Shown piece by piece: positions 1 to 48,912 of a stretch of 48,912 bases of DNA. This stretch comes from Lichenifustis flavocetrariae (lineage in GTDB: Bacteria > Pseudomonadota > Alphaproteobacteria > Rhizobiales > Beijerinckiaceae): NCBI RefSeq assembly GCF_026130545.1, contig NZ_JAMOIM010000035.1, forward strand, positions 1 through 48,912, written 5' to 3'. The notes under the pieces were generated by a model, which saw only the letters and a program-made list of their open reading frames with translations, had not been told where the DNA came from and made no database searches. Both the position numbers and the translations under genes were made by a program. The first letter of the stretch is position 1, and each line of letters begins with the position of its first letter.

Positions 1-49
1 GCCCGGCACCAACGCCTTTCAGGTCATTCTCCAGACCGTCAGCGCCTGA
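1..49 (+). CDS. Possible C-terminal tail of a gene entering from the left
   Basis: From base 2 an open frame reads about 15 residues ending in FQVILQTVSA and stops at TGA 47-49. No start is inside the window and the tail is too short to assign a family. It could be chance. From 50 to 152 I see nothing recognisable. Confidence 0.25.
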   Translation, partial: PGTNAFQVILQTVSA

Positions 50-152
50 CCAGCCTCCAAATGGCCTGGGTAATTACTAATTTTAGATCCCTGTTACACC
101 CGCCCCATGATGCGGCAACTCTGTCGGTCGAACGTGAAAAACCCGTTTCCGC

Positions 153-2378
153 TCAGATTGCGGTTTTGAACGCCTTGACCGCCTTGGCTAGCTCCGCGCG
201 TAACATCTCACGGCCAGCCGGCGGAAGTCCGGCAGCCTCCACGGTCACCCTGAAATTGAGGGGAACGCCGTAGCCCGCCACCGCTCCTTGCACGTCGGCA
301 ATCGCATCGGCGAGCATGCTGAGAGCGGCGCTGTCGAGCACGGCCATCGCCACCGTCGCATCCATCGTCGCGCTCGCCGGTTCCTGGAAGCTCGAATCCC
401 GTGCGCCCGGGCCAGGACTTGCAGGCTCGGACTCGGCCGCGTTCGGAAGCAGGAAGGAAACTGAAGCAGCGCTATGGGCTTCACAGGGCCATGAGACTGC
501 ACCGCCAGGCGCGGTCACGATGTAGCGGCTGTTGAGCGCGTTCGTGATCGTCGTCGAGATCGACTTCCATGGAAGGGTGACGCCCGGCGGCGCGAACCTC
601 TCGGACGCCGCGTTCCAAATGCTCAGAGCCGTCGTTTCACCGTCCGACCAAGCGTCGGGAAGTTCCTCGGGCGTAAGCGCCGTCAGCGCCACCGGTGACG
701 GCGGCATTCGGAGAACGGCCGTCTTGGAAACCGCTCCGGCCGGGGGCTCCTCTCCGCAGAACGACATTGGGCCATTGGTGAGCCAGAGCACGCCTTCCTT
801 CACTGCCGAGCTTACGGCGGAAAGGATCGAAGCCTCGGCGGATTTGGGTATAACGACGTGCTCAGGGTACTCGACGCCATCGACGTTCTGCTTCACATCA
901 ACGACGTTTCCTCCCGCAAAGTACGCGAGCAAGGCCGAGACCTTCACGCCTGCCCCGAAATCCAAGGCGGGCAACACGCCGGGACGAAGCAGGGCGACGT
1001 CAACGGCCTCCAGCTCCGCACTTTCGAGCTGGACCGCTTCGAGGTTCGCTTCGGCCATCGCGGTTTCGTCGGAACGCTTCTTCCACCATGTTCTGGCGCT
1101 GCCGTCCGGCCTTGTCAGCCGGAGAACGAACCGACCCTGTTCCGCACCGTTGGCGACCGTGTCGAGCAGTTCCTTCCGTCGCAACATCTTGGGCAACTTC
1201 GATCGCTCGAAGAATGCGCCGACGAGCGTCTTCACCCGCTGCGTCGGCTCGTCGGAACGCCAGATGTCATAACTGCTGCCGGGCAGGATGAGGTCGGGAT
1301 CGAGGGCGGTCTCCTGGATCCGTGAATCCTTGTCGTCCTTGATGCACTGGAAGAGCGTCTTCGCGTCCTCGACCGTCACCTTGAACGCCTTGATGGAGTC
1401 ATCCTCGGCGGTGGCGACGCCGATACACCATGCCTGCCTCACCGCCTGCTTCATGGCGTCTTCCGACGACTTCAGGCTCGCCTGCAATTTCGCCGTGCGA
1501 ACCGCCTCCTGGGGGTGGCCCGAAAGAAGAGCCTTCACCTCCTGCCACGCCAGGAAGTCCCGAATACGATCCCGCGCGGCGGCGATGCCGACCGAAGACG
1601 GCACCCCCAGCACCAGCGCATTGCGATTGACCCTCGGCTTGTCGCTGCCGGTGGTCTGGTCGATGTAGCGCACTGCCTCTGCGGACGGCTTTCCCGACTC
1701 CGCCGCCGCCGTGGGGCCCAGAACGGCGAAGTGGAACTCGCCGTCATCCGCTACGTCACCGGCACTTGCCGGAAGCATGTGGAACTTGGTCCCGGGCCCG
1801 GCCGTCGCCTTCAACTTGGCATCGTTGCGGACCAGGTCGAGCAGCTTGTCGTCGTCGGCGGGCTCGCCGACGCGCAGTTGGCGAGCGTCGTCGTGCATCT
1901 GCTTGAGGTTGGGCTGGTCACCAAGGCGCCAGGTCTTCGGCAGGTCCTTGGTACCGTCAGGCCTTTCCGGCGCGCTCGCAAGCTCGGCTTCGTCCAGGTA
2001 CCAGGACCGACTCGCCCAATCCCCCAACGCCTTGCCGAGCGTGATCGCGTCGGGCTTGCCCGCCCCCACCATGGCACGCAGATCGGCCAGGGAGGCCTTC
2101 TTGCCGGGCGGCTGGGAGTGAAGGAAGGTCGCGACGACGGCGCTCTCCAATTCGCGGTGAACGAGACCGGGATGGTTGTGCACGGTGTGCAGCACCATGT
2201 CGGCCGGACTGGGCTTCCAGCCGATCATGTGCATGCCGTGGGTGCGGGTGATCGCCCCGATTGTCGCGTACTGGCCGACCACCAGCGCGGCCACGCTCCA
2301 ATGCAGCAGGACCTGGGCACGCGTGTAGCCGGCCTGGCGTTCCCCGCCAGTCCGAACGAAAAGCCCGCGCGGGGTCAA
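153..2378 (-). pseudogene. Chimeric ORF: cytochrome b561 N-terminus joined to DUF499 ATPase C-terminus
   Basis: The frame is uninterrupted for 741 codons from a TTG start but has two unrelated parts. Residues 17 to about 72 look like the first transmembrane region of a b561-type cytochrome (YTRAQVLLHWSVAALVVGQ, later LHTVHNHPGLV with haem-ligand-type histidines). From about residue 73 the protein matches my recollection of the C-terminal half of the large DUF499 AAA-type ATPases found in bacterial defence loci, for example NRNALVLGVPS, SRIQETALDPDLILPG and LPKMLRRKELLDT. The ATPase Walker A region is absent and the b561 part lacks its later helices, so neither function should be intact. It begins 9 bp after the DUF305 stop, the expected place for an intact b561 gene. 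The junction near 2155-2170 looks like a deletion or recombination scar. DUF499 is assigned from memory of family sequences. Confidence 0.7.
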
Positions 2379-2387
2379 GGGTTGAAC

Positions 2388-2744
2388 CTACTTCGGGTTC
2401 TTGGCCAACCAGGCTTTCATCTCGCCGATCTCCTGCTCCTGCGCCTTGACGATGTCGCCCGCCATCTTCCGCAGCATCGGATCCTTGCCGTACTGCAACT
2501 CGACATTGGCCATGTCGATGGCGCCCTGGTGATGCGGCATCATCATCGTGACGAAGTCCTTGTCCGTCTTGCCGGTCGGCTTCACGTCCATGTTCTTCAT
2601 CATCGTCTGCATCGACGCCGCGAACGCCTTCTCGGCGGGCGTGCCGCCACTGGCGTTCATGTCCATCTTCATGTCCTCGGCGAACGCCATGGCCGGGGCG
2701 GCCACGGCGGCGAGGGCGACGGCGATCTTGAAGCGATTGTTCAT
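2388..2744 (-). CDS. DUF305 exported metal-associated protein
   Basis: A 118-residue protein with a clear signal peptide (MNNRFKIAVALAAVAAPAMAFA, likely cleaved after AFA) and a compact four-helix-type DUF305 domain. The family signature MMMPHHQGAIDMA is present at about residues 67-79, and the protein is rich in Met and His (MKMDMN, MQTMMKNMD), which suits periplasmic copper binding. DUF305 proteins, including CopM, commonly sit in copper or silver resistance clusters. It lies downstream of copA and the Cys-rich protein on the same strand, so co-expression under the copper switch is likely. The rule-of-thumb ribosome site AGGAGAACCCC precedes the ATG. Confidence 0.88.
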   Translation of the reverse strand: MNNRFKIAVALAAVAAPAMAFAEDMKMDMNASGGTPAEKAFAASMQTMMKNMDVKPTGKTDKDFVTMMMPHHQGAIDMANVELQYGKDPMLRKMAGDIVKAQEQEIGEMKAWLAKNPK

Positions 2745-2922
2745 CGGGGTTCTCCTGGGTTGGGAATGGGCGACTGTCCGCGTCAGGCCGATCGGCCTGA
2801 CACGCGACGTTCGGGTGAAGCTGGGGCCGGCGGTCAGCCGTTTGCCCTCGGGGGACGTATCATCGAAATTGGAAGGGAGGGCCGAACGCGCTCAGTCGCG
2901 GCGTCGGATAGCCCGTGCCGCG

Positions 2923-3312
2923 TTAGACGGCAGGCGAGTTTCTGGGAGGCCGCGACAGGCCATCCAGGTCGATGCTCTCGGCGCCCGTTGAGACGGTCGC
3001 ATGGCGGGTGCCGGGCGCGGATGCAGGAAACGGAATGGTCGCCGGAAGGGCCAGCACTGCCATGGAGCAGGCCACGTTGCAGCACGCCGACGTGCAGGGC
3101 GCCTTGGGGACGTGAGCGACGCCCGCCTGTTCGAAGAAGGAAGCGTTGCTAGCTCCGTCCGTCGACTGGGCGAGATGAAATTCGTTCGGACAGTCGCCCG
3201 TCTCGCCATGGGCGTATGCCGAAGCCCCGCCCGCCTGGAGGGCGAGGGCCACGATGGCGACCAGCATCAGCTTCACGCTTAAACGGCGAACGATGTCGAC
3301 GACGCTCTTCAT
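2923..3312 (-). CDS. Small exported Cys-rich protein of the copper cluster
   Basis: A 129-residue protein with an N-terminal hydrophobic segment (about residues 12-32, LMLVAIVALALQAGGASAYA) that looks like a signal peptide or anchor. It then has one Cys after the signal region (GDC) and a cluster CTSACCNVACSMAVLAL at about residues 73-89 that could bind metal or form disulfides. It lies 47 bp downstream of the copA stop on the same strand and upstream of the DUF305 gene, so it is probably in the copper operon. I do not recognise a named family; small uncharacterised proteins of this type near metal-resistance genes are common. Confidence 0.65.
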   Translation of the reverse strand: MKSVVDIVRRLSVKLMLVAIVALALQAGGASAYAHGETGDCPNEFHLAQSTDGASNASFFEQAGVAHVPKAPCTSACCNVACSMAVLALPATIPFPASAPGTRHATVSTGAESIDLDGLSRPPRNSPAV

Positions 3313-3359
3313 TTGAAGAAGAATCTACAGGCAGACATGTTTCGCTTCCAGCATCCTTC

Positions 3360-5984
3360 TCAGCCCAGGCGCGCGGATTTGAGGCGCAGGGCGTTTCCGA
3401 TGACCGACACGGAGCTGAGCGACATCGCGAGCGCGGCGATGATGGGGCTGAGCAGGATGCCGAAGGTCGGGTAGAGCACGCCCGCCGCGACCGGGATGCC
3501 GATCGCATTGTAGGCGAAGGCGAACATCAGGTTCTGCCGGATGTTGCGCATCGTCATTCGGCTGAGCGCGACGGCGCGCGCGATGCCGGCGAGGTCGCCC
3601 TTGACCAGCGTGATCCCGGCGCTCTGGATGGCGACCTCGGTGCCGGTACCCATGGCGATGCCGACATCGGCCTCGGCGAGGGCCGGGGCGTCGTTCACGC
3701 CGTCGCCTGCCATGGCCACCACCCGGCCCTCGGCCTTGAGCTTCCGGACGGCGTCGTGCTTGCCCTCGGGCAGGACGTCGCCGTGAACCTCCTTGATGCC
3801 GAGCAGCCGCCCGATCGCCTGGGCCGTCGCGACGTTGTCGCCCGTCAACATGACGATCCGTATGCTGTCCGCCCGCAGGGCGTCGAGCGCGGCGGCGGTG
3901 CTCGCCTTGACCGGATCGGCGATGGCGATCACCGCACCCGCCTTGCCGTCAACGGCCATAAAGAGGGCGGTCGCCCCGTCGCGGCGCAGTTCCCCCGCCC
4001 GTGCGGCCAAGGGGCCGAGGTCGACGCTGGATTGCTGCATTATGGCCTCGTTGCCCAGCGCCACCAAGCGTAGGCCGACCTTTCCTGTGACGCCTTTGCC
4101 CGTGACGGAAGCAAAGTCGGCGGGGTCCTGGACCGCGATGCCCTTGTCGCGAGCCGCCGCGACGATGGCGGCGGCGAGCGGATGCTCGCTCGACCGCTCC
4201 AGGCTCGCGGCCAAGGCAAGCATGTCGTTCTCCGACATGCCTTCGGCAGGCACGATTGCCGTCACCTTAGGCTTGCCCTCGGTCAGGGTGCCGGTCTTGT
4301 CCAGCACCAAGGTGTCGACCTTCTCCATGCGCTCCAGCGCCTCAGCGGACTTGATCAGGATGCCGGCGCCCGCTCCCTTGCCGACGCCTACCCCGATGCT
4401 CATCGGCGTGGCCAGCCCGAGCGCGCAGGGGCACGCGATGATGAGGACGGACACGGCCGCGATCAATCCGTAGGACAGCGAGGGCGCGGGTCCCCAGGCG
4501 GCCCAGGCGGCGAAGGCCAGGACAGCGATGCCAAGCACGGCGGGCACGAAATAGCCCGCGACGGTGTCGGCCGTGCGCTGGATCGGAGCCCGGCTGCGCT
4601 GCGCTTCGGACACCATCTGGACGATGCGCGCCAGCATCGTGTCGGACCCGACCTTGTCGGCCCGCATGACGAGCGATCCTGTGCCGTTCACGGTGCCGCC
4701 GATCAGCTTGCCGCCGGGCTCCTTCGCCGCCGGCATGGACTCGCCGGTCACCATGGATTCGTCCACGGCGCTCCGGCCGTCGATCACGATGCCGTCCACC
4801 GGCACGCCGCTACCGGGCCGCACGCGCAAAGAGTCTCCGACCCGGACTTCCGCCAGGGGCATCTCCTCGTCGGTCCCGCCCTTTCCGACGCGCCAGGCCG
4901 TCTTGGGCGCCAGGTTCAGCAATGCCCGGATCGCCCCGCCCGTCTGGTCGCGGGCCCGCAGCTCCAGCACCTGCCCGAGCAGTACCAGGACGACGATGAC
5001 CGCCGCCGGCTCGAAGTAGACGGCGACCATGCCGCCCATCTCATGGAAGCCGGCCGGAAAGAGTCCCGGCACGAAGGTCGCGACGAGGCTGTAGAGGTAG
5101 GCGGCGCCGGTGCCGAGCGAGATCAGGCTGAACATGTTCAGGCTGCGGTGGACGACCGAAGCCAAGCCCCGCTCGAAGAACGGCCAACCCGCCCACAGGA
5201 CGACCGGCGTCGACAGGACGAATTGGATCCAGGTCGAGACGTGAGGTGGGACGAGCTTGTCGAGGTCCAGGGCCGCAACGTGGCTGCCCATTTCCAAAAT
5301 GAAGATCGGCAGCGTCAGGACGAGCCCGATCCAGAAGCGGCGGGTCATGTCCGCCAGCTCATGGTCGGGCGGCGCTACAGCCGTGACCGTCAGGGGTTCA
5401 AGGGCCATGCCGCAAATGGGGCAACTTCCTGGACCCTCCTGCCGGATCTGCGGGTGCATCGGGCACGTGTAAATCGTGCCCTCCGGCACGGGAGCAGCGG
5501 CAGCGGCCGGCACGGGCAAGAGGTACTTTGCAGGGTCCGCCAGGAACTTGGTCCGGCACCCGGCCGAGCAGAAGAAGTAGGGGTGGCCGTCATGTTCCGC
5601 CTTGTGCTTGGCGGTGAGCGGGTCGACAGACATGCCGCAAACTGGGTCCTTCACGGCCTGACTGCTGCCCTCGTCGTGCGCCGACGATGGCTCGCCGGAG
5701 CTGGAACCGCAGCAGCCGTGACCATGGTCGTGGTCTTGAGATTCGGCTCCGGTGGCGACGTACTTCGCGGGCTCGGCGATGAACTTCGCGCGGCAGCCAG
5801 CCGAGCAGAAATGATAGGCTTGACCCCCGTGCTCGGCGTGATGGGGCGACTTCGCCGGATCGACCGACATTCCGCAGACCGGGTCCTTAGACATGCTCGT
5901 CGATGGCTCCAGCTCCGCCTGAGCACCGCCGGCGCAGCTGCATCCCTTGCCGCTAGCCTTAACTTCGTGCGCCGATTCCACCAT
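3360..5984 (-). CDS. copA: Copper-transporting P1B-type ATPase with two YHS-like domains
   Basis: An 874-residue Cu+ export ATPase. The N-terminus has a Cys cluster (GCSCAGG), two YHS/TRASH-like metal domains (each KDPVCGMSVDP, then FCSAGCR; about residues 33-76 and 111-154), a His-rich linker, and a third metal domain (YTCPMHPQI ... CPICGMALEP, about 172-198). No ferredoxin-like HMA domain is visible. The membrane core has the CPC metal site (IIACPCALGLATP), the TGES loop, phosphorylation site DKTGTLTEG, the SEHPLA histidine motif and GDGVNDAP. I chose the ATG at 5984 because AAGGGAC precedes it and a CueR-type promoter lies just upstream; a longer in-frame start at 6116 would span that promoter. 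A near-identical second copy is at 39583-41945. Divergent cueR is the likely regulator. Confidence 0.95.
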   Translation of the reverse strand: MVESAHEVKASGKGCSCAGGAQAELEPSTSMSKDPVCGMSVDPAKSPHHAEHGGQAYHFCSAGCRAKFIAEPAKYVATGAESQDHDHGHGCCGSSSGEPSSAHDEGSSQAVKDPVCGMSVDPLTAKHKAEHDGHPYFFCSAGCRTKFLADPAKYLLPVPAAAAAPVPEGTIYTCPMHPQIRQEGPGSCPICGMALEPLTVTAVAPPDHELADMTRRFWIGLVLTLPIFILEMGSHVAALDLDKLVPPHVSTWIQFVLSTPVVLWAGWPFFERGLASVVHRSLNMFSLISLGTGAAYLYSLVATFVPGLFPAGFHEMGGMVAVYFEPAAVIVVLVLLGQVLELRARDQTGGAIRALLNLAPKTAWRVGKGGTDEEMPLAEVRVGDSLRVRPGSGVPVDGIVIDGRSAVDESMVTGESMPAAKEPGGKLIGGTVNGTGSLVMRADKVGSDTMLARIVQMVSEAQRSRAPIQRTADTVAGYFVPAVLGIAVLAFAAWAAWGPAPSLSYGLIAAVSVLIIACPCALGLATPMSIGVGVGKGAGAGILIKSAEALERMEKVDTLVLDKTGTLTEGKPKVTAIVPAEGMSENDMLALAASLERSSEHPLAAAIVAAARDKGIAVQDPADFASVTGKGVTGKVGLRLVALGNEAIMQQSSVDLGPLAARAGELRRDGATALFMAVDGKAGAVIAIADPVKASTAAALDALRADSIRIVMLTGDNVATAQAIGRLLGIKEVHGDVLPEGKHDAVRKLKAEGRVVAMAGDGVNDAPALAEADVGIAMGTGTEVAIQSAGITLVKGDLAGIARAVALSRMTMRNIRQNLMFAFAYNAIGIPVAAGVLYPTFGILLSPIIAALAMSLSSVSVIGNALRLKSARLG

Positions 5985-6006
5985 GTTACTTGTCCCTTCG
6001 GCATCC

Positions 6007-6037
6007 CTCATGCACTTTCCCGTCGTGGCAAGGTCAA
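6007..6037 (-). promoter_or_regulatory. CueR/HmrR-type promoter-operator of copA
   Basis: On the minus strand a -35 hexamer TTGACC (6032-6037) is separated by exactly 19 bp from a -10-like CATGAG (6007-6012). The spacer holds a dyad CTTGCC...GGGAAAG. An over-long 19-bp spacer with a central dyad is the known hallmark of promoters activated by MerR-family copper sensors. The copA ATG follows about 22 bp downstream. Confidence 0.8.
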
Positions 6038-6140
6038 GCCCCATAAGCAGGAATCGCAGGCGGCCTTCGAAACCCAGAAGGTCGACTGCCACATCGATGC
6101 CATGTGGTAAGGTCACCCGTCAGGCGACGGAGCGGCGGTG

Positions 6141-6584
6141 ATGCAGATCGGTCAGGCAGCGAAGGCGTCGGGGGTGACCGCCAAGATGATCCGCCACTAC
6201 GAGGCGATCGGGCTGGTGCCTTCGGCGGGGCGCCAACCCAGCAACTATCGGGATTACGACGACGCCGACGTGCATCGCCTGAGGTTCATCCGCCGATCGC
6301 GGGACCTGGGCTTCCCGATGGATCGCATCCGAGACCTACTGAAGCTCTGGAGCGACCGGCACCGGTCCAGTTCGGAGGTCAAGGCCATTGCCCTGGCCCA
6401 CGTGGCCGAAATGGAAACCCGGATCGCGCACATGCGCGAGATGGCGGACGTGCTGCACGCGTTGGCCGACGCTTGCGAGGGAAACGGGCGTCCGGAGTGC
6501 CCGATCATCCGGGGCCTTGAGGGAAGCGACGCGGGGGGCCCGCGCATGCCGGCGTATTTGCCACCCGGATCGGTGAACCACTGA
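6141..6584 (+). CDS. cueR: CueR/HmrR copper-responsive MerR-family regulator
   Basis: A 147-residue MerR-family activator. The N-terminal winged helix (IGQAAKASGVTAKMIRHYEAIGLV) is typical. It is followed by the long dimerisation helix and the metal loop CEGNGRPEC: two Cys separated by seven residues, as in the Cu(I) site of CueR/HmrR, and CP follows. It is divergent from copA with 156 bp between starts, and the copA promoter has the expected 19-bp spacer. A GTG codon directly precedes the ATG; ATG 6141 is preferred because the ribosome site GGAG (6129-6132) is 8 nt away. HmrR would be the equivalent rhizobial name. Confidence 0.92.
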   Translation: MQIGQAAKASGVTAKMIRHYEAIGLVPSAGRQPSNYRDYDDADVHRLRFIRRSRDLGFPMDRIRDLLKLWSDRHRSSSEVKAIALAHVAEMETRIAHMREMADVLHALADACEGNGRPECPIIRGLEGSDAGGPRMPAYLPPGSVNH

Positions 6585-6588
6585 CGGG

Positions 6589-7134
6589 TCACCGGACCTT
6601 GGCGGCGCCGCTCCTGGCGGGAAGCATGCGCCCGAGCACGCCGTCCTTCCAAAGGTAGTGGTGCACCAGCGCTGCGGCGGCATGGAAGAGCGCCAATCCG
6701 AGAAGGATGTTGGCGGCGAGACCGTGCCACTGCGTGATCGGCCGACGCCAGGCGCGGTCGCCGACCTGGGGCAGGTGCACGACGTCGAACAGGTTGTAGC
6801 CGCGCACGAAGGCGTTGACGACTCCAAGGACGACGACGGTCAGCAGCAGGGCGTACAGCAGGTAGTGGGTCGCCTTGGCGAAGGCGTGCAGGGTGGCGGC
6901 ATCGGCGGCCGGCAGGCGACGGCCGGCGGTCCCTCGCCACGCGATGCGCCAAGCCAGCACGGCCGCGAGCACGAAGCCCAAAACGACGTGGACCGACCAG
7001 TATGCCGTGTTCACCGGGCCGTCAGGGATCCAGTCGGCCGTCTGGCCGATGATCCAGAGCACAACGACCGACAGGGCGGTGATCCAATGCAGCGCGACCG
7101 TCGTCCGGTCGTAGGTTTCGGTTTTTTCGTTCAT
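6589..7134 (-). CDS. Cytochrome b561 family membrane protein
   Basis: A 181-residue integral membrane b-type cytochrome. It has four predicted helices starting TTVALHWITALSVVVLWIIG (about residues 10-29), YWSVHVVLGFVLAAVLAWRI, a third with HYLLYALLLTVVVLGVVN, and a fourth with WHGLAANILLGLALFHAAAAL. Histidines in helices 1, 2, 3 and 4 are placed to ligate two haems, as in YodB/CybB-type proteins. The ATG at 7134 starts the conserved region; a start a few codons upstream is possible. It lies 17 bp after the dmeF stop and is probably in the dmeRF operon. Its role is likely quinone-linked electron transfer, but substrates cannot be read from sequence. Confidence 0.88.
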   Translation of the reverse strand: MNEKTETYDRTTVALHWITALSVVVLWIIGQTADWIPDGPVNTAYWSVHVVLGFVLAAVLAWRIAWRGTAGRRLPAADAATLHAFAKATHYLLYALLLTVVVLGVVNAFVRGYNLFDVVHLPQVGDRAWRRPITQWHGLAANILLGLALFHAAAALVHHYLWKDGVLGRMLPARSGAAKVR

Positions 7135-7151
7135 GATCGCCGTCCCGCGCG

Positions 7152-8441
7152 TCATTTCGCGCCGACTTCGATCGTGAGGTGCGACAGTCCGCCGAACCCG
7201 GAGAGCCGCTTTCGGTAGTAGTCCGGTCCCCGCGCACGATCGGTCACCAGGGAGACGATCGCACCAAGGTGGCCGGGCCCCAGCCGCCAGAGGTGCAGGT
7301 CGGTCAGGCGATCGCCGTCCGCCTCGATGACCTTCCGCATCCTGTCGGCGAGGGCCGCGTCCGGGATTCGATCCAACAGGATCGCACCCGTGTCCCGCAG
7401 CAGGCCGAACGACCAGCTGGCGATGACCACGGCGCCGACTAGCCCGGCGAATGGGTCCATCCAGAGCCAACCGAACGTCCGGGCGAGAAGCAACCCGACG
7501 ATGACGAGGACCGAGACGGCGGCGTCGGCCATCACGTGGACGAACGCCGCGCGCATGTTGTTGTCGCGGCCGTGCGCACCGCCATGAAGGTCATGCGCGT
7601 GTTCCTCGAACTGAACCGCATAGTCCCGTGACTTGCCGGACTCGGCGAAGATCCGGACGTTGGCCGTGAAGGCGTGCGGCTCCGGGATCTCATCGGCGGA
7701 TTCGAGGTAGTCGCCGCGATCGACGAGGGAGAAGGTCTGCCGCGTTCCATCGGGCCTCACCGTCTCGATGACGACCCCTTCCGGATTCAGCTCCACACCC
7801 TCCAATCGCAGCCGGAAGCGAGGGGGAACGCCGTCCTCGAACACGCCGAGCGCGACCACGCCCCGATCGGTCTCGATGCGGTGCGTCTCGTCCCCGTGAT
7901 CCTGGTCGTGGTGGGCGTGCCCGTGCGAGTGGCCGTGCCCGTGACCGTGACCGTGACCGTGACCGTGACCGTGGTGGTGCTCGCCGCCGCTCAGCAGCCA
8001 AGCGCTGCCGACGTTGACGAGCAGCCCGAGGACCGCAATCGGGATCGCCTCGTCGAAGCTGATGGGCACCGGGTGCAGGAGCCGGGCCACGCCTTCGTAG
8101 CCGATCAGCAACGCGATCATGGCGAGGATGATGGCGCTGCTGAACCCCGCGAGGTCCCCGACCTTGCCGGTACCGAAGGCGAACGTCGGGTCCGTCGCGT
8201 GCTTGCGGGCGTAGGTGTAGGCCAGCGCCGCCAGGAGCAGCGCCCCGGCGTGGGTCGACATGTGCAGGCCGTCCGCGACCAGGGCCAGCGAGCCGAACAG
8301 GCCGCCACCGACGATCTCGGCGATCATCATGATCCCGCAGAGCCAGATGACCGCCCAGGTCTTGCGCTCGTTGCTCGCGTGACCCTCGCCGAGGAACACG
8401 TGGCTGTGCGCGCCGGGCCGCGCAGAGGAGAGATCCGTCAT
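7152..8441 (-). CDS. dmeF: DmeF-type Co/Ni cation diffusion facilitator
   Basis: A 429-residue CDF exporter with six membrane segments. The second transmembrane helix carries VADGLHMSTHAG and the fifth HVMADAAVSVLVIV, supplying the His/Asp metal site of this family. A long cytoplasmic loop between helices 4 and 5 holds an HG-repeat histidine stretch (encoded in part by five GTGACC units on the plus strand) and about 90 extra residues. The C-terminal domain ends in the expected LTDLHLWRLGPGHLGAIVSL. Size and loop fit DmeF rather than short CzcD. It follows dmeR by 10 bp, and the operator upstream of dmeR supports Co/Ni control. The metal is inferred from the DmeR pairing. Confidence 0.9.
   Translation of the reverse strand: MTDLSSARPGAHSHVFLGEGHASNERKTWAVIWLCGIMMIAEIVGGGLFGSLALVADGLHMSTHAGALLLAALAYTYARKHATDPTFAFGTGKVGDLAGFSSAIILAMIALLIGYEGVARLLHPVPISFDEAIPIAVLGLLVNVGSAWLLSGGEHHHGHGHGHGHGHGHGHSHGHAHHDQDHGDETHRIETDRGVVALGVFEDGVPPRFRLRLEGVELNPEGVVIETVRPDGTRQTFSLVDRGDYLESADEIPEPHAFTANVRIFAESGKSRDYAVQFEEHAHDLHGGAHGRDNNMRAAFVHVMADAAVSVLVIVGLLLARTFGWLWMDPFAGLVGAVVIASWSFGLLRDTGAILLDRIPDAALADRMRKVIEADGDRLTDLHLWRLGPGHLGAIVSLVTDRARGPDYYRKRLSGFGGLSHLTIEVGAK
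7941..7970. repeat. (GTGACC)5 hexanucleotide repeat in dmeF
   Basis: Five perfect GTGACC units encode the HG dipeptide run of the DmeF His-rich loop on the minus strand. Copy-number change would stay in frame and alter only histidine number. Confidence 0.9.
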
Positions 8442-8451
8442 CGTCGTGGCC

Positions 8452-8721
8452 TCACTTCAAGTAGGTGCGGATGGTCTCGACGAGCAGCCCGGCCGCGTCG
8501 CCGCCGTGGCTGTCGTCGCGGTTCGCGAGGTGTTCCCGAACGTGGTCCTCGATGACCTCCGCCATCAGGCCGGAGGTCGCCCCACGCATGCCGGCGATCA
8601 GGTGCATGACCTGGTCGCACTCGGCCTCGCTTTCCAGCGCACGTTCTATCGCCTCAACCTGTCCCTTGATGCGACGAACGCGCGCCAGGAGCTTCTGCTT
8701 CTCGCGGACTGTGTGGGTCAT
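8452..8721 (-). CDS. dmeR: DmeR, RcnR/FrmR-family metal-responsive repressor
   Basis: An 89-residue all-helical repressor of the CsoR/RcnR/FrmR family: EKQKLLARVRRIKGQVEAIERAL, then C-D-Q-V (Cys at about residue 35), HLIAGMRGATSGLMAEVIEDHV and a C-terminal LLVETIRTYLK. The N-terminal His (MTHT) plus the Cys and later His residues match the His/Cys metal site of Ni/Co sensors in this family. The ATG at 8721 is preferred over upstream in-frame codons because it gives the standard length and lies immediately downstream of the operator. It is the first gene of the dmeR-dmeF operon. Confidence 0.9.
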   Translation of the reverse strand: MTHTVREKQKLLARVRRIKGQVEAIERALESEAECDQVMHLIAGMRGATSGLMAEVIEDHVREHLANRDDSHGGDAAGLLVETIRTYLK

Positions 8722-8730
8722 TCCGTCAGG

Positions 8731-8747
8731 ATAGGGTACCGCCCTAT
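8731..8747 (-). promoter_or_regulatory. DmeR-type operator
   Basis: ATAGGGTACCGCCCTAT: perfect 6-bp inverted arms ATAGGG/CCCTAT around a 5-bp centre, 9 bp upstream of the dmeR ATG. As I recall it, the DmeR site of rhizobia has the form ATAGGGTACCCCCCTAT, so this differs at one central base. It is a strong candidate for autoregulation of dmeRF. Confidence 0.82.
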
Positions 8748-8761
8748 CCCAATCAAGCGGA

Positions 8762-9517
8762 TTGGCTGGTGAGCGAGGCACCCGCACCGTTGTTCCACGC
8801 TTCACCTTGATTGCCGCAAGCGGCGGCGACATCCACCTGGTCTTCTGGATCGCGGTCATCCCGGCGCTGCTGGCGGTCGCGGTGCTGGTCGTGGCCGTTC
8901 GCGAGCCGGCGAGGCCGGCATCACCCGCGACAACCGCCCGTTCACCGATCCATCCGAGCGAGCTGATGCGCCTCGGGCCGACCTACTGGCGCTTGGTGAC
9001 GGTCGGCACGGTGTTGACCCTCGCCCGCTTCAGCGAGGCATTCCTGATCCTCCGCGCGCAGGATCTCGGCCTCGTAGCGACGCTGGTCCCGCTGGTGCTG
9101 GTCGTCATGAACGTCGTCTACGGGCTCGTGGCCTATCCGATGGGGATCCTGGCCGACCGGAAGGACCCGAAGCTGTTGCTTTGTGCCGGTTTCGGCGTGC
9201 TGGTCGCCGCCGACGTCATCCTTGCCTTCGCGCCGAACCTCTGGGTCGGCGTGTTCGGGGTCGCCCTGTGGGGGCTGCACATGGGCATGACCCAGGGGCT
9301 GCTCGCCTCGCTGGTGTCCGCGGCCGTCCCCGCCGACAGGCGCGGCACGGCCTTCGGCGTCTACAACCTGGCCGGGGGCGTGGCGCTCCTGCTCGCCAGC
9401 GTCCTGGCCGGAGCCCTGTGGCAGTCGTACGGCCCGGGCTCGACCTTCATGGTTGGCGCCGCGTTCACGATGGTCGGTCTCATTGGCGCGGTGACGCTTC
9501 TCCGGCGTGACCCATGA
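8762..9517 (+). pseudogene. C-terminal half of an MFS transporter
   Basis: The 251 residues cover only the second half of a major facilitator transporter. It starts in a segment like transmembrane helix 6 (HLVFWIAVIPALLAVAVLVVAV), then has the central loop and six further helices. These include the MFS motif-A-like GLVAYPMGILADRKDPK between helices and the ending GAVTLLRRDP. The usual N-terminal six helices (about 180 residues) are missing, and upstream sequence is the dmeR promoter region. The gene was probably truncated when the dme module was joined. The in-frame ATG at 8762 is likely fortuitous. The stop lies 39 bp before the PAP2 gene. Confidence 0.72.
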
Positions 9518-9556
9518 CGGTGTCCGTACCTTCGACCATCGACAAGCAGGATTGAC

Positions 9557-10405
9557 ATGGAAAGTTGGAACCGCGCCGTCTTCCTGGCCCTGAACGCCCC
9601 CGAGCACCCGGCCGCGGGGTTGGTTCTCCTGGCGACGGCCATCGCGCAATGGGCGATCTTCCTTGTTCCACTTCTTCTTGCCGCGCTGTGGCTGTGGCTG
9701 TGGCTGTGGCTGTGGCTGTGGCTGTGGCTGTGGCTGTGGCTGTGGCTGTGGCTGTGGCTGTGGGACGGGCGGGAGGATCGGAGCGACCTGGTGCTCGCGT
9801 TCTGCGGAGCGGAGATCGCCCTGGGCTTCAACCAGGTCGCCGCGCTGATCTGGTTCCACCCGCGCCCCTTCGCCGTCCCTATCGGCCGGACGCTCGTCAA
9901 GCACGCCGCGGACAGATCGTTCCCAGCGACCACGTCACGTTCCTGGTGGCGGTGGGCCTGGGCTTGCTGGCTTGGTCGCATCGCCGCTGGGCGGGGCTCC
10001 TTGTCTTGGCCCTGACGCTGCCCGTCGCATGGGCGCGTCTGTTCCTGGGCATCCACTTCCCCCCTCGACATGATCGGCGCCATCCCGGTCGCGTCAGCTG
10101 GACTCCTGGTCGTTGCGCCGTTCCGTTCGTGGGTCGAACGGAAGCTCACCCCGCGCTGGATCGAGCCGCTCTACAGACGCCTTTTCCAGGTCCCATCCGA
10201 CGAGGTTGGGTCCAGCCTTGAAATTGCCGGCGGTGTCGCCCACCGGGGGTGTCGCAGTCACCTTGTAGTGGCTAGGAGACGCGCCTCGGTCTTGGCAGCG
10301 TCCTCCTTCCGCTCGGAATATCGGTCGGTGAGTTGGGCCACGTGCGGGCGCATCAACACCGTGACGCGGACCAGTTCCTCCATGACGTCGACGATCCGGT
10401 CGTAA
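9557..10405 (+). pseudogene. PAP2-type undecaprenyl-diphosphatase, two compensating frameshifts
   Basis: The PAP2/BcrC-like phosphatase motifs are all present but in different frames. HPRPFAV and ADRSFP are read from ATG 9557, SDHVTFLVAVGLGL and ARLFLGIHFP in the next frame, and DMIGAIPVASAGLLV back in the first frame. One base is missing near 9927 (TTCCC where TTCCCC is expected before AGCGACCAC) and one extra C occurs in the C-run near 10062. The catalytic His of SDH and Asp of HFPxD would both be restored by correcting them. The last frame runs on to 10405 over the end of arsH, so the natural stop is uncertain. A transmembrane segment carries 13 LW dipeptides. Either sequencing error in homopolymers or real inactivation could explain this. 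Confidence 0.75.
9686..9763 (+). repeat. (CTGTGG)13 hexanucleotide microsatellite coding (Leu-Trp)13
   Basis: Thirteen perfect tandem CTGTGG units (78 bp) lie in the first transmembrane region of the PAP2 gene. They encode Leu-Trp repeated 13 times, an abnormal extension of a helix that normally needs about 20 residues. Array changes would keep frame. Confidence 0.95.
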
Positions 10406-11067
10406 TAGCTGCTGGGGCGCATTCGGCCGTTCTCGAATTCCTTGTACGCCATCGGCACGCTCGATTGATTCGGGATCGTGAACATTCGCATCCAGCGACC
10501 GAGCAGACGTAAACTATTGACGGCATTGAATGACTGGCTGCCGCCTGACACCTGCATGACGGCGAGCGAACGCCCCTGCGTCGGTCGGACGCCACCGAGC
10601 GACAAGGGCAAGTGGTCGATCTGACACTTCAGGACGCTGCTGATCTGGCCGTGCCGCTCGGGGCTGCACCATAGTTGGCCCTCGGACCATATCGACAGGT
10701 CCCGCAATTCCTTCACCGCCGGATGGTCGTCCCCCGGCACCTGATCGGGCAACGGCAGGTCGGACGGGTCGAAGATTTTCGGTTCGGCCCCGAAGAAGCG
10801 CAGCAAGCGTGCGGCTTCCTCGGTCGCCAGCCGCGAATAGGACGTCTGCCGAAGCGACCCGTACAGCAGCAGGATACGCGGTGGATGGTCCAGCGGGCCG
10901 AGGCCGAGCGCCGGCCTCTCGACGGCATAACGGCGGTCCAGGGCCGGCAGGTGGTCGGGGTCGGAAAGGTTGCGGACCCGCGTCCCGCAGCACGGCGCCT
11001 CGGGAGGGAGGTCGACCTTCGGGGCGCAGCAGGCGTCCTGTGGCGTGGTCGGCGTGCAGCAGCTCAT
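10258..11067 (-). CDS. arsH: ArsH, NADPH-dependent FMN oxidoreductase for organoarsenicals
   Basis: A 269-residue flavodoxin-fold protein. The FMN phosphate loop [10 protein letters not shown] is at about residues 70-79. It is followed by [45 protein letters not shown] and [14 protein letters not shown], all diagnostic of ArsH. Members oxidise trivalent methyl- and phenyl-arsenicals and act as quinone reductases. The N-terminus has an unusual Cys-rich leader, [16 protein letters not shown] ... PCCGT, with three CC pairs. The ATG overlaps the stop of the upstream amidotransferase gene (ATGA), so translation is probably coupled. It is the last gene of the ars operon; its 3' end faces the PAP2 gene. 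Confidence 0.93.
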
Positions 11068-11759
11068 CCTTCACTCGCGGCTTCGACCAAGCCCCTGAAC
11101 AGCGCGTTGCCGGCGTGGTCGGTGCAGGCGAAACGCTCTTGGTGCCATTGGACCCCAACGGCGAAGCGACGGCCGGGAAGCTCGATGGCCTCGACGACGC
11201 CGTCACTAGCACGGGCGCCGATCGTGACGCCCGGCGCCATCCGGGCCACGGCCTCGCGATGGAAGGTGTTCACGTCCAGCGTCCCCCGCCCCAGGACCTG
11301 GGCCAGCCTCGATCCCGGCGCGATCTCGATGGCGTGCGAGGCTCCACGCCGGTCGTGTTCAAGGGCGTCCGGCATAGTGGCCCTGAGGTCGGGCGTGAGC
11401 AGGCAGCCCTTGATGCAGGCGAGCATCTGCATTCCGGCGCAGATGCCGAGCATCGGCTTGTCGCGGTCGAGGAAGCCCTGGACGAGCGCGCGCTCGACGT
11501 CGAGTCGATCCGACGCGGGCGACGGCGAGACATGGCCCGGCAGGTACCAAGCTTCCGGGTAGGCGAATCGCCCACCCGCCGTCGGCAGGCCGTCGAAATC
11601 GTCCAGGACGGCGCCGACGATCCCCGGCAGGTAGGGGATACCGAACGGCAGGCCGCCCGCATCGGCGATGCCGACGAAGTACCCTTTCGCGGCTTCGTAG
11701 CGGTCGCCGCCGCCGCTGGTGTTCTCGTCCAGGAGGACAGCGATCCGGGGGCTACGCAT
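11064..11759 (-). CDS. Class I glutamine amidotransferase-like / gamma-glutamyl hydrolase-like protein in ars operon
   Basis: A 231-residue protein of the peptidase C26 / PuuD type. The nucleophile elbow is GICAGMQML (Cys at about residue 117) and the catalytic His-Glu pair is in GVQWHQERF near residue 207. These enzymes cleave gamma-glutamyl bonds, for instance gamma-glutamyl-GABA or folylpolyglutamate. It overlaps acr3 by 8 bp and arsH by 3-4 bp, so it is fully embedded in the arsenic operon. I chose ATG 11759 for its GGAGGG ribosome site and typical N-terminus (RIAVLLDE). A role in arsenic metabolism, for example on a glutathione or gamma-glutamyl conjugate, is only an inference from context. 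Confidence 0.85.
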
Positions 11760-12810
11760 GGCGGTCCCTCCGGGCGACGGCCCCGGCACCCCCACGTTCG
11801 TACCAGCCCCGGCTTCGGTTCACGATCCATACCACCGACAGCATCACGGGCACCTCGATCAGCACGCCCACGACGGTGGCGAGCGCGGCGCCTGACCGGA
11901 AGCCGAACAGGCTGATGGCGGCCGCGACGGCCAACTCGAAGAAGTTGCTGGCGCCGATGAGGGCCGAAGGGCCGGCCACGCAGTGTTCCTCCCCCGTGAG
12001 CCTGTTCAGCAGGTAGGCGAGCCCGGCGTTGGCATACACCTGGATCAGGATCGGCACCGCCAGCATGGCGATGACGGTCGGCTGGGCGATGATCTGCTCC
12101 CCTTGGAAGCCGAAGAGCAGGACCAACGTCGCCAGAAGGGCAACGAGCGAGACCGGCTGGAGCGTCCCCAGCAACTTGTCGAGCGCGGCCTGTCCGCCCG
12201 AGGCGAACAGCGCGCTTCGGATGGCCTGCGCGGCGATCACCGGCACGACGATGTAAAGCGCGACGGAAATCGCGAGGGTCGCCCAAGGCACGCTGATCGA
12301 GGACAGGCCCAGCATCAGCCCCACGATGGGGGCGAACGCCACGATCATGATCGCGTCGTTGAGGGCGACCTGACTCAAGGTGAAGGCAGGCTCTCCCCTT
12401 GTCAGGTTGGACCACACGAAGACCATGGCGGTGCACGGCGCCGCAGCCAGGATGATCAGGCCCGCCACGTAGGAGTCGATCTGGTCCGCCGGCAGGTAGG
12501 GCCGGAACAGGTGCCCGACGAAGAGCCACGCCAAAGCCGCCATGGAGAAGGGCTTCACCGCCCAGTTCACGAAGAGCGTCACGCCGATGCCGCGCCAGTG
12601 CCGCCCCACCTGGGCGAGCGCCGTGAAATCGATCTTCAGCAGCATGGGCACGATCATCAGCCAGATCAGGGCCGCCACGGGCAGGTTGACCTTGGCGACC
12701 TCGACCGACCCGATGGCTTGGAAGAGTCCCGGCGCGGCATGTCCGGCGGCGACCCCGACGACGATGCACACGGCGACCCAGAGGGTCAGGTAGCGTTCGA
12801 AGGTGGACAT
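11752..12810 (-). CDS. acr3: ACR3 arsenite efflux permease
   Basis: A 352-residue, ten-helix transporter of the ACR3/BASS fold. MSTFERYLTLWVAVCIVVGV starts helix 1. The conserved transport Cys is in AAPCTAMVFVWS (about residue 127), followed by NDAIMIVAFAPIVGLML and, later, the conserved GASNFFELAVAAAI. ACR3 exports arsenite, driven by proton motive force. The start ATG follows the arsC-arsN gene end by a few bases, and the stop overlaps the amidotransferase start. It also goes by arsB in some annotations, but it is not the ArsB family. Confidence 0.94.
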   Translation of the reverse strand: MSTFERYLTLWVAVCIVVGVAAGHAAPGLFQAIGSVEVAKVNLPVAALIWLMIVPMLLKIDFTALAQVGRHWRGIGVTLFVNWAVKPFSMAALAWLFVGHLFRPYLPADQIDSYVAGLIILAAAPCTAMVFVWSNLTRGEPAFTLSQVALNDAIMIVAFAPIVGLMLGLSSISVPWATLAISVALYIVVPVIAAQAIRSALFASGGQAALDKLLGTLQPVSLVALLATLVLLFGFQGEQIIAQPTVIAMLAVPILIQVYANAGLAYLLNRLTGEEHCVAGPSALIGASNFFELAVAAAISLFGFRSGAALATVVGVLIEVPVMLSVVWIVNRSRGWYERGGAGAVARRDRHA

Positions 12811-12817
12811 GTTTCCC

Positions 12818-13656
12818 TCAGAGCGCGATGCGGCGCGTCAAAAGCGGCGTGGAGGCAGGGCACAGGCCGGAGGCCTGACGGGTCGCCAAGATCGCGGGCG
12901 GCGCCGCAGGACGCGGGATCGGGGCGAAGCCGAGCGACTGGAAGAACGCTGACGATTCCTGCGTCGAAGGCAGGGCGTATGCCTGGCGGGCGCCCAGGTC
13001 GAGGGCTCGCGTCATCAGCAGCAGGGTGATGTTTCGCCCGATGCCCCTGCGGTGGAAGATTGGCATGACGCAGAGCGACCGCAGCAGGACGTCGGTCCCG
13101 TACGGTTCGAGGCCGCCGAAGCCGACCGTCGTCCCGCCGAAGAGCCCGTAGCGGTGAAGGTGCGTCCAGGGTCCCGAAGGTCGTCGGTCGGCAAGCCGGC
13201 AGCCGCCAAGTGGTCCTCCAGGTCGTCGTTCGCGGGGAAGACCTCGTCGGCAAGGAAGGGCGTGCCGTCGTCCTTCGTTAGGTCGACCTTCGGCACGGCA
13301 GAAGGCGGCAGGAGGTGGAGGACTGCCTCCGATGGCCGGCAGAGCTTCACGCGGGTTGGCGTCACCACGATCGGGCGGTTGATCAAGATCGGGTTCGCGA
13401 CCATGGCGTCGAGCAGGTCGTCCTCGGACAGGCTCGGCTTGCCGAGCCCGAGCGCCTTGAACGGCGTGCCACGCTCGCGGATCACCTCGCGGACCGGCCG
13501 GCCCATGAGGGCGACCAGTTCCCGGAGGCGATCCTTGGTTGGGGGCGTCTTGAGGTACTCGATCACGCTCGGCTCGATGCCGGCGTGCCGCAGCAAGGCA
13601 AGGGCGTTGCGAGAGGTGCCGCAGTCGGGGTTGTGGTAAAAGGTGACGTCAAGCAC
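12818..13656 (-). pseudogene. arsC: Arsenate reductase ArsC fused to ArsN-like acetyltransferase, one frameshift
   Basis: The first part is a glutaredoxin-coupled arsenate reductase: FYHNPDCGTSRNALALLRHAG with catalytic Cys 12, then NPILINRPIVVT, ending about residue 140. It runs without a stop into EDHLAAAGLPTDDL, which resembles the start of ArsN/ArsN2 GNAT domains. After GRTF the frame is lost: one C is missing near 13156. Restoring it continues as HRYGLFGGTTVGFGGLEPYG, then LLRSLCVMPIFHRRGIGRN with the acetyl-CoA loop, to the stop at 12818. As sequenced the product ends in about 50 nonsense residues, but ArsC itself should still be made. The natural gene is most likely an ArsC-ArsN fusion. 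The start overlaps the arsR stop by 8 bp. Confidence 0.8.
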
Positions 13657-14008
13657 TGGCGGCGTCCTTCGATGTGCAGCACGGCGCCGTCAGTTCGGCG
13701 ATGAGCGGCGCGCACAGTTCGGCCCGCCCGCCGCAGCAATCCTTGACCAGGAAGCTCACCACGGCGCGGAGCCGGTCCAGGTCGGCCCTGTAGATGATCG
13801 AACGGCTGCGGCGCTCGGAACTCACCAACCCGGCGCGGGCCAGGATGTTGAGGTGCGTCGACATCGTGTTGTGCGGCACGGCCAGCTCGCGGGCGACCTC
13901 GCCGGCAGCCAGGCCGTCCGGCTCGTGGCGCACCAACAGCCGGAACGTGTCGAGGCGGGTCGACTGCGCCAGCGCCGCCATGGCGAGGATCGTCTCTTCG
14001 TTGTCCAT
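13649..14008 (-). CDS. arsR: ArsR-family arsenic-responsive repressor
   Basis: A 119-residue winged-helix repressor. ETILAMAALAQSTRLDTFRLLVRHEP opens the domain, the recognition helix is HNTMSTHLNILARAGLV, and the wing is RRSRSIIYRAD. There is no CVCDLC motif in the alpha-3 region. Instead cysteines are concentrated at the C-terminus (KDCCGGRAELCAP and APCCTS), as in the ArsR variants with C-terminal As(III) sites. It is the first gene of the arsR-arsC-acr3-amidotransferase-arsH operon and probably controls it. Confidence 0.92.
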   Translation of the reverse strand: MDNEETILAMAALAQSTRLDTFRLLVRHEPDGLAAGEVARELAVPHNTMSTHLNILARAGLVSSERRSRSIIYRADLDRLRAVVSFLVKDCCGGRAELCAPLIAELTAPCCTSKDAASA

Positions 14009-14025
14009 CTGTCGAGACTAACAGA
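14008..14025 (-). promoter_or_regulatory. Inverted repeat at the arsR start, candidate ArsR operator
   Basis: TCTGT (14008-14012) and ACAGA (14021-14025) form a 5-bp inverted repeat with an 8-bp centre, touching the arsR start codon. Location suits autorepression, but arms are short and the overlap with the ATG implies a very short leader. Confidence 0.45.
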
Positions 14026-14095
14026 CATGACGGGCCGCCACAAGCTCGCCTGGGGAATGTCGGGCGCCTCCGCATCATGCGAGGCGCCCTTCTCG

Positions 14096-14416
14096 TCACT
14101 CTCCGTCGCGCTGTTTGCCTCGCGACCACAGCAGGCTGTGGCCCTTCCCGTTCTCGTCGGCGAGCAGGCAGGCGTAGACCGGGGACATGAGGCTCGGGTC
14201 GTCGAGTAGAACAGAAAGGTACGGGCGTCCTTCGCGGGAACGCTTCGCCCACGCTGCACCGATCTCGATGGCTCCGGCGTGCACACGGTGGCTCGGGCCA
14301 TTTTCGCTGCCTCGCGTCACCGGAACAATTCGGATGTCGTTGGCGCGGATGGTCAAGGTGCAAATCGAACCGCTGAACTCGTTGCCTTGAGCCTTGAAGG
14401 TGCCGATGGTCGTCAT
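14096..14416 (-). CDS. DUF736 family protein of plasmids and integrative elements
   Basis: A 106-residue protein beginning MTTIGTFKAQGNEFSGSICTLTI, the characteristic DUF736 start, followed by AIEIGAAWAKRSREGRPYLSVLLDDPS. The function is unknown. In alphaproteobacteria the family is typical of conjugative plasmids and integrative elements, so its presence supports a mobile origin for this region. The ATG at 14416 has the ribosome site GGGAGATCACC. It stands alone, without the neighbouring transfer genes, and may be a remnant of a larger element. Confidence 0.88.
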   Translation of the reverse strand: MTTIGTFKAQGNEFSGSICTLTIRANDIRIVPVTRGSENGPSHRVHAGAIEIGAAWAKRSREGRPYLSVLLDDPSLMSPVYACLLADENGKGHSLLWSRGKQRDGE

Positions 14417-14727
14417 GGTGGTGATCTCCCGTTTCGCTTGAGCCCGCGTCCATCGCGGCCTCGATGGCGATCCAGGGGCCGAAGGCGATCGTCGCCGCAT
14501 CTGTGAAGACCGCAGCGCCAGCGGAGGACGGCGTCGGCCGGGCTTCTTGCCTCGCGAGGAATGTGGCCCACCAAAGGGGAAGAAGGTCGGCCGACGCCGT
14601 TGCGGTAGGCGATCGAGGCGAAGCCGTTCTCCGGGCAGGTCAGCCAGTCGATGAGGCCGCGAGGCGTGGGGATGCCCTACGGGGGAGCGCCGGCGACCCG
14701 GATCGGTCGTTCTACCAGCGTTCCCGT
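14417..14727. other. Gap with possible gene remnant
   Basis: There is no intact gene here. On the minus strand a short frame near 14570-14675 reads protein-like sequence (PRGLIDWLTCPENGFASIAY), then loses coherence before DUF736. It may be a remnant of an element gene; I cannot name the family. Confidence 0.35.
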
Positions 14728-15612
14728 TCAGCGCGTTGCAAGCACCTCGGCGACCGACGTCCAGCGCAGCCCCGGATAGCGGCCGTTGTCGAGGGGTGCG
14801 AGCTTCCCTTCGCCGGTGAACATGTTGTGCATGTACTGCATGCCCTGCCACGGCGGGAAGACTGACCGCCGGCCGGGCGCAACTGCACGCAGAAGCCGTA
14901 TGACCGTCGCGAGCGCTCCAAGGCTCCCGGCGCGGAGCGTCTTGAAGGGCGTTCCGGTCACCTTGCCGGCGATGGCGGCAAGGTCGCGCGCGCTGACCTG
15001 GTCTCCGGCGATGCGGAGGACCCTCGGAGTCGTGGGATCAAGCGCAGCCTCGGCCGTGAAGGCGGCAACGTCGTCCATTGTCGTGAAGTCGAGCCGCTGG
15101 TCGACGTCCCCGAAAAACAGCACGCGCTTCGGCTTGAAGAGGAGGAACGGCGCTTGGCCCGCCAGCAGCTCCATGAAGCCGCCGTTCAAGATGGAGGTGC
15201 CCTTGATCGGAGCCGCGTCCAGCAGCTTGTGAAAGTCGCGGCGGAGGTCGAGGTTGCGGTTGGCCCCCGGCTGAGTCTTCGTAAAGTCGAGAGAGAAGTC
15301 CGAGGGGATGAAGCGTGGCACGCCGGCTGCGACCGCTGCGCGGAGCAACACCCCTTGGGTGTCGATGATCACGGGGCGCAGGCCGTTCAGCGCCGAGACC
15401 AGGCAGGACGCGCCGCGACAGGCCTCGGTCACCTGCGACAGGTCGTCGGGATCGAGTTCCACGACTGTCACGCCCAGGGCTTCCAATCGCGCGACCTTGT
15501 CGGGTGTCGTGCCGTGCCGGACGATCGCCTTCACGTCGGCATGGCGAAGGCGCAATTCGCGCGCGATCCGACCTCCAAGGGCGCCCGTCGCGCCAGCCAG
15601 CAGAATAGTCAT
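14728..15612 (-). CDS. NmrA-like NAD(P)-binding oxidoreductase
   Basis: A 294-residue atypical short-chain dehydrogenase. The nucleotide loop GATGALGGRIAREL is at residues 7-20, followed by VKAIVRHGT, the NmrA/isoflavone-reductase-like RFIPSDFSLDFTKT and a C-terminal substrate region. There is no catalytic YxxxK in the usual place, consistent with NmrA-like proteins that sense or reduce aromatic or quinone substrates. It is divergent from the LysR gene at 15737 with a 124-bp shared control region, so the LysR protein probably regulates it. The substrate is unknown. Confidence 0.86.
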   Translation of the reverse strand: MTILLAGATGALGGRIARELRLRHADVKAIVRHGTTPDKVARLEALGVTVVELDPDDLSQVTEACRGASCLVSALNGLRPVIIDTQGVLLRAAVAAGVPRFIPSDFSLDFTKTQPGANRNLDLRRDFHKLLDAAPIKGTSILNGGFMELLAGQAPFLLFKPKRVLFFGDVDQRLDFTTMDDVAAFTAEAALDPTTPRVLRIAGDQVSARDLAAIAGKVTGTPFKTLRAGSLGALATVIRLLRAVAPGRRSVFPPWQGMQYMHNMFTGEGKLAPLDNGRYPGLRWTSVAEVLATR

Positions 15613-15736
15613 CAGTTTTCCTTTCGAGCCGACATGGCGGCACGGTCATTCGACAAGCTGGAGAGATAGGCCGTTCCCAGCCGACGATCAGTCACTTGAG
15701 ATTGGACAGCGCGTTCCAGTTGGGGAACGATGGACG

Positions 15737-16642
15737 ATGATGGATCTGGTTGACCTTCGCACCTTCGTCCGCATCGCCGAGCTTCGCAGCGTATCAGCGG
15801 CGGCGCGCTCCCTCGATGCGCCGAAGTCGTCGATCAGTCGATCGCTGGCTAGGCTGGAAGCGTCGATCGGCGCGGTCCTCGTCGAACGATCGACGCGGCA
15901 CCTCCGGCTGACTGACGCCGGCACCCTGCTGCTTCCCCACGCTCTCCGCATCCTCAACGACGTCGACGAGGCCGGGAACGCCCTCGGCAGCTTCGCGGGG
16001 AAGCCGCGCGGCACGCTGCGCGTCAATGCCCCCTTCACCTTCGCGGTCGGGCTGCTGGCGCCGATGCTGCCCGGCTTTAGGACTCGCCATCCCGACGTCC
16101 GCGTCGTTCTCACCATCGACAACCGCACGATCGACGTGCTGGCCGAGGAGGCCGATTTGGTGGTCCGGATCGGCACCCTCGCCGAATCCGGGCTGATCTC
16201 CCGCCGCCTGGCCACGATGCATCTGTGGACCTGCGCTAGCCCGGCCTACCTGGCGGCCCGAGGAGTTCCCGCTTCGGTGGACGACCTGGGGGGACACGAC
16301 CTCCTGGACAGGGCCGACAGGGCGACGAAGTGGACGTTCCGGACCGGCGAGCGCGAGGAGGCGGCCGTCGAGTTCCAGCCCGTCATGGTGGTGCCCGAAC
16401 CTGCCGCAATGCTCGTCGTGCTGGTCGGAGGCGGCGGCATCGCGCGCCTTCCGGATTTCCTCGCTGCCCCCGCCATTGCCAGGGGCGAATTGGTCCGGGT
16501 GCTTCCCGCGCATGAACCGGAGTCGGTCGACGTCCACGCCCTCTATCCGAGTCATCGCAGCCTTTCGGCCAAGGTCCGGGTCTTCATCGATGCCTTGGTC
16601 GTTCACCTGAAAGCTCATCCAGCAAGCCGCATCTCCACCTGA
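15737..16642 (+). CDS. LysR-family transcriptional regulator
   Basis: A 301-residue LysR regulator. The N-terminal helix-turn-helix runs DLRTFVRIAELRSVSAAARSL ... SSISRSLARLEASIG (residues about 6-45). It is followed by the linker helix and a periplasmic-binding-like effector domain (GTLRVNAPFTFAVGLLAPMLPGF). The sequence is closest in style to the group next to NmrA or quinone-reductase targets. ATG 15737 is followed directly by a second ATG; GGGGAAC upstream serves either. It is divergent from the NmrA-like gene, its probable target. Confidence 0.9.
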   Translation: MMDLVDLRTFVRIAELRSVSAAARSLDAPKSSISRSLARLEASIGAVLVERSTRHLRLTDAGTLLLPHALRILNDVDEAGNALGSFAGKPRGTLRVNAPFTFAVGLLAPMLPGFRTRHPDVRVVLTIDNRTIDVLAEEADLVVRIGTLAESGLISRRLATMHLWTCASPAYLAARGVPASVDDLGGHDLLDRADRATKWTFRTGEREEAAVEFQPVMVVPEPAAMLVVLVGGGGIARLPDFLAAPAIARGELVRVLPAHEPESVDVHALYPSHRSLSAKVRVFIDALVVHLKAHPASRIST

Positions 16643-16933
16643 CTGAAACGGCCGCGTTCAATGTCGGTCTGGTGGAACCATGGTGCCCCTGACGTGAACC
16701 GCCAGATGGCGCGCAGGACGCCCTGCGCCATTGTACCGGAGCGTCGAGGCTGCCGTGACCTGAGCGTCCTCGCGCGGGGTGAGGGGAACCGTTCAGCGAC
16801 CCAGCATGTCGCTCAGGATCGTTGGAAACGCTGCCCTTACTGAAAATACCCCCGCGTCGCTCGCGGCCAGGTGAGATCGTCCCAGCGACGCCCGCGGCTG
16901 ATTTTCAATCTACATTCCGCTTCGAGGCAAAAA

Positions 16934-16976
16934 CGCATATTCACTATGCGAATATTTGCGATCCGATACGGGATCG
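16934..16976. repeat. Cluster of inverted repeats, AT-rich, related to dispersed CGCATAG repeats
   Basis: CGCATATTCACTATGCG (16934-16950) has perfect 6-bp arms. ATATTC/GAATAT (16937-16955) is a second, overlapping dyad. CGATCC/GGATCG (16959-16976) is a third. The minus strand reads ATTCGCATAG, a core shared with repeats at 30913, 31082 and 32081. Confidence 0.75.
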
Positions 16977-16982
16977 AAAGCT

Positions 16983-17001
16983 TGTGCCAACGCTTGGCAC
17001 A
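16983..17001. promoter_or_regulatory. Perfect 19-bp palindrome, candidate operator
   Basis: TGTGCCAACGCTTGGCACA: 8-bp arms with a 3-bp centre, 53 bp upstream of the ParD-like ATG. It may bind a dimeric regulator. It could also form a short hairpin, but no T-run follows, so a terminator is less likely. Confidence 0.6.
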
Positions 17002-17053
17002 GCCCTTACTGAGGTTCCTCATCGGAGCCACCGCGATTCCAATACGCAAGACC

Positions 17054-17221
17054 ATGAACGTGTCCGTGACGCCGGAGCTGGAAGGTGCGGTCATGGCGCG
17101 CGTGGCCGCCGGCCGCTACCGCACGGCGAGCGAGGTGTTCCGCGCGGCGTTGAGGCTCCTCGACAAGGAGGAACCGCTCGACGCGGCCGTCCTCCCTCGC
17201 AGGGAAGGGGGAGAGACGACC
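17054..17221 (+). pseudogene. ParD/CopG-like ribbon-helix-helix fragment, in frame with the kinase
   Basis: From ATG 17054 the frame reads MNVSVTPELEGAVMARVAAG and RYRTASEVFRAALRLLDKEE, the ribbon-helix-helix DNA-binding half of ParD-type antitoxins. The toxin-binding tail of a normal ParD is absent and no parE follows. There is no stop codon before the kinase ATG at 17222, so a fused product of about 405 residues is possible. The upstream ribosome site is weak. I read it as a truncated antitoxin that may or may not be translated as a kinase extension. Confidence 0.6.
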
Positions 17222-18271
17222 ATGTCGGACCAAGCCGGAAAGTCCAGCAAGCAGAAGCACGCCGAGTCCGACGTCGAAGGATTCCGCGAGGACCTGGGTC
17301 CGTTCGTCGTCGCTGCCGAGACGACGCGAATGCCGATGGTGTTCTCCGACGCCACGGCTCCGGACAACCCGATCGTCTTCGTCAACCAGGCCTTCCTCGA
17401 CCTGACGGGCTACGACGAGCAAGAGGTGCTCGGACAGAAGTTCGACTTCCTGTTCCGGCAGGGCACGGACCCCGAGGCGCTGACGGAGATCCGGACGGCG
17501 TTCCAGGGCGGCCGAGGCCTCGAAACGCCGGTCCGCTTCCGGCGCAGGGACGGCGGCACGGTCTGGGTCTCCATCTTCATCAATCCGGTACGGGACGGCG
17601 CGGGGAGGGTCGTGCAGCACTTCTCTTCCTTCGCGGACGTGACGACGCACAAGCGGGAAGAGGAGCGGCTCAGGTTCCTGCTGGACGAACTCAACCACCG
17701 CACCCAGAACACGCTCGCGACGGTCCTTGCGATCGCCGGGCAGACGTTGCGCGGCATGGCGGCCGAGCGGACCATCGAAGCCTTCGAGGGGCGCATCCTC
17801 GCCCTGTCGAAGACCCACGCGCTCCTCGGCTCCGAAAATTGGGACAGGGTCGGCCTTCGGGACATCCTCGACCAGACGCTGGGGACCCTGGGGATTCGGG
17901 CCCGAGTCTCGATCGAGGGGAACGACGTTCCCCTCCGGCCGAAGGAGGCGTTGAGCCTCACGATAGCGTTCCATGAATTGGCCACCAACGCCATGACCTA
18001 CGGCGCGCTCTCGACCGACGGCGGAACGGTCGACGTATCGTGGCGGCTCGAACCCATGCCGAACGGCGATCGGGTCCGTTTGCATTGGAGCGAGAGCGGA
18101 GGCCCTCCCGTCACCCCACCTTCATCCACGGGATTCGGCCGGCGGCTCATCGAGGGCGGCTTGGCACAGGACCTGAACGGCGAGGTGCGCCTTGCCTTCG
18201 AGGTCACGGGAGTGACTTGCGAGATCGCGATGCCGGTCCCGAAAGGGGATCGGTGGGCGAGCCATGACTGA
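17222..18271 (+). CDS. LOV-like PAS / HWE-family histidine kinase
   Basis: A 349-residue soluble sensor kinase. A PAS domain very like LOV domains covers about residues 20-130: VVAAETTRMPMVFSDA, NPIVFVNQAFLDLTGY, then GQKFDFLF where true LOV domains have the photoactive Cys in NCRFLQ. The Cys is missing, so classical flavin photochemistry is not expected. The kinase part has the phosphoacceptor His in DELNHRTQNTLATV, the N-box HELATNAMTYGALS and the WxE motif in LHWSESGGP, all defining HWE kinases. ATG 17222 has a strong site (AGGGGGAGAG). The stop overlaps the next gene by 8 bp, so the two are co-translated. Confidence 0.88.
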   Translation: MSDQAGKSSKQKHAESDVEGFREDLGPFVVAAETTRMPMVFSDATAPDNPIVFVNQAFLDLTGYDEQEVLGQKFDFLFRQGTDPEALTEIRTAFQGGRGLETPVRFRRRDGGTVWVSIFINPVRDGAGRVVQHFSSFADVTTHKREEERLRFLLDELNHRTQNTLATVLAIAGQTLRGMAAERTIEAFEGRILALSKTHALLGSENWDRVGLRDILDQTLGTLGIRARVSIEGNDVPLRPKEALSLTIAFHELATNAMTYGALSTDGGTVDVSWRLEPMPNGDRVRLHWSESGGPPVTPPSSTGFGRRLIEGGLAQDLNGEVRLAFEVTGVTCEIAMPVPKGDRWASHD

Positions 18272-19661
18272 TCATCTGTCCGGCCGGCGCATCCTCGTCG
18301 TCGAGGACGAGGTGTTGGTCTCGTTCATGTTGGAAGACATGCTCGGACAACTCGGGTGCGAAGTCGTCGGTCCCGCCGCGCGGGTCGACCAAGCCCTGGC
18401 GATCATCGACGCCCAGGAGATCGACGCGGCGGTGCTCGACGTGAACCTCAACGGCGAGAAGAGTTATCCCGTGGCGGATGCGCTTGCGGCTCGGGGCGTG
18501 CCGTTCGTTTTCTCCACCGGCTACGGACCGAAAGGTATCGGGGAAGCCTACCTTCGATATCCCGTGCTGCAAAAGCCGTTCAAGAGCGGGACGCTGGGCG
18601 ATGCCCTCGGGACGTTGCTGAGCGCCGGGGATCGTGAAGCATCCCAAAACGCCGGGGATCGTGAAGCGTCACAAAAGGCTCCCCCTGCCATCTGGGATGC
18701 GAACCGGCTGCGCATTGCCACCGACGCCGCAGGGGTCGCGTTGTGGTCCTGGAACGTCGATACCGACGCGATCTCGATGGACGAGCGTGCCCACGACCTG
18801 TGGGGGGTCCCGAGCGGGCCGGTCACGTTCACCGACCTGTCCGCGAACATCCATCCGGAGGACCTCGACAGGGTCAGGGCCGCGTTCGCGTCGACGAGGG
18901 AAGTCCTGGGCGCCTACGAGGTCGAGTTCCGCATCCTGTGCGGCAAGGAGGTGCGGTGGGTCTCGGCACGCGGACGGGGTGACGACCAGGGGATCGTCGG
19001 CCGCATCATGTTCGGGGTCTTCCTCGACGTGACCGAGCGCAAGATGGCGGAGGAAGCCCGCGAGATGATCGCGGGCGAGATGGGACATCGGGTCAAGAAC
19101 CTGTTCTCCATCGCGTCCGCCCTGGCGATGATTTCCGAGCGGTCGACCGAGACCTCGAAGGAGATGTCCGAGGATCTCAGGCTGAGGTTGTCCGCCCTCA
19201 ACCGCGCGCACGACCTCGTTCGTCCGATGGCCGGCGACCCGGAAAAGGCGGCCCATCTCGCCGACCTGCTCGCGCTGCTGCTGGCCCCCTATGCCGGCGA
19301 CGGGGCCGGCGGTGACCGGGTCCTGGTCACCGTACCCGAGTTGATCGTCGGCGAGGCCTCCGCAACGGCCCTGGCCCTCGTCGTCCACGAATTGGCGACG
19401 AACTCGATCAAGTACGGAGCCCTCTCGACCGCGACCGGGACGCTCGACGTTTCCTGCGTCGCCGACGACCGGGAGGCGGTGATCACCTGGAGGGAGCGAG
19501 GCGGGCCCGAGGTCATCCCACCGAAGGGGAACGACGGATACGGCAGCCGGCTGGTCACCGGTGCCGTATCGGGCCAGCTCGGCGGCTCGATCGACTTCGA
19601 ATGGCTCTCGGAGGGCGTCATCATCGTCCTGCGAATCCGCAAGGCGCAGCTGGGGACGTGA
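18264..19661 (+). CDS. Receiver-PAS-HWE hybrid histidine kinase
   Basis: A 465-residue cytoplasmic protein. Residues 9-118 form a receiver domain (ILVVEDEVLV, phosphoacceptor Asp in DAAVLDVNLNG, FSTGYG, LQKPFK). A linker with a duplicated AGDREASQ unit follows, then a PAS domain with PAC motif (about 145-265). Last comes an HWE kinase with GEMGHRVKNLFSIASALA, HELATNSIKYGALS and TWRERGGPEV. The receiver resembles stand-alone receivers that act with HWE kinases, so this may be a fusion of two genes. It overlaps the upstream LOV-like kinase gene and probably forms one signalling unit with it; the phosphotransfer direction is unknown. No DNA-binding output is attached. Confidence 0.9.
   Translation: MTDHLSGRRILVVEDEVLVSFMLEDMLGQLGCEVVGPAARVDQALAIIDAQEIDAAVLDVNLNGEKSYPVADALAARGVPFVFSTGYGPKGIGEAYLRYPVLQKPFKSGTLGDALGTLLSAGDREASQNAGDREASQKAPPAIWDANRLRIATDAAGVALWSWNVDTDAISMDERAHDLWGVPSGPVTFTDLSANIHPEDLDRVRAAFASTREVLGAYEVEFRILCGKEVRWVSARGRGDDQGIVGRIMFGVFLDVTERKMAEEAREMIAGEMGHRVKNLFSIASALAMISERSTETSKEMSEDLRLRLSALNRAHDLVRPMAGDPEKAAHLADLLALLLAPYAGDGAGGDRVLVTVPELIVGEASATALALVVHELATNSIKYGALSTATGTLDVSCVADDREAVITWRERGGPEVIPPKGNDGYGSRLVTGAVSGQLGGSIDFEWLSEGVIIVLRIRKAQLGT
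18624..18677 (+). repeat. 27-bp in-frame tandem duplication in the receiver-PAS linker
   Basis: Two adjacent 27-bp units (18624-18650 and 18651-18677), differing at only a few bases, encode AGDREASQN and AGDREASQK. They lengthen the linker by nine residues without disturbing the frame. Confidence 0.9.
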
Positions 19662-19754
19662 GTCCCGCGTACCCGCTATCCAGCGAACAAGTCCCGAAGA
19701 CGCCCCGCAAGGACGACCGTTCGAAAGCCTCCATGTGGCCCGTCGAGTCGCGGT

Positions 19755-20828
19755 TCATGCCGCTTGTGGCAGAAGCACCTTAAAGGTCGGCGAGACGATC
19801 GACACGCTGACACCGGTTTTCCCGCTCACTTCATCCATGGCGGCTCCCAACTGCCGGACCAGGGAGTCGACGATCATCGTTCCCAACCCGCCGCCCAGTT
19901 TGCCGACTTGAGGGGCTTTTCCGACGCCGTTGTCGGAGATCGTCAGCTTCCAATCCGCTCCGTCCGCCTCATAGGTGACCAGGATCCGGGAGTCGGGCCC
20001 GCCGTTCGGAAACGCATATTTCACGGCGTTGATCACAAGCTCCGTGACGATCAACCCGATGCTCACGACATTGGACGACGCGATCAAACCTTCGTCGGAT
20101 AGGACCTCGATCGTGATCGGACGGTTTTCGTCGCTCATCGAGGAAGCCAGACTGTCGCAGAGCTTCGAGAGGAAGGCGCCGATCTCGATCTCGACCATGC
20201 CCTCGCATTCACTGAGGTGCGCTTGAACCAGCGCGACCGACATCACGCGCTCATAGGCGTCCTCAAGGTGACCGCGCGATTCGATCGAGGCGACGGCCCG
20301 TGCCTTCAAGAGAAGGATGCTGGCAATGATCTGAAGACTGTTCCTGACGCGGTGCTGTAGCTCCTGCAACAGGATGCGGTTCTGGGACAACAGGCGTTCA
20401 GCCTCAACGAGCAGTTCCTGCTTCTCCCGTTCGATCGCGCGGCCGTCGGTCACGTCCCTGAAGGCGAGCAGAATGGTCGATTTCTCGCCCTCGGGGGTGA
20501 GCAGTTGCCGAGCGTTCAGCAACATGACCCGATGACCGACCTCGGGGAAATCCTGCTCGACCTCGAACGCGTCCATGGCGGCGTGATCGGGAATGATTGT
20601 TTCAAGGAGGAGACGCAGTGCAGGGATGTCCCACTGGCCGTCGCCCAATTCATAGAGCGTGCGACCCCGAGTTTCTTCAGGGTCGACCTTGAACGTGTCG
20701 TGAAAAGAGCGACTCGCCGCCAGGACGCGAAACTCGCTGTCGAGGACCAGGAACGGGTCAGGGATCGTATTCACGATCTCCAGCGCGAGTATCCGCGCCT
20801 CATCAACAGTCAAGAACGGGTTCATCAT
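19755..20828 (-). CDS. PAS / HisKA_2-type sensor histidine kinase
   Basis: A 357-residue soluble kinase. The PAS domain spans about residues 15-125 (IPDPFLVLDSEFRVLAASRSF ... ILLAFRDVTDGRA). A coiled helix follows, then the HisKA_2 phosphoacceptor LQELQHRVRNSLQIIASIL (His near 166). The ATPase domain has TELVINAVKYAFPNG and DNGVGKAP. This subclass is related to HWE kinases but lacks the WxE motif. The first of two adjacent ATGs at 20828 has AGGATG at suitable spacing; an ATG three codons further upstream is also possible. It is convergent with the hybrid kinase gene, with 93 bp between stops. No partner regulator is adjacent. Confidence 0.87.
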   Translation of the reverse strand: MMNPFLTVDEARILALEIVNTIPDPFLVLDSEFRVLAASRSFHDTFKVDPEETRGRTLYELGDGQWDIPALRLLLETIIPDHAAMDAFEVEQDFPEVGHRVMLLNARQLLTPEGEKSTILLAFRDVTDGRAIEREKQELLVEAERLLSQNRILLQELQHRVRNSLQIIASILLLKARAVASIESRGHLEDAYERVMSVALVQAHLSECEGMVEIEIGAFLSKLCDSLASSMSDENRPITIEVLSDEGLIASSNVVSIGLIVTELVINAVKYAFPNGGPDSRILVTYEADGADWKLTISDNGVGKAPQVGKLGGGLGTMIVDSLVRQLGAAMDEVSGKTGVSVSIVSPTFKVLLPQAA

Positions 20829-21221
20829 CGGCGCCATCCTGGAATAGGGGAAACGGCCATGCAGGAAGGATCGACACGCCCGAGGTCGCGAAGGATCAAA
20901 GTTAACACGGAACCGAGTCCCGGCATAACCTGCGCTTGGCCAAGGCAGGTCGCCGCCACGACATGGTATGCAACCGACTTAAGCCACGACGCTCCAATGC
21001 GAGTCCTCGGACGAAGCGCCGGATCACGGCGTCGTTCAGGCCGTGAGCGTTTTCGCATTCCCGCGAACCGAAGTCGTTCATGTCATTGCTGAGGCGAGGG
21101 CCTAGGGTCTTCATCCGGGCCCCACTCCCCACCTGCGCAGACGCATGGGCGCCGATTCTCGCCCGTCTCCGGATCCGTGCCCTCCTGAGTCATCAGAAAG
21201 CGGGTCGAACATCCTCGATCT
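20829..21221. other. Gap containing one copy of the intergenic repeat core
   Basis: No gene is supported here. The repeat core GCGTTTTCGCATTCCCG lies at 21047-21063. The rest shows short fortuitous frames only. Confidence 0.6.
21047..21063 (+). repeat. Intergenic repeat core, class A copy
   Basis: GCGTTTTCGCATTCCCG matches the copies at 24013, 24996 (opposite strand) and 42233. It lies between the kinase gene and the SDR-like gene. Confidence 0.75.
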
Positions 21222-21872
21222 CTATGCTCGCGCGGCGTCTGCCGACGTGATGACCGGCGATTTGCCGGCCCAGTGCCGGTCCTCAAGCTCAGTGATGAGG
21301 AAGCGGGCCACATCTGCGCGCGCAATGCTGCCACCATGGAAGTCGGTCAGATCCGTGAGGGCACGTATATCGTCGGTGGCCGGGCCGTTGGTCAGATTGG
21401 TGGGCCTGACGATCGTCCAATCCAGGCTGCTTTCGCGGACCTCGTCTTCCTGCCGATCCTTGTCATGATAGGTCGAGTTGAGGAGCAACGGCTGGACGAT
21501 GCGATCATACAGGAAGCCTCCATGGCCGTGACTGTCGCCCGCGCCAATTCCCGTGATGCACACCAGGCGCTTGATCCCCCGATGCTGCATGGCGTCAATC
21601 AGGACGCGCGTAGCGGTCGAGAGGAGCGTCTCTTCGTGGAGCAGGGACAGCTTGGTTCCCAGCGCGCTGATGACCCCATCGCAACCGGCAAGCGCCTTCG
21701 CGACGGCTTCGCCATCCCGTGCGTCGCCCTCGATGATGTCGGTACCGGGAAGTAGCGGCGCAGCATCCGAGGCCGAGCGCGCCAATGCGTTTACCTGATG
21801 TCCCCTGGCCAGAGCTTGACGAACGACCTCTCGGCCGGTGCCGCCGGTCGCGCCGGTTACGAGAATCCTCAT
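21222..21872 (-). CDS. NAD(P)H-binding atypical short-chain dehydrogenase
   Basis: A 216-residue Rossmann-fold protein: GATGGTGREVVRQAL at residues 7-21, DIIEGDARDG, VISALGTK, ICITGIGAGDS-like strand (LVCITGIGAG) and DWTIVRPTNLTNGP. It belongs to the NAD(P)H-binding (SDR a5-like) family, which includes many quinone- or flavin-reductase-like and epimerase-like enzymes; the reaction cannot be set from sequence. ATG 21872 is chosen for its strong ribosome site GAGGAGAAAACC. It is a single-gene unit; nearby genes are also small redox enzymes. Confidence 0.85.
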   Translation of the reverse strand: MRILVTGATGGTGREVVRQALARGHQVNALARSASDAAPLLPGTDIIEGDARDGEAVAKALAGCDGVISALGTKLSLLHEETLLSTATRVLIDAMQHRGIKRLVCITGIGAGDSHGHGGFLYDRIVQPLLLNSTYHDKDRQEDEVRESSLDWTIVRPTNLTNGPATDDIRALTDLTDFHGGSIARADVARFLITELEDRHWAGKSPVITSADAARA

Positions 21873-22026
21873 GGTTTTCTCCTCAGGCATGGCGCCGACC
21901 GCGCGGCGACTTACCACGATATTCGTCGAGAGAGCCTCGTTCCGGTGCGGTTCAGTTGTCGGAAAGGCAGGTCCGCAAATCGGTGATCCCCGCAGCCTTA
22001 ATATGAATCCACAGGGCGATCAGGAT

Positions 22027-22064
22027 CCGTTTCCGAATAGTCGCAACCCATGATCGCTTGGCGC
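22027..22064 (+). repeat. 38-bp intergenic repeat, class B copy 3
   Basis: Starts CCGTTTCCGAATAGTCGC and aligns without gaps over 38 bp to 30913-30950 (32 of 38 identical) and 42087-42124. It sits about 40 bp upstream of where old-yellow-enzyme homology begins. Confidence 0.85.
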
Positions 22065-22318
22065 CTGTGAGGTTCGCCCAGTCCAACGTGCCGCCCGTCG
22101 CACCGATCATCCGCAGGGTCTTCAAGGGACCCCTGATCCTCAACTCGGATTACGACGGTCCCCGGGCGCAGGAGGCACTCAACGACGGCGGGGCCGACGC
22201 TATCGCGTTCGGCCGGGCGTTCCTGCCAGATCCGGATCTCTCCCGCCGAAGCCAAGACTATTTGGCGTTCACGGAAGGCAACGTCGCGACCAGGTACACC
22301 CGGGGGCCGAAAGGCTAA
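22058..22318 (+). pseudogene. C-terminal fragment of an old yellow enzyme (NADH:flavin oxidoreductase)
   Basis: From about 22094 the frame reads IIRRVFKGPLILNSDYDG, then GADAIAFGRAFLPDPDL and a final YTRGPKG. This is the end of the TIM-barrel of NemA-type flavoenzymes, including the FMN-phosphate-binding GRAFL region. About 280 N-terminal residues are missing, and the usual last residues after GPKG are cut by a stop. It is not functional. The 22319-22554 interval holds only a short unassigned frame ending in LTGNAVERIK at 22518. Confidence 0.75.
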
Positions 22319-22554
22319 ATCGACTATGCCTGGGCTCCCGGATGACCAATGGTGCCGGGCGTATCGGAAAGAGCGTGATCCGGGTCCATCGTCCTTGGCA
22401 GCCGCCGGGGTTGGCGAGACAGGCTGCCCGTCGAACGCAACTGGACCGGGCCTACGCCAGGAAAGATCGTCGTTGGCTTCAGCCGCTGACGGGCAACGCT
22501 GTCGAGCGCATCAAGTAGGGAAGCCGCCCATCCGAGGCGCGATACGGAGCAAGC

Positions 22555-23523
22555 ATGGTCAAGATCGCCGTCCTCGATGATTGGCAGGACGTGGCGCGTC
22601 GGAGCGCCGACTGGTCGGCCCTGGAAGCCCGCGCCGACGTGGTCTTCTTCGCCGACGCCCTCGGCACCGAGGAGGCCGCGACCGCGCTGGCCGAGTTCGA
22701 CATCCTGCTGACGATGCGGGAACGGACGGCCATTGCCGACAGCCTCCTCGCGCGACTGCCCAAGCTGCGCATGATCGGCATCACGGGCGGCGCCAACGCC
22801 TCGCTCGACATGGAGGCCTGCGCTCGGCGGGGGATCACGGTCTGCAACACCACGGACGGGCGCCCGGCCGCGTCATGGGCCACGGCCGAACTGGCGCTCG
22901 GACTCTTGATCGCCGCCGCCCGGGCGATCCCGGTGGCCGATGCCACCATGCGGGCCGGCGGCTTCCAGCACGGCGTACCGGTCGGGATCGGCTTGGCGGG
23001 AAAGACGCTCGGCATCCTCGGCCTCGGCCGCCTCGGGACTCGGATGGCGCGTTACGGTGCCGCGCTCGACATGGACGTCATCGCGTGGAGCCCGAACCTG
23101 ACGGAGGAGAAGGCACGAGAGGCCGGCGCACGGCTGGTCGGAAAGGGCGATTTGATGGCGACGTCCGACGCGATCTCCATCCACATGGTGCTGTCGCCCC
23201 GCAGTCGCTGCATCCTCGGCGCCGAGGACATCGCCCGCTTCAAGCACGGCGCCATCCTGATCAACACCTCCCGGGGGCCGCTGGTCGACGAGGCGGCGCT
23301 GGTCGCCGCCGTCCAGGCGGGCCGGATCGTCGCCGCGCTCGACGTCTTCGACAAGGAGCCGCTTCCGAAGGACCACCCGCTCCGTGCGGAGGGGTCGACC
23401 GTGCTGACGCCCCATCTCGGCTACGGCGTGGCGGAAACCTGGCGCGATTTCTATCCCAAGAGCGTCGAGAACGCCCTCGCCTTCCTCGACGGCACCCCGA
23501 TCCGCGTCGTGGGGCCGAGTTGA
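22555..23523 (+). CDS. D-2-hydroxyacid dehydrogenase family protein
   Basis: A 322-residue NAD-dependent dehydrogenase of the D-isomer-specific 2-hydroxyacid family. The nucleotide-binding loop is LGILGLGRLGTRMARYG (about 147-163). Catalytic residues are the Arg in LINTSRGPLVDE, the Glu in VFDKEPLP and the His in LTPHLGYG. The N-terminal MVKIAVLDDWQDVARRSADW is typical of a subgroup seen widely in rhizobia and related bacteria, whose substrate is not established. It has a good ribosome site (ACGGAG). It is a single-gene unit. Confidence 0.92.
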   Translation: MVKIAVLDDWQDVARRSADWSALEARADVVFFADALGTEEAATALAEFDILLTMRERTAIADSLLARLPKLRMIGITGGANASLDMEACARRGITVCNTTDGRPAASWATAELALGLLIAAARAIPVADATMRAGGFQHGVPVGIGLAGKTLGILGLGRLGTRMARYGAALDMDVIAWSPNLTEEKAREAGARLVGKGDLMATSDAISIHMVLSPRSRCILGAEDIARFKHGAILINTSRGPLVDEAALVAAVQAGRIVAALDVFDKEPLPKDHPLRAEGSTVLTPHLGYGVAETWRDFYPKSVENALAFLDGTPIRVVGPS

Positions 23524-23646
23524 CCCCGACGATTGGACCGACGTGAACACGGCGTCCTACGGCCGCGCGCAACGGGTGGCCAAGCAACAACGCCACCGGT
23601 CCGAGGTTGACCCCAGGGCATCCGCCCGCCACCCGAGGACGAAACG

Positions 23647-23838
23647 ATGACAAGCCACATGCCGCCGGTGCCGCCCGCCAACCGCAGCCCGAAGGGGACC
23701 GGTTCCGATCCGAAGACGGATCGGGACACCTCGATCCACCACCCGCAAGCCGACAACACCGCCGAGCAGGGCGAGACCGCCAACGTCAAGCAGAACACCA
23801 CGAACAAGGGATACTTCGCCGGCCGCCGCGTGAAGTAG
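23647..23838 (+). CDS. Small hydrophilic Q/N-rich conserved protein
   Basis: 63 residues with no membrane segment and no Cys, rich in Pro at the start and in Asn, Gln, Thr and Gly later (QGETANVKQNTTNKGYFAGR). The GAGGACGAAACG ribosome site supports translation. Similar tiny proteins ending in NTTNxGYxxGR-like sequence occur widely in alphaproteobacteria with no assigned role; they are probably disordered and possibly stress-linked. It is a single gene downstream of the dehydrogenase. Confidence 0.75.
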   Translation: MTSHMPPVPPANRSPKGTGSDPKTDRDTSIHHPQADNTAEQGETANVKQNTTNKGYFAGRRVK

Positions 23839-24174
23839 AACCGCGTCGAGCACGCCATCTCCGCCACGCGATCGGTTCCCGGCCTCCCCGCGCGGCTGGG
23901 CCGGACCCCTCGATCGAAATCGCGCACAGCCCGCAATTGAGAACGCGCGACATGACGTTCGCCGACGCTGGACGCTCGCCGTCATCGCGGCGATCCGGGC
24001 ACCTCGTCGCAACCGTTTTCGCATTCCCGGTCAGCGCCTTTGATCGTCTCGCTCGGCAGGAATGCCTGTCATCATCATGGACAGCGTGACTACGATCGCG
24101 AACGGGCTTGAACGACGCTGCGGGACGACAGGCGTGCCGACGCAATCCGTCGCCAACCATGACCAGGTACGAAC
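23839..24174. other. Gap with repeat copy
   Basis: No gene is supported. It holds the class A repeat at 24013-24033, about 140 bp upstream of the next start; the remainder shows nothing recognisable. Confidence 0.6.
24013..24033 (+). repeat. Intergenic repeat, class A copy
   Basis: CCGTTTTCGCATTCCCGGTC, then A; 19-20 bases are shared with 42233-42253. Downstream TTTGATCG and GCTCGG echo the GATCGCTCGG part of the 38-bp class B copies, suggesting one related family. Confidence 0.8.
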
Positions 24175-24840
24175 ATGAAAATAGGCATCATCGGCGCCGG
24201 CCAGATCGGCGGCACGCTGACCCGCCGCCTGACCGCGCTCGGACACCGCGTCGTCGTGGCGAACTCCCGCGGCCCCGAGACCCTCAAGGCGCTGGCTGCC
24301 GCGACCGGCGCGACCGCGGTCTGGGCGGTCGAGGCTGTCCGCGACGTGGATCTCGTCGTCGTCACGATCCCGGAGAAACGTGTTCCCGAACTGCCCGCCG
24401 GCCTCTTCGCCGACGCCCCGGAGCGACTGGTCGTCGTCGACACGGGGAACTACTACCCGCGCCAGCGCGACGGCCTCATTGCTGCCATCGAGGGCGGCCT
24501 GCCGGAGAGCGTCTGGGTCGAGCAGCAAATCGGCCGTCCGGTCATCAAGGCGTTCAACAACATCCATGCCGGACACCTGATGGACCTCGGCAAGCCCCAG
24601 GGGACGCCGGGACGCATCGCCCTGCCGGTCGCGGGCGACGACCCGGAGGCCAAGGCAACCGTCATGACGCTCGTCGAGGAACTTGGGTTCGACCCCGTCG
24701 ATGCCGGCGGCCTCGATGCTTCCTGGCGGCAGCAGCCGGGCACGCCTGTGTACGGCGGCGACCTCGACGCGGCCGGCGTCCGTCGCGCCCTGGGCGAGGC
24801 GAGCAAGCCCCGGACGCCGGAGTGGAGCGCCGTCACGTGA
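24175..24840 (+). CDS. F420H2:NADP oxidoreductase-like NADPH-binding protein
   Basis: A 221-residue protein. The N-terminal Rossmann motif is MKIGIIGAGQIGGTLTRRL, followed by VVVANSRGPETL, VDTGNYYP and KAFNNIHAGHL, the signature of the NPFR-like (F420-dependent NADP reductase-related) family. The same fold is used in alphaproteobacteria without F420, so the true cofactor partner is unknown and it may be a general NADPH-linked reductase. ATG 24175 has an AGGTACGAAC ribosome site. No operon partner is adjacent. Confidence 0.87.
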   Translation: MKIGIIGAGQIGGTLTRRLTALGHRVVVANSRGPETLKALAAATGATAVWAVEAVRDVDLVVVTIPEKRVPELPAGLFADAPERLVVVDTGNYYPRQRDGLIAAIEGGLPESVWVEQQIGRPVIKAFNNIHAGHLMDLGKPQGTPGRIALPVAGDDPEAKATVMTLVEELGFDPVDAGGLDASWRQQPGTPVYGGDLDAAGVRRALGEASKPRTPEWSAVT

Positions 24841-25267
24841 GCCGCGCTCCATTCTTCGACGCCAACGGCATGCTCGACGGCTAGTCGCGAGGAGACTTCT
24901 AAGATCCGATCATCATCGGATCGGTCAGGTCGAATGGCGCTCGGACGGGAGACTGGCCCGTTCCCCTATGGGATGCCCACTCTCCATTTACAGACACCGG
25001 GAATGCGAAAACGCTTCGACGCTCCAGCCGACAAGCATGCATTACTTGGCGAGAGAGGCCGCCACGCTCTTGCAGCGGGCGGCCCGAGTTTGGGGAGGAA
25101 GCGCCCCGGAGCGGCAGGCATCGAGGCAACGTTACGCGGTCCAGCCGTGGATCGAGGTCGGTGTTCGGCGTCGATCGAGGCGGTGCGGAAGGCCGGCAAC
25201 TCGCGGTGCGACCTAACGGCGAAGCGGAGCCGCCACTCGCGGCCCGATCGACTCAGCGGAGGACGCC
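24841..25267. other. Gap with an inverted repeat and a repeat copy
   Basis: No gene is supported. GATCCGATCATCATCGGATC (24903-24922) is a perfect 8-bp stem with a 4-nt loop, possibly a weak terminator or operator although no T-run follows. The repeat core lies at 24996-25014 on the minus strand. The rest is unremarkable. Confidence 0.6.
24996..25014 (-). repeat. Intergenic repeat, class A copy, reverse orientation
   Basis: On the minus strand it reads GCGTTTTCGCATTCCCGGT, identical over 19 bases to 42233-42251. Confidence 0.8.
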
Positions 25268-26026
25268 TTGCGCGCTCGAGACATCATGTCGACGGAAATG
25301 ATTACCGTCAGGTCCGATGCGGCCATCGAAGACGCCGTGCGGATCATGCTCGCCTCGCACGTCAGCGGTCTGCCCGTGGTTGACGACGCCGGACGTATCG
25401 TCGGCATCGTCACCGAAGGGGACTTCCTCCGTCGAGAGGAACTGGGCACCGAGCGCCGCCGGCCCCGGTTGCTCGGCTTCCTGCTCGGACCCGGCAGTCT
25501 TGCCGACGACTATACCCACTCGCATGGACGCAAGGTTTGCGAAGTCATGAGCCAAGAGGTCGTGACGGCATCGCCCGACACGTCGATCGAGCGCATCGTC
25601 GACCTGATGGTCTCGAAGGGCATCAAGCGACTTCCCGTCGTGCGGGACGGCGTACCGGTCGGGATCGTGGCCCGGGCCGACATCCTCCGCGCGTTCGCCA
25701 AGGCCAGTCCGTTCAGGTGGCCGGACCCGATGCGGGATGACGCGGACATCCTTTCCGAGATCTTGGCCGAATTCGATCGCGAGAGATGCATTCCCAAGGG
25801 TGCCGTCGACGTCCTCGTTCGCGATGGCCAAGTCGAGCTGCGCGGATCGATTTCCGACGAGCGAGAGCGCGCGGCGGTCCGCGTGGCGGTCGAGAACGTG
25901 CGGGGCGTTCGCGCGATCAAGGACCACATCGTCTGGGTGCTGCCCATGACGGGCGCGTTCGAACTCTCGCCGGAGGACCGAAAGGCCGAGGACGCCCGGT
26001 CCGCCTCTCTCGCGAAAGTCCCATGA
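25268..26026 (+). CDS. CBS-pair and BON domain protein
   Basis: 252 residues. Two CBS motifs (DIMSTEMITVRSDAAIEDAV ... LPVVDDAGRIVGIVTEGDF, about 5-60; VMSQEVVTASPDTSIERIV ... LPVVRDGVPVGIVARADIL, about 95-150) form a Bateman module that usually binds adenosyl nucleotides. A BON domain follows (about 170-225: VDVLVRDGQVELRGSI, NVRGVRAIKDHIVW), which commonly contacts membranes or phospholipids. This two-part architecture is common in stress loci of alphaproteobacteria. The start appears to be TTG 25268 (MRARDIM); the ATG at 25286 would shorten the first CBS. Confidence 0.88.
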   Translation: MRARDIMSTEMITVRSDAAIEDAVRIMLASHVSGLPVVDDAGRIVGIVTEGDFLRREELGTERRRPRLLGFLLGPGSLADDYTHSHGRKVCEVMSQEVVTASPDTSIERIVDLMVSKGIKRLPVVRDGVPVGIVARADILRAFAKASPFRWPDPMRDDADILSEILAEFDRERCIPKGAVDVLVRDGQVELRGSISDERERAAVRVAVENVRGVRAIKDHIVWVLPMTGAFELSPEDRKAEDARSASLAKVP

Positions 26027-26207
26027 CCCCGCCTGTCCGATGCAATGCGGGACCCAATCATGCCCTGGTCATGATCCGAAACGGCCGTCGCGCTCCGGTG
26101 CAGGACCGGCCTATGGGTCCCCTTCCGCAAGCCGGCTGCACGTGGCCTCTCGTTGTGCAGTCGAATATCCGTAAAAGCCGAGCGTCCGAGGCCCGGGAAC
26201 CGAAGCG

Positions 26208-27530
26208 ATGGGACGGCGACACGCCTTGCCGACGCGCGGGGGTGCATGGGCGTTCGCGGTCGTCGGATCGCTGCACGTGACGGGCCTCATCGGTCGCGGT
26301 GCCGATGCCACGAAGGGCGCTCCGGCCTTCCTCTGGAGCCACCGCTGGTTCGTCCTTGCCGTGGTGGTCGTGCTAGGCCTGGGCGGCTGGCAGGGCGCGC
26401 GTATGTGGTTCGGCCCCGGCGTCGTCGTCGACATTGCGAAACGGGGCGCGCTTATCGAGACGGTCGTGGCCACGGGCAACGTCGAAACGCTCTATCGGGT
26501 GATCATCGGCAGCCAGATCACCGGAACGGTCGAGCAGGTCCTGGTCGAGGAAGGCGTCCGTGTCACCAAGGGGCAGCCGCTGATCGCGCTGGAGTCGCGG
26601 GAATTGAAGGCCGCCGTCGTCCAGGCGCAGGGCGCCGTCGCGCAGGCCGAGGCGCGGACACGTCAGATCGACGAACTCACGCTTCCGACCGCCCGCGAGA
26701 CCCGCAAGGAAGCACAGGCCACGCTGCTGAACGCCCAGCAGACGTTCGACCGCACGTCGGACTTAAGCCGCAACGGGTTCGCCACGCACGCAGCCCTCGA
26801 CACGGCGCAGAGGGATCTGGACGTCGGGCACACGCAGGTCCGCTCCGCCGAGGTACAGGTCTACACGTCCAGCCCGGGCGGCAGCGATTACGTCATGGCG
26901 CAGACCCAGCTCAACCAGGCGCGGGCGAGCCTCGACACCGCCACCTCGCGACTGGCCTACGCGACGATCTCGGCGCCCAGGGACGGCGTGCTCATCACCC
27001 GAAACGTGGAGCGCGGTACCGTCGCGCAGCCCGGGAACACGCTGCTCGTCCTCGCCCCCGATGGGGACACGCAGCTCCTCCTGGCGATCGACGAACGCAA
27101 CATGGGCAAGCTCGCGCTGGGGCAGCACGCCATCGCCTCGGCGGACGCCTATCCGGACAAGCGGTTCGACGCCATCATCTCCTACATCAACCCGGCCGTC
27201 GACATCACGCGGGCGTCCGTCGAGGTCAAGCTGACCGTGGCCGCCCCCCCGGCCTACCTTCGGCAGGACATGACGGTCTCGGTCGACATCGAGGTCGCGC
27301 GCAGCGCGAACGCCCTCGTCCTGCCGGTGCGATCGGTGCGTGACGGCCTTTCCGGTGACCCTTGGGTCATGGGGGTGCGGAACGGGCGGGCCTACAAGCA
27401 GTCCGTGCGCCTCGGCTTGCAGGGGAACACGCAGATCGAAGTCCTCGCCGGCATCAAGGACGGCGACGCCGCGATCCCCGCGAGCGCCGGCGTCCTCACG
27501 GGGCAGCGGATCAGGCCGATCACGCCATGA
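26208..27530 (+). CDS. MacA/HlyD-type periplasmic adaptor of an ABC exporter
   Basis: A 440-residue membrane fusion protein. There is one N-terminal membrane anchor (about 45-62, WFVLAVVVVLGLGGW). Then come a biotinyl-lipoyl half (GSQITGTVEQVLVEEGVRVTKGQPLIAL), a long helical hairpin rich in Ala, Gln and Glu (about 125-230), the returning lipoyl half (YATISAPRDGVLITRNVERGTVAQPG) and a beta-barrel. Its TGA overlaps the permease ATG (ATGA), and permease and ATPase genes follow. The unit is a tripartite exporter of MacAB type with permease and ATPase on separate chains; no outer-membrane channel gene is adjacent. The exact start is uncertain (weak ribosome site). Confidence 0.88.
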   Translation: MGRRHALPTRGGAWAFAVVGSLHVTGLIGRGADATKGAPAFLWSHRWFVLAVVVVLGLGGWQGARMWFGPGVVVDIAKRGALIETVVATGNVETLYRVIIGSQITGTVEQVLVEEGVRVTKGQPLIALESRELKAAVVQAQGAVAQAEARTRQIDELTLPTARETRKEAQATLLNAQQTFDRTSDLSRNGFATHAALDTAQRDLDVGHTQVRSAEVQVYTSSPGGSDYVMAQTQLNQARASLDTATSRLAYATISAPRDGVLITRNVERGTVAQPGNTLLVLAPDGDTQLLLAIDERNMGKLALGQHAIASADAYPDKRFDAIISYINPAVDITRASVEVKLTVAAPPAYLRQDMTVSVDIEVARSANALVLPVRSVRDGLSGDPWVMGVRNGRAYKQSVRLGLQGNTQIEVLAGIKDGDAAIPASAGVLTGQRIRPITP

Positions 27531-28753
27531 GCCGATGGCTGCCCTTCGAGTGGATCGCCGCCATTCGCTTCCTGCGCGAAGGGCGGATGCAGACGCTGTT
27601 CATCATCACCGGCATCGCGATCGGCGTCGGCGTCATCGTCTTCATGTCGGCGCTCCTGACGGGGCTTCAGGCGAACTTCATCAAGCGGGTGCTGACCTCC
27701 CAGCCGCAGATCCAGCTCATCCCGCTCGATCAGATCGCCCGTCCGCTCCGAAACGCGCCCGGCGTGTTCGAGAATGCATCCGTTCAGCGTCCGAGCCAGC
27801 GCGTCATCTCCGTCGATCAATGGCAGAAGGTCCGCGACCGCATGCAGTCCATGCCAGAGATCACGGCCATCTCCCCGACGATGGCCGGCTCGGCTCTCGC
27901 GATCCGAGGGGCCGCGAGCCGTGCGATCACGATTTCCGGCATCGAGCCCACTTCGTATTTCACCATCGTGCGGATCCCGGATTATGTCGTCGCGGGCGTG
28001 CCGCGCCTGAACAGCCAGGACATCATCATCGGCACCGAGCTGGCGAAGGACCTGGGCGCCACGGTAAACGACAAGCTGAACGTCCAGGCCGCGACCGGCA
28101 CGCCGGTGGTCCTGACCGTCACGGCCGTGCTCGACCTCGGCAACAAGGCCGTCAACGAGCGCAACACCTACGTGGCCCTTCGGACGGCGCAGTCGCTGCT
28201 CGGCATCATCGGCGGCGTGACCACCGTCGACCTGACCGTCAAGGACATCTACGCGGCGGAGACCCTGGCCAAGCGGATCGAGGGCTCGAACGCCGTCGAG
28301 GCCGACAGCTGGATCGCCACCAACGCCCAGTTCTTCACCGCCGTCCAGGCCCAGAAGACATCCAACACGATGATCCGGCTCTTCGTCGCGCTCTCGGTGG
28401 CGTTCGGGATCGCGGCCGTCCTCGTCGTTTCGGTGATCCAGCGCTCGAAGGACATCGGCATCCTGCGCGCCATGGGCGCGTCGCGCGGCCAGGTCCTGCG
28501 GGTGTTCCTGATCCAAGGCGGCGTGCTCGGGTTCGTGGGTGCGATCGCCGGGTCCGTCCTGGGCGCGGGGGGACTGATGTACTGGCATTCCGCCATGCGG
28601 CAGGCCGATGGATCGGAGCTGTTCCCCTTGATGCTGGAGCGCGACCTCTTCATCGCGACGGCGCTGCTCGCGACGGCGACCGGGCTGGTGGCCGCCATGG
28701 TCCCGGCGATCCGGGCGGCCAAGCTCGATCCCGTGGTGGCGATCCGTGGATGA
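27527..28753 (+). CDS. FtsX/MacB-type ABC transporter permease
   Basis: A 408-residue permease with four helices in the MacB/FtsX pattern: one N-terminal ([25 protein letters not shown]), a long periplasmic domain of about 230 residues, then three C-terminal helices. It contains [27 protein letters not shown], the conserved coupling region, and ends in [12 protein letters not shown]. It lacks the ATPase domain found fused in MacB. It sits between adaptor and ATPase genes with overlapping ends. The exported substrate is unknown. Confidence 0.92.
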
Positions 28754-29429
28754 TCCGGTCCTGCGCCTCGACAGGATCTGCAAGGCCTACAACGTGGGCC
28801 TGCCTTCCGAGACGAAGGTGCTGCACGACGTCGATCTTACGCTGAAACGCGGGGAGTTCCTGGCGCTGATGGGGCCGTCCGGCTCGGGAAAGAGCACGCT
28901 CCTCAACATTATCGGGCTCCTGGACCGTCCGACGTCCGGGCACCTCTTCATCAAGGGCCAGGACACCGCGCTCCTGAACGACGCAGCGTTGACGCGGCTC
29001 CGGGGGCACACGATCGGCTTCGTGTTCCAGGACCATCACCTGATCTCGGCGTTCACCGCGGTCGAGAACGTCCTGATGCCGCTGCTCGTCGACGCCGAGT
29101 TCGCCGGCCCGGACATCGTCCAGAAGGCCAATGCGCTCATGGCGCGGGTGGGGTTGGCGAAGGTCGCCGACAACCGGGCGATGAACATGTCGGGCGGCCA
29201 GCAGCAGCGCGTGGCCATAGCCCGCGCACTGGCGATGAGCCCCGACCTTTTGCTCGCGGACGAGCCCACCGGCAACCTCGACACGCAGTCCGCCGGCGGC
29301 GTCTTCGACCTCATGCGGGAGGTAAACCGCGAGAGCGGAACCACCATCCTGATGGTCACGCACAACCTCGATCTCGCGAAGCGCTGCGATCGCATCGTGG
29401 ACGTCGTCGACGGCCGCATCACGGCTTGA
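28746..29429 (+). CDS. MacB/LolD-type ABC transporter ATPase
   Basis: A 227-residue ATP-binding subunit: Walker [10 protein letters not shown] (about 43-51), Q-loop FVFQDHHLI, signature [15 protein letters not shown], Walker [13 protein letters not shown] and the switch His in MVTHNLDLA. The sequence is of the LolD/MacB class that powers FtsX-type permeases. It begins with a GTG overlapping the permease stop by 8 bp and is the last gene of the three-gene exporter operon. Confidence 0.94.
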
Positions 29430-29468
29430 GGGAGGGCGCCTAGACCGGACGCCTCATGGGGTCGACCG

Positions 29469-29853
29469 CTACTTCTGCGGCGTCATCAGGTCTTCGGCAT
29501 GGAAATAGGCGCGGGCGTGCTTTTGCAGCGCGCCATCTGACGGGTGGTCGACCGTCTCGATGCCGACGATCTTGTCCATCGCGCGCGGATCATGGGCCGC
29601 GATGTGTTTTATAGCACGGTCTTGGCCAAGCCGGGTCCCGTCAGCGGGCCGTTCCGATCGCCTCGACCACCGCGTGCAGGTAATCCTTGTCTTCGGCGGC
29701 ATGACCGCTCCCGATGGAATTCGCCTTGTGGTGGATATGGACGTGGGGGTCCTCTGGATGCAGGACCAGCTTGTCCATCTGGTCGGCGTCGAAATGGAAG
29801 ACCTTGGCTTCGTGGTGATCGATCCACACGACGGCGTGGTTGTGCTGCTTCAT
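29469..29853 (-). pseudogene. Translational machinery protein-like gene with two frame lesions
   Basis: The start (MKQHNHAVVWIDHHEAKVF, then HHKANSIGSGHAAEDKDYLH) and the end (AIKHIAAHDP, then GIETVDHPSDGAL ... MTPQK) match a roughly 130-residue family annotated as translational machinery protein in alphaproteobacteria. The middle LTGPGLAKTVL lies in a third frame. Bases are lost near 29650 (frame stops at TGA after IGTAR) and one base near 29612. The product is therefore truncated to about 70 residues. ATG 29853 is the family start. Confidence 0.75.
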
Positions 29854-29935
29854 CGGCTCGACCTCATGAGAGTGGGGCGTCGTGCTCGACGCCGAAGGGT
29901 CGCGTGGCCCCATCGACGCCGCGAACGAAGCGCCG

Positions 29936-30868
29936 TCATGCCGCCGGGGCAAGCTCGGTTTCATCCTGCACGGGATTGAGTTCATCGCCGCGCTGGCGGA
30001 CCCACTTGGTGATGTGATCGAGGGCGGCCCGGATGCGGGGAGTGTCGCGATTGTCCTTGTGCACGACCTGCCAGATGCCCGTGCTCGGTATCTGGGTCGG
30101 CAGCGGCGGGGTCTTCAGCCGAACGAGCCCTGGCTCGGCGTCCGCGCAGTAGCGGACGAGGCTGGCCAGGCCTCCTCCTTGTTTGGCGGCCGCGAGCGCG
30201 GCCGCGTGGCTGCTGGTCTGCATGGCGATGCGCGCCCGAGGCGCAAGCTCCGCCAGCCAGTCCGTCTGGGTCGCGTCCTGGATGCCTTCGAGTTGGGTGA
30301 TCAGACGGTGCCCGGCGCAGCCCGCGTCGTAGTCGCATTCGCCGTGCCGTTCGAGGTAGCCGGGGCTGGCGTAGAGCCCGAAGGCGAGCGTGCCGATCCG
30401 GCTGACGAGGAGGTCGTGCTGTTCGGGTTGCCGAAGACGGATGGATATGTCCGCCTCGCGCATGGAAAGGCTGAGTTCCCGAGGGTTAGGGATCAATTCG
30501 ACCATGATGTCGGGTTGCGTTTCGTAGAGCGTCCCCAGGCATGGCGCGACGAGGTTGCTGGCGATCGTCTCCGCGCAGGTGACGCGGACCGGGCCCGCCA
30601 TGCGCAGGTCGCGTCCGACCACTTGGCGCTCCAGCGCAAGTGCCTCCGCCTCGACCAGTTCCGCCTGCTTGCGGACATCTTCGCCGGCCGGCGTGGGCAC
30701 GTAGCCGTCCGGGGTCCGGTTCAGGAGCCGGACGCCCAGGCTGGTTTCCAGGGAGTTGAGGCGGCGGCCCACGGTCGACTGGGCCACGTGCAATTGCTTC
30801 GCGGCACCCGAAAGGCTGCCCAGACGTGCTACCGCGAGGAAAAACCTCAGGTCATCCCAATCCAGCAT
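29936..30868 (-). CDS. LysR-family transcriptional regulator
   Basis: A 310-residue regulator. The winged helix-turn-helix is MLDWDDLRFFLAVARLGSLS ... QSTVGRRLNSLETSLGVRLL (residues 1-48), followed by an effector domain. The start has a good site, AGGAG, before the ATG. A copy of the 38-bp repeat lies 45 bp upstream. It is divergent from the nitroreductase gene across a 403-bp gap, so control of that gene is possible but not shown. Confidence 0.9.
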   Translation of the reverse strand: MLDWDDLRFFLAVARLGSLSGAAKQLHVAQSTVGRRLNSLETSLGVRLLNRTPDGYVPTPAGEDVRKQAELVEAEALALERQVVGRDLRMAGPVRVTCAETIASNLVAPCLGTLYETQPDIMVELIPNPRELSLSMREADISIRLRQPEQHDLLVSRIGTLAFGLYASPGYLERHGECDYDAGCAGHRLITQLEGIQDATQTDWLAELAPRARIAMQTSSHAAALAAAKQGGGLASLVRYCADAEPGLVRLKTPPLPTQIPSTGIWQVVHKDNRDTPRIRAALDHITKWVRQRGDELNPVQDETELAPAA

Positions 30869-30912
30869 AGGGCTCTCCTAAACACGCGACGGACGCCCGA
30901 ACCAGACGCTTT

Positions 30913-30950
30913 CCGTTTCCGCATAGTCGCTACCCGGGATCGCTCGGTGC
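30913..30950 (+). repeat. 38-bp intergenic repeat, class B copy 1
   Basis: Begins CCGTTTCCGCATAGTCGC; 34 of 38 bases match 42087-42124 without gaps. Confidence 0.88.
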
Positions 30951-31081
30951 GTTCGAGATCAGAAAAGCTTATCGGGGAGACGTATTGCAGGTCGATCGTG
31001 GAGTTTCTTTGCGTCGGGACGAAGGTCCTCCCACGTCCGGTCCGACAAGTTTACATCTACCAACGACACCCTAGCGACATA

Positions 31082-31119
31082 CGCCGCATGCGATCTTCGA
31101 TACTCGCTATGCGAAAACG
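31082..31119 (-). repeat. Divergent copy of the 38-bp repeat, reverse orientation
   Basis: The minus strand starts GCGTTTTCGCATAGCG, then GATCGC in register with class B; about 25 of 38 match copy 1. It links the class A start (GCGTTTTCGCAT) with the class B middle (CATAG). Confidence 0.65.
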
Positions 31120-31271
31120 CTGCTTCCACGTCGGCTCGACTCGGCCGCCGTGGCTTCGGAGCGGCCTACCATGAACCATCTCATCGTGGTCGCCCGTCCC
31201 GTCGAACCTCCTGCACCGGTCTCCCCGAGGCCTGAAGGCGCGGCCAGCGTCGGAAACAAGGACATCGCGAA

Positions 31272-31832
31272 ATGGAACTCGACGAAGCCATGGCGGGCCG
31301 CCGGGCCGTCCGCGAATACATGGCCCAAGCCGTCGACGAACGAACGATCCGTCTCCTGATCGACGACGCGATGGAAGCGCCGAGCGCCGTCAACGGGCAG
31401 CCCTGGACCTTTACTGTCGTGCGAAACGGGTCAGTGCTCGATCGCGTATCGCGGGACGCGAAGGCCCACGTGTTGGCGACGACGCCTGCCGACGCAGTGC
31501 CGGCGCACTTCAAGTCGATGCTCGACGACCCGGATTGCCAGGTCTTCCACCACGCGCCGGTGCTCGTCCAGATCTCGGCCGCCACCGAGAACGCCTGGAA
31601 GGTCGAGGATTGCGCGCTCGCCGCCCAGAACCTCATGCTGGGCGCCTATGCCGTAGGCCTGGGCTCCTGCTGGATAGGCCTCGCGCAGGGCTACCTCGGG
31701 ACGACTGCCGGCAAGGCGGCGCTCGGTCTTCCCGTCGAATGGGCCCCGGTGGCGCCGATCATCCTGGGACACCCGAAAGCCGCGGCGGCCCCGGTCCCTC
31801 GCAAGTCGCCGGAGATCCACTGGGTGGATTGA
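31272..31832 (+). CDS. Nitroreductase family protein
   Basis: A 186-residue FMN-dependent oxidoreductase: RRAVREYMAQAVDERTIRLL (FMN phosphate-binding Arg region), EAPSAVNGQPWTFTVVR, then AAQNLMLGAYAVGLGSCWIGLAQ and the C-terminal PIILGHPK. These enzymes form homodimers and reduce nitro compounds, quinones or flavins using NAD(P)H; the substrate here is unknown. ATG 31272 has AAGGA nine bases upstream. It is divergent from the LysR gene. Confidence 0.92.
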   Translation: MELDEAMAGRRAVREYMAQAVDERTIRLLIDDAMEAPSAVNGQPWTFTVVRNGSVLDRVSRDAKAHVLATTPADAVPAHFKSMLDDPDCQVFHHAPVLVQISAATENAWKVEDCALAAQNLMLGAYAVGLGSCWIGLAQGYLGTTAGKAALGLPVEWAPVAPIILGHPKAAAAPVPRKSPEIHWVD

Positions 31833-32187
31833 GGACGAAGCGCGTGCGGCGACGACCTGCCGAGAGGCCGACTAAGCTCGGTCCGAAGCGCCTCCGGCAA
31901 GCACCCGGCGTTCCCGATGAAAGGACCGCGAACGTTTTCGCAGGCGCGACTGGACTCTTGGCAATATCGCAGCCGCGCGAACCCTGTTGCAGGGCTGATC
32001 GAGGCATTTGAGCCTGCACTGGCCGCCGCGACCGATGTCGACGGCCTGACGTCGGACCGGCGTCGACTCACGCGTACGCATATTCGCATAGCCGCGGCGC
32101 GAAGTCGGTTCGGGTGTGAAGGTTGACGTTGGACTACAGGTCGATCGGCCAGGGCGAACGCCTTTGCTTCTGCATTGGATCGCCACG
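31833..32187. other. Gap with two partial repeat cores
   Basis: No gene is supported. ACGTTTTCGCA at 31932-31942 and TATTCGCATAG at 32081-32091 are partial matches to the dispersed repeat family. Confidence 0.55.
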
Positions 32188-32703
32188 ATGGCACGCCCCG
32201 CCGCATTCGCCTCGTTGCCGCCGAGCCTCAATCCCTTCCTGTACTCTGGGGTGGGCACCGAATTGAACGGCTCGGAGTTGACCGTCCTTTCGATCCTGGC
32301 CCGGCTCGGTTTCGATCCTTGGATCGAGGCCGGTCGCCTCGTCACCCTTCCGAAGGCGGTCGCGGCGTCCTGGTTCGCCGAGCGGATTTCGCAGATGCCG
32401 CTGACTGCGCCTGCCCTTGCCGGAGCGGCCGAAACCGCTTCGAGGCTGGTCGCGCTGCTGCCGGCCGATGCGCAGGTAATTCGGGTCGGCTCCAAGAGCG
32501 AAGCCGCAGGCCAAGTCGACGCGGCGAGGACGCCCCATTGGGCAATGCTCCTCATGGTCCTGTGCGCCCTCGCGCTCGGTGCGGTCGCTTCGTCCCATTC
32601 CCCGGCAGCACAGACCACATCCGCGCGATCCGAACCGATCCATCTGGACGCGATCAAGCCACAAGACGGGACAGGAGTCACGACCCCTGTGAACCGTGAT
32701 TGA
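32188..32703 (+). CDS. Hypothetical protein with C-terminal membrane anchor
   Basis: A 171-residue protein from ATG 32188. The N-terminal half (MARPAAFASLPPSLNPFLYS, GTELNGSELTVLSILARLGFDPWIEAGRL) reads like a conserved helical domain seen in uncharacterised rhizobial proteins. One membrane segment follows (HWAMLLMVLCALALGAVAS, about 119-137), then a short hydrophilic tail. A GTG start at 32116 would add 24 residues. It precedes the PRC-barrel gene on the same strand by 41 bp. I cannot assign a function. Confidence 0.7.
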   Translation: MARPAAFASLPPSLNPFLYSGVGTELNGSELTVLSILARLGFDPWIEAGRLVTLPKAVAASWFAERISQMPLTAPALAGAAETASRLVALLPADAQVIRVGSKSEAAGQVDAARTPHWAMLLMVLCALALGAVASSHSPAAQTTSARSEPIHLDAIKPQDGTGVTTPVNRD

Positions 32704-32744
32704 CGAGGCGTTCCACCCGACGCGTAAGCCTTAGGAGATCATCG

Positions 32745-33503
32745 ATGCTCATCGCAGTTTCAGCGCTCAAGGGATACGCCGTCGAGGCCAGTGACGGCGG
32801 CGGGATAGGGAAAGTCCACGACCTCCTGTTCGACGACGTGACCTGGCGGCTCCGATGGCTCGTCGTCGACGTCGGGTCCTGGCTCAGCGATCGAAAGGTC
32901 CTCGTCCATCCCTCGTCGATCCGGAACCCGGATTACGTCGGCCAGGTGCTGCCACTCACCCTGACGAAGCTCCAGATCGAGAATAGCCCGCCGCTCGCGA
33001 CGGACCAGCCCGTGTCCACCAGGATGGAAACGAACCTCTTCGACTACTGCGGATCGGATCCGCTCTGGGGTTACAGCTACTTCGGTGGGGATGGCCTCGG
33101 AGGGCCCTTGGGCGGTCCGAGGTACCTCGGCGGACGTGACGGTGTCGGCCTCGCCGACGACGACGAAGGCGACCCGCACCTTCGCAGCCTCGCCGAGGTC
33201 ACCGGCTACCACATGCACGCCGTGGATGGCGAGATCGGCCATGCAGAGAACTTCCTCGTCGACGACGCCAACTGGGACGTCCGCTACATCATCGTGGACA
33301 CCAGGAACTGGTGGCCGGGCGAGCATGTCCTGATCTCGCCTTACGCCGTGAAGGCCGTCAGCTGGAGGGCCCGTGAGATCAGGCTCGACGTCGGTCGCGA
33401 GAGGGTGAAAAGCAGTCCGCCTTGGGACCCGATCGCAATGATCGACCAGGTCTACGAGAAGAAACTCCACACCCATTACGGCTGGCGTGGTTACGGCTTC
33501 TGA
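32745..33503 (+). CDS. Two-copy PRC-barrel domain protein
   Basis: A 252-residue soluble protein with two PRC-barrel domains: one at about 1-75 (GGGIGKVHDLLFDDVTWRLRWLVVDVG) and one at about 150-225 (VDGEIGHAENFLVDDANWDVRYIIVDTRNWWPG). A Gly/Asp-rich linker joins them. PRC-barrels are small beta-domains found in RimM and photosynthetic reaction centre H subunits; stand-alone versions are common in rhizobial stress loci with unknown role. The TTAGGAG site precedes ATG 32745. It lies directly upstream of the H+-ATPase gene, which suggests a membrane-linked task. Confidence 0.9.
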   Translation: MLIAVSALKGYAVEASDGGGIGKVHDLLFDDVTWRLRWLVVDVGSWLSDRKVLVHPSSIRNPDYVGQVLPLTLTKLQIENSPPLATDQPVSTRMETNLFDYCGSDPLWGYSYFGGDGLGGPLGGPRYLGGRDGVGLADDDEGDPHLRSLAEVTGYHMHAVDGEIGHAENFLVDDANWDVRYIIVDTRNWWPGEHVLISPYAVKAVSWRAREIRLDVGRERVKSSPPWDPIAMIDQVYEKKLHTHYGWRGYGF

Positions 33504-33627
33504 ACACGGGGAGGCACCACCACCCCTCGCGGCCTCGTCAGCGCGGCCGCGCTTCCATCGTTCCGAAGCACTGGCTCGCTGCGGCCATATCGGCGCATCC
33601 CGACATTGCACCGAAGGCTCAGCCCTC

Positions 33628-36096
33628 ATGGAAACCAAACCCGCCGACGCCCAGGTTGCCGGTTCCGAGAGGGAATCGAAGGCCGAACGCGAGAAGGGAT
33701 CGAAATCGCCGTCGAAGGTCATCGACGCGAACGCGGCTCGGGATGCGCCGAAATCGACCGATCCCGCTGACGTTACTGCCGGCGCCGCTCAACAGGCAGG
33801 GCTGACGAGCGACGAAGCGCGCGCGCGGCTCGACAAATTCGGGTCCAACTCCCTGCCGGACACCGGCGCGCATCCCCTGCGGATGGCGCTGGAGAAGTTC
33901 TTGGCGCCCGTGCCGGGGATGCTGGAAGCGGCGGTCGTCCTGGAGGTGGTTCTCGGCAAGTACGCCGAGGCTGCGATCATCGTCTTCCTCCTCCTGTTCA
34001 ACGCCGCCCTCGGCCTGTTCCAGGAGAGCCGCGCCCAGGCAACCCTAACCGCACTGAAGGCGAAACTGGCGCTGTCCGCGTCGGTGCGACGTGACGGCAA
34101 ATGGAAGACCGTACCCGCCGCGGAGCTGGTCCCCGGCGACTTGGTGAAGCTCTCGCTCGGCGGCGTGGTCGCCGCCGACTTGAAGCTGACGAGCGGGGAG
34201 ATACTGTTGGACCAGTCGATGCTGACCGGCGAATCGGTCCCGATCGAAGGCTCCGCGAACCTCCAGACCTATGCCGGGGCATTGGTTCGGCGCGGTGAGG
34301 CCGAGGGGGTCGTCACGGCCACCGGCGGACGGACCAAGTTCGGCCGGACGGCTGAACTCGTTCGGACCGCCCATGTCGTGAGTTCCCAGCAGAAGGCGGT
34401 CCTGCGCGTCGTGCTCAACCTTGCCGCCGTCAACGGCGTCGTCATCCTGATGCTGGTGGGCTATTCCTGGTTCATCGACATGCCGGTCGGCGAGATCATC
34501 CCGCTCGTCCTCACGGCGATCCTTGCGTCCATCCCGGTCGCGCTGCCCGCCACCTTCACCCTCGCCTCGGCCCTCGGCGCCCGCGCCCTCGCCCAGAAGG
34601 GCGTCCTGCCGACCCGCCTCTCCGCCGTGGACGAGGCGGCATCGATCGTCGTGCTGTGCGCGGACAAGACCGGCACGCTGACGCGCAACGCGTTGAAGGT
34701 CGCGACCGTCCGTCCGGAACCGGGTTTCGACGAGGCGCACGTCCTGGCACTGGCCGCGCTCGCCAGCTCGGACGGCGGAGACGACCCGGTCGACGGGGCC
34801 ATCCGCTCGGCCGCCGCGGGCAAGCCCGTCCCCGACGCGCCGAAGCTGGTCAAGTTCGCCGCGTTCGATCCGGCCAAGAAGATGTCCGAGGCGACGGCGA
34901 CCGGGGCCTCGGGGGACGCGCAACGGATCGTGAAGGGCGCTTTCGTCGTCGTCGTCGCACTGGCCCAGTCCTCACCTGGCGCCGCGGTCGCGGCCAAGGA
35001 ACTCGAAGGCCAGGGTTTCCGGGTCCTGGCGGTCGCGGCCGGGTCCCCCACGGCGATGAAGCTCGCGGGACTGATCGCGTTGAGTGATCCGCCCCGTCAG
35101 GATTCGGCCGGGTTGATCACCGAGTTACACGGCCTCGGCATCCGCACCGTGATGGTGACGGGCGACGCGCCGGCCACGGCGGCCATCGTCGCCAAGGCCG
35201 TGGGACTGGCCGGCCCGATCTGCCCGCCGGAGCCGATCCCCGACGCCGTCCGGCCGGAGCAGTTCGCGGTGTTCGCCGGCGTCCTGCCGGAAGACAAGTA
35301 CAAGCTCGTCAAGGCGTTCCAGACGGGCGGCCATGCCGTCGGGATGTGCGGCGACGGGGCCAACGACGCACCGGCCCTGCGCCAGGCCCAGATGGGCATC
35401 GCGGTCTCGACGGCGACCGACGTCGCCAAGTCGGCCGCCGGCATGGTGCTGACGGAGCCCGGGCTCGGGGGCATCGTCGCCGCGGTCAAGGAAGGGCGGA
35501 CCACGTTCCAGCGGGTCCTCAGCTACACGCTCAACTCCATCACGAAAAAGACGGTGCAGGTGCTGTTCCTGGCGGTCGGCTTGCTCATGACCGGCCACGC
35601 GATCCTGACGCCGATGCTCATGGTCCTCATCATGATCACCGGCGACTTCCTCGGCATGGCGTTGACGACCGACAACGTCCGTCCGTCGCCCGCGCCGAAC
35701 GCGTGGCGGATCGCCCCCCTGACCGTCGCCGGCGTCAGCATGGGGCTCGGCGAGTTGCTCTTCTGCTCGGCCATCCTGGTCTTCGGGTTCTACAGGATGG
35801 GCTTTGCCATCGGCCCGTTGCAGACGCTGGCTTTCGTCGCGATCGTGTTCGGCAACCAGGCGACGACCTACACCAATCGTGAGCGCCGCCACCTGTGGTC
35901 GTCCCGGCCCAGCTCCTGGCTGATCGCGTCGTCGACCGCCGACATCCTGATCGCCTCGACGCTCGCGGTCGGCGGCATCGCGATGGCGGCCCTGCCGCTT
36001 TGGCTGGTCGTTTCCACGCTCGCCGCCGCGGCGGTCTTCGCGGTCCTCCTGGACTTGGTGAAGGTGCCGCTCTTCCGACGTCTCGCGATCACCTAG
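33628..36096 (+). CDS. P3A-type (plasma-membrane) H+-ATPase
   Basis: A 822-residue P-type ATPase of the proton-pumping class found in plants, fungi and some bacteria and archaea. Features are a charged N-terminal leader of about 55 residues; helices 1-2 (APVPGMLEAAVVLEVVLG, AAIIVFLLLFNAALGLFQE); LDQSMLTGESVPI; helix 4 with ASIPVALPATFTLA; DKTGTLT with phosphoacceptor Asp 346; MVTGDAPAT; and CGDGANDAPALRQA. It has no CPC motif, so it is not a heavy-metal pump. It should export protons at the cost of ATP. ATG 33628 gives the usual start; a GTG at 33487 is possible. PPK2 follows 21 bp downstream. Confidence 0.92.
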   Translation: METKPADAQVAGSERESKAEREKGSKSPSKVIDANAARDAPKSTDPADVTAGAAQQAGLTSDEARARLDKFGSNSLPDTGAHPLRMALEKFLAPVPGMLEAAVVLEVVLGKYAEAAIIVFLLLFNAALGLFQESRAQATLTALKAKLALSASVRRDGKWKTVPAAELVPGDLVKLSLGGVVAADLKLTSGEILLDQSMLTGESVPIEGSANLQTYAGALVRRGEAEGVVTATGGRTKFGRTAELVRTAHVVSSQQKAVLRVVLNLAAVNGVVILMLVGYSWFIDMPVGEIIPLVLTAILASIPVALPATFTLASALGARALAQKGVLPTRLSAVDEAASIVVLCADKTGTLTRNALKVATVRPEPGFDEAHVLALAALASSDGGDDPVDGAIRSAAAGKPVPDAPKLVKFAAFDPAKKMSEATATGASGDAQRIVKGAFVVVVALAQSSPGAAVAAKELEGQGFRVLAVAAGSPTAMKLAGLIALSDPPRQDSAGLITELHGLGIRTVMVTGDAPATAAIVAKAVGLAGPICPPEPIPDAVRPEQFAVFAGVLPEDKYKLVKAFQTGGHAVGMCGDGANDAPALRQAQMGIAVSTATDVAKSAAGMVLTEPGLGGIVAAVKEGRTTFQRVLSYTLNSITKKTVQVLFLAVGLLMTGHAILTPMLMVLIMITGDFLGMALTTDNVRPSPAPNAWRIAPLTVAGVSMGLGELLFCSAILVFGFYRMGFAIGPLQTLAFVAIVFGNQATTYTNRERRHLWSSRPSSWLIASSTADILIASTLAVGGIAMAALPLWLVVSTLAAAAVFAVLLDLVKVPLFRRLAIT

Positions 36097-36117
36097 GCCG
36101 GATCAGGAGTGCATCGA

Positions 36118-37011
36118 ATGGCGACGAAGATCGATTCCAAGGACTTTCGCGTGCGCGAGGACGACGAGGTCGATCTCGAGAAGTGGCCCACGCGCGTCGA
36201 ACCCGTCTACCGGTCGAAGGAGCAATACCAGTCGATGCTCACGGACCATGTCGGCCGCCTCAGTGATCAGCAGCAGCTCCTCTACGCTTCGGATCGGCAT
36301 TCCGTCCTGCTGATCTTCCAGGCCATGGACGCCGCGGGGAAGGACGGCGCGATCAGGCACGTGATGTCCGGCGTCAATCCGCAGGGTTGCCAGGTCTTCA
36401 GCTTCAAGCACCCGAGCGCCGCGGAGTTGCAGCACGATTTCCTCTGGCGCACCACCCGTGACCTGCCGGAGCGCGGGCGGATCGGGATCTTCAATCGGTC
36501 GTACTACGAAGAGGTTCTGATCGTCCGCGTCCATCGGGAAATCCTCCTGGGCGAAGGTGTTCCCGACGCGCCGCGCCACGACAAGGAACTTTGGCACGAT
36601 CGTTATCGGTCGATCCGCAACCAGGAGCGGCACCTCCACGCCAACGGCACCCGCATCGTCAAGTTGTTCCTTCATATGTCAAAAGAGGAGCAGCGGAAGC
36701 GCTTCCTCGCTCGCATCGACCAGCCGGACAAGAACTGGAAGTTCAGCGATGCCGACGTGAAGGAGCGCGAGTCATGGAAGCGTTACATGACGGCCTATGA
36801 GGAGTGCCTGGGCAAGACGAGTACGGGCGACTCCCCTTGGTACGTCGTGCCCGCCGACGACAAGGAAAACGCGAGACTCATCGTGTCACAGATCGTCCTC
36901 GACACGTTCGAGGAGTTGAAGATGTCTTTCCCGAAAACCAGCGAGGAGCGACGCCTTGAATTGCTGTCAATGCGCAATCGGTTGGAGCCTGAAACCAGGA
37001 GGCCGGCATGA
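36118..37011 (+). CDS. ppk2: Polyphosphate kinase 2 (PPK2)
   Basis: A 297-residue PPK2: Walker A in [16 protein letters not shown] (about 68-83), Walker B-like [21 protein letters not shown], lid Arg residues in [21 protein letters not shown], and [16 protein letters not shown]. It moves phosphate between polyphosphate and nucleoside diphosphates. ATG 36118 is preferred over GTG 36109 because CAGGAG is 8 nt upstream of it. It follows the H+-ATPase gene by 21 bp and so could supply ATP for the pump from polyphosphate; this link is inferred. Confidence 0.92.
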
Positions 37012-37222
37012 TCGTGACTAGGGTTGCGCGGCAGAACCATTGCGCCAGTGTTCTCCCGAAGCACGCTTTCGAGCGTCGGCGTAGCCCCGGCACCTGAAAG
37101 GTCATCTCACGGTCAATGCCGAGGTTGGCAATGGCTTGCTCTCGTTCACGAAGATCTGTTCGCGTCAGATGACTGCGCCGCGCGCAGTGCGCCGCCGCAG
37201 CCGCATCCGCATCGACAAGGGC

Positions 37223-37982
37223 TCAGTGCCGTTCGGCGGTCCTTTCCAGGTGGCCGCCGAACCCGAAGCGGAGCGCCGACAGGACACGGTCGGCGTAGTC
37301 GGCCTGGCCTCGGGAGCCGAAGCGGGCGAACAGGGCGGCCGATATCACCGGCGCCGGCACGTTCTCGTCGATGGCCGCCTGGAGGGTCCACCGCCCTTCG
37401 CCGGAGTCCGACACCCGGCCGGCGTAGCCATCCAGCCCCGGGCTTTCCCTCATGGCTGCCGCGGCGAAGTCCGGCAGCCATGACGAGACGACGCTGCCGC
37501 GCCGCAACATCTCGGCGACCTGCGGTACGTCGATGTCGTATTTGTAGAGTTCGGGATTGCGTAGCGGCGTCGTCTCCGCATCGGCCGCCGCCGGGGCGAG
37601 GAGCCCGGCGTTAACGTGCATGAGGATGTCCAAGCCTTCCGCGTAGGAGGCCATCATCCCGTATTCGATACCGTTGTGGACCATTTTCACGAAATGCCCG
37701 GCGCCGATCGGCCGCAATGGAAGTAGCCCATCTCCGCGTTGGTCGGTTCGCCGGTGGCCCCGGCGGTTCGCGCCGCGGCGTCGACGCCGGGCGCCAATGC
37801 ACGAAAGATCGGATCGAGCCGTTGCACGATAGCCGTATCGCCGCCGATCATGGCAGAAACCACGCTCCAGCCCCCAGACTCCGCCGCTCACGCCGACGTC
37901 GACGTGTGCAAGTTCTTCGCGCGCAGCTCGCCGGATATCGTCGTGGTAGTAGGAATTGCCGCCGTCGAGCACGACGTCACCC
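37223..37982 (-). pseudogene. gnd: 6-phosphogluconate dehydrogenase, N-truncated with two frameshifts
   Basis: The sequence starts at GDVVLDGGNSYYHDDIRRA, already beyond the NADP-binding Rossmann domain; about 75 N-terminal residues are absent and a stop lies just upstream. SGGVWGLERGF is in frame, then one extra C near 37850 shifts the frame. Segment MIGGDTAIVQRLDPIFRALA ... TNAEMGYFHCG is in the second frame. A missing C near 37713 restores the first frame at IGAGHFVKMVHNGIEYGMM, with the catalytic Lys. The C-terminus to 37223 appears complete. This is a broken gene of the decarboxylating GndA/YqeC-like type. Confidence 0.82.
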
Positions 37983-38034
37983 GATTAAAGAAGGGGCGTC
38001 AGCGTCGAGATCACCGAGTCCACACTCGGATCCC

Positions 38035-38928
38035 TCATGCAACGGCTTTCAAGGGCGGCGAGATCGACGGGTTTGGAGCGGCCAAACCGGCCAACACCAA
38101 CGCGGAAGCCGGGTTCATCGCTTCCACCATCGACGTCGGGATAAGGATGGTCGACCCCCTCTCCTTGGTCGTCTCGTAGATGATGTTCATCGCTCGCAGC
38201 TGCAGGGCGATCGGGTACTCGGCGTAGGTCTTCGCGGCCGCGACAAACCGGCTGGCGACCTCGTCCTCGGCTGATCCAAGGATGATACGGGCTTGCTTCT
38301 CCCGCTCCGCCTGCGCTTGGCGCGACATCGCATCCTGAAGCGCCACGGGGATCGCCACGTCGCGCACCTCGACCGAGGTCACCGAGATGCCCCAGGCCGA
38401 TGTCTTCGCGCCGATTTCGGCTCTGAGCTGTTCGTCGGCCGCCTTCCTGTCGGACAGCAATGCGGCCAGCATCGAGGAGCCGATCATCTCGCGGAGCGAG
38501 GTCTGCGCTACCCGATCGATCGCTTGACGATAATCCGTGATCTTCAAAGCGGCTGCCTCCGCGTCGTGCACGTGCCAGAAGATGATGGCGTCCACGTTGA
38601 CCGGCACCGTGTCCTTGGTCAGCGCCTGCTCGGCGTTGAAGGCCGTCGTCTGGATCCGTTCGTCGATGACGGCGATGACCCGGTCGAACACGGGAATGAT
38701 CAGGAACAAGCCGGGCCCGCGGACGCCCTGGAGCTTGCCCGCTCGAAGGATCACGAACTTCTCCCAGGAATTGGCAACCTTGAGCGAGAGGGCGACGAGC
38801 ACGGCTGCAACGAAGAACAGGATGGCCAGGGGTACGGCGAACCAGCTGAACGACAACGTGCCGAATCCGGCAAGCGCCAATCCGCAAAGGAAGAGGATCG
38901 TTGCCAGCAGCGATGTGATCGGGTTCAT
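38035..38928 (-). CDS. Slipin / stomatin-like SPFH membrane protein
   Basis: A 297-residue SPFH protein. Two N-terminal hydrophobic segments (about 6-25 and 29-48) are followed by the SPFH domain (WEKFVILRAGKLQGVRGPGLFLIIPVFD, DERIQTTAFNAEQALTKDTVPVNVDAI). A coiled region rich in Gln and Glu (about 205-240) and the usual C-terminal hydrophobic tail follow. It is close to slipin-1. It probably forms membrane microdomain oligomers. ATG 38928 has AGGAGCCGTCGC. It lies upstream of the broken gnd on the same strand; a NfeD partner is not present in the window. Confidence 0.9.
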   Translation of the reverse strand: MNPITSLLATILFLCGLALAGFGTLSFSWFAVPLAILFFVAAVLVALSLKVANSWEKFVILRAGKLQGVRGPGLFLIIPVFDRVIAVIDERIQTTAFNAEQALTKDTVPVNVDAIIFWHVHDAEAAALKITDYRQAIDRVAQTSLREMIGSSMLAALLSDRKAADEQLRAEIGAKTSAWGISVTSVEVRDVAIPVALQDAMSRQAQAEREKQARIILGSAEDEVASRFVAAAKTYAEYPIALQLRAMNIIYETTKERGSTILIPTSMVEAMNPASALVLAGLAAPNPSISPPLKAVA

Positions 38929-39039
38929 GCGACGGCTCCTGGACGCTCGAACTTCATGCCCCAATTGAGACATATCCGGGTGAACGCGCAGGTGACCGTT
39001 GCCGACGTGCCTGATTTCGCGTTTGGACTATTCGTTTCC

Positions 39040-39298
39040 GCATTCGACCGATCATGGCGTGCTGCACGAATTGAAGGAGCCCGGTGAGGGCGGCCGTGGC
39101 CGTGCCGGTCAGGATGCCCGTGAGCACCACCGCCAGCCAGAACGCGGCGGCACCGGCTTGGCGCAACGACGTGGGGACTTCCTCGCGGATGGGTGAACGA
39201 TTCAAGGGCCCGCACGATTCCTGGCGAGGAGAGAGCGACACGCCCCTGATCAGGCGCCGATCACGCTCCGCCGAGTCAAGTGCGGCGTCGACCGTCAA
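39040..39298 (-). pseudogene. N-terminal fragment of a ClC-type chloride channel
   Basis: The minus strand reads AERDRRLIRGVSLSPRQESC, then EEVPTSLRQAGAAAFWLAVV and LTGILTGTATAALTGLLQFVQHAMIG, the cytosolic leader and first helix of ClC-family antiporter-like proteins. The frame then runs into the repeat-like sequence at 39033-39052 and no further ClC sequence follows. Around 350 residues are missing. The 39299-39582 stretch to the copA2 stop holds nothing I recognise. Confidence 0.6.
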
Positions 39299-39582
39299 TC
39301 TCGATGGTCGTCAGACCTGGTTTCCAGCCTCCAAGGAAACCGCGTGATCGCGACGCGCGGGGACCTTGCTTGGATCAGGGCTTGCATCGACCACGGCCCG
39401 CTTTGCAGCCCGCGACCGCGAGGCACGTCGATCCGGGATCCGTCGACGATGGCGGCAAGCCGTTCTCGACGACACAGAGCCTTCGGCTTCCCGTCCTGGC
39501 TGATGGACTTCGCGCCGGCTTCAATCCAGATCGGACGAAGTACCAGGACCTGCTCCAATGCCTGACCTTTGCATAAGGCCCT

Positions 39583-41945
39583 TCAACCCAGGCGCGCGGA
39601 TCTAAGCCGTAACGCGTTCCCGATGACAGACACGGAGCTGAGCGACATCGCAAGCGCGGCCACGATGGGGCTGAGCAGGATTCCGAAGGCCGGGTAAAGC
39701 ACGCCGGCCGCCACCGGGATGCCGATCGCATTGTAGGCGAAGGCGAACATTAGGTTCTGGCGGATGTTGCTCATCGTCATCCGGCTGAGCGCGACCGCTC
39801 GCGCGATGCCGGCGAGGTCGCCCTTGACCAGCGTGATTCCGGCGTTCTGGATGGCGACCTCGGTGCCGGTCCCCATGGCGATCCCGACATCGGCCTCGGC
39901 AAGGGCCGGGGCGTCGTTGACGCCGTCGCCGGCCATGGCCACCACCCGGCCTTCCGCCTTGAGCTTGCGGATAGCGTCGTGCTTGCCCTCGGGCAGGACA
40001 TCGCCCTGAACCTCCTTGATGCCGAGCAGCCGCCCGATCGCCTGGGCCGTCGCGACATTGTCGCCCGTCAGCATGAGGATCCTGATGCCGTCCGCGCGCA
40101 AGGCGTCGAGCGCGGCGGCGGTGCTCGACTTGACCGGATCGGCGATGGCGATCACCGCCCCGGCCCTCCCGTCCACGGCCATGAAGAGGGCTGTCGCTCC
40201 GTCGCGGCGCAGTTCCCCCGCCCGTGCGGTGGACGGGCCGAGGTCGGCCCCGGCGTCCCGCATCATGGCCTCGTTGCCCAGCGCAACCGAGCGTGGGCCG
40301 ACCTTGCCCGTGACCCCTTGCCCATGACGGAGGCGAAGTCGGTGGGGTCCTGGACCGTGATGCCCTTGTCGCGCGCCGCCGCGACGATGGCGGCGGCGAG
40401 CGGATGCTCGCTCGACCGCTCCAGGCTCGCCGCCAGGGCGAGCACGTCTGTCTCCGACAGGCCTTCGGCAGGCACGATCGCGGTGACCTTGGGCTTGCCC
40501 TCCGTCAGCGTGCCGGTCTTGTCCACCACCAGTGTGTCGACCTTCTCCATGCGCTCCAACGCCTCGGCTGACTTGATCAAGATTCCCGCGCCCGCCGCCT
40601 TGCCGACGCCGACCCCGATGCTCATCGGCGTGGCCAGCCCGAGCGCGCAGGGGCACGCGATGATCAGGACGGACACGGTCGCGATCAGCCCGTAGGACAG
40701 CGACGGCGGGGGTCCCCAGGCGGCCCAGGCCACGAAGGTCATGACGGCGATCCCAAGCACTGCGGGAACGAAGTAGCCGGCGACGGTGTCGGCCACGCGT
40801 TGGATCGGGGCCCGGCTCCTCTGCGCCTCGGACACCATCTGGACGATGCGCGCCAGCATCGTGTTGGACCCGACCTTGTCGGCTCGCATGACAAGGGCGC
40901 CGGTGCCGTTCACGGTGCCGCCGATCAGCTTGTCGCCGGCACCCTTGGCGGCCGGCATAGACTCGCCGGTCACCATCGATTCGTCGACGGCGCTGCGGCC
41001 GTCGAGCACGACGCCGTCGACCGGCACGCCGCTGCCAGGGCGTACGCGCAACGAGTCACCGACCCGGACTTCCGCCAGCGGCACCTCCTCGTCGGTCCCG
41101 CCCTTTCCCACGCGCCAAGCCGTGTTGGGCGCGAGTTTGAGCAAGGCGCGGATCGCACCGCCGGTCTGGTCGCGGGCGCGCAGCTCCAGCACCTGGCCCA
41201 GCAGCACCAGGACGACAATGACAGCCGCCGGCTCGAAGTAGACGGCGACCATGCCGCCCATCTCATGGAAGCCGGCCGGGAAGAGGCCCGGCACGAAGGT
41301 CGCGACGAGGCTGTAAAGGTAGGCAGCGCCGGTTCCGAGCGAGATCAGACTGAACATGTTCAGGCTGCGGTGGAGCACGGACGCCCAGCCGCGCTCGAAG
41401 AAAGGCCAGCCGGCCCACAAGACGACCGGCGTCGACAGGACGAACTGGATCCAGGTCGAGACATGCGGCGGGACGAGCTTGTCGAGGCCCAGGGCCGGGA
41501 CGTGGCTCCCCATTTCCAGGACGAAGATCGGCAGAGTCAGGGCGAGGCCGATCCAGAAGCGACGGGTCATGTCCGCCAATTCATGGTTGGGCGGCGCCTC
41601 CGCCGTGACCGTCAGCGGCTCTAGGGCCATGCCGCAGATGGGGCAGCTTCCCGGCCCCTCCTGCCGGATCTGCGGGTGCATCGGACAGGTGTAGATCGTG
41701 CCGGCCGGTGAGGTAGACGCGCGGCGTTTCTCGGTACGGATGTATTTGGCCGGCTCGGCCAGGAACTTGGTCCGGCACCCGGCCGAGCAGAAGAAGTGCG
41801 TCCTACCCGCTCGCTCGGCCTTGTAGGCGGTCTTCAATGGATCGACCGACATCCCGCAGACCGGGTCCTTGGCCGTCGCAACCGATGACGTGGCCGTACT
41901 ACCTCGATCGGCAAGGCCGCGGGATTCGTGAGCCGACGCATCCAT
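39583..41945 (-). pseudogene. copA: Second copA (Cu+ P1B-ATPase), one frameshift
   Basis: By eye the core is about 90% or more identical to the copA protein at 3360-5984, including CPC, DKTGTLTEG, SEHPLA and GDGVNDAP. The N-terminus is shorter: one YHS-like domain (KDPVCGMSVDP, FCSAGCR) and the CPMHP/CPICGM domain. One base is lost near 40315: GKGS is read where GKGVTGK is expected. The reading therefore ends near 40263 after about 560 residues; the last 220 residues continue in the other frame to 39583. As sequenced it lacks the hinge part of the ATP-binding domain and the last helices. ATG 41945 has AAGGA. If the indel is an error this is an active second pump. Confidence 0.85.
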
Positions 41946-42086
41946 GACGATGAGTCCTTCCTTGCCGGCCTCGCACCTTACCTCATGCCGAGGCAAAGCA
42001 ATCCCCGGAGGGCCTCGGGACTCGGATCGTCCTGCTCCAGCATAGGCTGATCACGATAGGCGACGATCCGCTTCGGCAGATAGGTT

Positions 42087-42124
42087 CCGTTTCCGAATAG
42101 CCGCTACCCGAGATCGCTCAGTGC
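42087..42124 (+). repeat. 38-bp intergenic repeat, class B copy 2
   Basis: Begins CCGTTTCCGAATAGCCGC; 34 of 38 bases match 30913-30950. Confidence 0.88.
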
Positions 42125-42232
42125 ATTCCACGTCGGACGAGCCCATGCCGCGGTTCCAACAAGGCTGGAACGGGAAGCCGAGGTCCCGTCCAACACCCCG
42201 ACAACGGAGTTTCGTCACCGCGGATGCGCGAA

Positions 42233-42253
42233 GCGTTTTCGCATTCCCGGTCA
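42233..42253 (+). repeat. Intergenic repeat, class A copy
   Basis: GCGTTTTCGCATTCCCGGTC, then A; shared with 24013-24033 (one mismatch at the first base) and 24996-25014. Confidence 0.8.
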
Positions 42254-42328
42254 CCGACTTTGCTGCTCACGTCGGGGTCGCAGACACCGTACGCTACGAA
42301 TTCTCCGACGCATATGTGGGCTGTCTGA

Positions 42329-44279
<1,951 letters not shown>

Positions 44280-44283
<4 letters not shown>

Positions 44284-44573
44284 CGGCGTCGAACCACGAC
44301 CCGGTCGATGATGACCAGCTCCTCGGCAGCGTCAGGCTGCGCGGCACGCGGCACCGGGCCTGGCTGCGCGACGGCGAGCCCTCCGTCGCCCGCCGCCTGG
44401 CCCAGATCGGCGTTCTCGGCTGGATCGTCGTGGTGCCCATGCTGCTCGGCGTCTTCGCCGGACGCTGGCTCGACCGGACCTTCGACTCCGGTCTGTTCTG
44501 CACCGCTCCGCTGCTGATGCTGGGGGCCGCGCTCGGTTGCTGGTCGGCCTGGAAGTGGACGCAGGCCGCATGA
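44280..44573 (+). CDS. atpQ: N-ATPase AtpQ, AtpI-like membrane protein
   Basis: 97 residues: a hydrophilic N-terminus then two helices (IGVLGWIVVVPMLLGVFAG and FCTAPLLMLGAALGCWSAW). It resembles the AtpI-related AtpQ of N-ATPase operons, possibly an assembly factor. ATG 44280 overlaps the atpC stop; TGA 44571 overlaps the atpR ATG. Confidence 0.88.
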
Positions 44574-44869
44574 GCGCCTGGGCGTTCCACGGCTGGCCGT
44601 CCGTGGCCGCGAGCCTCGCGGCCTATTTCGCCGGGGGGCTCGCGCTCGGCGGCGTGCATTTCGGCGGCCTCTGGTGGACCGCCCGACTTTTCGCGGGGGG
44701 CGACCGACTGTTGTTGGCCTTGGGCGTCATGCTGGGTCGCATCGTCCTCCTGGGCGGGCTGCTGACGCTGGTCAGCTTCGCCGGCGCACCGCCGCTGCTC
44801 GCGGCCGCGGCCGGCGTTCTCCTGGCCCGTCCGGTCGTGACGCGCCGCATCCGCCGGGTGGTCGCATGA
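44570..44869 (+). CDS. atpR: N-ATPase AtpR membrane protein
   Basis: A 99-residue protein with three hydrophobic segments (VAASLAAYFAGGLALGGVHF, LLLALGVMLGRIVLLGGLLTL and PLLAAAAGVLLARPVV). AtpR is found only in N-ATPase operons; it carries membrane Arg residues that have been proposed to contact c-subunit carboxylates. An Arg is present inside helix 2 (LGRIVLL). It has ATGA overlaps with both neighbours. Confidence 0.88.
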   Translation: MSAWAFHGWPSVAASLAAYFAGGLALGGVHFGGLWWTARLFAGGDRLLLALGVMLGRIVLLGGLLTLVSFAGAPPLLAAAAGVLLARPVVTRRIRRVVA

Positions 44870-45573
44870 CCTCGCCGCTGTCCAGCCTCGCGCTGTTCCA
44901 CGTCGGTCCGGTGCCGATCACCGCGGCCGTGATCGTCACGTGGGCGCTCATGGCCATCCTTACCCTGGGGAGCGTCCTCGTCACCCGCCGGCTGACGCTT
45001 GTCCCGTCGAGGACGCAGGCCGCCTTCGAACTCATCGTCGATACCGTGGACGGCCAGATTCGTGACACCATGCAAATGGAGCCGGGCCCCTACCGTGCCT
45101 TCGTCGGCACCCTGTTCGTCTTCATCTTCGTCGCCAACTGGTCGTCGCTCGTTCCTGGGGTCGGGCCGCCCACCGCCAAGCTCGAAACCGATGCCGCGCT
45201 GGCCCTTCTCGTCTTCGTGGCGGTGATCTGGTTCGGCATCCGCGCGGGCGGCGTCCTCGGGTACCTCGCGACCTTCGCCTCGCCCAACCCGATCATGATC
45301 CCGCTCAACTTCATCGAGAGCCTGACGCGCACCTTCTCCCTCCTCGTCCGCCTGTTCGGCAACGTGATGAGCGGCGTCTTCGTGATCGGGATCGTCCTGT
45401 CGCTGGCCGGCTTCCTCGTGCCGATCCCGCTCATGGCGCTCGACCTGCTGACCGGGGCCGTCCAGGCCTACATCTTCGCGATCCTCGCGATGGTGTTCAT
45501 CGCCGGCGCGGTCAGTGACGGGAAACCCGCGCGCGCCATCCCCGACCTCTCCAATCCAAGGACAACCTCATGA
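44866..45573 (+). CDS. atpB: N-ATPase Fo a subunit
   Basis: A 235-residue a subunit with about five to six helices. The essential channel Arg is in SLLVRLFGNVMSG (near residue 166), with conserved PLNFIESLTRTFS before it and LTGAVQAYIFAILAMVFIAGA at the end. ATG 44866 overlaps the atpR stop and the end overlaps the c-subunit ATG. Confidence 0.94.
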   Translation: MTSPLSSLALFHVGPVPITAAVIVTWALMAILTLGSVLVTRRLTLVPSRTQAAFELIVDTVDGQIRDTMQMEPGPYRAFVGTLFVFIFVANWSSLVPGVGPPTAKLETDAALALLVFVAVIWFGIRAGGVLGYLATFASPNPIMIPLNFIESLTRTFSLLVRLFGNVMSGVFVIGIVLSLAGFLVPIPLMALDLLTGAVQAYIFAILAMVFIAGAVSDGKPARAIPDLSNPRTTS

Positions 45574-45818
45574 ACTGGCTTGCCTGCGCCAGCATCGTCT
45601 CGGCCGCGCTTGCGGTCTCGTTCGGCGCGATCGGTCCCGCGCTCGCGGAAGGACGCGCGGTCGCCGCCGCCATGGATGCGATCGCCCGCCAGCCCGAGTC
45701 GGCCAATACGATCTCGCGCACGCTGTTCGTCGGGCTCGCGATGATCGAGACAATGGCGATCTACTGCCTCGTCATCGCGCTTCTGCTGCTCTTCGCCAAC
45801 CCGCTGCTGAAGTCGTGA
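45570..45818 (+). CDS. atpE: N-ATPase Fo c subunit with two membrane carboxylates
   Basis: An 82-residue hairpin. Helix 1 contains AIGPALAEGRAVAAAMDAIARQPE, with Glu 27 where Na+-type c subunits have Gln 32. Helix 2 contains AMIETMAIYCLV with ion-binding Glu 60, Thr 61 and Tyr 65, matching the Glu-Ser/Thr-...-Tyr pattern of Na+-binding c rings. N-ATPase c subunits are known to carry this two-carboxylate signature. Sodium coupling is likely but not proven. Confidence 0.92.
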   Translation: MNWLACASIVSAALAVSFGAIGPALAEGRAVAAAMDAIARQPESANTISRTLFVGLAMIETMAIYCLVIALLLLFANPLLKS

Positions 45819-45822
45819 CCCC

Positions 45823-46554
45823 ATGACCTTCGACTGGTGGACGCTCGGCTTCCAGACCGTCAACGTCGCGGTGCTCGTCTGGCTCTTGCAGCGGTTCTTC
45901 TGGAAGCCCGTGTCGGCCATGATCCAGCAGCGCCGCAGCACGGTGCAGGGCCAACTCGACGACGCCGCGGCCAAGCGCAAGGAGGCGACCGAGGCGCTGG
46001 CCGGGATCGCCGCGACACGCGCCGGTTTCGCCAAGGAGGGCGAAGCGATCCGGACGGCGGCCCATGCCGCGGCGGCGAAGGACAGCACCGCGCAACGGGA
46101 GCAAGCGAGCAAGGCGGCAGCGGTGCTGGAGGCCACGGCGCGGGCCGCGATCGAAACTGACCGGTCGACCGCCGAAGCCGCCGCCTCGCGCCGCGCGAGC
46201 GACCTCGCGGTCGACATCGCGAAGCACCTCGCGGCGCGGCTCGACGGCGCCGCCGTGCAGGCCGCCTTCCTGGATTGGCTCGTCAAGGCGATCGGGGCGA
46301 TGCCGGAGGCCGCGCGCCGCCTCGCCGGGGCGGAGGGCGCAACTCTTGAAGCGGTCAGCGCGACGCCGATCGCCGCCGCCGACCAGGCTCGTTATGACGC
46401 AGCGATCGGCCAGGCCTTTGGGTCCCGTCCCCAAATCACGTATCGGGCGGATCCCTCCCTCATCGCCGGCCTCGAATTGCGCGGCGCCAACCTGGCCGTC
46501 AGCAACAGCTGGCGCGCCGATCTCGCGCAGGTCCTGGCGGATTTGAAGCGATGA
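45823..46554 (+). CDS. atpF: N-ATPase b subunit with long delta-like extension
   Basis: A 243-residue protein. The N-terminal anchor is [25 protein letters not shown] (about 6-30), followed by a long charged Ala-rich helix (stalk, about 35-155) and a C-terminal globular part ([27 protein letters not shown]) like delta. Ordinary b subunits have about 160 residues, and no separate delta gene is in this operon; a fused b-delta is typical for N-ATPases. The start follows atpE by 4 bp. Confidence 0.9.
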
Positions 46555-48113
46555 CGATGGATGCTGACGCGCGCGCGGACGCCTGGCTCGCGGACGCCCG
46601 ATCCACGCTGGGATCGACGAACCTCGGGCCCCGGGCCGAGCAGATCGGCCGCGTCGAGGAGGTCGGCGACGGCATTGCCCTCGTCTCGGGCCTGCCACTC
46701 GCGCGGCTCGACGAGCTGCTCCGGTTCGCCAAGGGGCAGTTCGGCTTCGCCCAGGTATTGGAGCAGGACCGGATCGGCTGCGTCCTGCTGGACGACGTCG
46801 ATGGCGTCGAGGCCGGCGATGCAGTGCATGGCACGGGCGACGTGGTCCGCGTGCCGGTCGGGCCAGGCCTGCTCGGTCGCGTGGTCGATCCGCTCGGTCG
46901 GCCGCTCGATGGAAAGGGGCCGATCGCAGCGGACAGCAAGGAGCCGATCGAGCGACCGGCGCCGGCGATCATCGACCGGGACCTCGTCACCGAGCCCGTC
47001 CAGACGGGACTGATCGTGATCGACGCGCTGTTCGCGCTCGGTCGCGGCCAGCGGGAATTGATCATCGGGGACCGCGCCATCGGCAAGACGACGATCGCGA
47101 TCGACACGATCATCAACCAGAAATCGAGCGACATGGTCTGCGTCTACGTCGCGGTGGGCCAGAAGAGTTCGAGCATCCGCCGCGCCGTCGATGCAATCCA
47201 CGCCGGCGGCGCCCCGGAGCGGTGCATCATCGTGATCGCCGAGGCCGCGAGTTCCCCCGGCCTGCAATGGATCGCGCCGTTCGCCGCGATGACGATGGCC
47301 GAGTATTTCCGCGATCGGGGTCAGCACGCCCTGATCGTGATCGACGACATGACCAAGCACGCCGCGACCCATCGCGAGATCGCGCTGCTGACGCGCCAGT
47401 CGCCCGGCCGCGAGGCCTATCCGGGCGACGTGTTCTACGTGCATGCGCGCCTGCTGGAGCGGGCCGCCAAGCTCTCGAAGGAGAAGGGCAGCGGGTCACT
47501 CACGGCGCTGCCCATCGCCGAGACCGATGCGGGCAATCTCAGCGCCTACATCCCAACCAACCTGATATCGATCACGGACGGCCAGATCGTGCTCGACGCG
47601 AAGCTGTTCCGCCAGGGCCAGAAGCCGGCGGTCGACGTCGGCACCAGCGTGAGCCGCGTCGGCGGCAAGACCCAGGCCCACGCCCTGAGGGACGCCGCGA
47701 AGACGCTGCGCCTCGACTATGCGCAATTCCTCGAACTGGAGGCCTTCACCCGCTTCGGTGGGATGCCCGACACGCGGGTCCGGAACCAGCTCGCCCGGGG
47801 CGCCCGCATCCGGGCGATCCTCGAACAGCCGCAGCATTCGCCGTTGCGGCTGGCCGACGAAGTCGCCCTGGTGCTCGCGGTGCAGTTCGGCCTCCTCGAC
47901 ACGATCCCGTTGCCGACCGTGGATGCCGTCCGGAAAGGCTTGCGCGATGCGCTCGACAAGGATGCGGCAGAGGCGGTCAGGCAGATCGAGGACAAGGGCC
48001 TGCTCGACGACAAGACGAAACAAGCGCTTCGCACCGTGCTGGAACGTCACGTCAAAACACTGGCGCCAGCGCCAGCGCAAGCGCCGGCCCCGACATCGGC
48101 CAAGCCGGCGTGA
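46551..48113 (+). CDS. atpA: N-ATPase F1 alpha subunit
   Basis: A 520-residue nucleotide-binding subunit: P-loop GDRAIGKT at residues 173-180, [32 protein letters not shown] and [10 protein letters not shown]. The N-terminal delta-binding region is present (about 1-30, [16 protein letters not shown]), and the C-terminus ends in an Ala-Pro tail ([16 protein letters not shown]) not usual in alpha. It overlaps atpF and atpG by 4 bp. Confidence 0.95.
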
Positions 48114-48912
48114 CCGAGCGTCTCGCCGAGGTCGGAGCCCGGATCGACGGCATCCGGCAGCTCGGTGCGGTGGTGAATGCGATGCGCGGCATCGCGGCCG
48201 CCCGCGCCCAGCAGGCCCGCGGCCAGCTCGCCTCCGTCGACGGTTATGCGGCCGCGATCGCCGCGGCCATTGGACAGGCCCTCACGCTGACGCCCGCGAT
48301 CCGTTCGGAAAGTCCCGCGCATCGGCCGACCGGCTCGGCGCTCGTGCTGTTCTGCGCCGAACAGGGTTTTGCCGGCGCCTTCAGCGAGCGCCTCCTCGAC
48401 GCGGCCGGACCTGATCTAGGCCACGGCAAGTTGTACCTCATAGGAACGCGTGGCGGGACCGTCGCTCGCGAGAGGGCCATCACGCCTGAATGGTCAGGCG
48501 CCATGCCCTCCCATTCGGATGGCATTCCCAAGCTCGCGGCCGTGATCGCCGAGGCGCTCTACCGACGCATCGCCGCCGGGGACGTCGACCGTCTCGACGC
48601 GATGTTCGGCCGGTGGGATCCAGGGCACGGCTGTCGCGTCGAACGCCGTCGCCTTTTCCCGATAGACCTGACCACCTTGACCAGCCCCAAGGGGAACATC
48701 CCCTTCGTGACGCTTGAACCGACCGTGCTCATCGGCGAACTGACGGCAGCTTACGTCCACGCCGAACTCTGCAAAGCGGCCCTCCACGCATTCGCGGCGG
48801 AGAACGAGGCGCGACTGCAATCGATGACCTCCGCACACAGCCAGATCGAGCGTCAGCTGGCCGAGCTGCAATCGGTCCAGAGGATCGTGCGGCAAGACGG
48901 GATCACGGAAGA
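48110..48912 (+). CDS. atpG: N-ATPase F1 gamma subunit, truncated by the window end
   Basis: A GTG start overlaps the atpA stop. The 267 visible residues have the N-terminal helix [32 protein letters not shown] and the C-terminal coiled helix [23 protein letters not shown] of gamma. No stop is reached before 48912, so a few to about 20 residues are missing. Confidence 0.92.

What the first reader, a model, noticed from the sequence alone, without database searches (positions are those of the whole stretch)
16643..42253. Dispersed intergenic repeat family, three ungapped 38-bp copies and several core copies
Class B (30913-30950, 42087-42124, 22027-22064) aligns over 38 bp with 4-6 differences. 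Class A (21047, 24013, 24996 reverse, 42233) shares a GCGTTTTCGCATTCCCG core. A divergent copy at 31082 has the class A start and the class B middle, and partial cores lie at 16934, 31932, 32081 and 39033. Nearly all are between genes, and none is explained by coding. It could be a control site shared by the redox, stress and N-ATPase genes, or a small mobile repeat.
Basis: seen in the sequence. Interest (0 to 1): 0.75.

Follow-up and report, generated by a model that had tools for sequence, protein, structure and literature searches.

The report
Stress-island LysR operator, 35-bp palindrome
The scattered repeats are copies of one 35-base mirror-symmetric DNA switch that sits in front of stress genes and, in many related bacteria, at a fixed distance in front of a LysR-type regulator gene, so they most likely are that regulator's landing sites and not a mobile repeat.

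Summary
The repeats are real. The window holds 11 (plus one weak overlapping match), all intergenic by my gene caller; shuffled windows give about 0.4. The fetched stretches of the own genome hold 62 matches above score 17, mostly in paralogous stress islands. The arms do not covary, so it is a protein site, not a hairpin. Ends of duplicated blocks do not coincide with it. Another species of the genus has 27 sites in 125 kb around its four LysR genes and 2 weak ones in 260 kb elsewhere. In LysR orthologs of other genomes the site lies 26-32 bp upstream of the LysR start in 25 of 38 (permuted matrix 0.02), against 3 of 38 distant homologs. Best explanation: operator of the LysR-type regulator at 29936-30868, which would regulate itself and the island's stress genes. 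The site has two dyads 21 bp apart, reminiscent of OxyR's, and lacks the classical T-N11-A box. Binding was not tested.

The parts
16925..16959 (.). palindromic operator, centre 16942; 112 bp upstream of PAS/HWE kinase gene 17054-18271(+)
   Evidence: matrix score 28.8; 31.2 with the G004-trained matrix; distance
   Evidence: 24.5; 24.4; distance
   Evidence: 30.4; 24.5; distances
24011..24045 (.). operator (class A), centre 24028; 147 bp upstream of F420_oxidored-domain protein 24175-24840(+)
   Evidence: 21.2; 26.1; distance
24982..25016 (.). operator (class A, reverse), centre 24999; 287 bp upstream of CBS-BON protein 25286-26026(+)
   Evidence: 28.5; 22.6; distance
30911..30945 (.). operator (class B), centre 30928; 60 bp upstream of the LysR gene start (possible autoregulatory position)
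   Evidence: 29.6; R1 E 6.5e-4
31088..31122 (.). operator, centre 31105, best of the window by the main matrix; between LysR (-) and nitroreductase 31272-31832(+), 167 bp before the latter
   Evidence: 34.8; R1 E 3.6e-4
32076..32110 (.). operator, centre 32093; 95 bp upstream of ORF 32188-32703(+), which matched no Pfam family
   Evidence: 26.0; 25.6
39009..39043 (.). weaker operator, centre 39026; 98 bp upstream of Band-7 protein 38035-38928(-)
   Evidence: 20.2; 18.3; distance
42085..42119 (.). operator (class B), centre 42102; between P-type ATPase ORF 40263-41945(-) and N-ATPase beta subunit gene 42443(+)
   Evidence: 31.0; R1 E 7.7e-4
42231..42265 (.). operator (class A), centre 42248; 195 bp upstream of the N-ATPase beta subunit gene; sites lie at 200 bp upstream of its paralogs in C117 and C179 and at 166 bp (score 16.1) upstream of a like gene in G004
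   Evidence: 26.6
29936..30868 (-). LysR-type transcriptional regulator, proposed to bind the operators; 10 matches in the genome counting this one, three of them with in-frame stops
   Evidence: Pfam HTH_1 1.8e-21, LysR_substrate 3.1e-26; copies; near-fixed operator position upstream of orthologs

Best explanation
The repeats are operator sites of the LysR-type regulator encoded at 29936-30868(-) and of its paralogs (10 matches in this genome counting it). SHOWN by computation: one 35-bp dyad with half-site CTATGCGAAAACGCTT and a 3-bp centre; each half is, at consensus level, itself a weak palindrome centred 10.5 bp from the middle, so the site offers two dyads 21 bp (two helical turns) apart; it is mostly intergenic and upstream of genes; it is conserved in front of LysR orthologs in other genera and its presence follows that of the close LysR. 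INFERRED: a LysR dimer of dimers covers the four recognition elements, as OxyR does; the site 30 bp (here 60 bp) upstream of the LysR start gives autoregulation, probably repression; the other sites switch the island's stress genes (N-ATPase, HWE/PAS kinases, nitroreductase, P-type ATPase, CBS-BON and BON proteins, chaperones, universal stress proteins). The signal is unknown; a thiol/redox or electrophile signal is a guess from Cys98, present in all 39 close orthologs aligned and in 2 of 38 distant ones.
For: Dyad and enrichment: 54 sites above 15 in 414 kb of motif-bearing contigs, 1 in 260 kb of other contigs, 0.9 on average (max 3) for 10 column-permuted matrices (the first set of contigs was chosen because it held the core). 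Independent species G004: 27 sites above 13 (24 intergenic) in 125 kb around four LysR genes, 2 (13.8 and 13.5) in 260 kb of control stretches. The 5 places found in G004 genome-wide with model R1 at E<=0.01 all lie within 13 kb of a LysR gene. LysR footprint: centre 26-32 bp upstream of the LysR start, score above 8, in 25 of 38 orthologs of 58% identity or more (200 permuted matrices: mean 0.02, max 1) and in 3 of 38 homologs under 50%; at score above 5 the distance is exactly 30 bp in 19 loci. 32 sites in 37.6 kb within 500 bp of LysR against 17 in 280 kb further away, 0 of those 17 inside called genes. Plasmids: 2 places found in a 556-kb Microvirga terrae plasmid, both flanking LysR; 1 in each of two Azospirillum plasmids, beside LysR. 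Co-occurrence in 120 relatives, own genome included: LysR in 7, R1 places at E<=0.01 in 2, both among the 7 and the only two with a LysR copy of 78% identity or more; none in the 113 without LysR. 9 of 10 own LysR copies have a match above 11 within about 1.5 kb. Ser31, in the helix-turn-helix region, is in all close homologs and 0.21 of distant ones, which mostly lack the site.
Against: No binding or expression data. The operator lacks the classical LysR box: T-N11-A at its best register in 0.24 of oriented sites. 5 of 7 LysR-bearing relatives had no R1 match at E<=0.01 (strict filters), although all 10 of their LysR loci have a matrix match above 11 within about 1.5 kb, in L177 only a distant one. 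Of 12 LysR-bearing genomes reached through loci, only 4 had an R1 match at E<=0.05. 13 of 38 close orthologs have no match above 8 at 26-32 bp. One own LysR copy (C106) has no site nearby. In the own genome the LysR-proximal site is at about 60 bp or further, not 30. The footprint is partly shared ancestry of promoters, although the site region is more conserved (0.41 bits per column) than its flanks (0.19-0.23) in 29 non-redundant loci. Whether other island proteins co-occur with the site as well as LysR does was not searched.
Confidence: 0.8

Rival explanations
1. The dyad is the operator of another island-borne regulator (for example a response regulator or an unrecognised DNA-binding protein), and LysR is only one of its conserved targets.
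For: The site lacks T-N11-A; the island encodes other signalling proteins such as HWE/PAS kinases; sites lie near many genes.
Against: On the Microvirga and Azospirillum plasmids the only sites found flank LysR, and the gene neighbours differ from the window's; the position near 30 bp is specific to close LysR orthologs. Other co-occurring proteins were not searched systematically.
Confidence: 0.15
2. Mobile repeat or site-specific recombination site that shuffles gene modules between islands.
For: Several copies lie in paralogous blocks whose gene order differs; long palindromes resemble recombinase sites (recalled).
Against: Block ends fall within 20 bp of a dyad centre in 4 of 132 intergenic ends, 3.96 expected; near-fixed distance to the LysR start across genera.
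Confidence: 0.03
3. RNA hairpin or REP-like element acting in transcripts.
For: It is a palindrome in intergenic DNA.
Against: The two arms of a copy match each other no better than arms of different copies: 6.61 of 14 against 7.06 shuffled in 62 non-redundant sites; no Rfam family in the window at the gathering threshold.
Confidence: 0.01
4. Non-functional similarity left by segmental duplication of islands.
For: Several copies do share long flanks.
Against: A greedy set of 25 of the 54 own sites, pairwise under 70% alike, still fits the dyad; 62 such sites over several genera.
Confidence: 0.01

Closest known systems
OxyR operator and regulon (LysR family)
   Same: Regulator of the LysR family; [quoted passage not shown] stress genes as targets.
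   Different: Element sequences differ (TATGCG and CGC in place of ATAG/CTAT); dyads 21 bp apart with 3-bp centre; the regulator's best NCBIfam models are YafC and GcvA, far below their cut-offs; the OxyR cysteine pair was not examined; signal unknown.
Classical LysR box T-N11-A / CTATA-n9-TATAG (PMC5002191, passages seen)
   Same: Inverted-repeat site next to the LysR gene, which here is divergent from a possible target.
   Different: T-N11-A is not conserved here; the site is about twice as long; sites lie upstream of many genes.
LsrB of Agrobacterium (redox LysR; PMC11975290, passages seen)
   Same: Alphaproteobacterial LysR-type stress regulator with conserved cysteines.
   Different: Cysteine positions differ as far as the passages and one search show; the regulator here is multi-copy and present in only 7 of 120 relatives.

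Membership tests
LysR-type regulator (the protein) | N-terminal LysR winged HTH and C-terminal LysR substrate-binding domain | tested here: met
   Pfam HTH_1 1.8e-21 and LysR_substrate 3.1e-26, above cut-offs
LysR-type operator | Dyad site in the LysR upstream region, conserved across orthologs | tested here: met
   25 of 38 close orthologs at 26-32 bp, permuted 0.02
LysR-type operator | T-N11-A core | tested here: not met
   best register 0.24 of oriented sites
LysR-type operator | Bound by the LysR protein in vitro or in vivo | not testable with these tools
   needs EMSA, DAP-seq or ChIP-seq
OxyR | Equivalog-level similarity to OxyR | tested here: not met
   no OxyR model among the best 25 of 46 NCBIfam matches; the best, YafC, has 93.5 bits against a cut-off of 470, the 25th 39.6 bits
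OxyR | Four recognition elements, two dyads about two helical turns apart (works-like feature) | tested here: met
   at consensus level: half-site palindrome centred 10.5 bp from site centre, 0.46 of pairs complementary against 0.11-0.38 at other centres
Mobile repeat / recombination site | Sequence breakpoints at the element | tested here: not met
   4 of 132 intergenic block ends within 20 bp, 3.96 expected
REP/hairpin element | Covarying complementary arms | tested here: not met

The most novel reading that the evidence does not exclude
The islands are portable, self-contained regulons: each carries its own copy of one LysR regulator and four-element operators in front of many of its transcription units, so that newly acquired or duplicated stress genes arrive wired to a shared, possibly thiol-sensing, LysR switch. 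Up to ten paralogous regulators reading the same operator in one genome would form a cross-talking, dosage-buffered global LysR regulon.
Probability: 0.35. Interest if true: 0.7.

Novelty: new member of a known kind. Interest (0 to 1): 0.55.

Why it matters
It gives an unnamed group of LysR regulators a concrete operator and a target list that can be tested at once, in the genus of Lichenibacterium and in Methylobacterium, Azospirillum and Skermanella. It also suggests how stress islands arrive pre-wired: a regulator and its operators travel together. A LysR regulator with dozens of operators and many co-resident paralogs would be unusual (recalled general knowledge: most LysR regulators serve one or a few operons).

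Tried and rejected
Two separate repeat classes: dropped once hits on opposite strands, 16 bp apart, showed a single dyad. Hairpin/REP: rejected by lack of arm covariation. Recombination site: disfavoured by the breakpoint test. Rfam: no match in the window at the gathering threshold. Iterating an unconstrained one-strand matrix drifted to 494 low-quality sites and was dropped. Plasmid searches for the window's island: of 126 records matching 26000-42500 the 20 listed all hit the P-type ATPase stretch; 29900-32100 hit the LysR gene of 3 plasmids. Seven literature searches (open-access library only; 6 to 15 papers listed each, some out of far more) listed no paper on this regulator or operator; of the listed papers I saw passages of three and only listings or abstract beginnings of the rest. 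Structure prediction was not used, as it would not show DNA specificity.
Full report
WHAT IS THERE. The window is one whole 48,912-bp contig (C109) of a 7.52-Mb assembly in 180 contigs. Genome-wide the class A core occurs 6 times exactly and 2 times with one mismatch, with no hit to the reversed control. Several of these are in paralogous blocks that share long flanks, and blastp shows that small contigs of the assembly carry copies of the window's genes (N-ATPase-like operon, LysR, kinases, ABC exporter, P-type ATPase). So part of the likeness is duplication.

ONE PALINDROME. Counting of words in island intergenic DNA returned pieces of the same word. Matrix hits came in pairs on opposite strands, 16 bp apart. 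Built as a symmetric matrix, the element is 35 bp: AAGCGTTTTCGCATAG-NNN-CTATGCGAAAACGCTT, with a 3-bp centre in the model. 54 sites score above 15 in 414 kb of motif-bearing contigs (51 intergenic), against 1 in 260 kb of other contigs and a mean of 0.9 (maximum 3) for 10 column-permuted matrices. The first contigs were chosen because they contained the core, so this contrast is biased; the controls came from contigs with a weak core, which works the other way. Further tests avoid the bias. A matrix trained only on 25 sites of another species finds 12 sites above 12 in the window, all 12 intergenic, against 0.45 in shuffles. A matrix from 19 of 43 sites on other own contigs, those less than 70% like any window site, finds the same 12 at that cut-off. 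Both training sets were picked with the first matrix, so some circularity remains; shuffles control for it. One of the 12 (42227) is weak and overlaps 42248, so I count 11 sites. Gene positions come from my own simple gene caller, not from an annotation.

PROTEIN SITE, NOT HAIRPIN. In 25 non-redundant own sites the two arms match at 6.88 of 14 positions, shuffled pairs at 7.39; in 62 sites from all genomes 6.61 against 7.06. Each half fits the consensus on its own; on average the stronger half scores 15.6 and the weaker 7.4. At consensus level each half is itself a weak palindrome centred 10.5 bp from the middle (0.46 of pairs complementary, 0.11-0.38 at other centres), which gives two dyads 21 bp apart.

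NOT A RECOMBINATION SITE. Of 132 intergenic ends of paralogous blocks, 4 fall within 20 bp of a dyad centre; 3.96 are expected.

THE LYSR LINK. The best dyad of the window by the main matrix lies between a LysR gene (29936-30868, minus) and a nitroreductase gene. LysR relatives on a Microvirga terrae plasmid and two Azospirillum plasmids have dyads beside them: two places found in the 556 kb of the first, one in each of the others, all next to LysR. The LysR neighbours there are OsmC, DUF2382, YsnF/AvaK and PhnA-like genes, unlike those of the window. A search of named genomes gave 80 LysR loci (the best of 118). Among 38 of at least 58% identity, 25 have a dyad score above 8 centred 26-32 bp upstream of the LysR start, against a mean of 0.02 (maximum 1) for 200 permuted matrices; among 38 below 50% identity, 3 do; 4 loci between 50 and 58% were not counted. 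The commonest distance is exactly 30 bp (19 loci at score above 5; 8 at 29 bp). With a cut-off of 12 it is 17 of 38 at 20-40 bp, permuted mean 0.04, with a maximum of 4 in 100 runs. Many loci also have a site shortly downstream of LysR. Conservation in 29 non-redundant upstream regions is 0.41 bits per column in the site and 0.19-0.23 outside. Within 500 bp of LysR there are 32 sites above 15 in 37.6 kb, further away 17 in 280 kb, none of the 17 inside a called gene.

CO-OCCURRENCE. Of 120 relatives, own genome included, 7 have the LysR at E<=1e-70 and 2 have R1 places at E<=0.01; both are LysR-bearing (own genome and G004, whose four copies are 78-86% identical), and none of the 113 others has one (the two calls made the same request and their printed lists agree; the second used strict filters). 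The other 5, with LysR of 54-65% identity, had none at that cut-off, though all 10 of their LysR loci hold a match above 11 within about 1.5 kb, in L177 only a distant one. Of 12 LysR-bearing genomes reached through loci, 4 had an R1 match at E<=0.05 and 8 none, so the model is near its limit in whole genomes. G004: 27 sites above 13, 24 intergenic, in 125 kb around its four LysR genes, 2 weak ones in 260 kb of hand-chosen control stretches. In the own genome 9 of 10 LysR copies have a match above 11 within about 1.5 kb; C106 has none. R1 in the own genome gave 98 rows at E<=10, both strands counted, best E 3.6e-4, from a capped first look (150 of 603 candidates scored).

TARGETS. In G004, of 10 proteins near sites sent to Pfam, 9 matched: pyridoxal decarboxylase, BON, Cpn10, PRC-barrel, aldehyde dehydrogenase, DnaJ, AI-2E transporter, universal stress protein, ferritin-like; an atpD-like gene, recognised by eye, has a site 166 bp upstream. 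In the own islands 57 of 67 gene-site pairs are 50-350 bp from the start, the search being limited to 450 bp.

HOST. Same-genus genomes G002 and G003 are identical over LysR loci to records of Lichenibacterium minor and L. ramalinae, so the host belongs with Lichenibacterium in the genus used by the collection.

MECHANISM. LysR regulators commonly act as tetramers (recalled), and OxyR uses four elements at 10-bp intervals (PMC3953959, passages). The geometry here fits that. A 35-bp site centred 30 bp before the LysR start would overlap its promoter or ribosome site, which suggests negative autoregulation (inference). Cys98 is present in 39 of 39 close orthologs (window included) and 2 of 38 distant ones, Cys184 in 37 of 39 and 9 of 38; a redox or electrophile signal is a guess. 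The binder could still be another protein; I give that 0.15.

KNOWN OR NEW. The protein is a LysR regulator by domains; the closest NCBIfam models are far below cut-off; the closest solved chains at E<=1e-20 are four LysR-family sequences, best 9hh1 and 3hhg. The operator lacks T-N11-A, so it is not a classical LysR box. Seven searches of the open-access library listed no description of it.

Noticed in passing
window 17054-18271: PAS-HWE histidine kinase whose residues 10-43 match the ParD antitoxin/RHH family (1.2e-07); the C117 paralog is 56 residues shorter as called. Either a fusion or a start-site artefact.
   Followed up: no
window 3360-6116 and 39583-41945: Two close copies (91% and 89% identical over two 300-nt stretches) of a heavy-metal P-type ATPase gene; the second copy is called as two adjoining ORFs.
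   Followed up: no
own genome, C109, C117, C179 and others: Three copies of much of the N-ATPase-like operon and ten matches to the LysR gene, three with in-frame stops (C116, C119, C123).
   Followed up: partly
window 22067-22318: C-terminal fragment of a flavin oxidoreductase (Oxidored_FMN, slightly below the Pfam cut-off); a 384-residue relative is in C149.
   Followed up: partly
window 9557-10015: Protein with a (Leu-Trp)n run encoded by a GTGGCT tandem repeat at about 9685-9760.
   Followed up: no
LysR 29936-30868: 38 of 39 close LysR sequences have Cys in a column where the window copy does not (apparently Ser236, read from alignment A2), while the window copy and two own paralogs have Cys at 241: a possible shift of a conserved cysteine.
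   Followed up: partly
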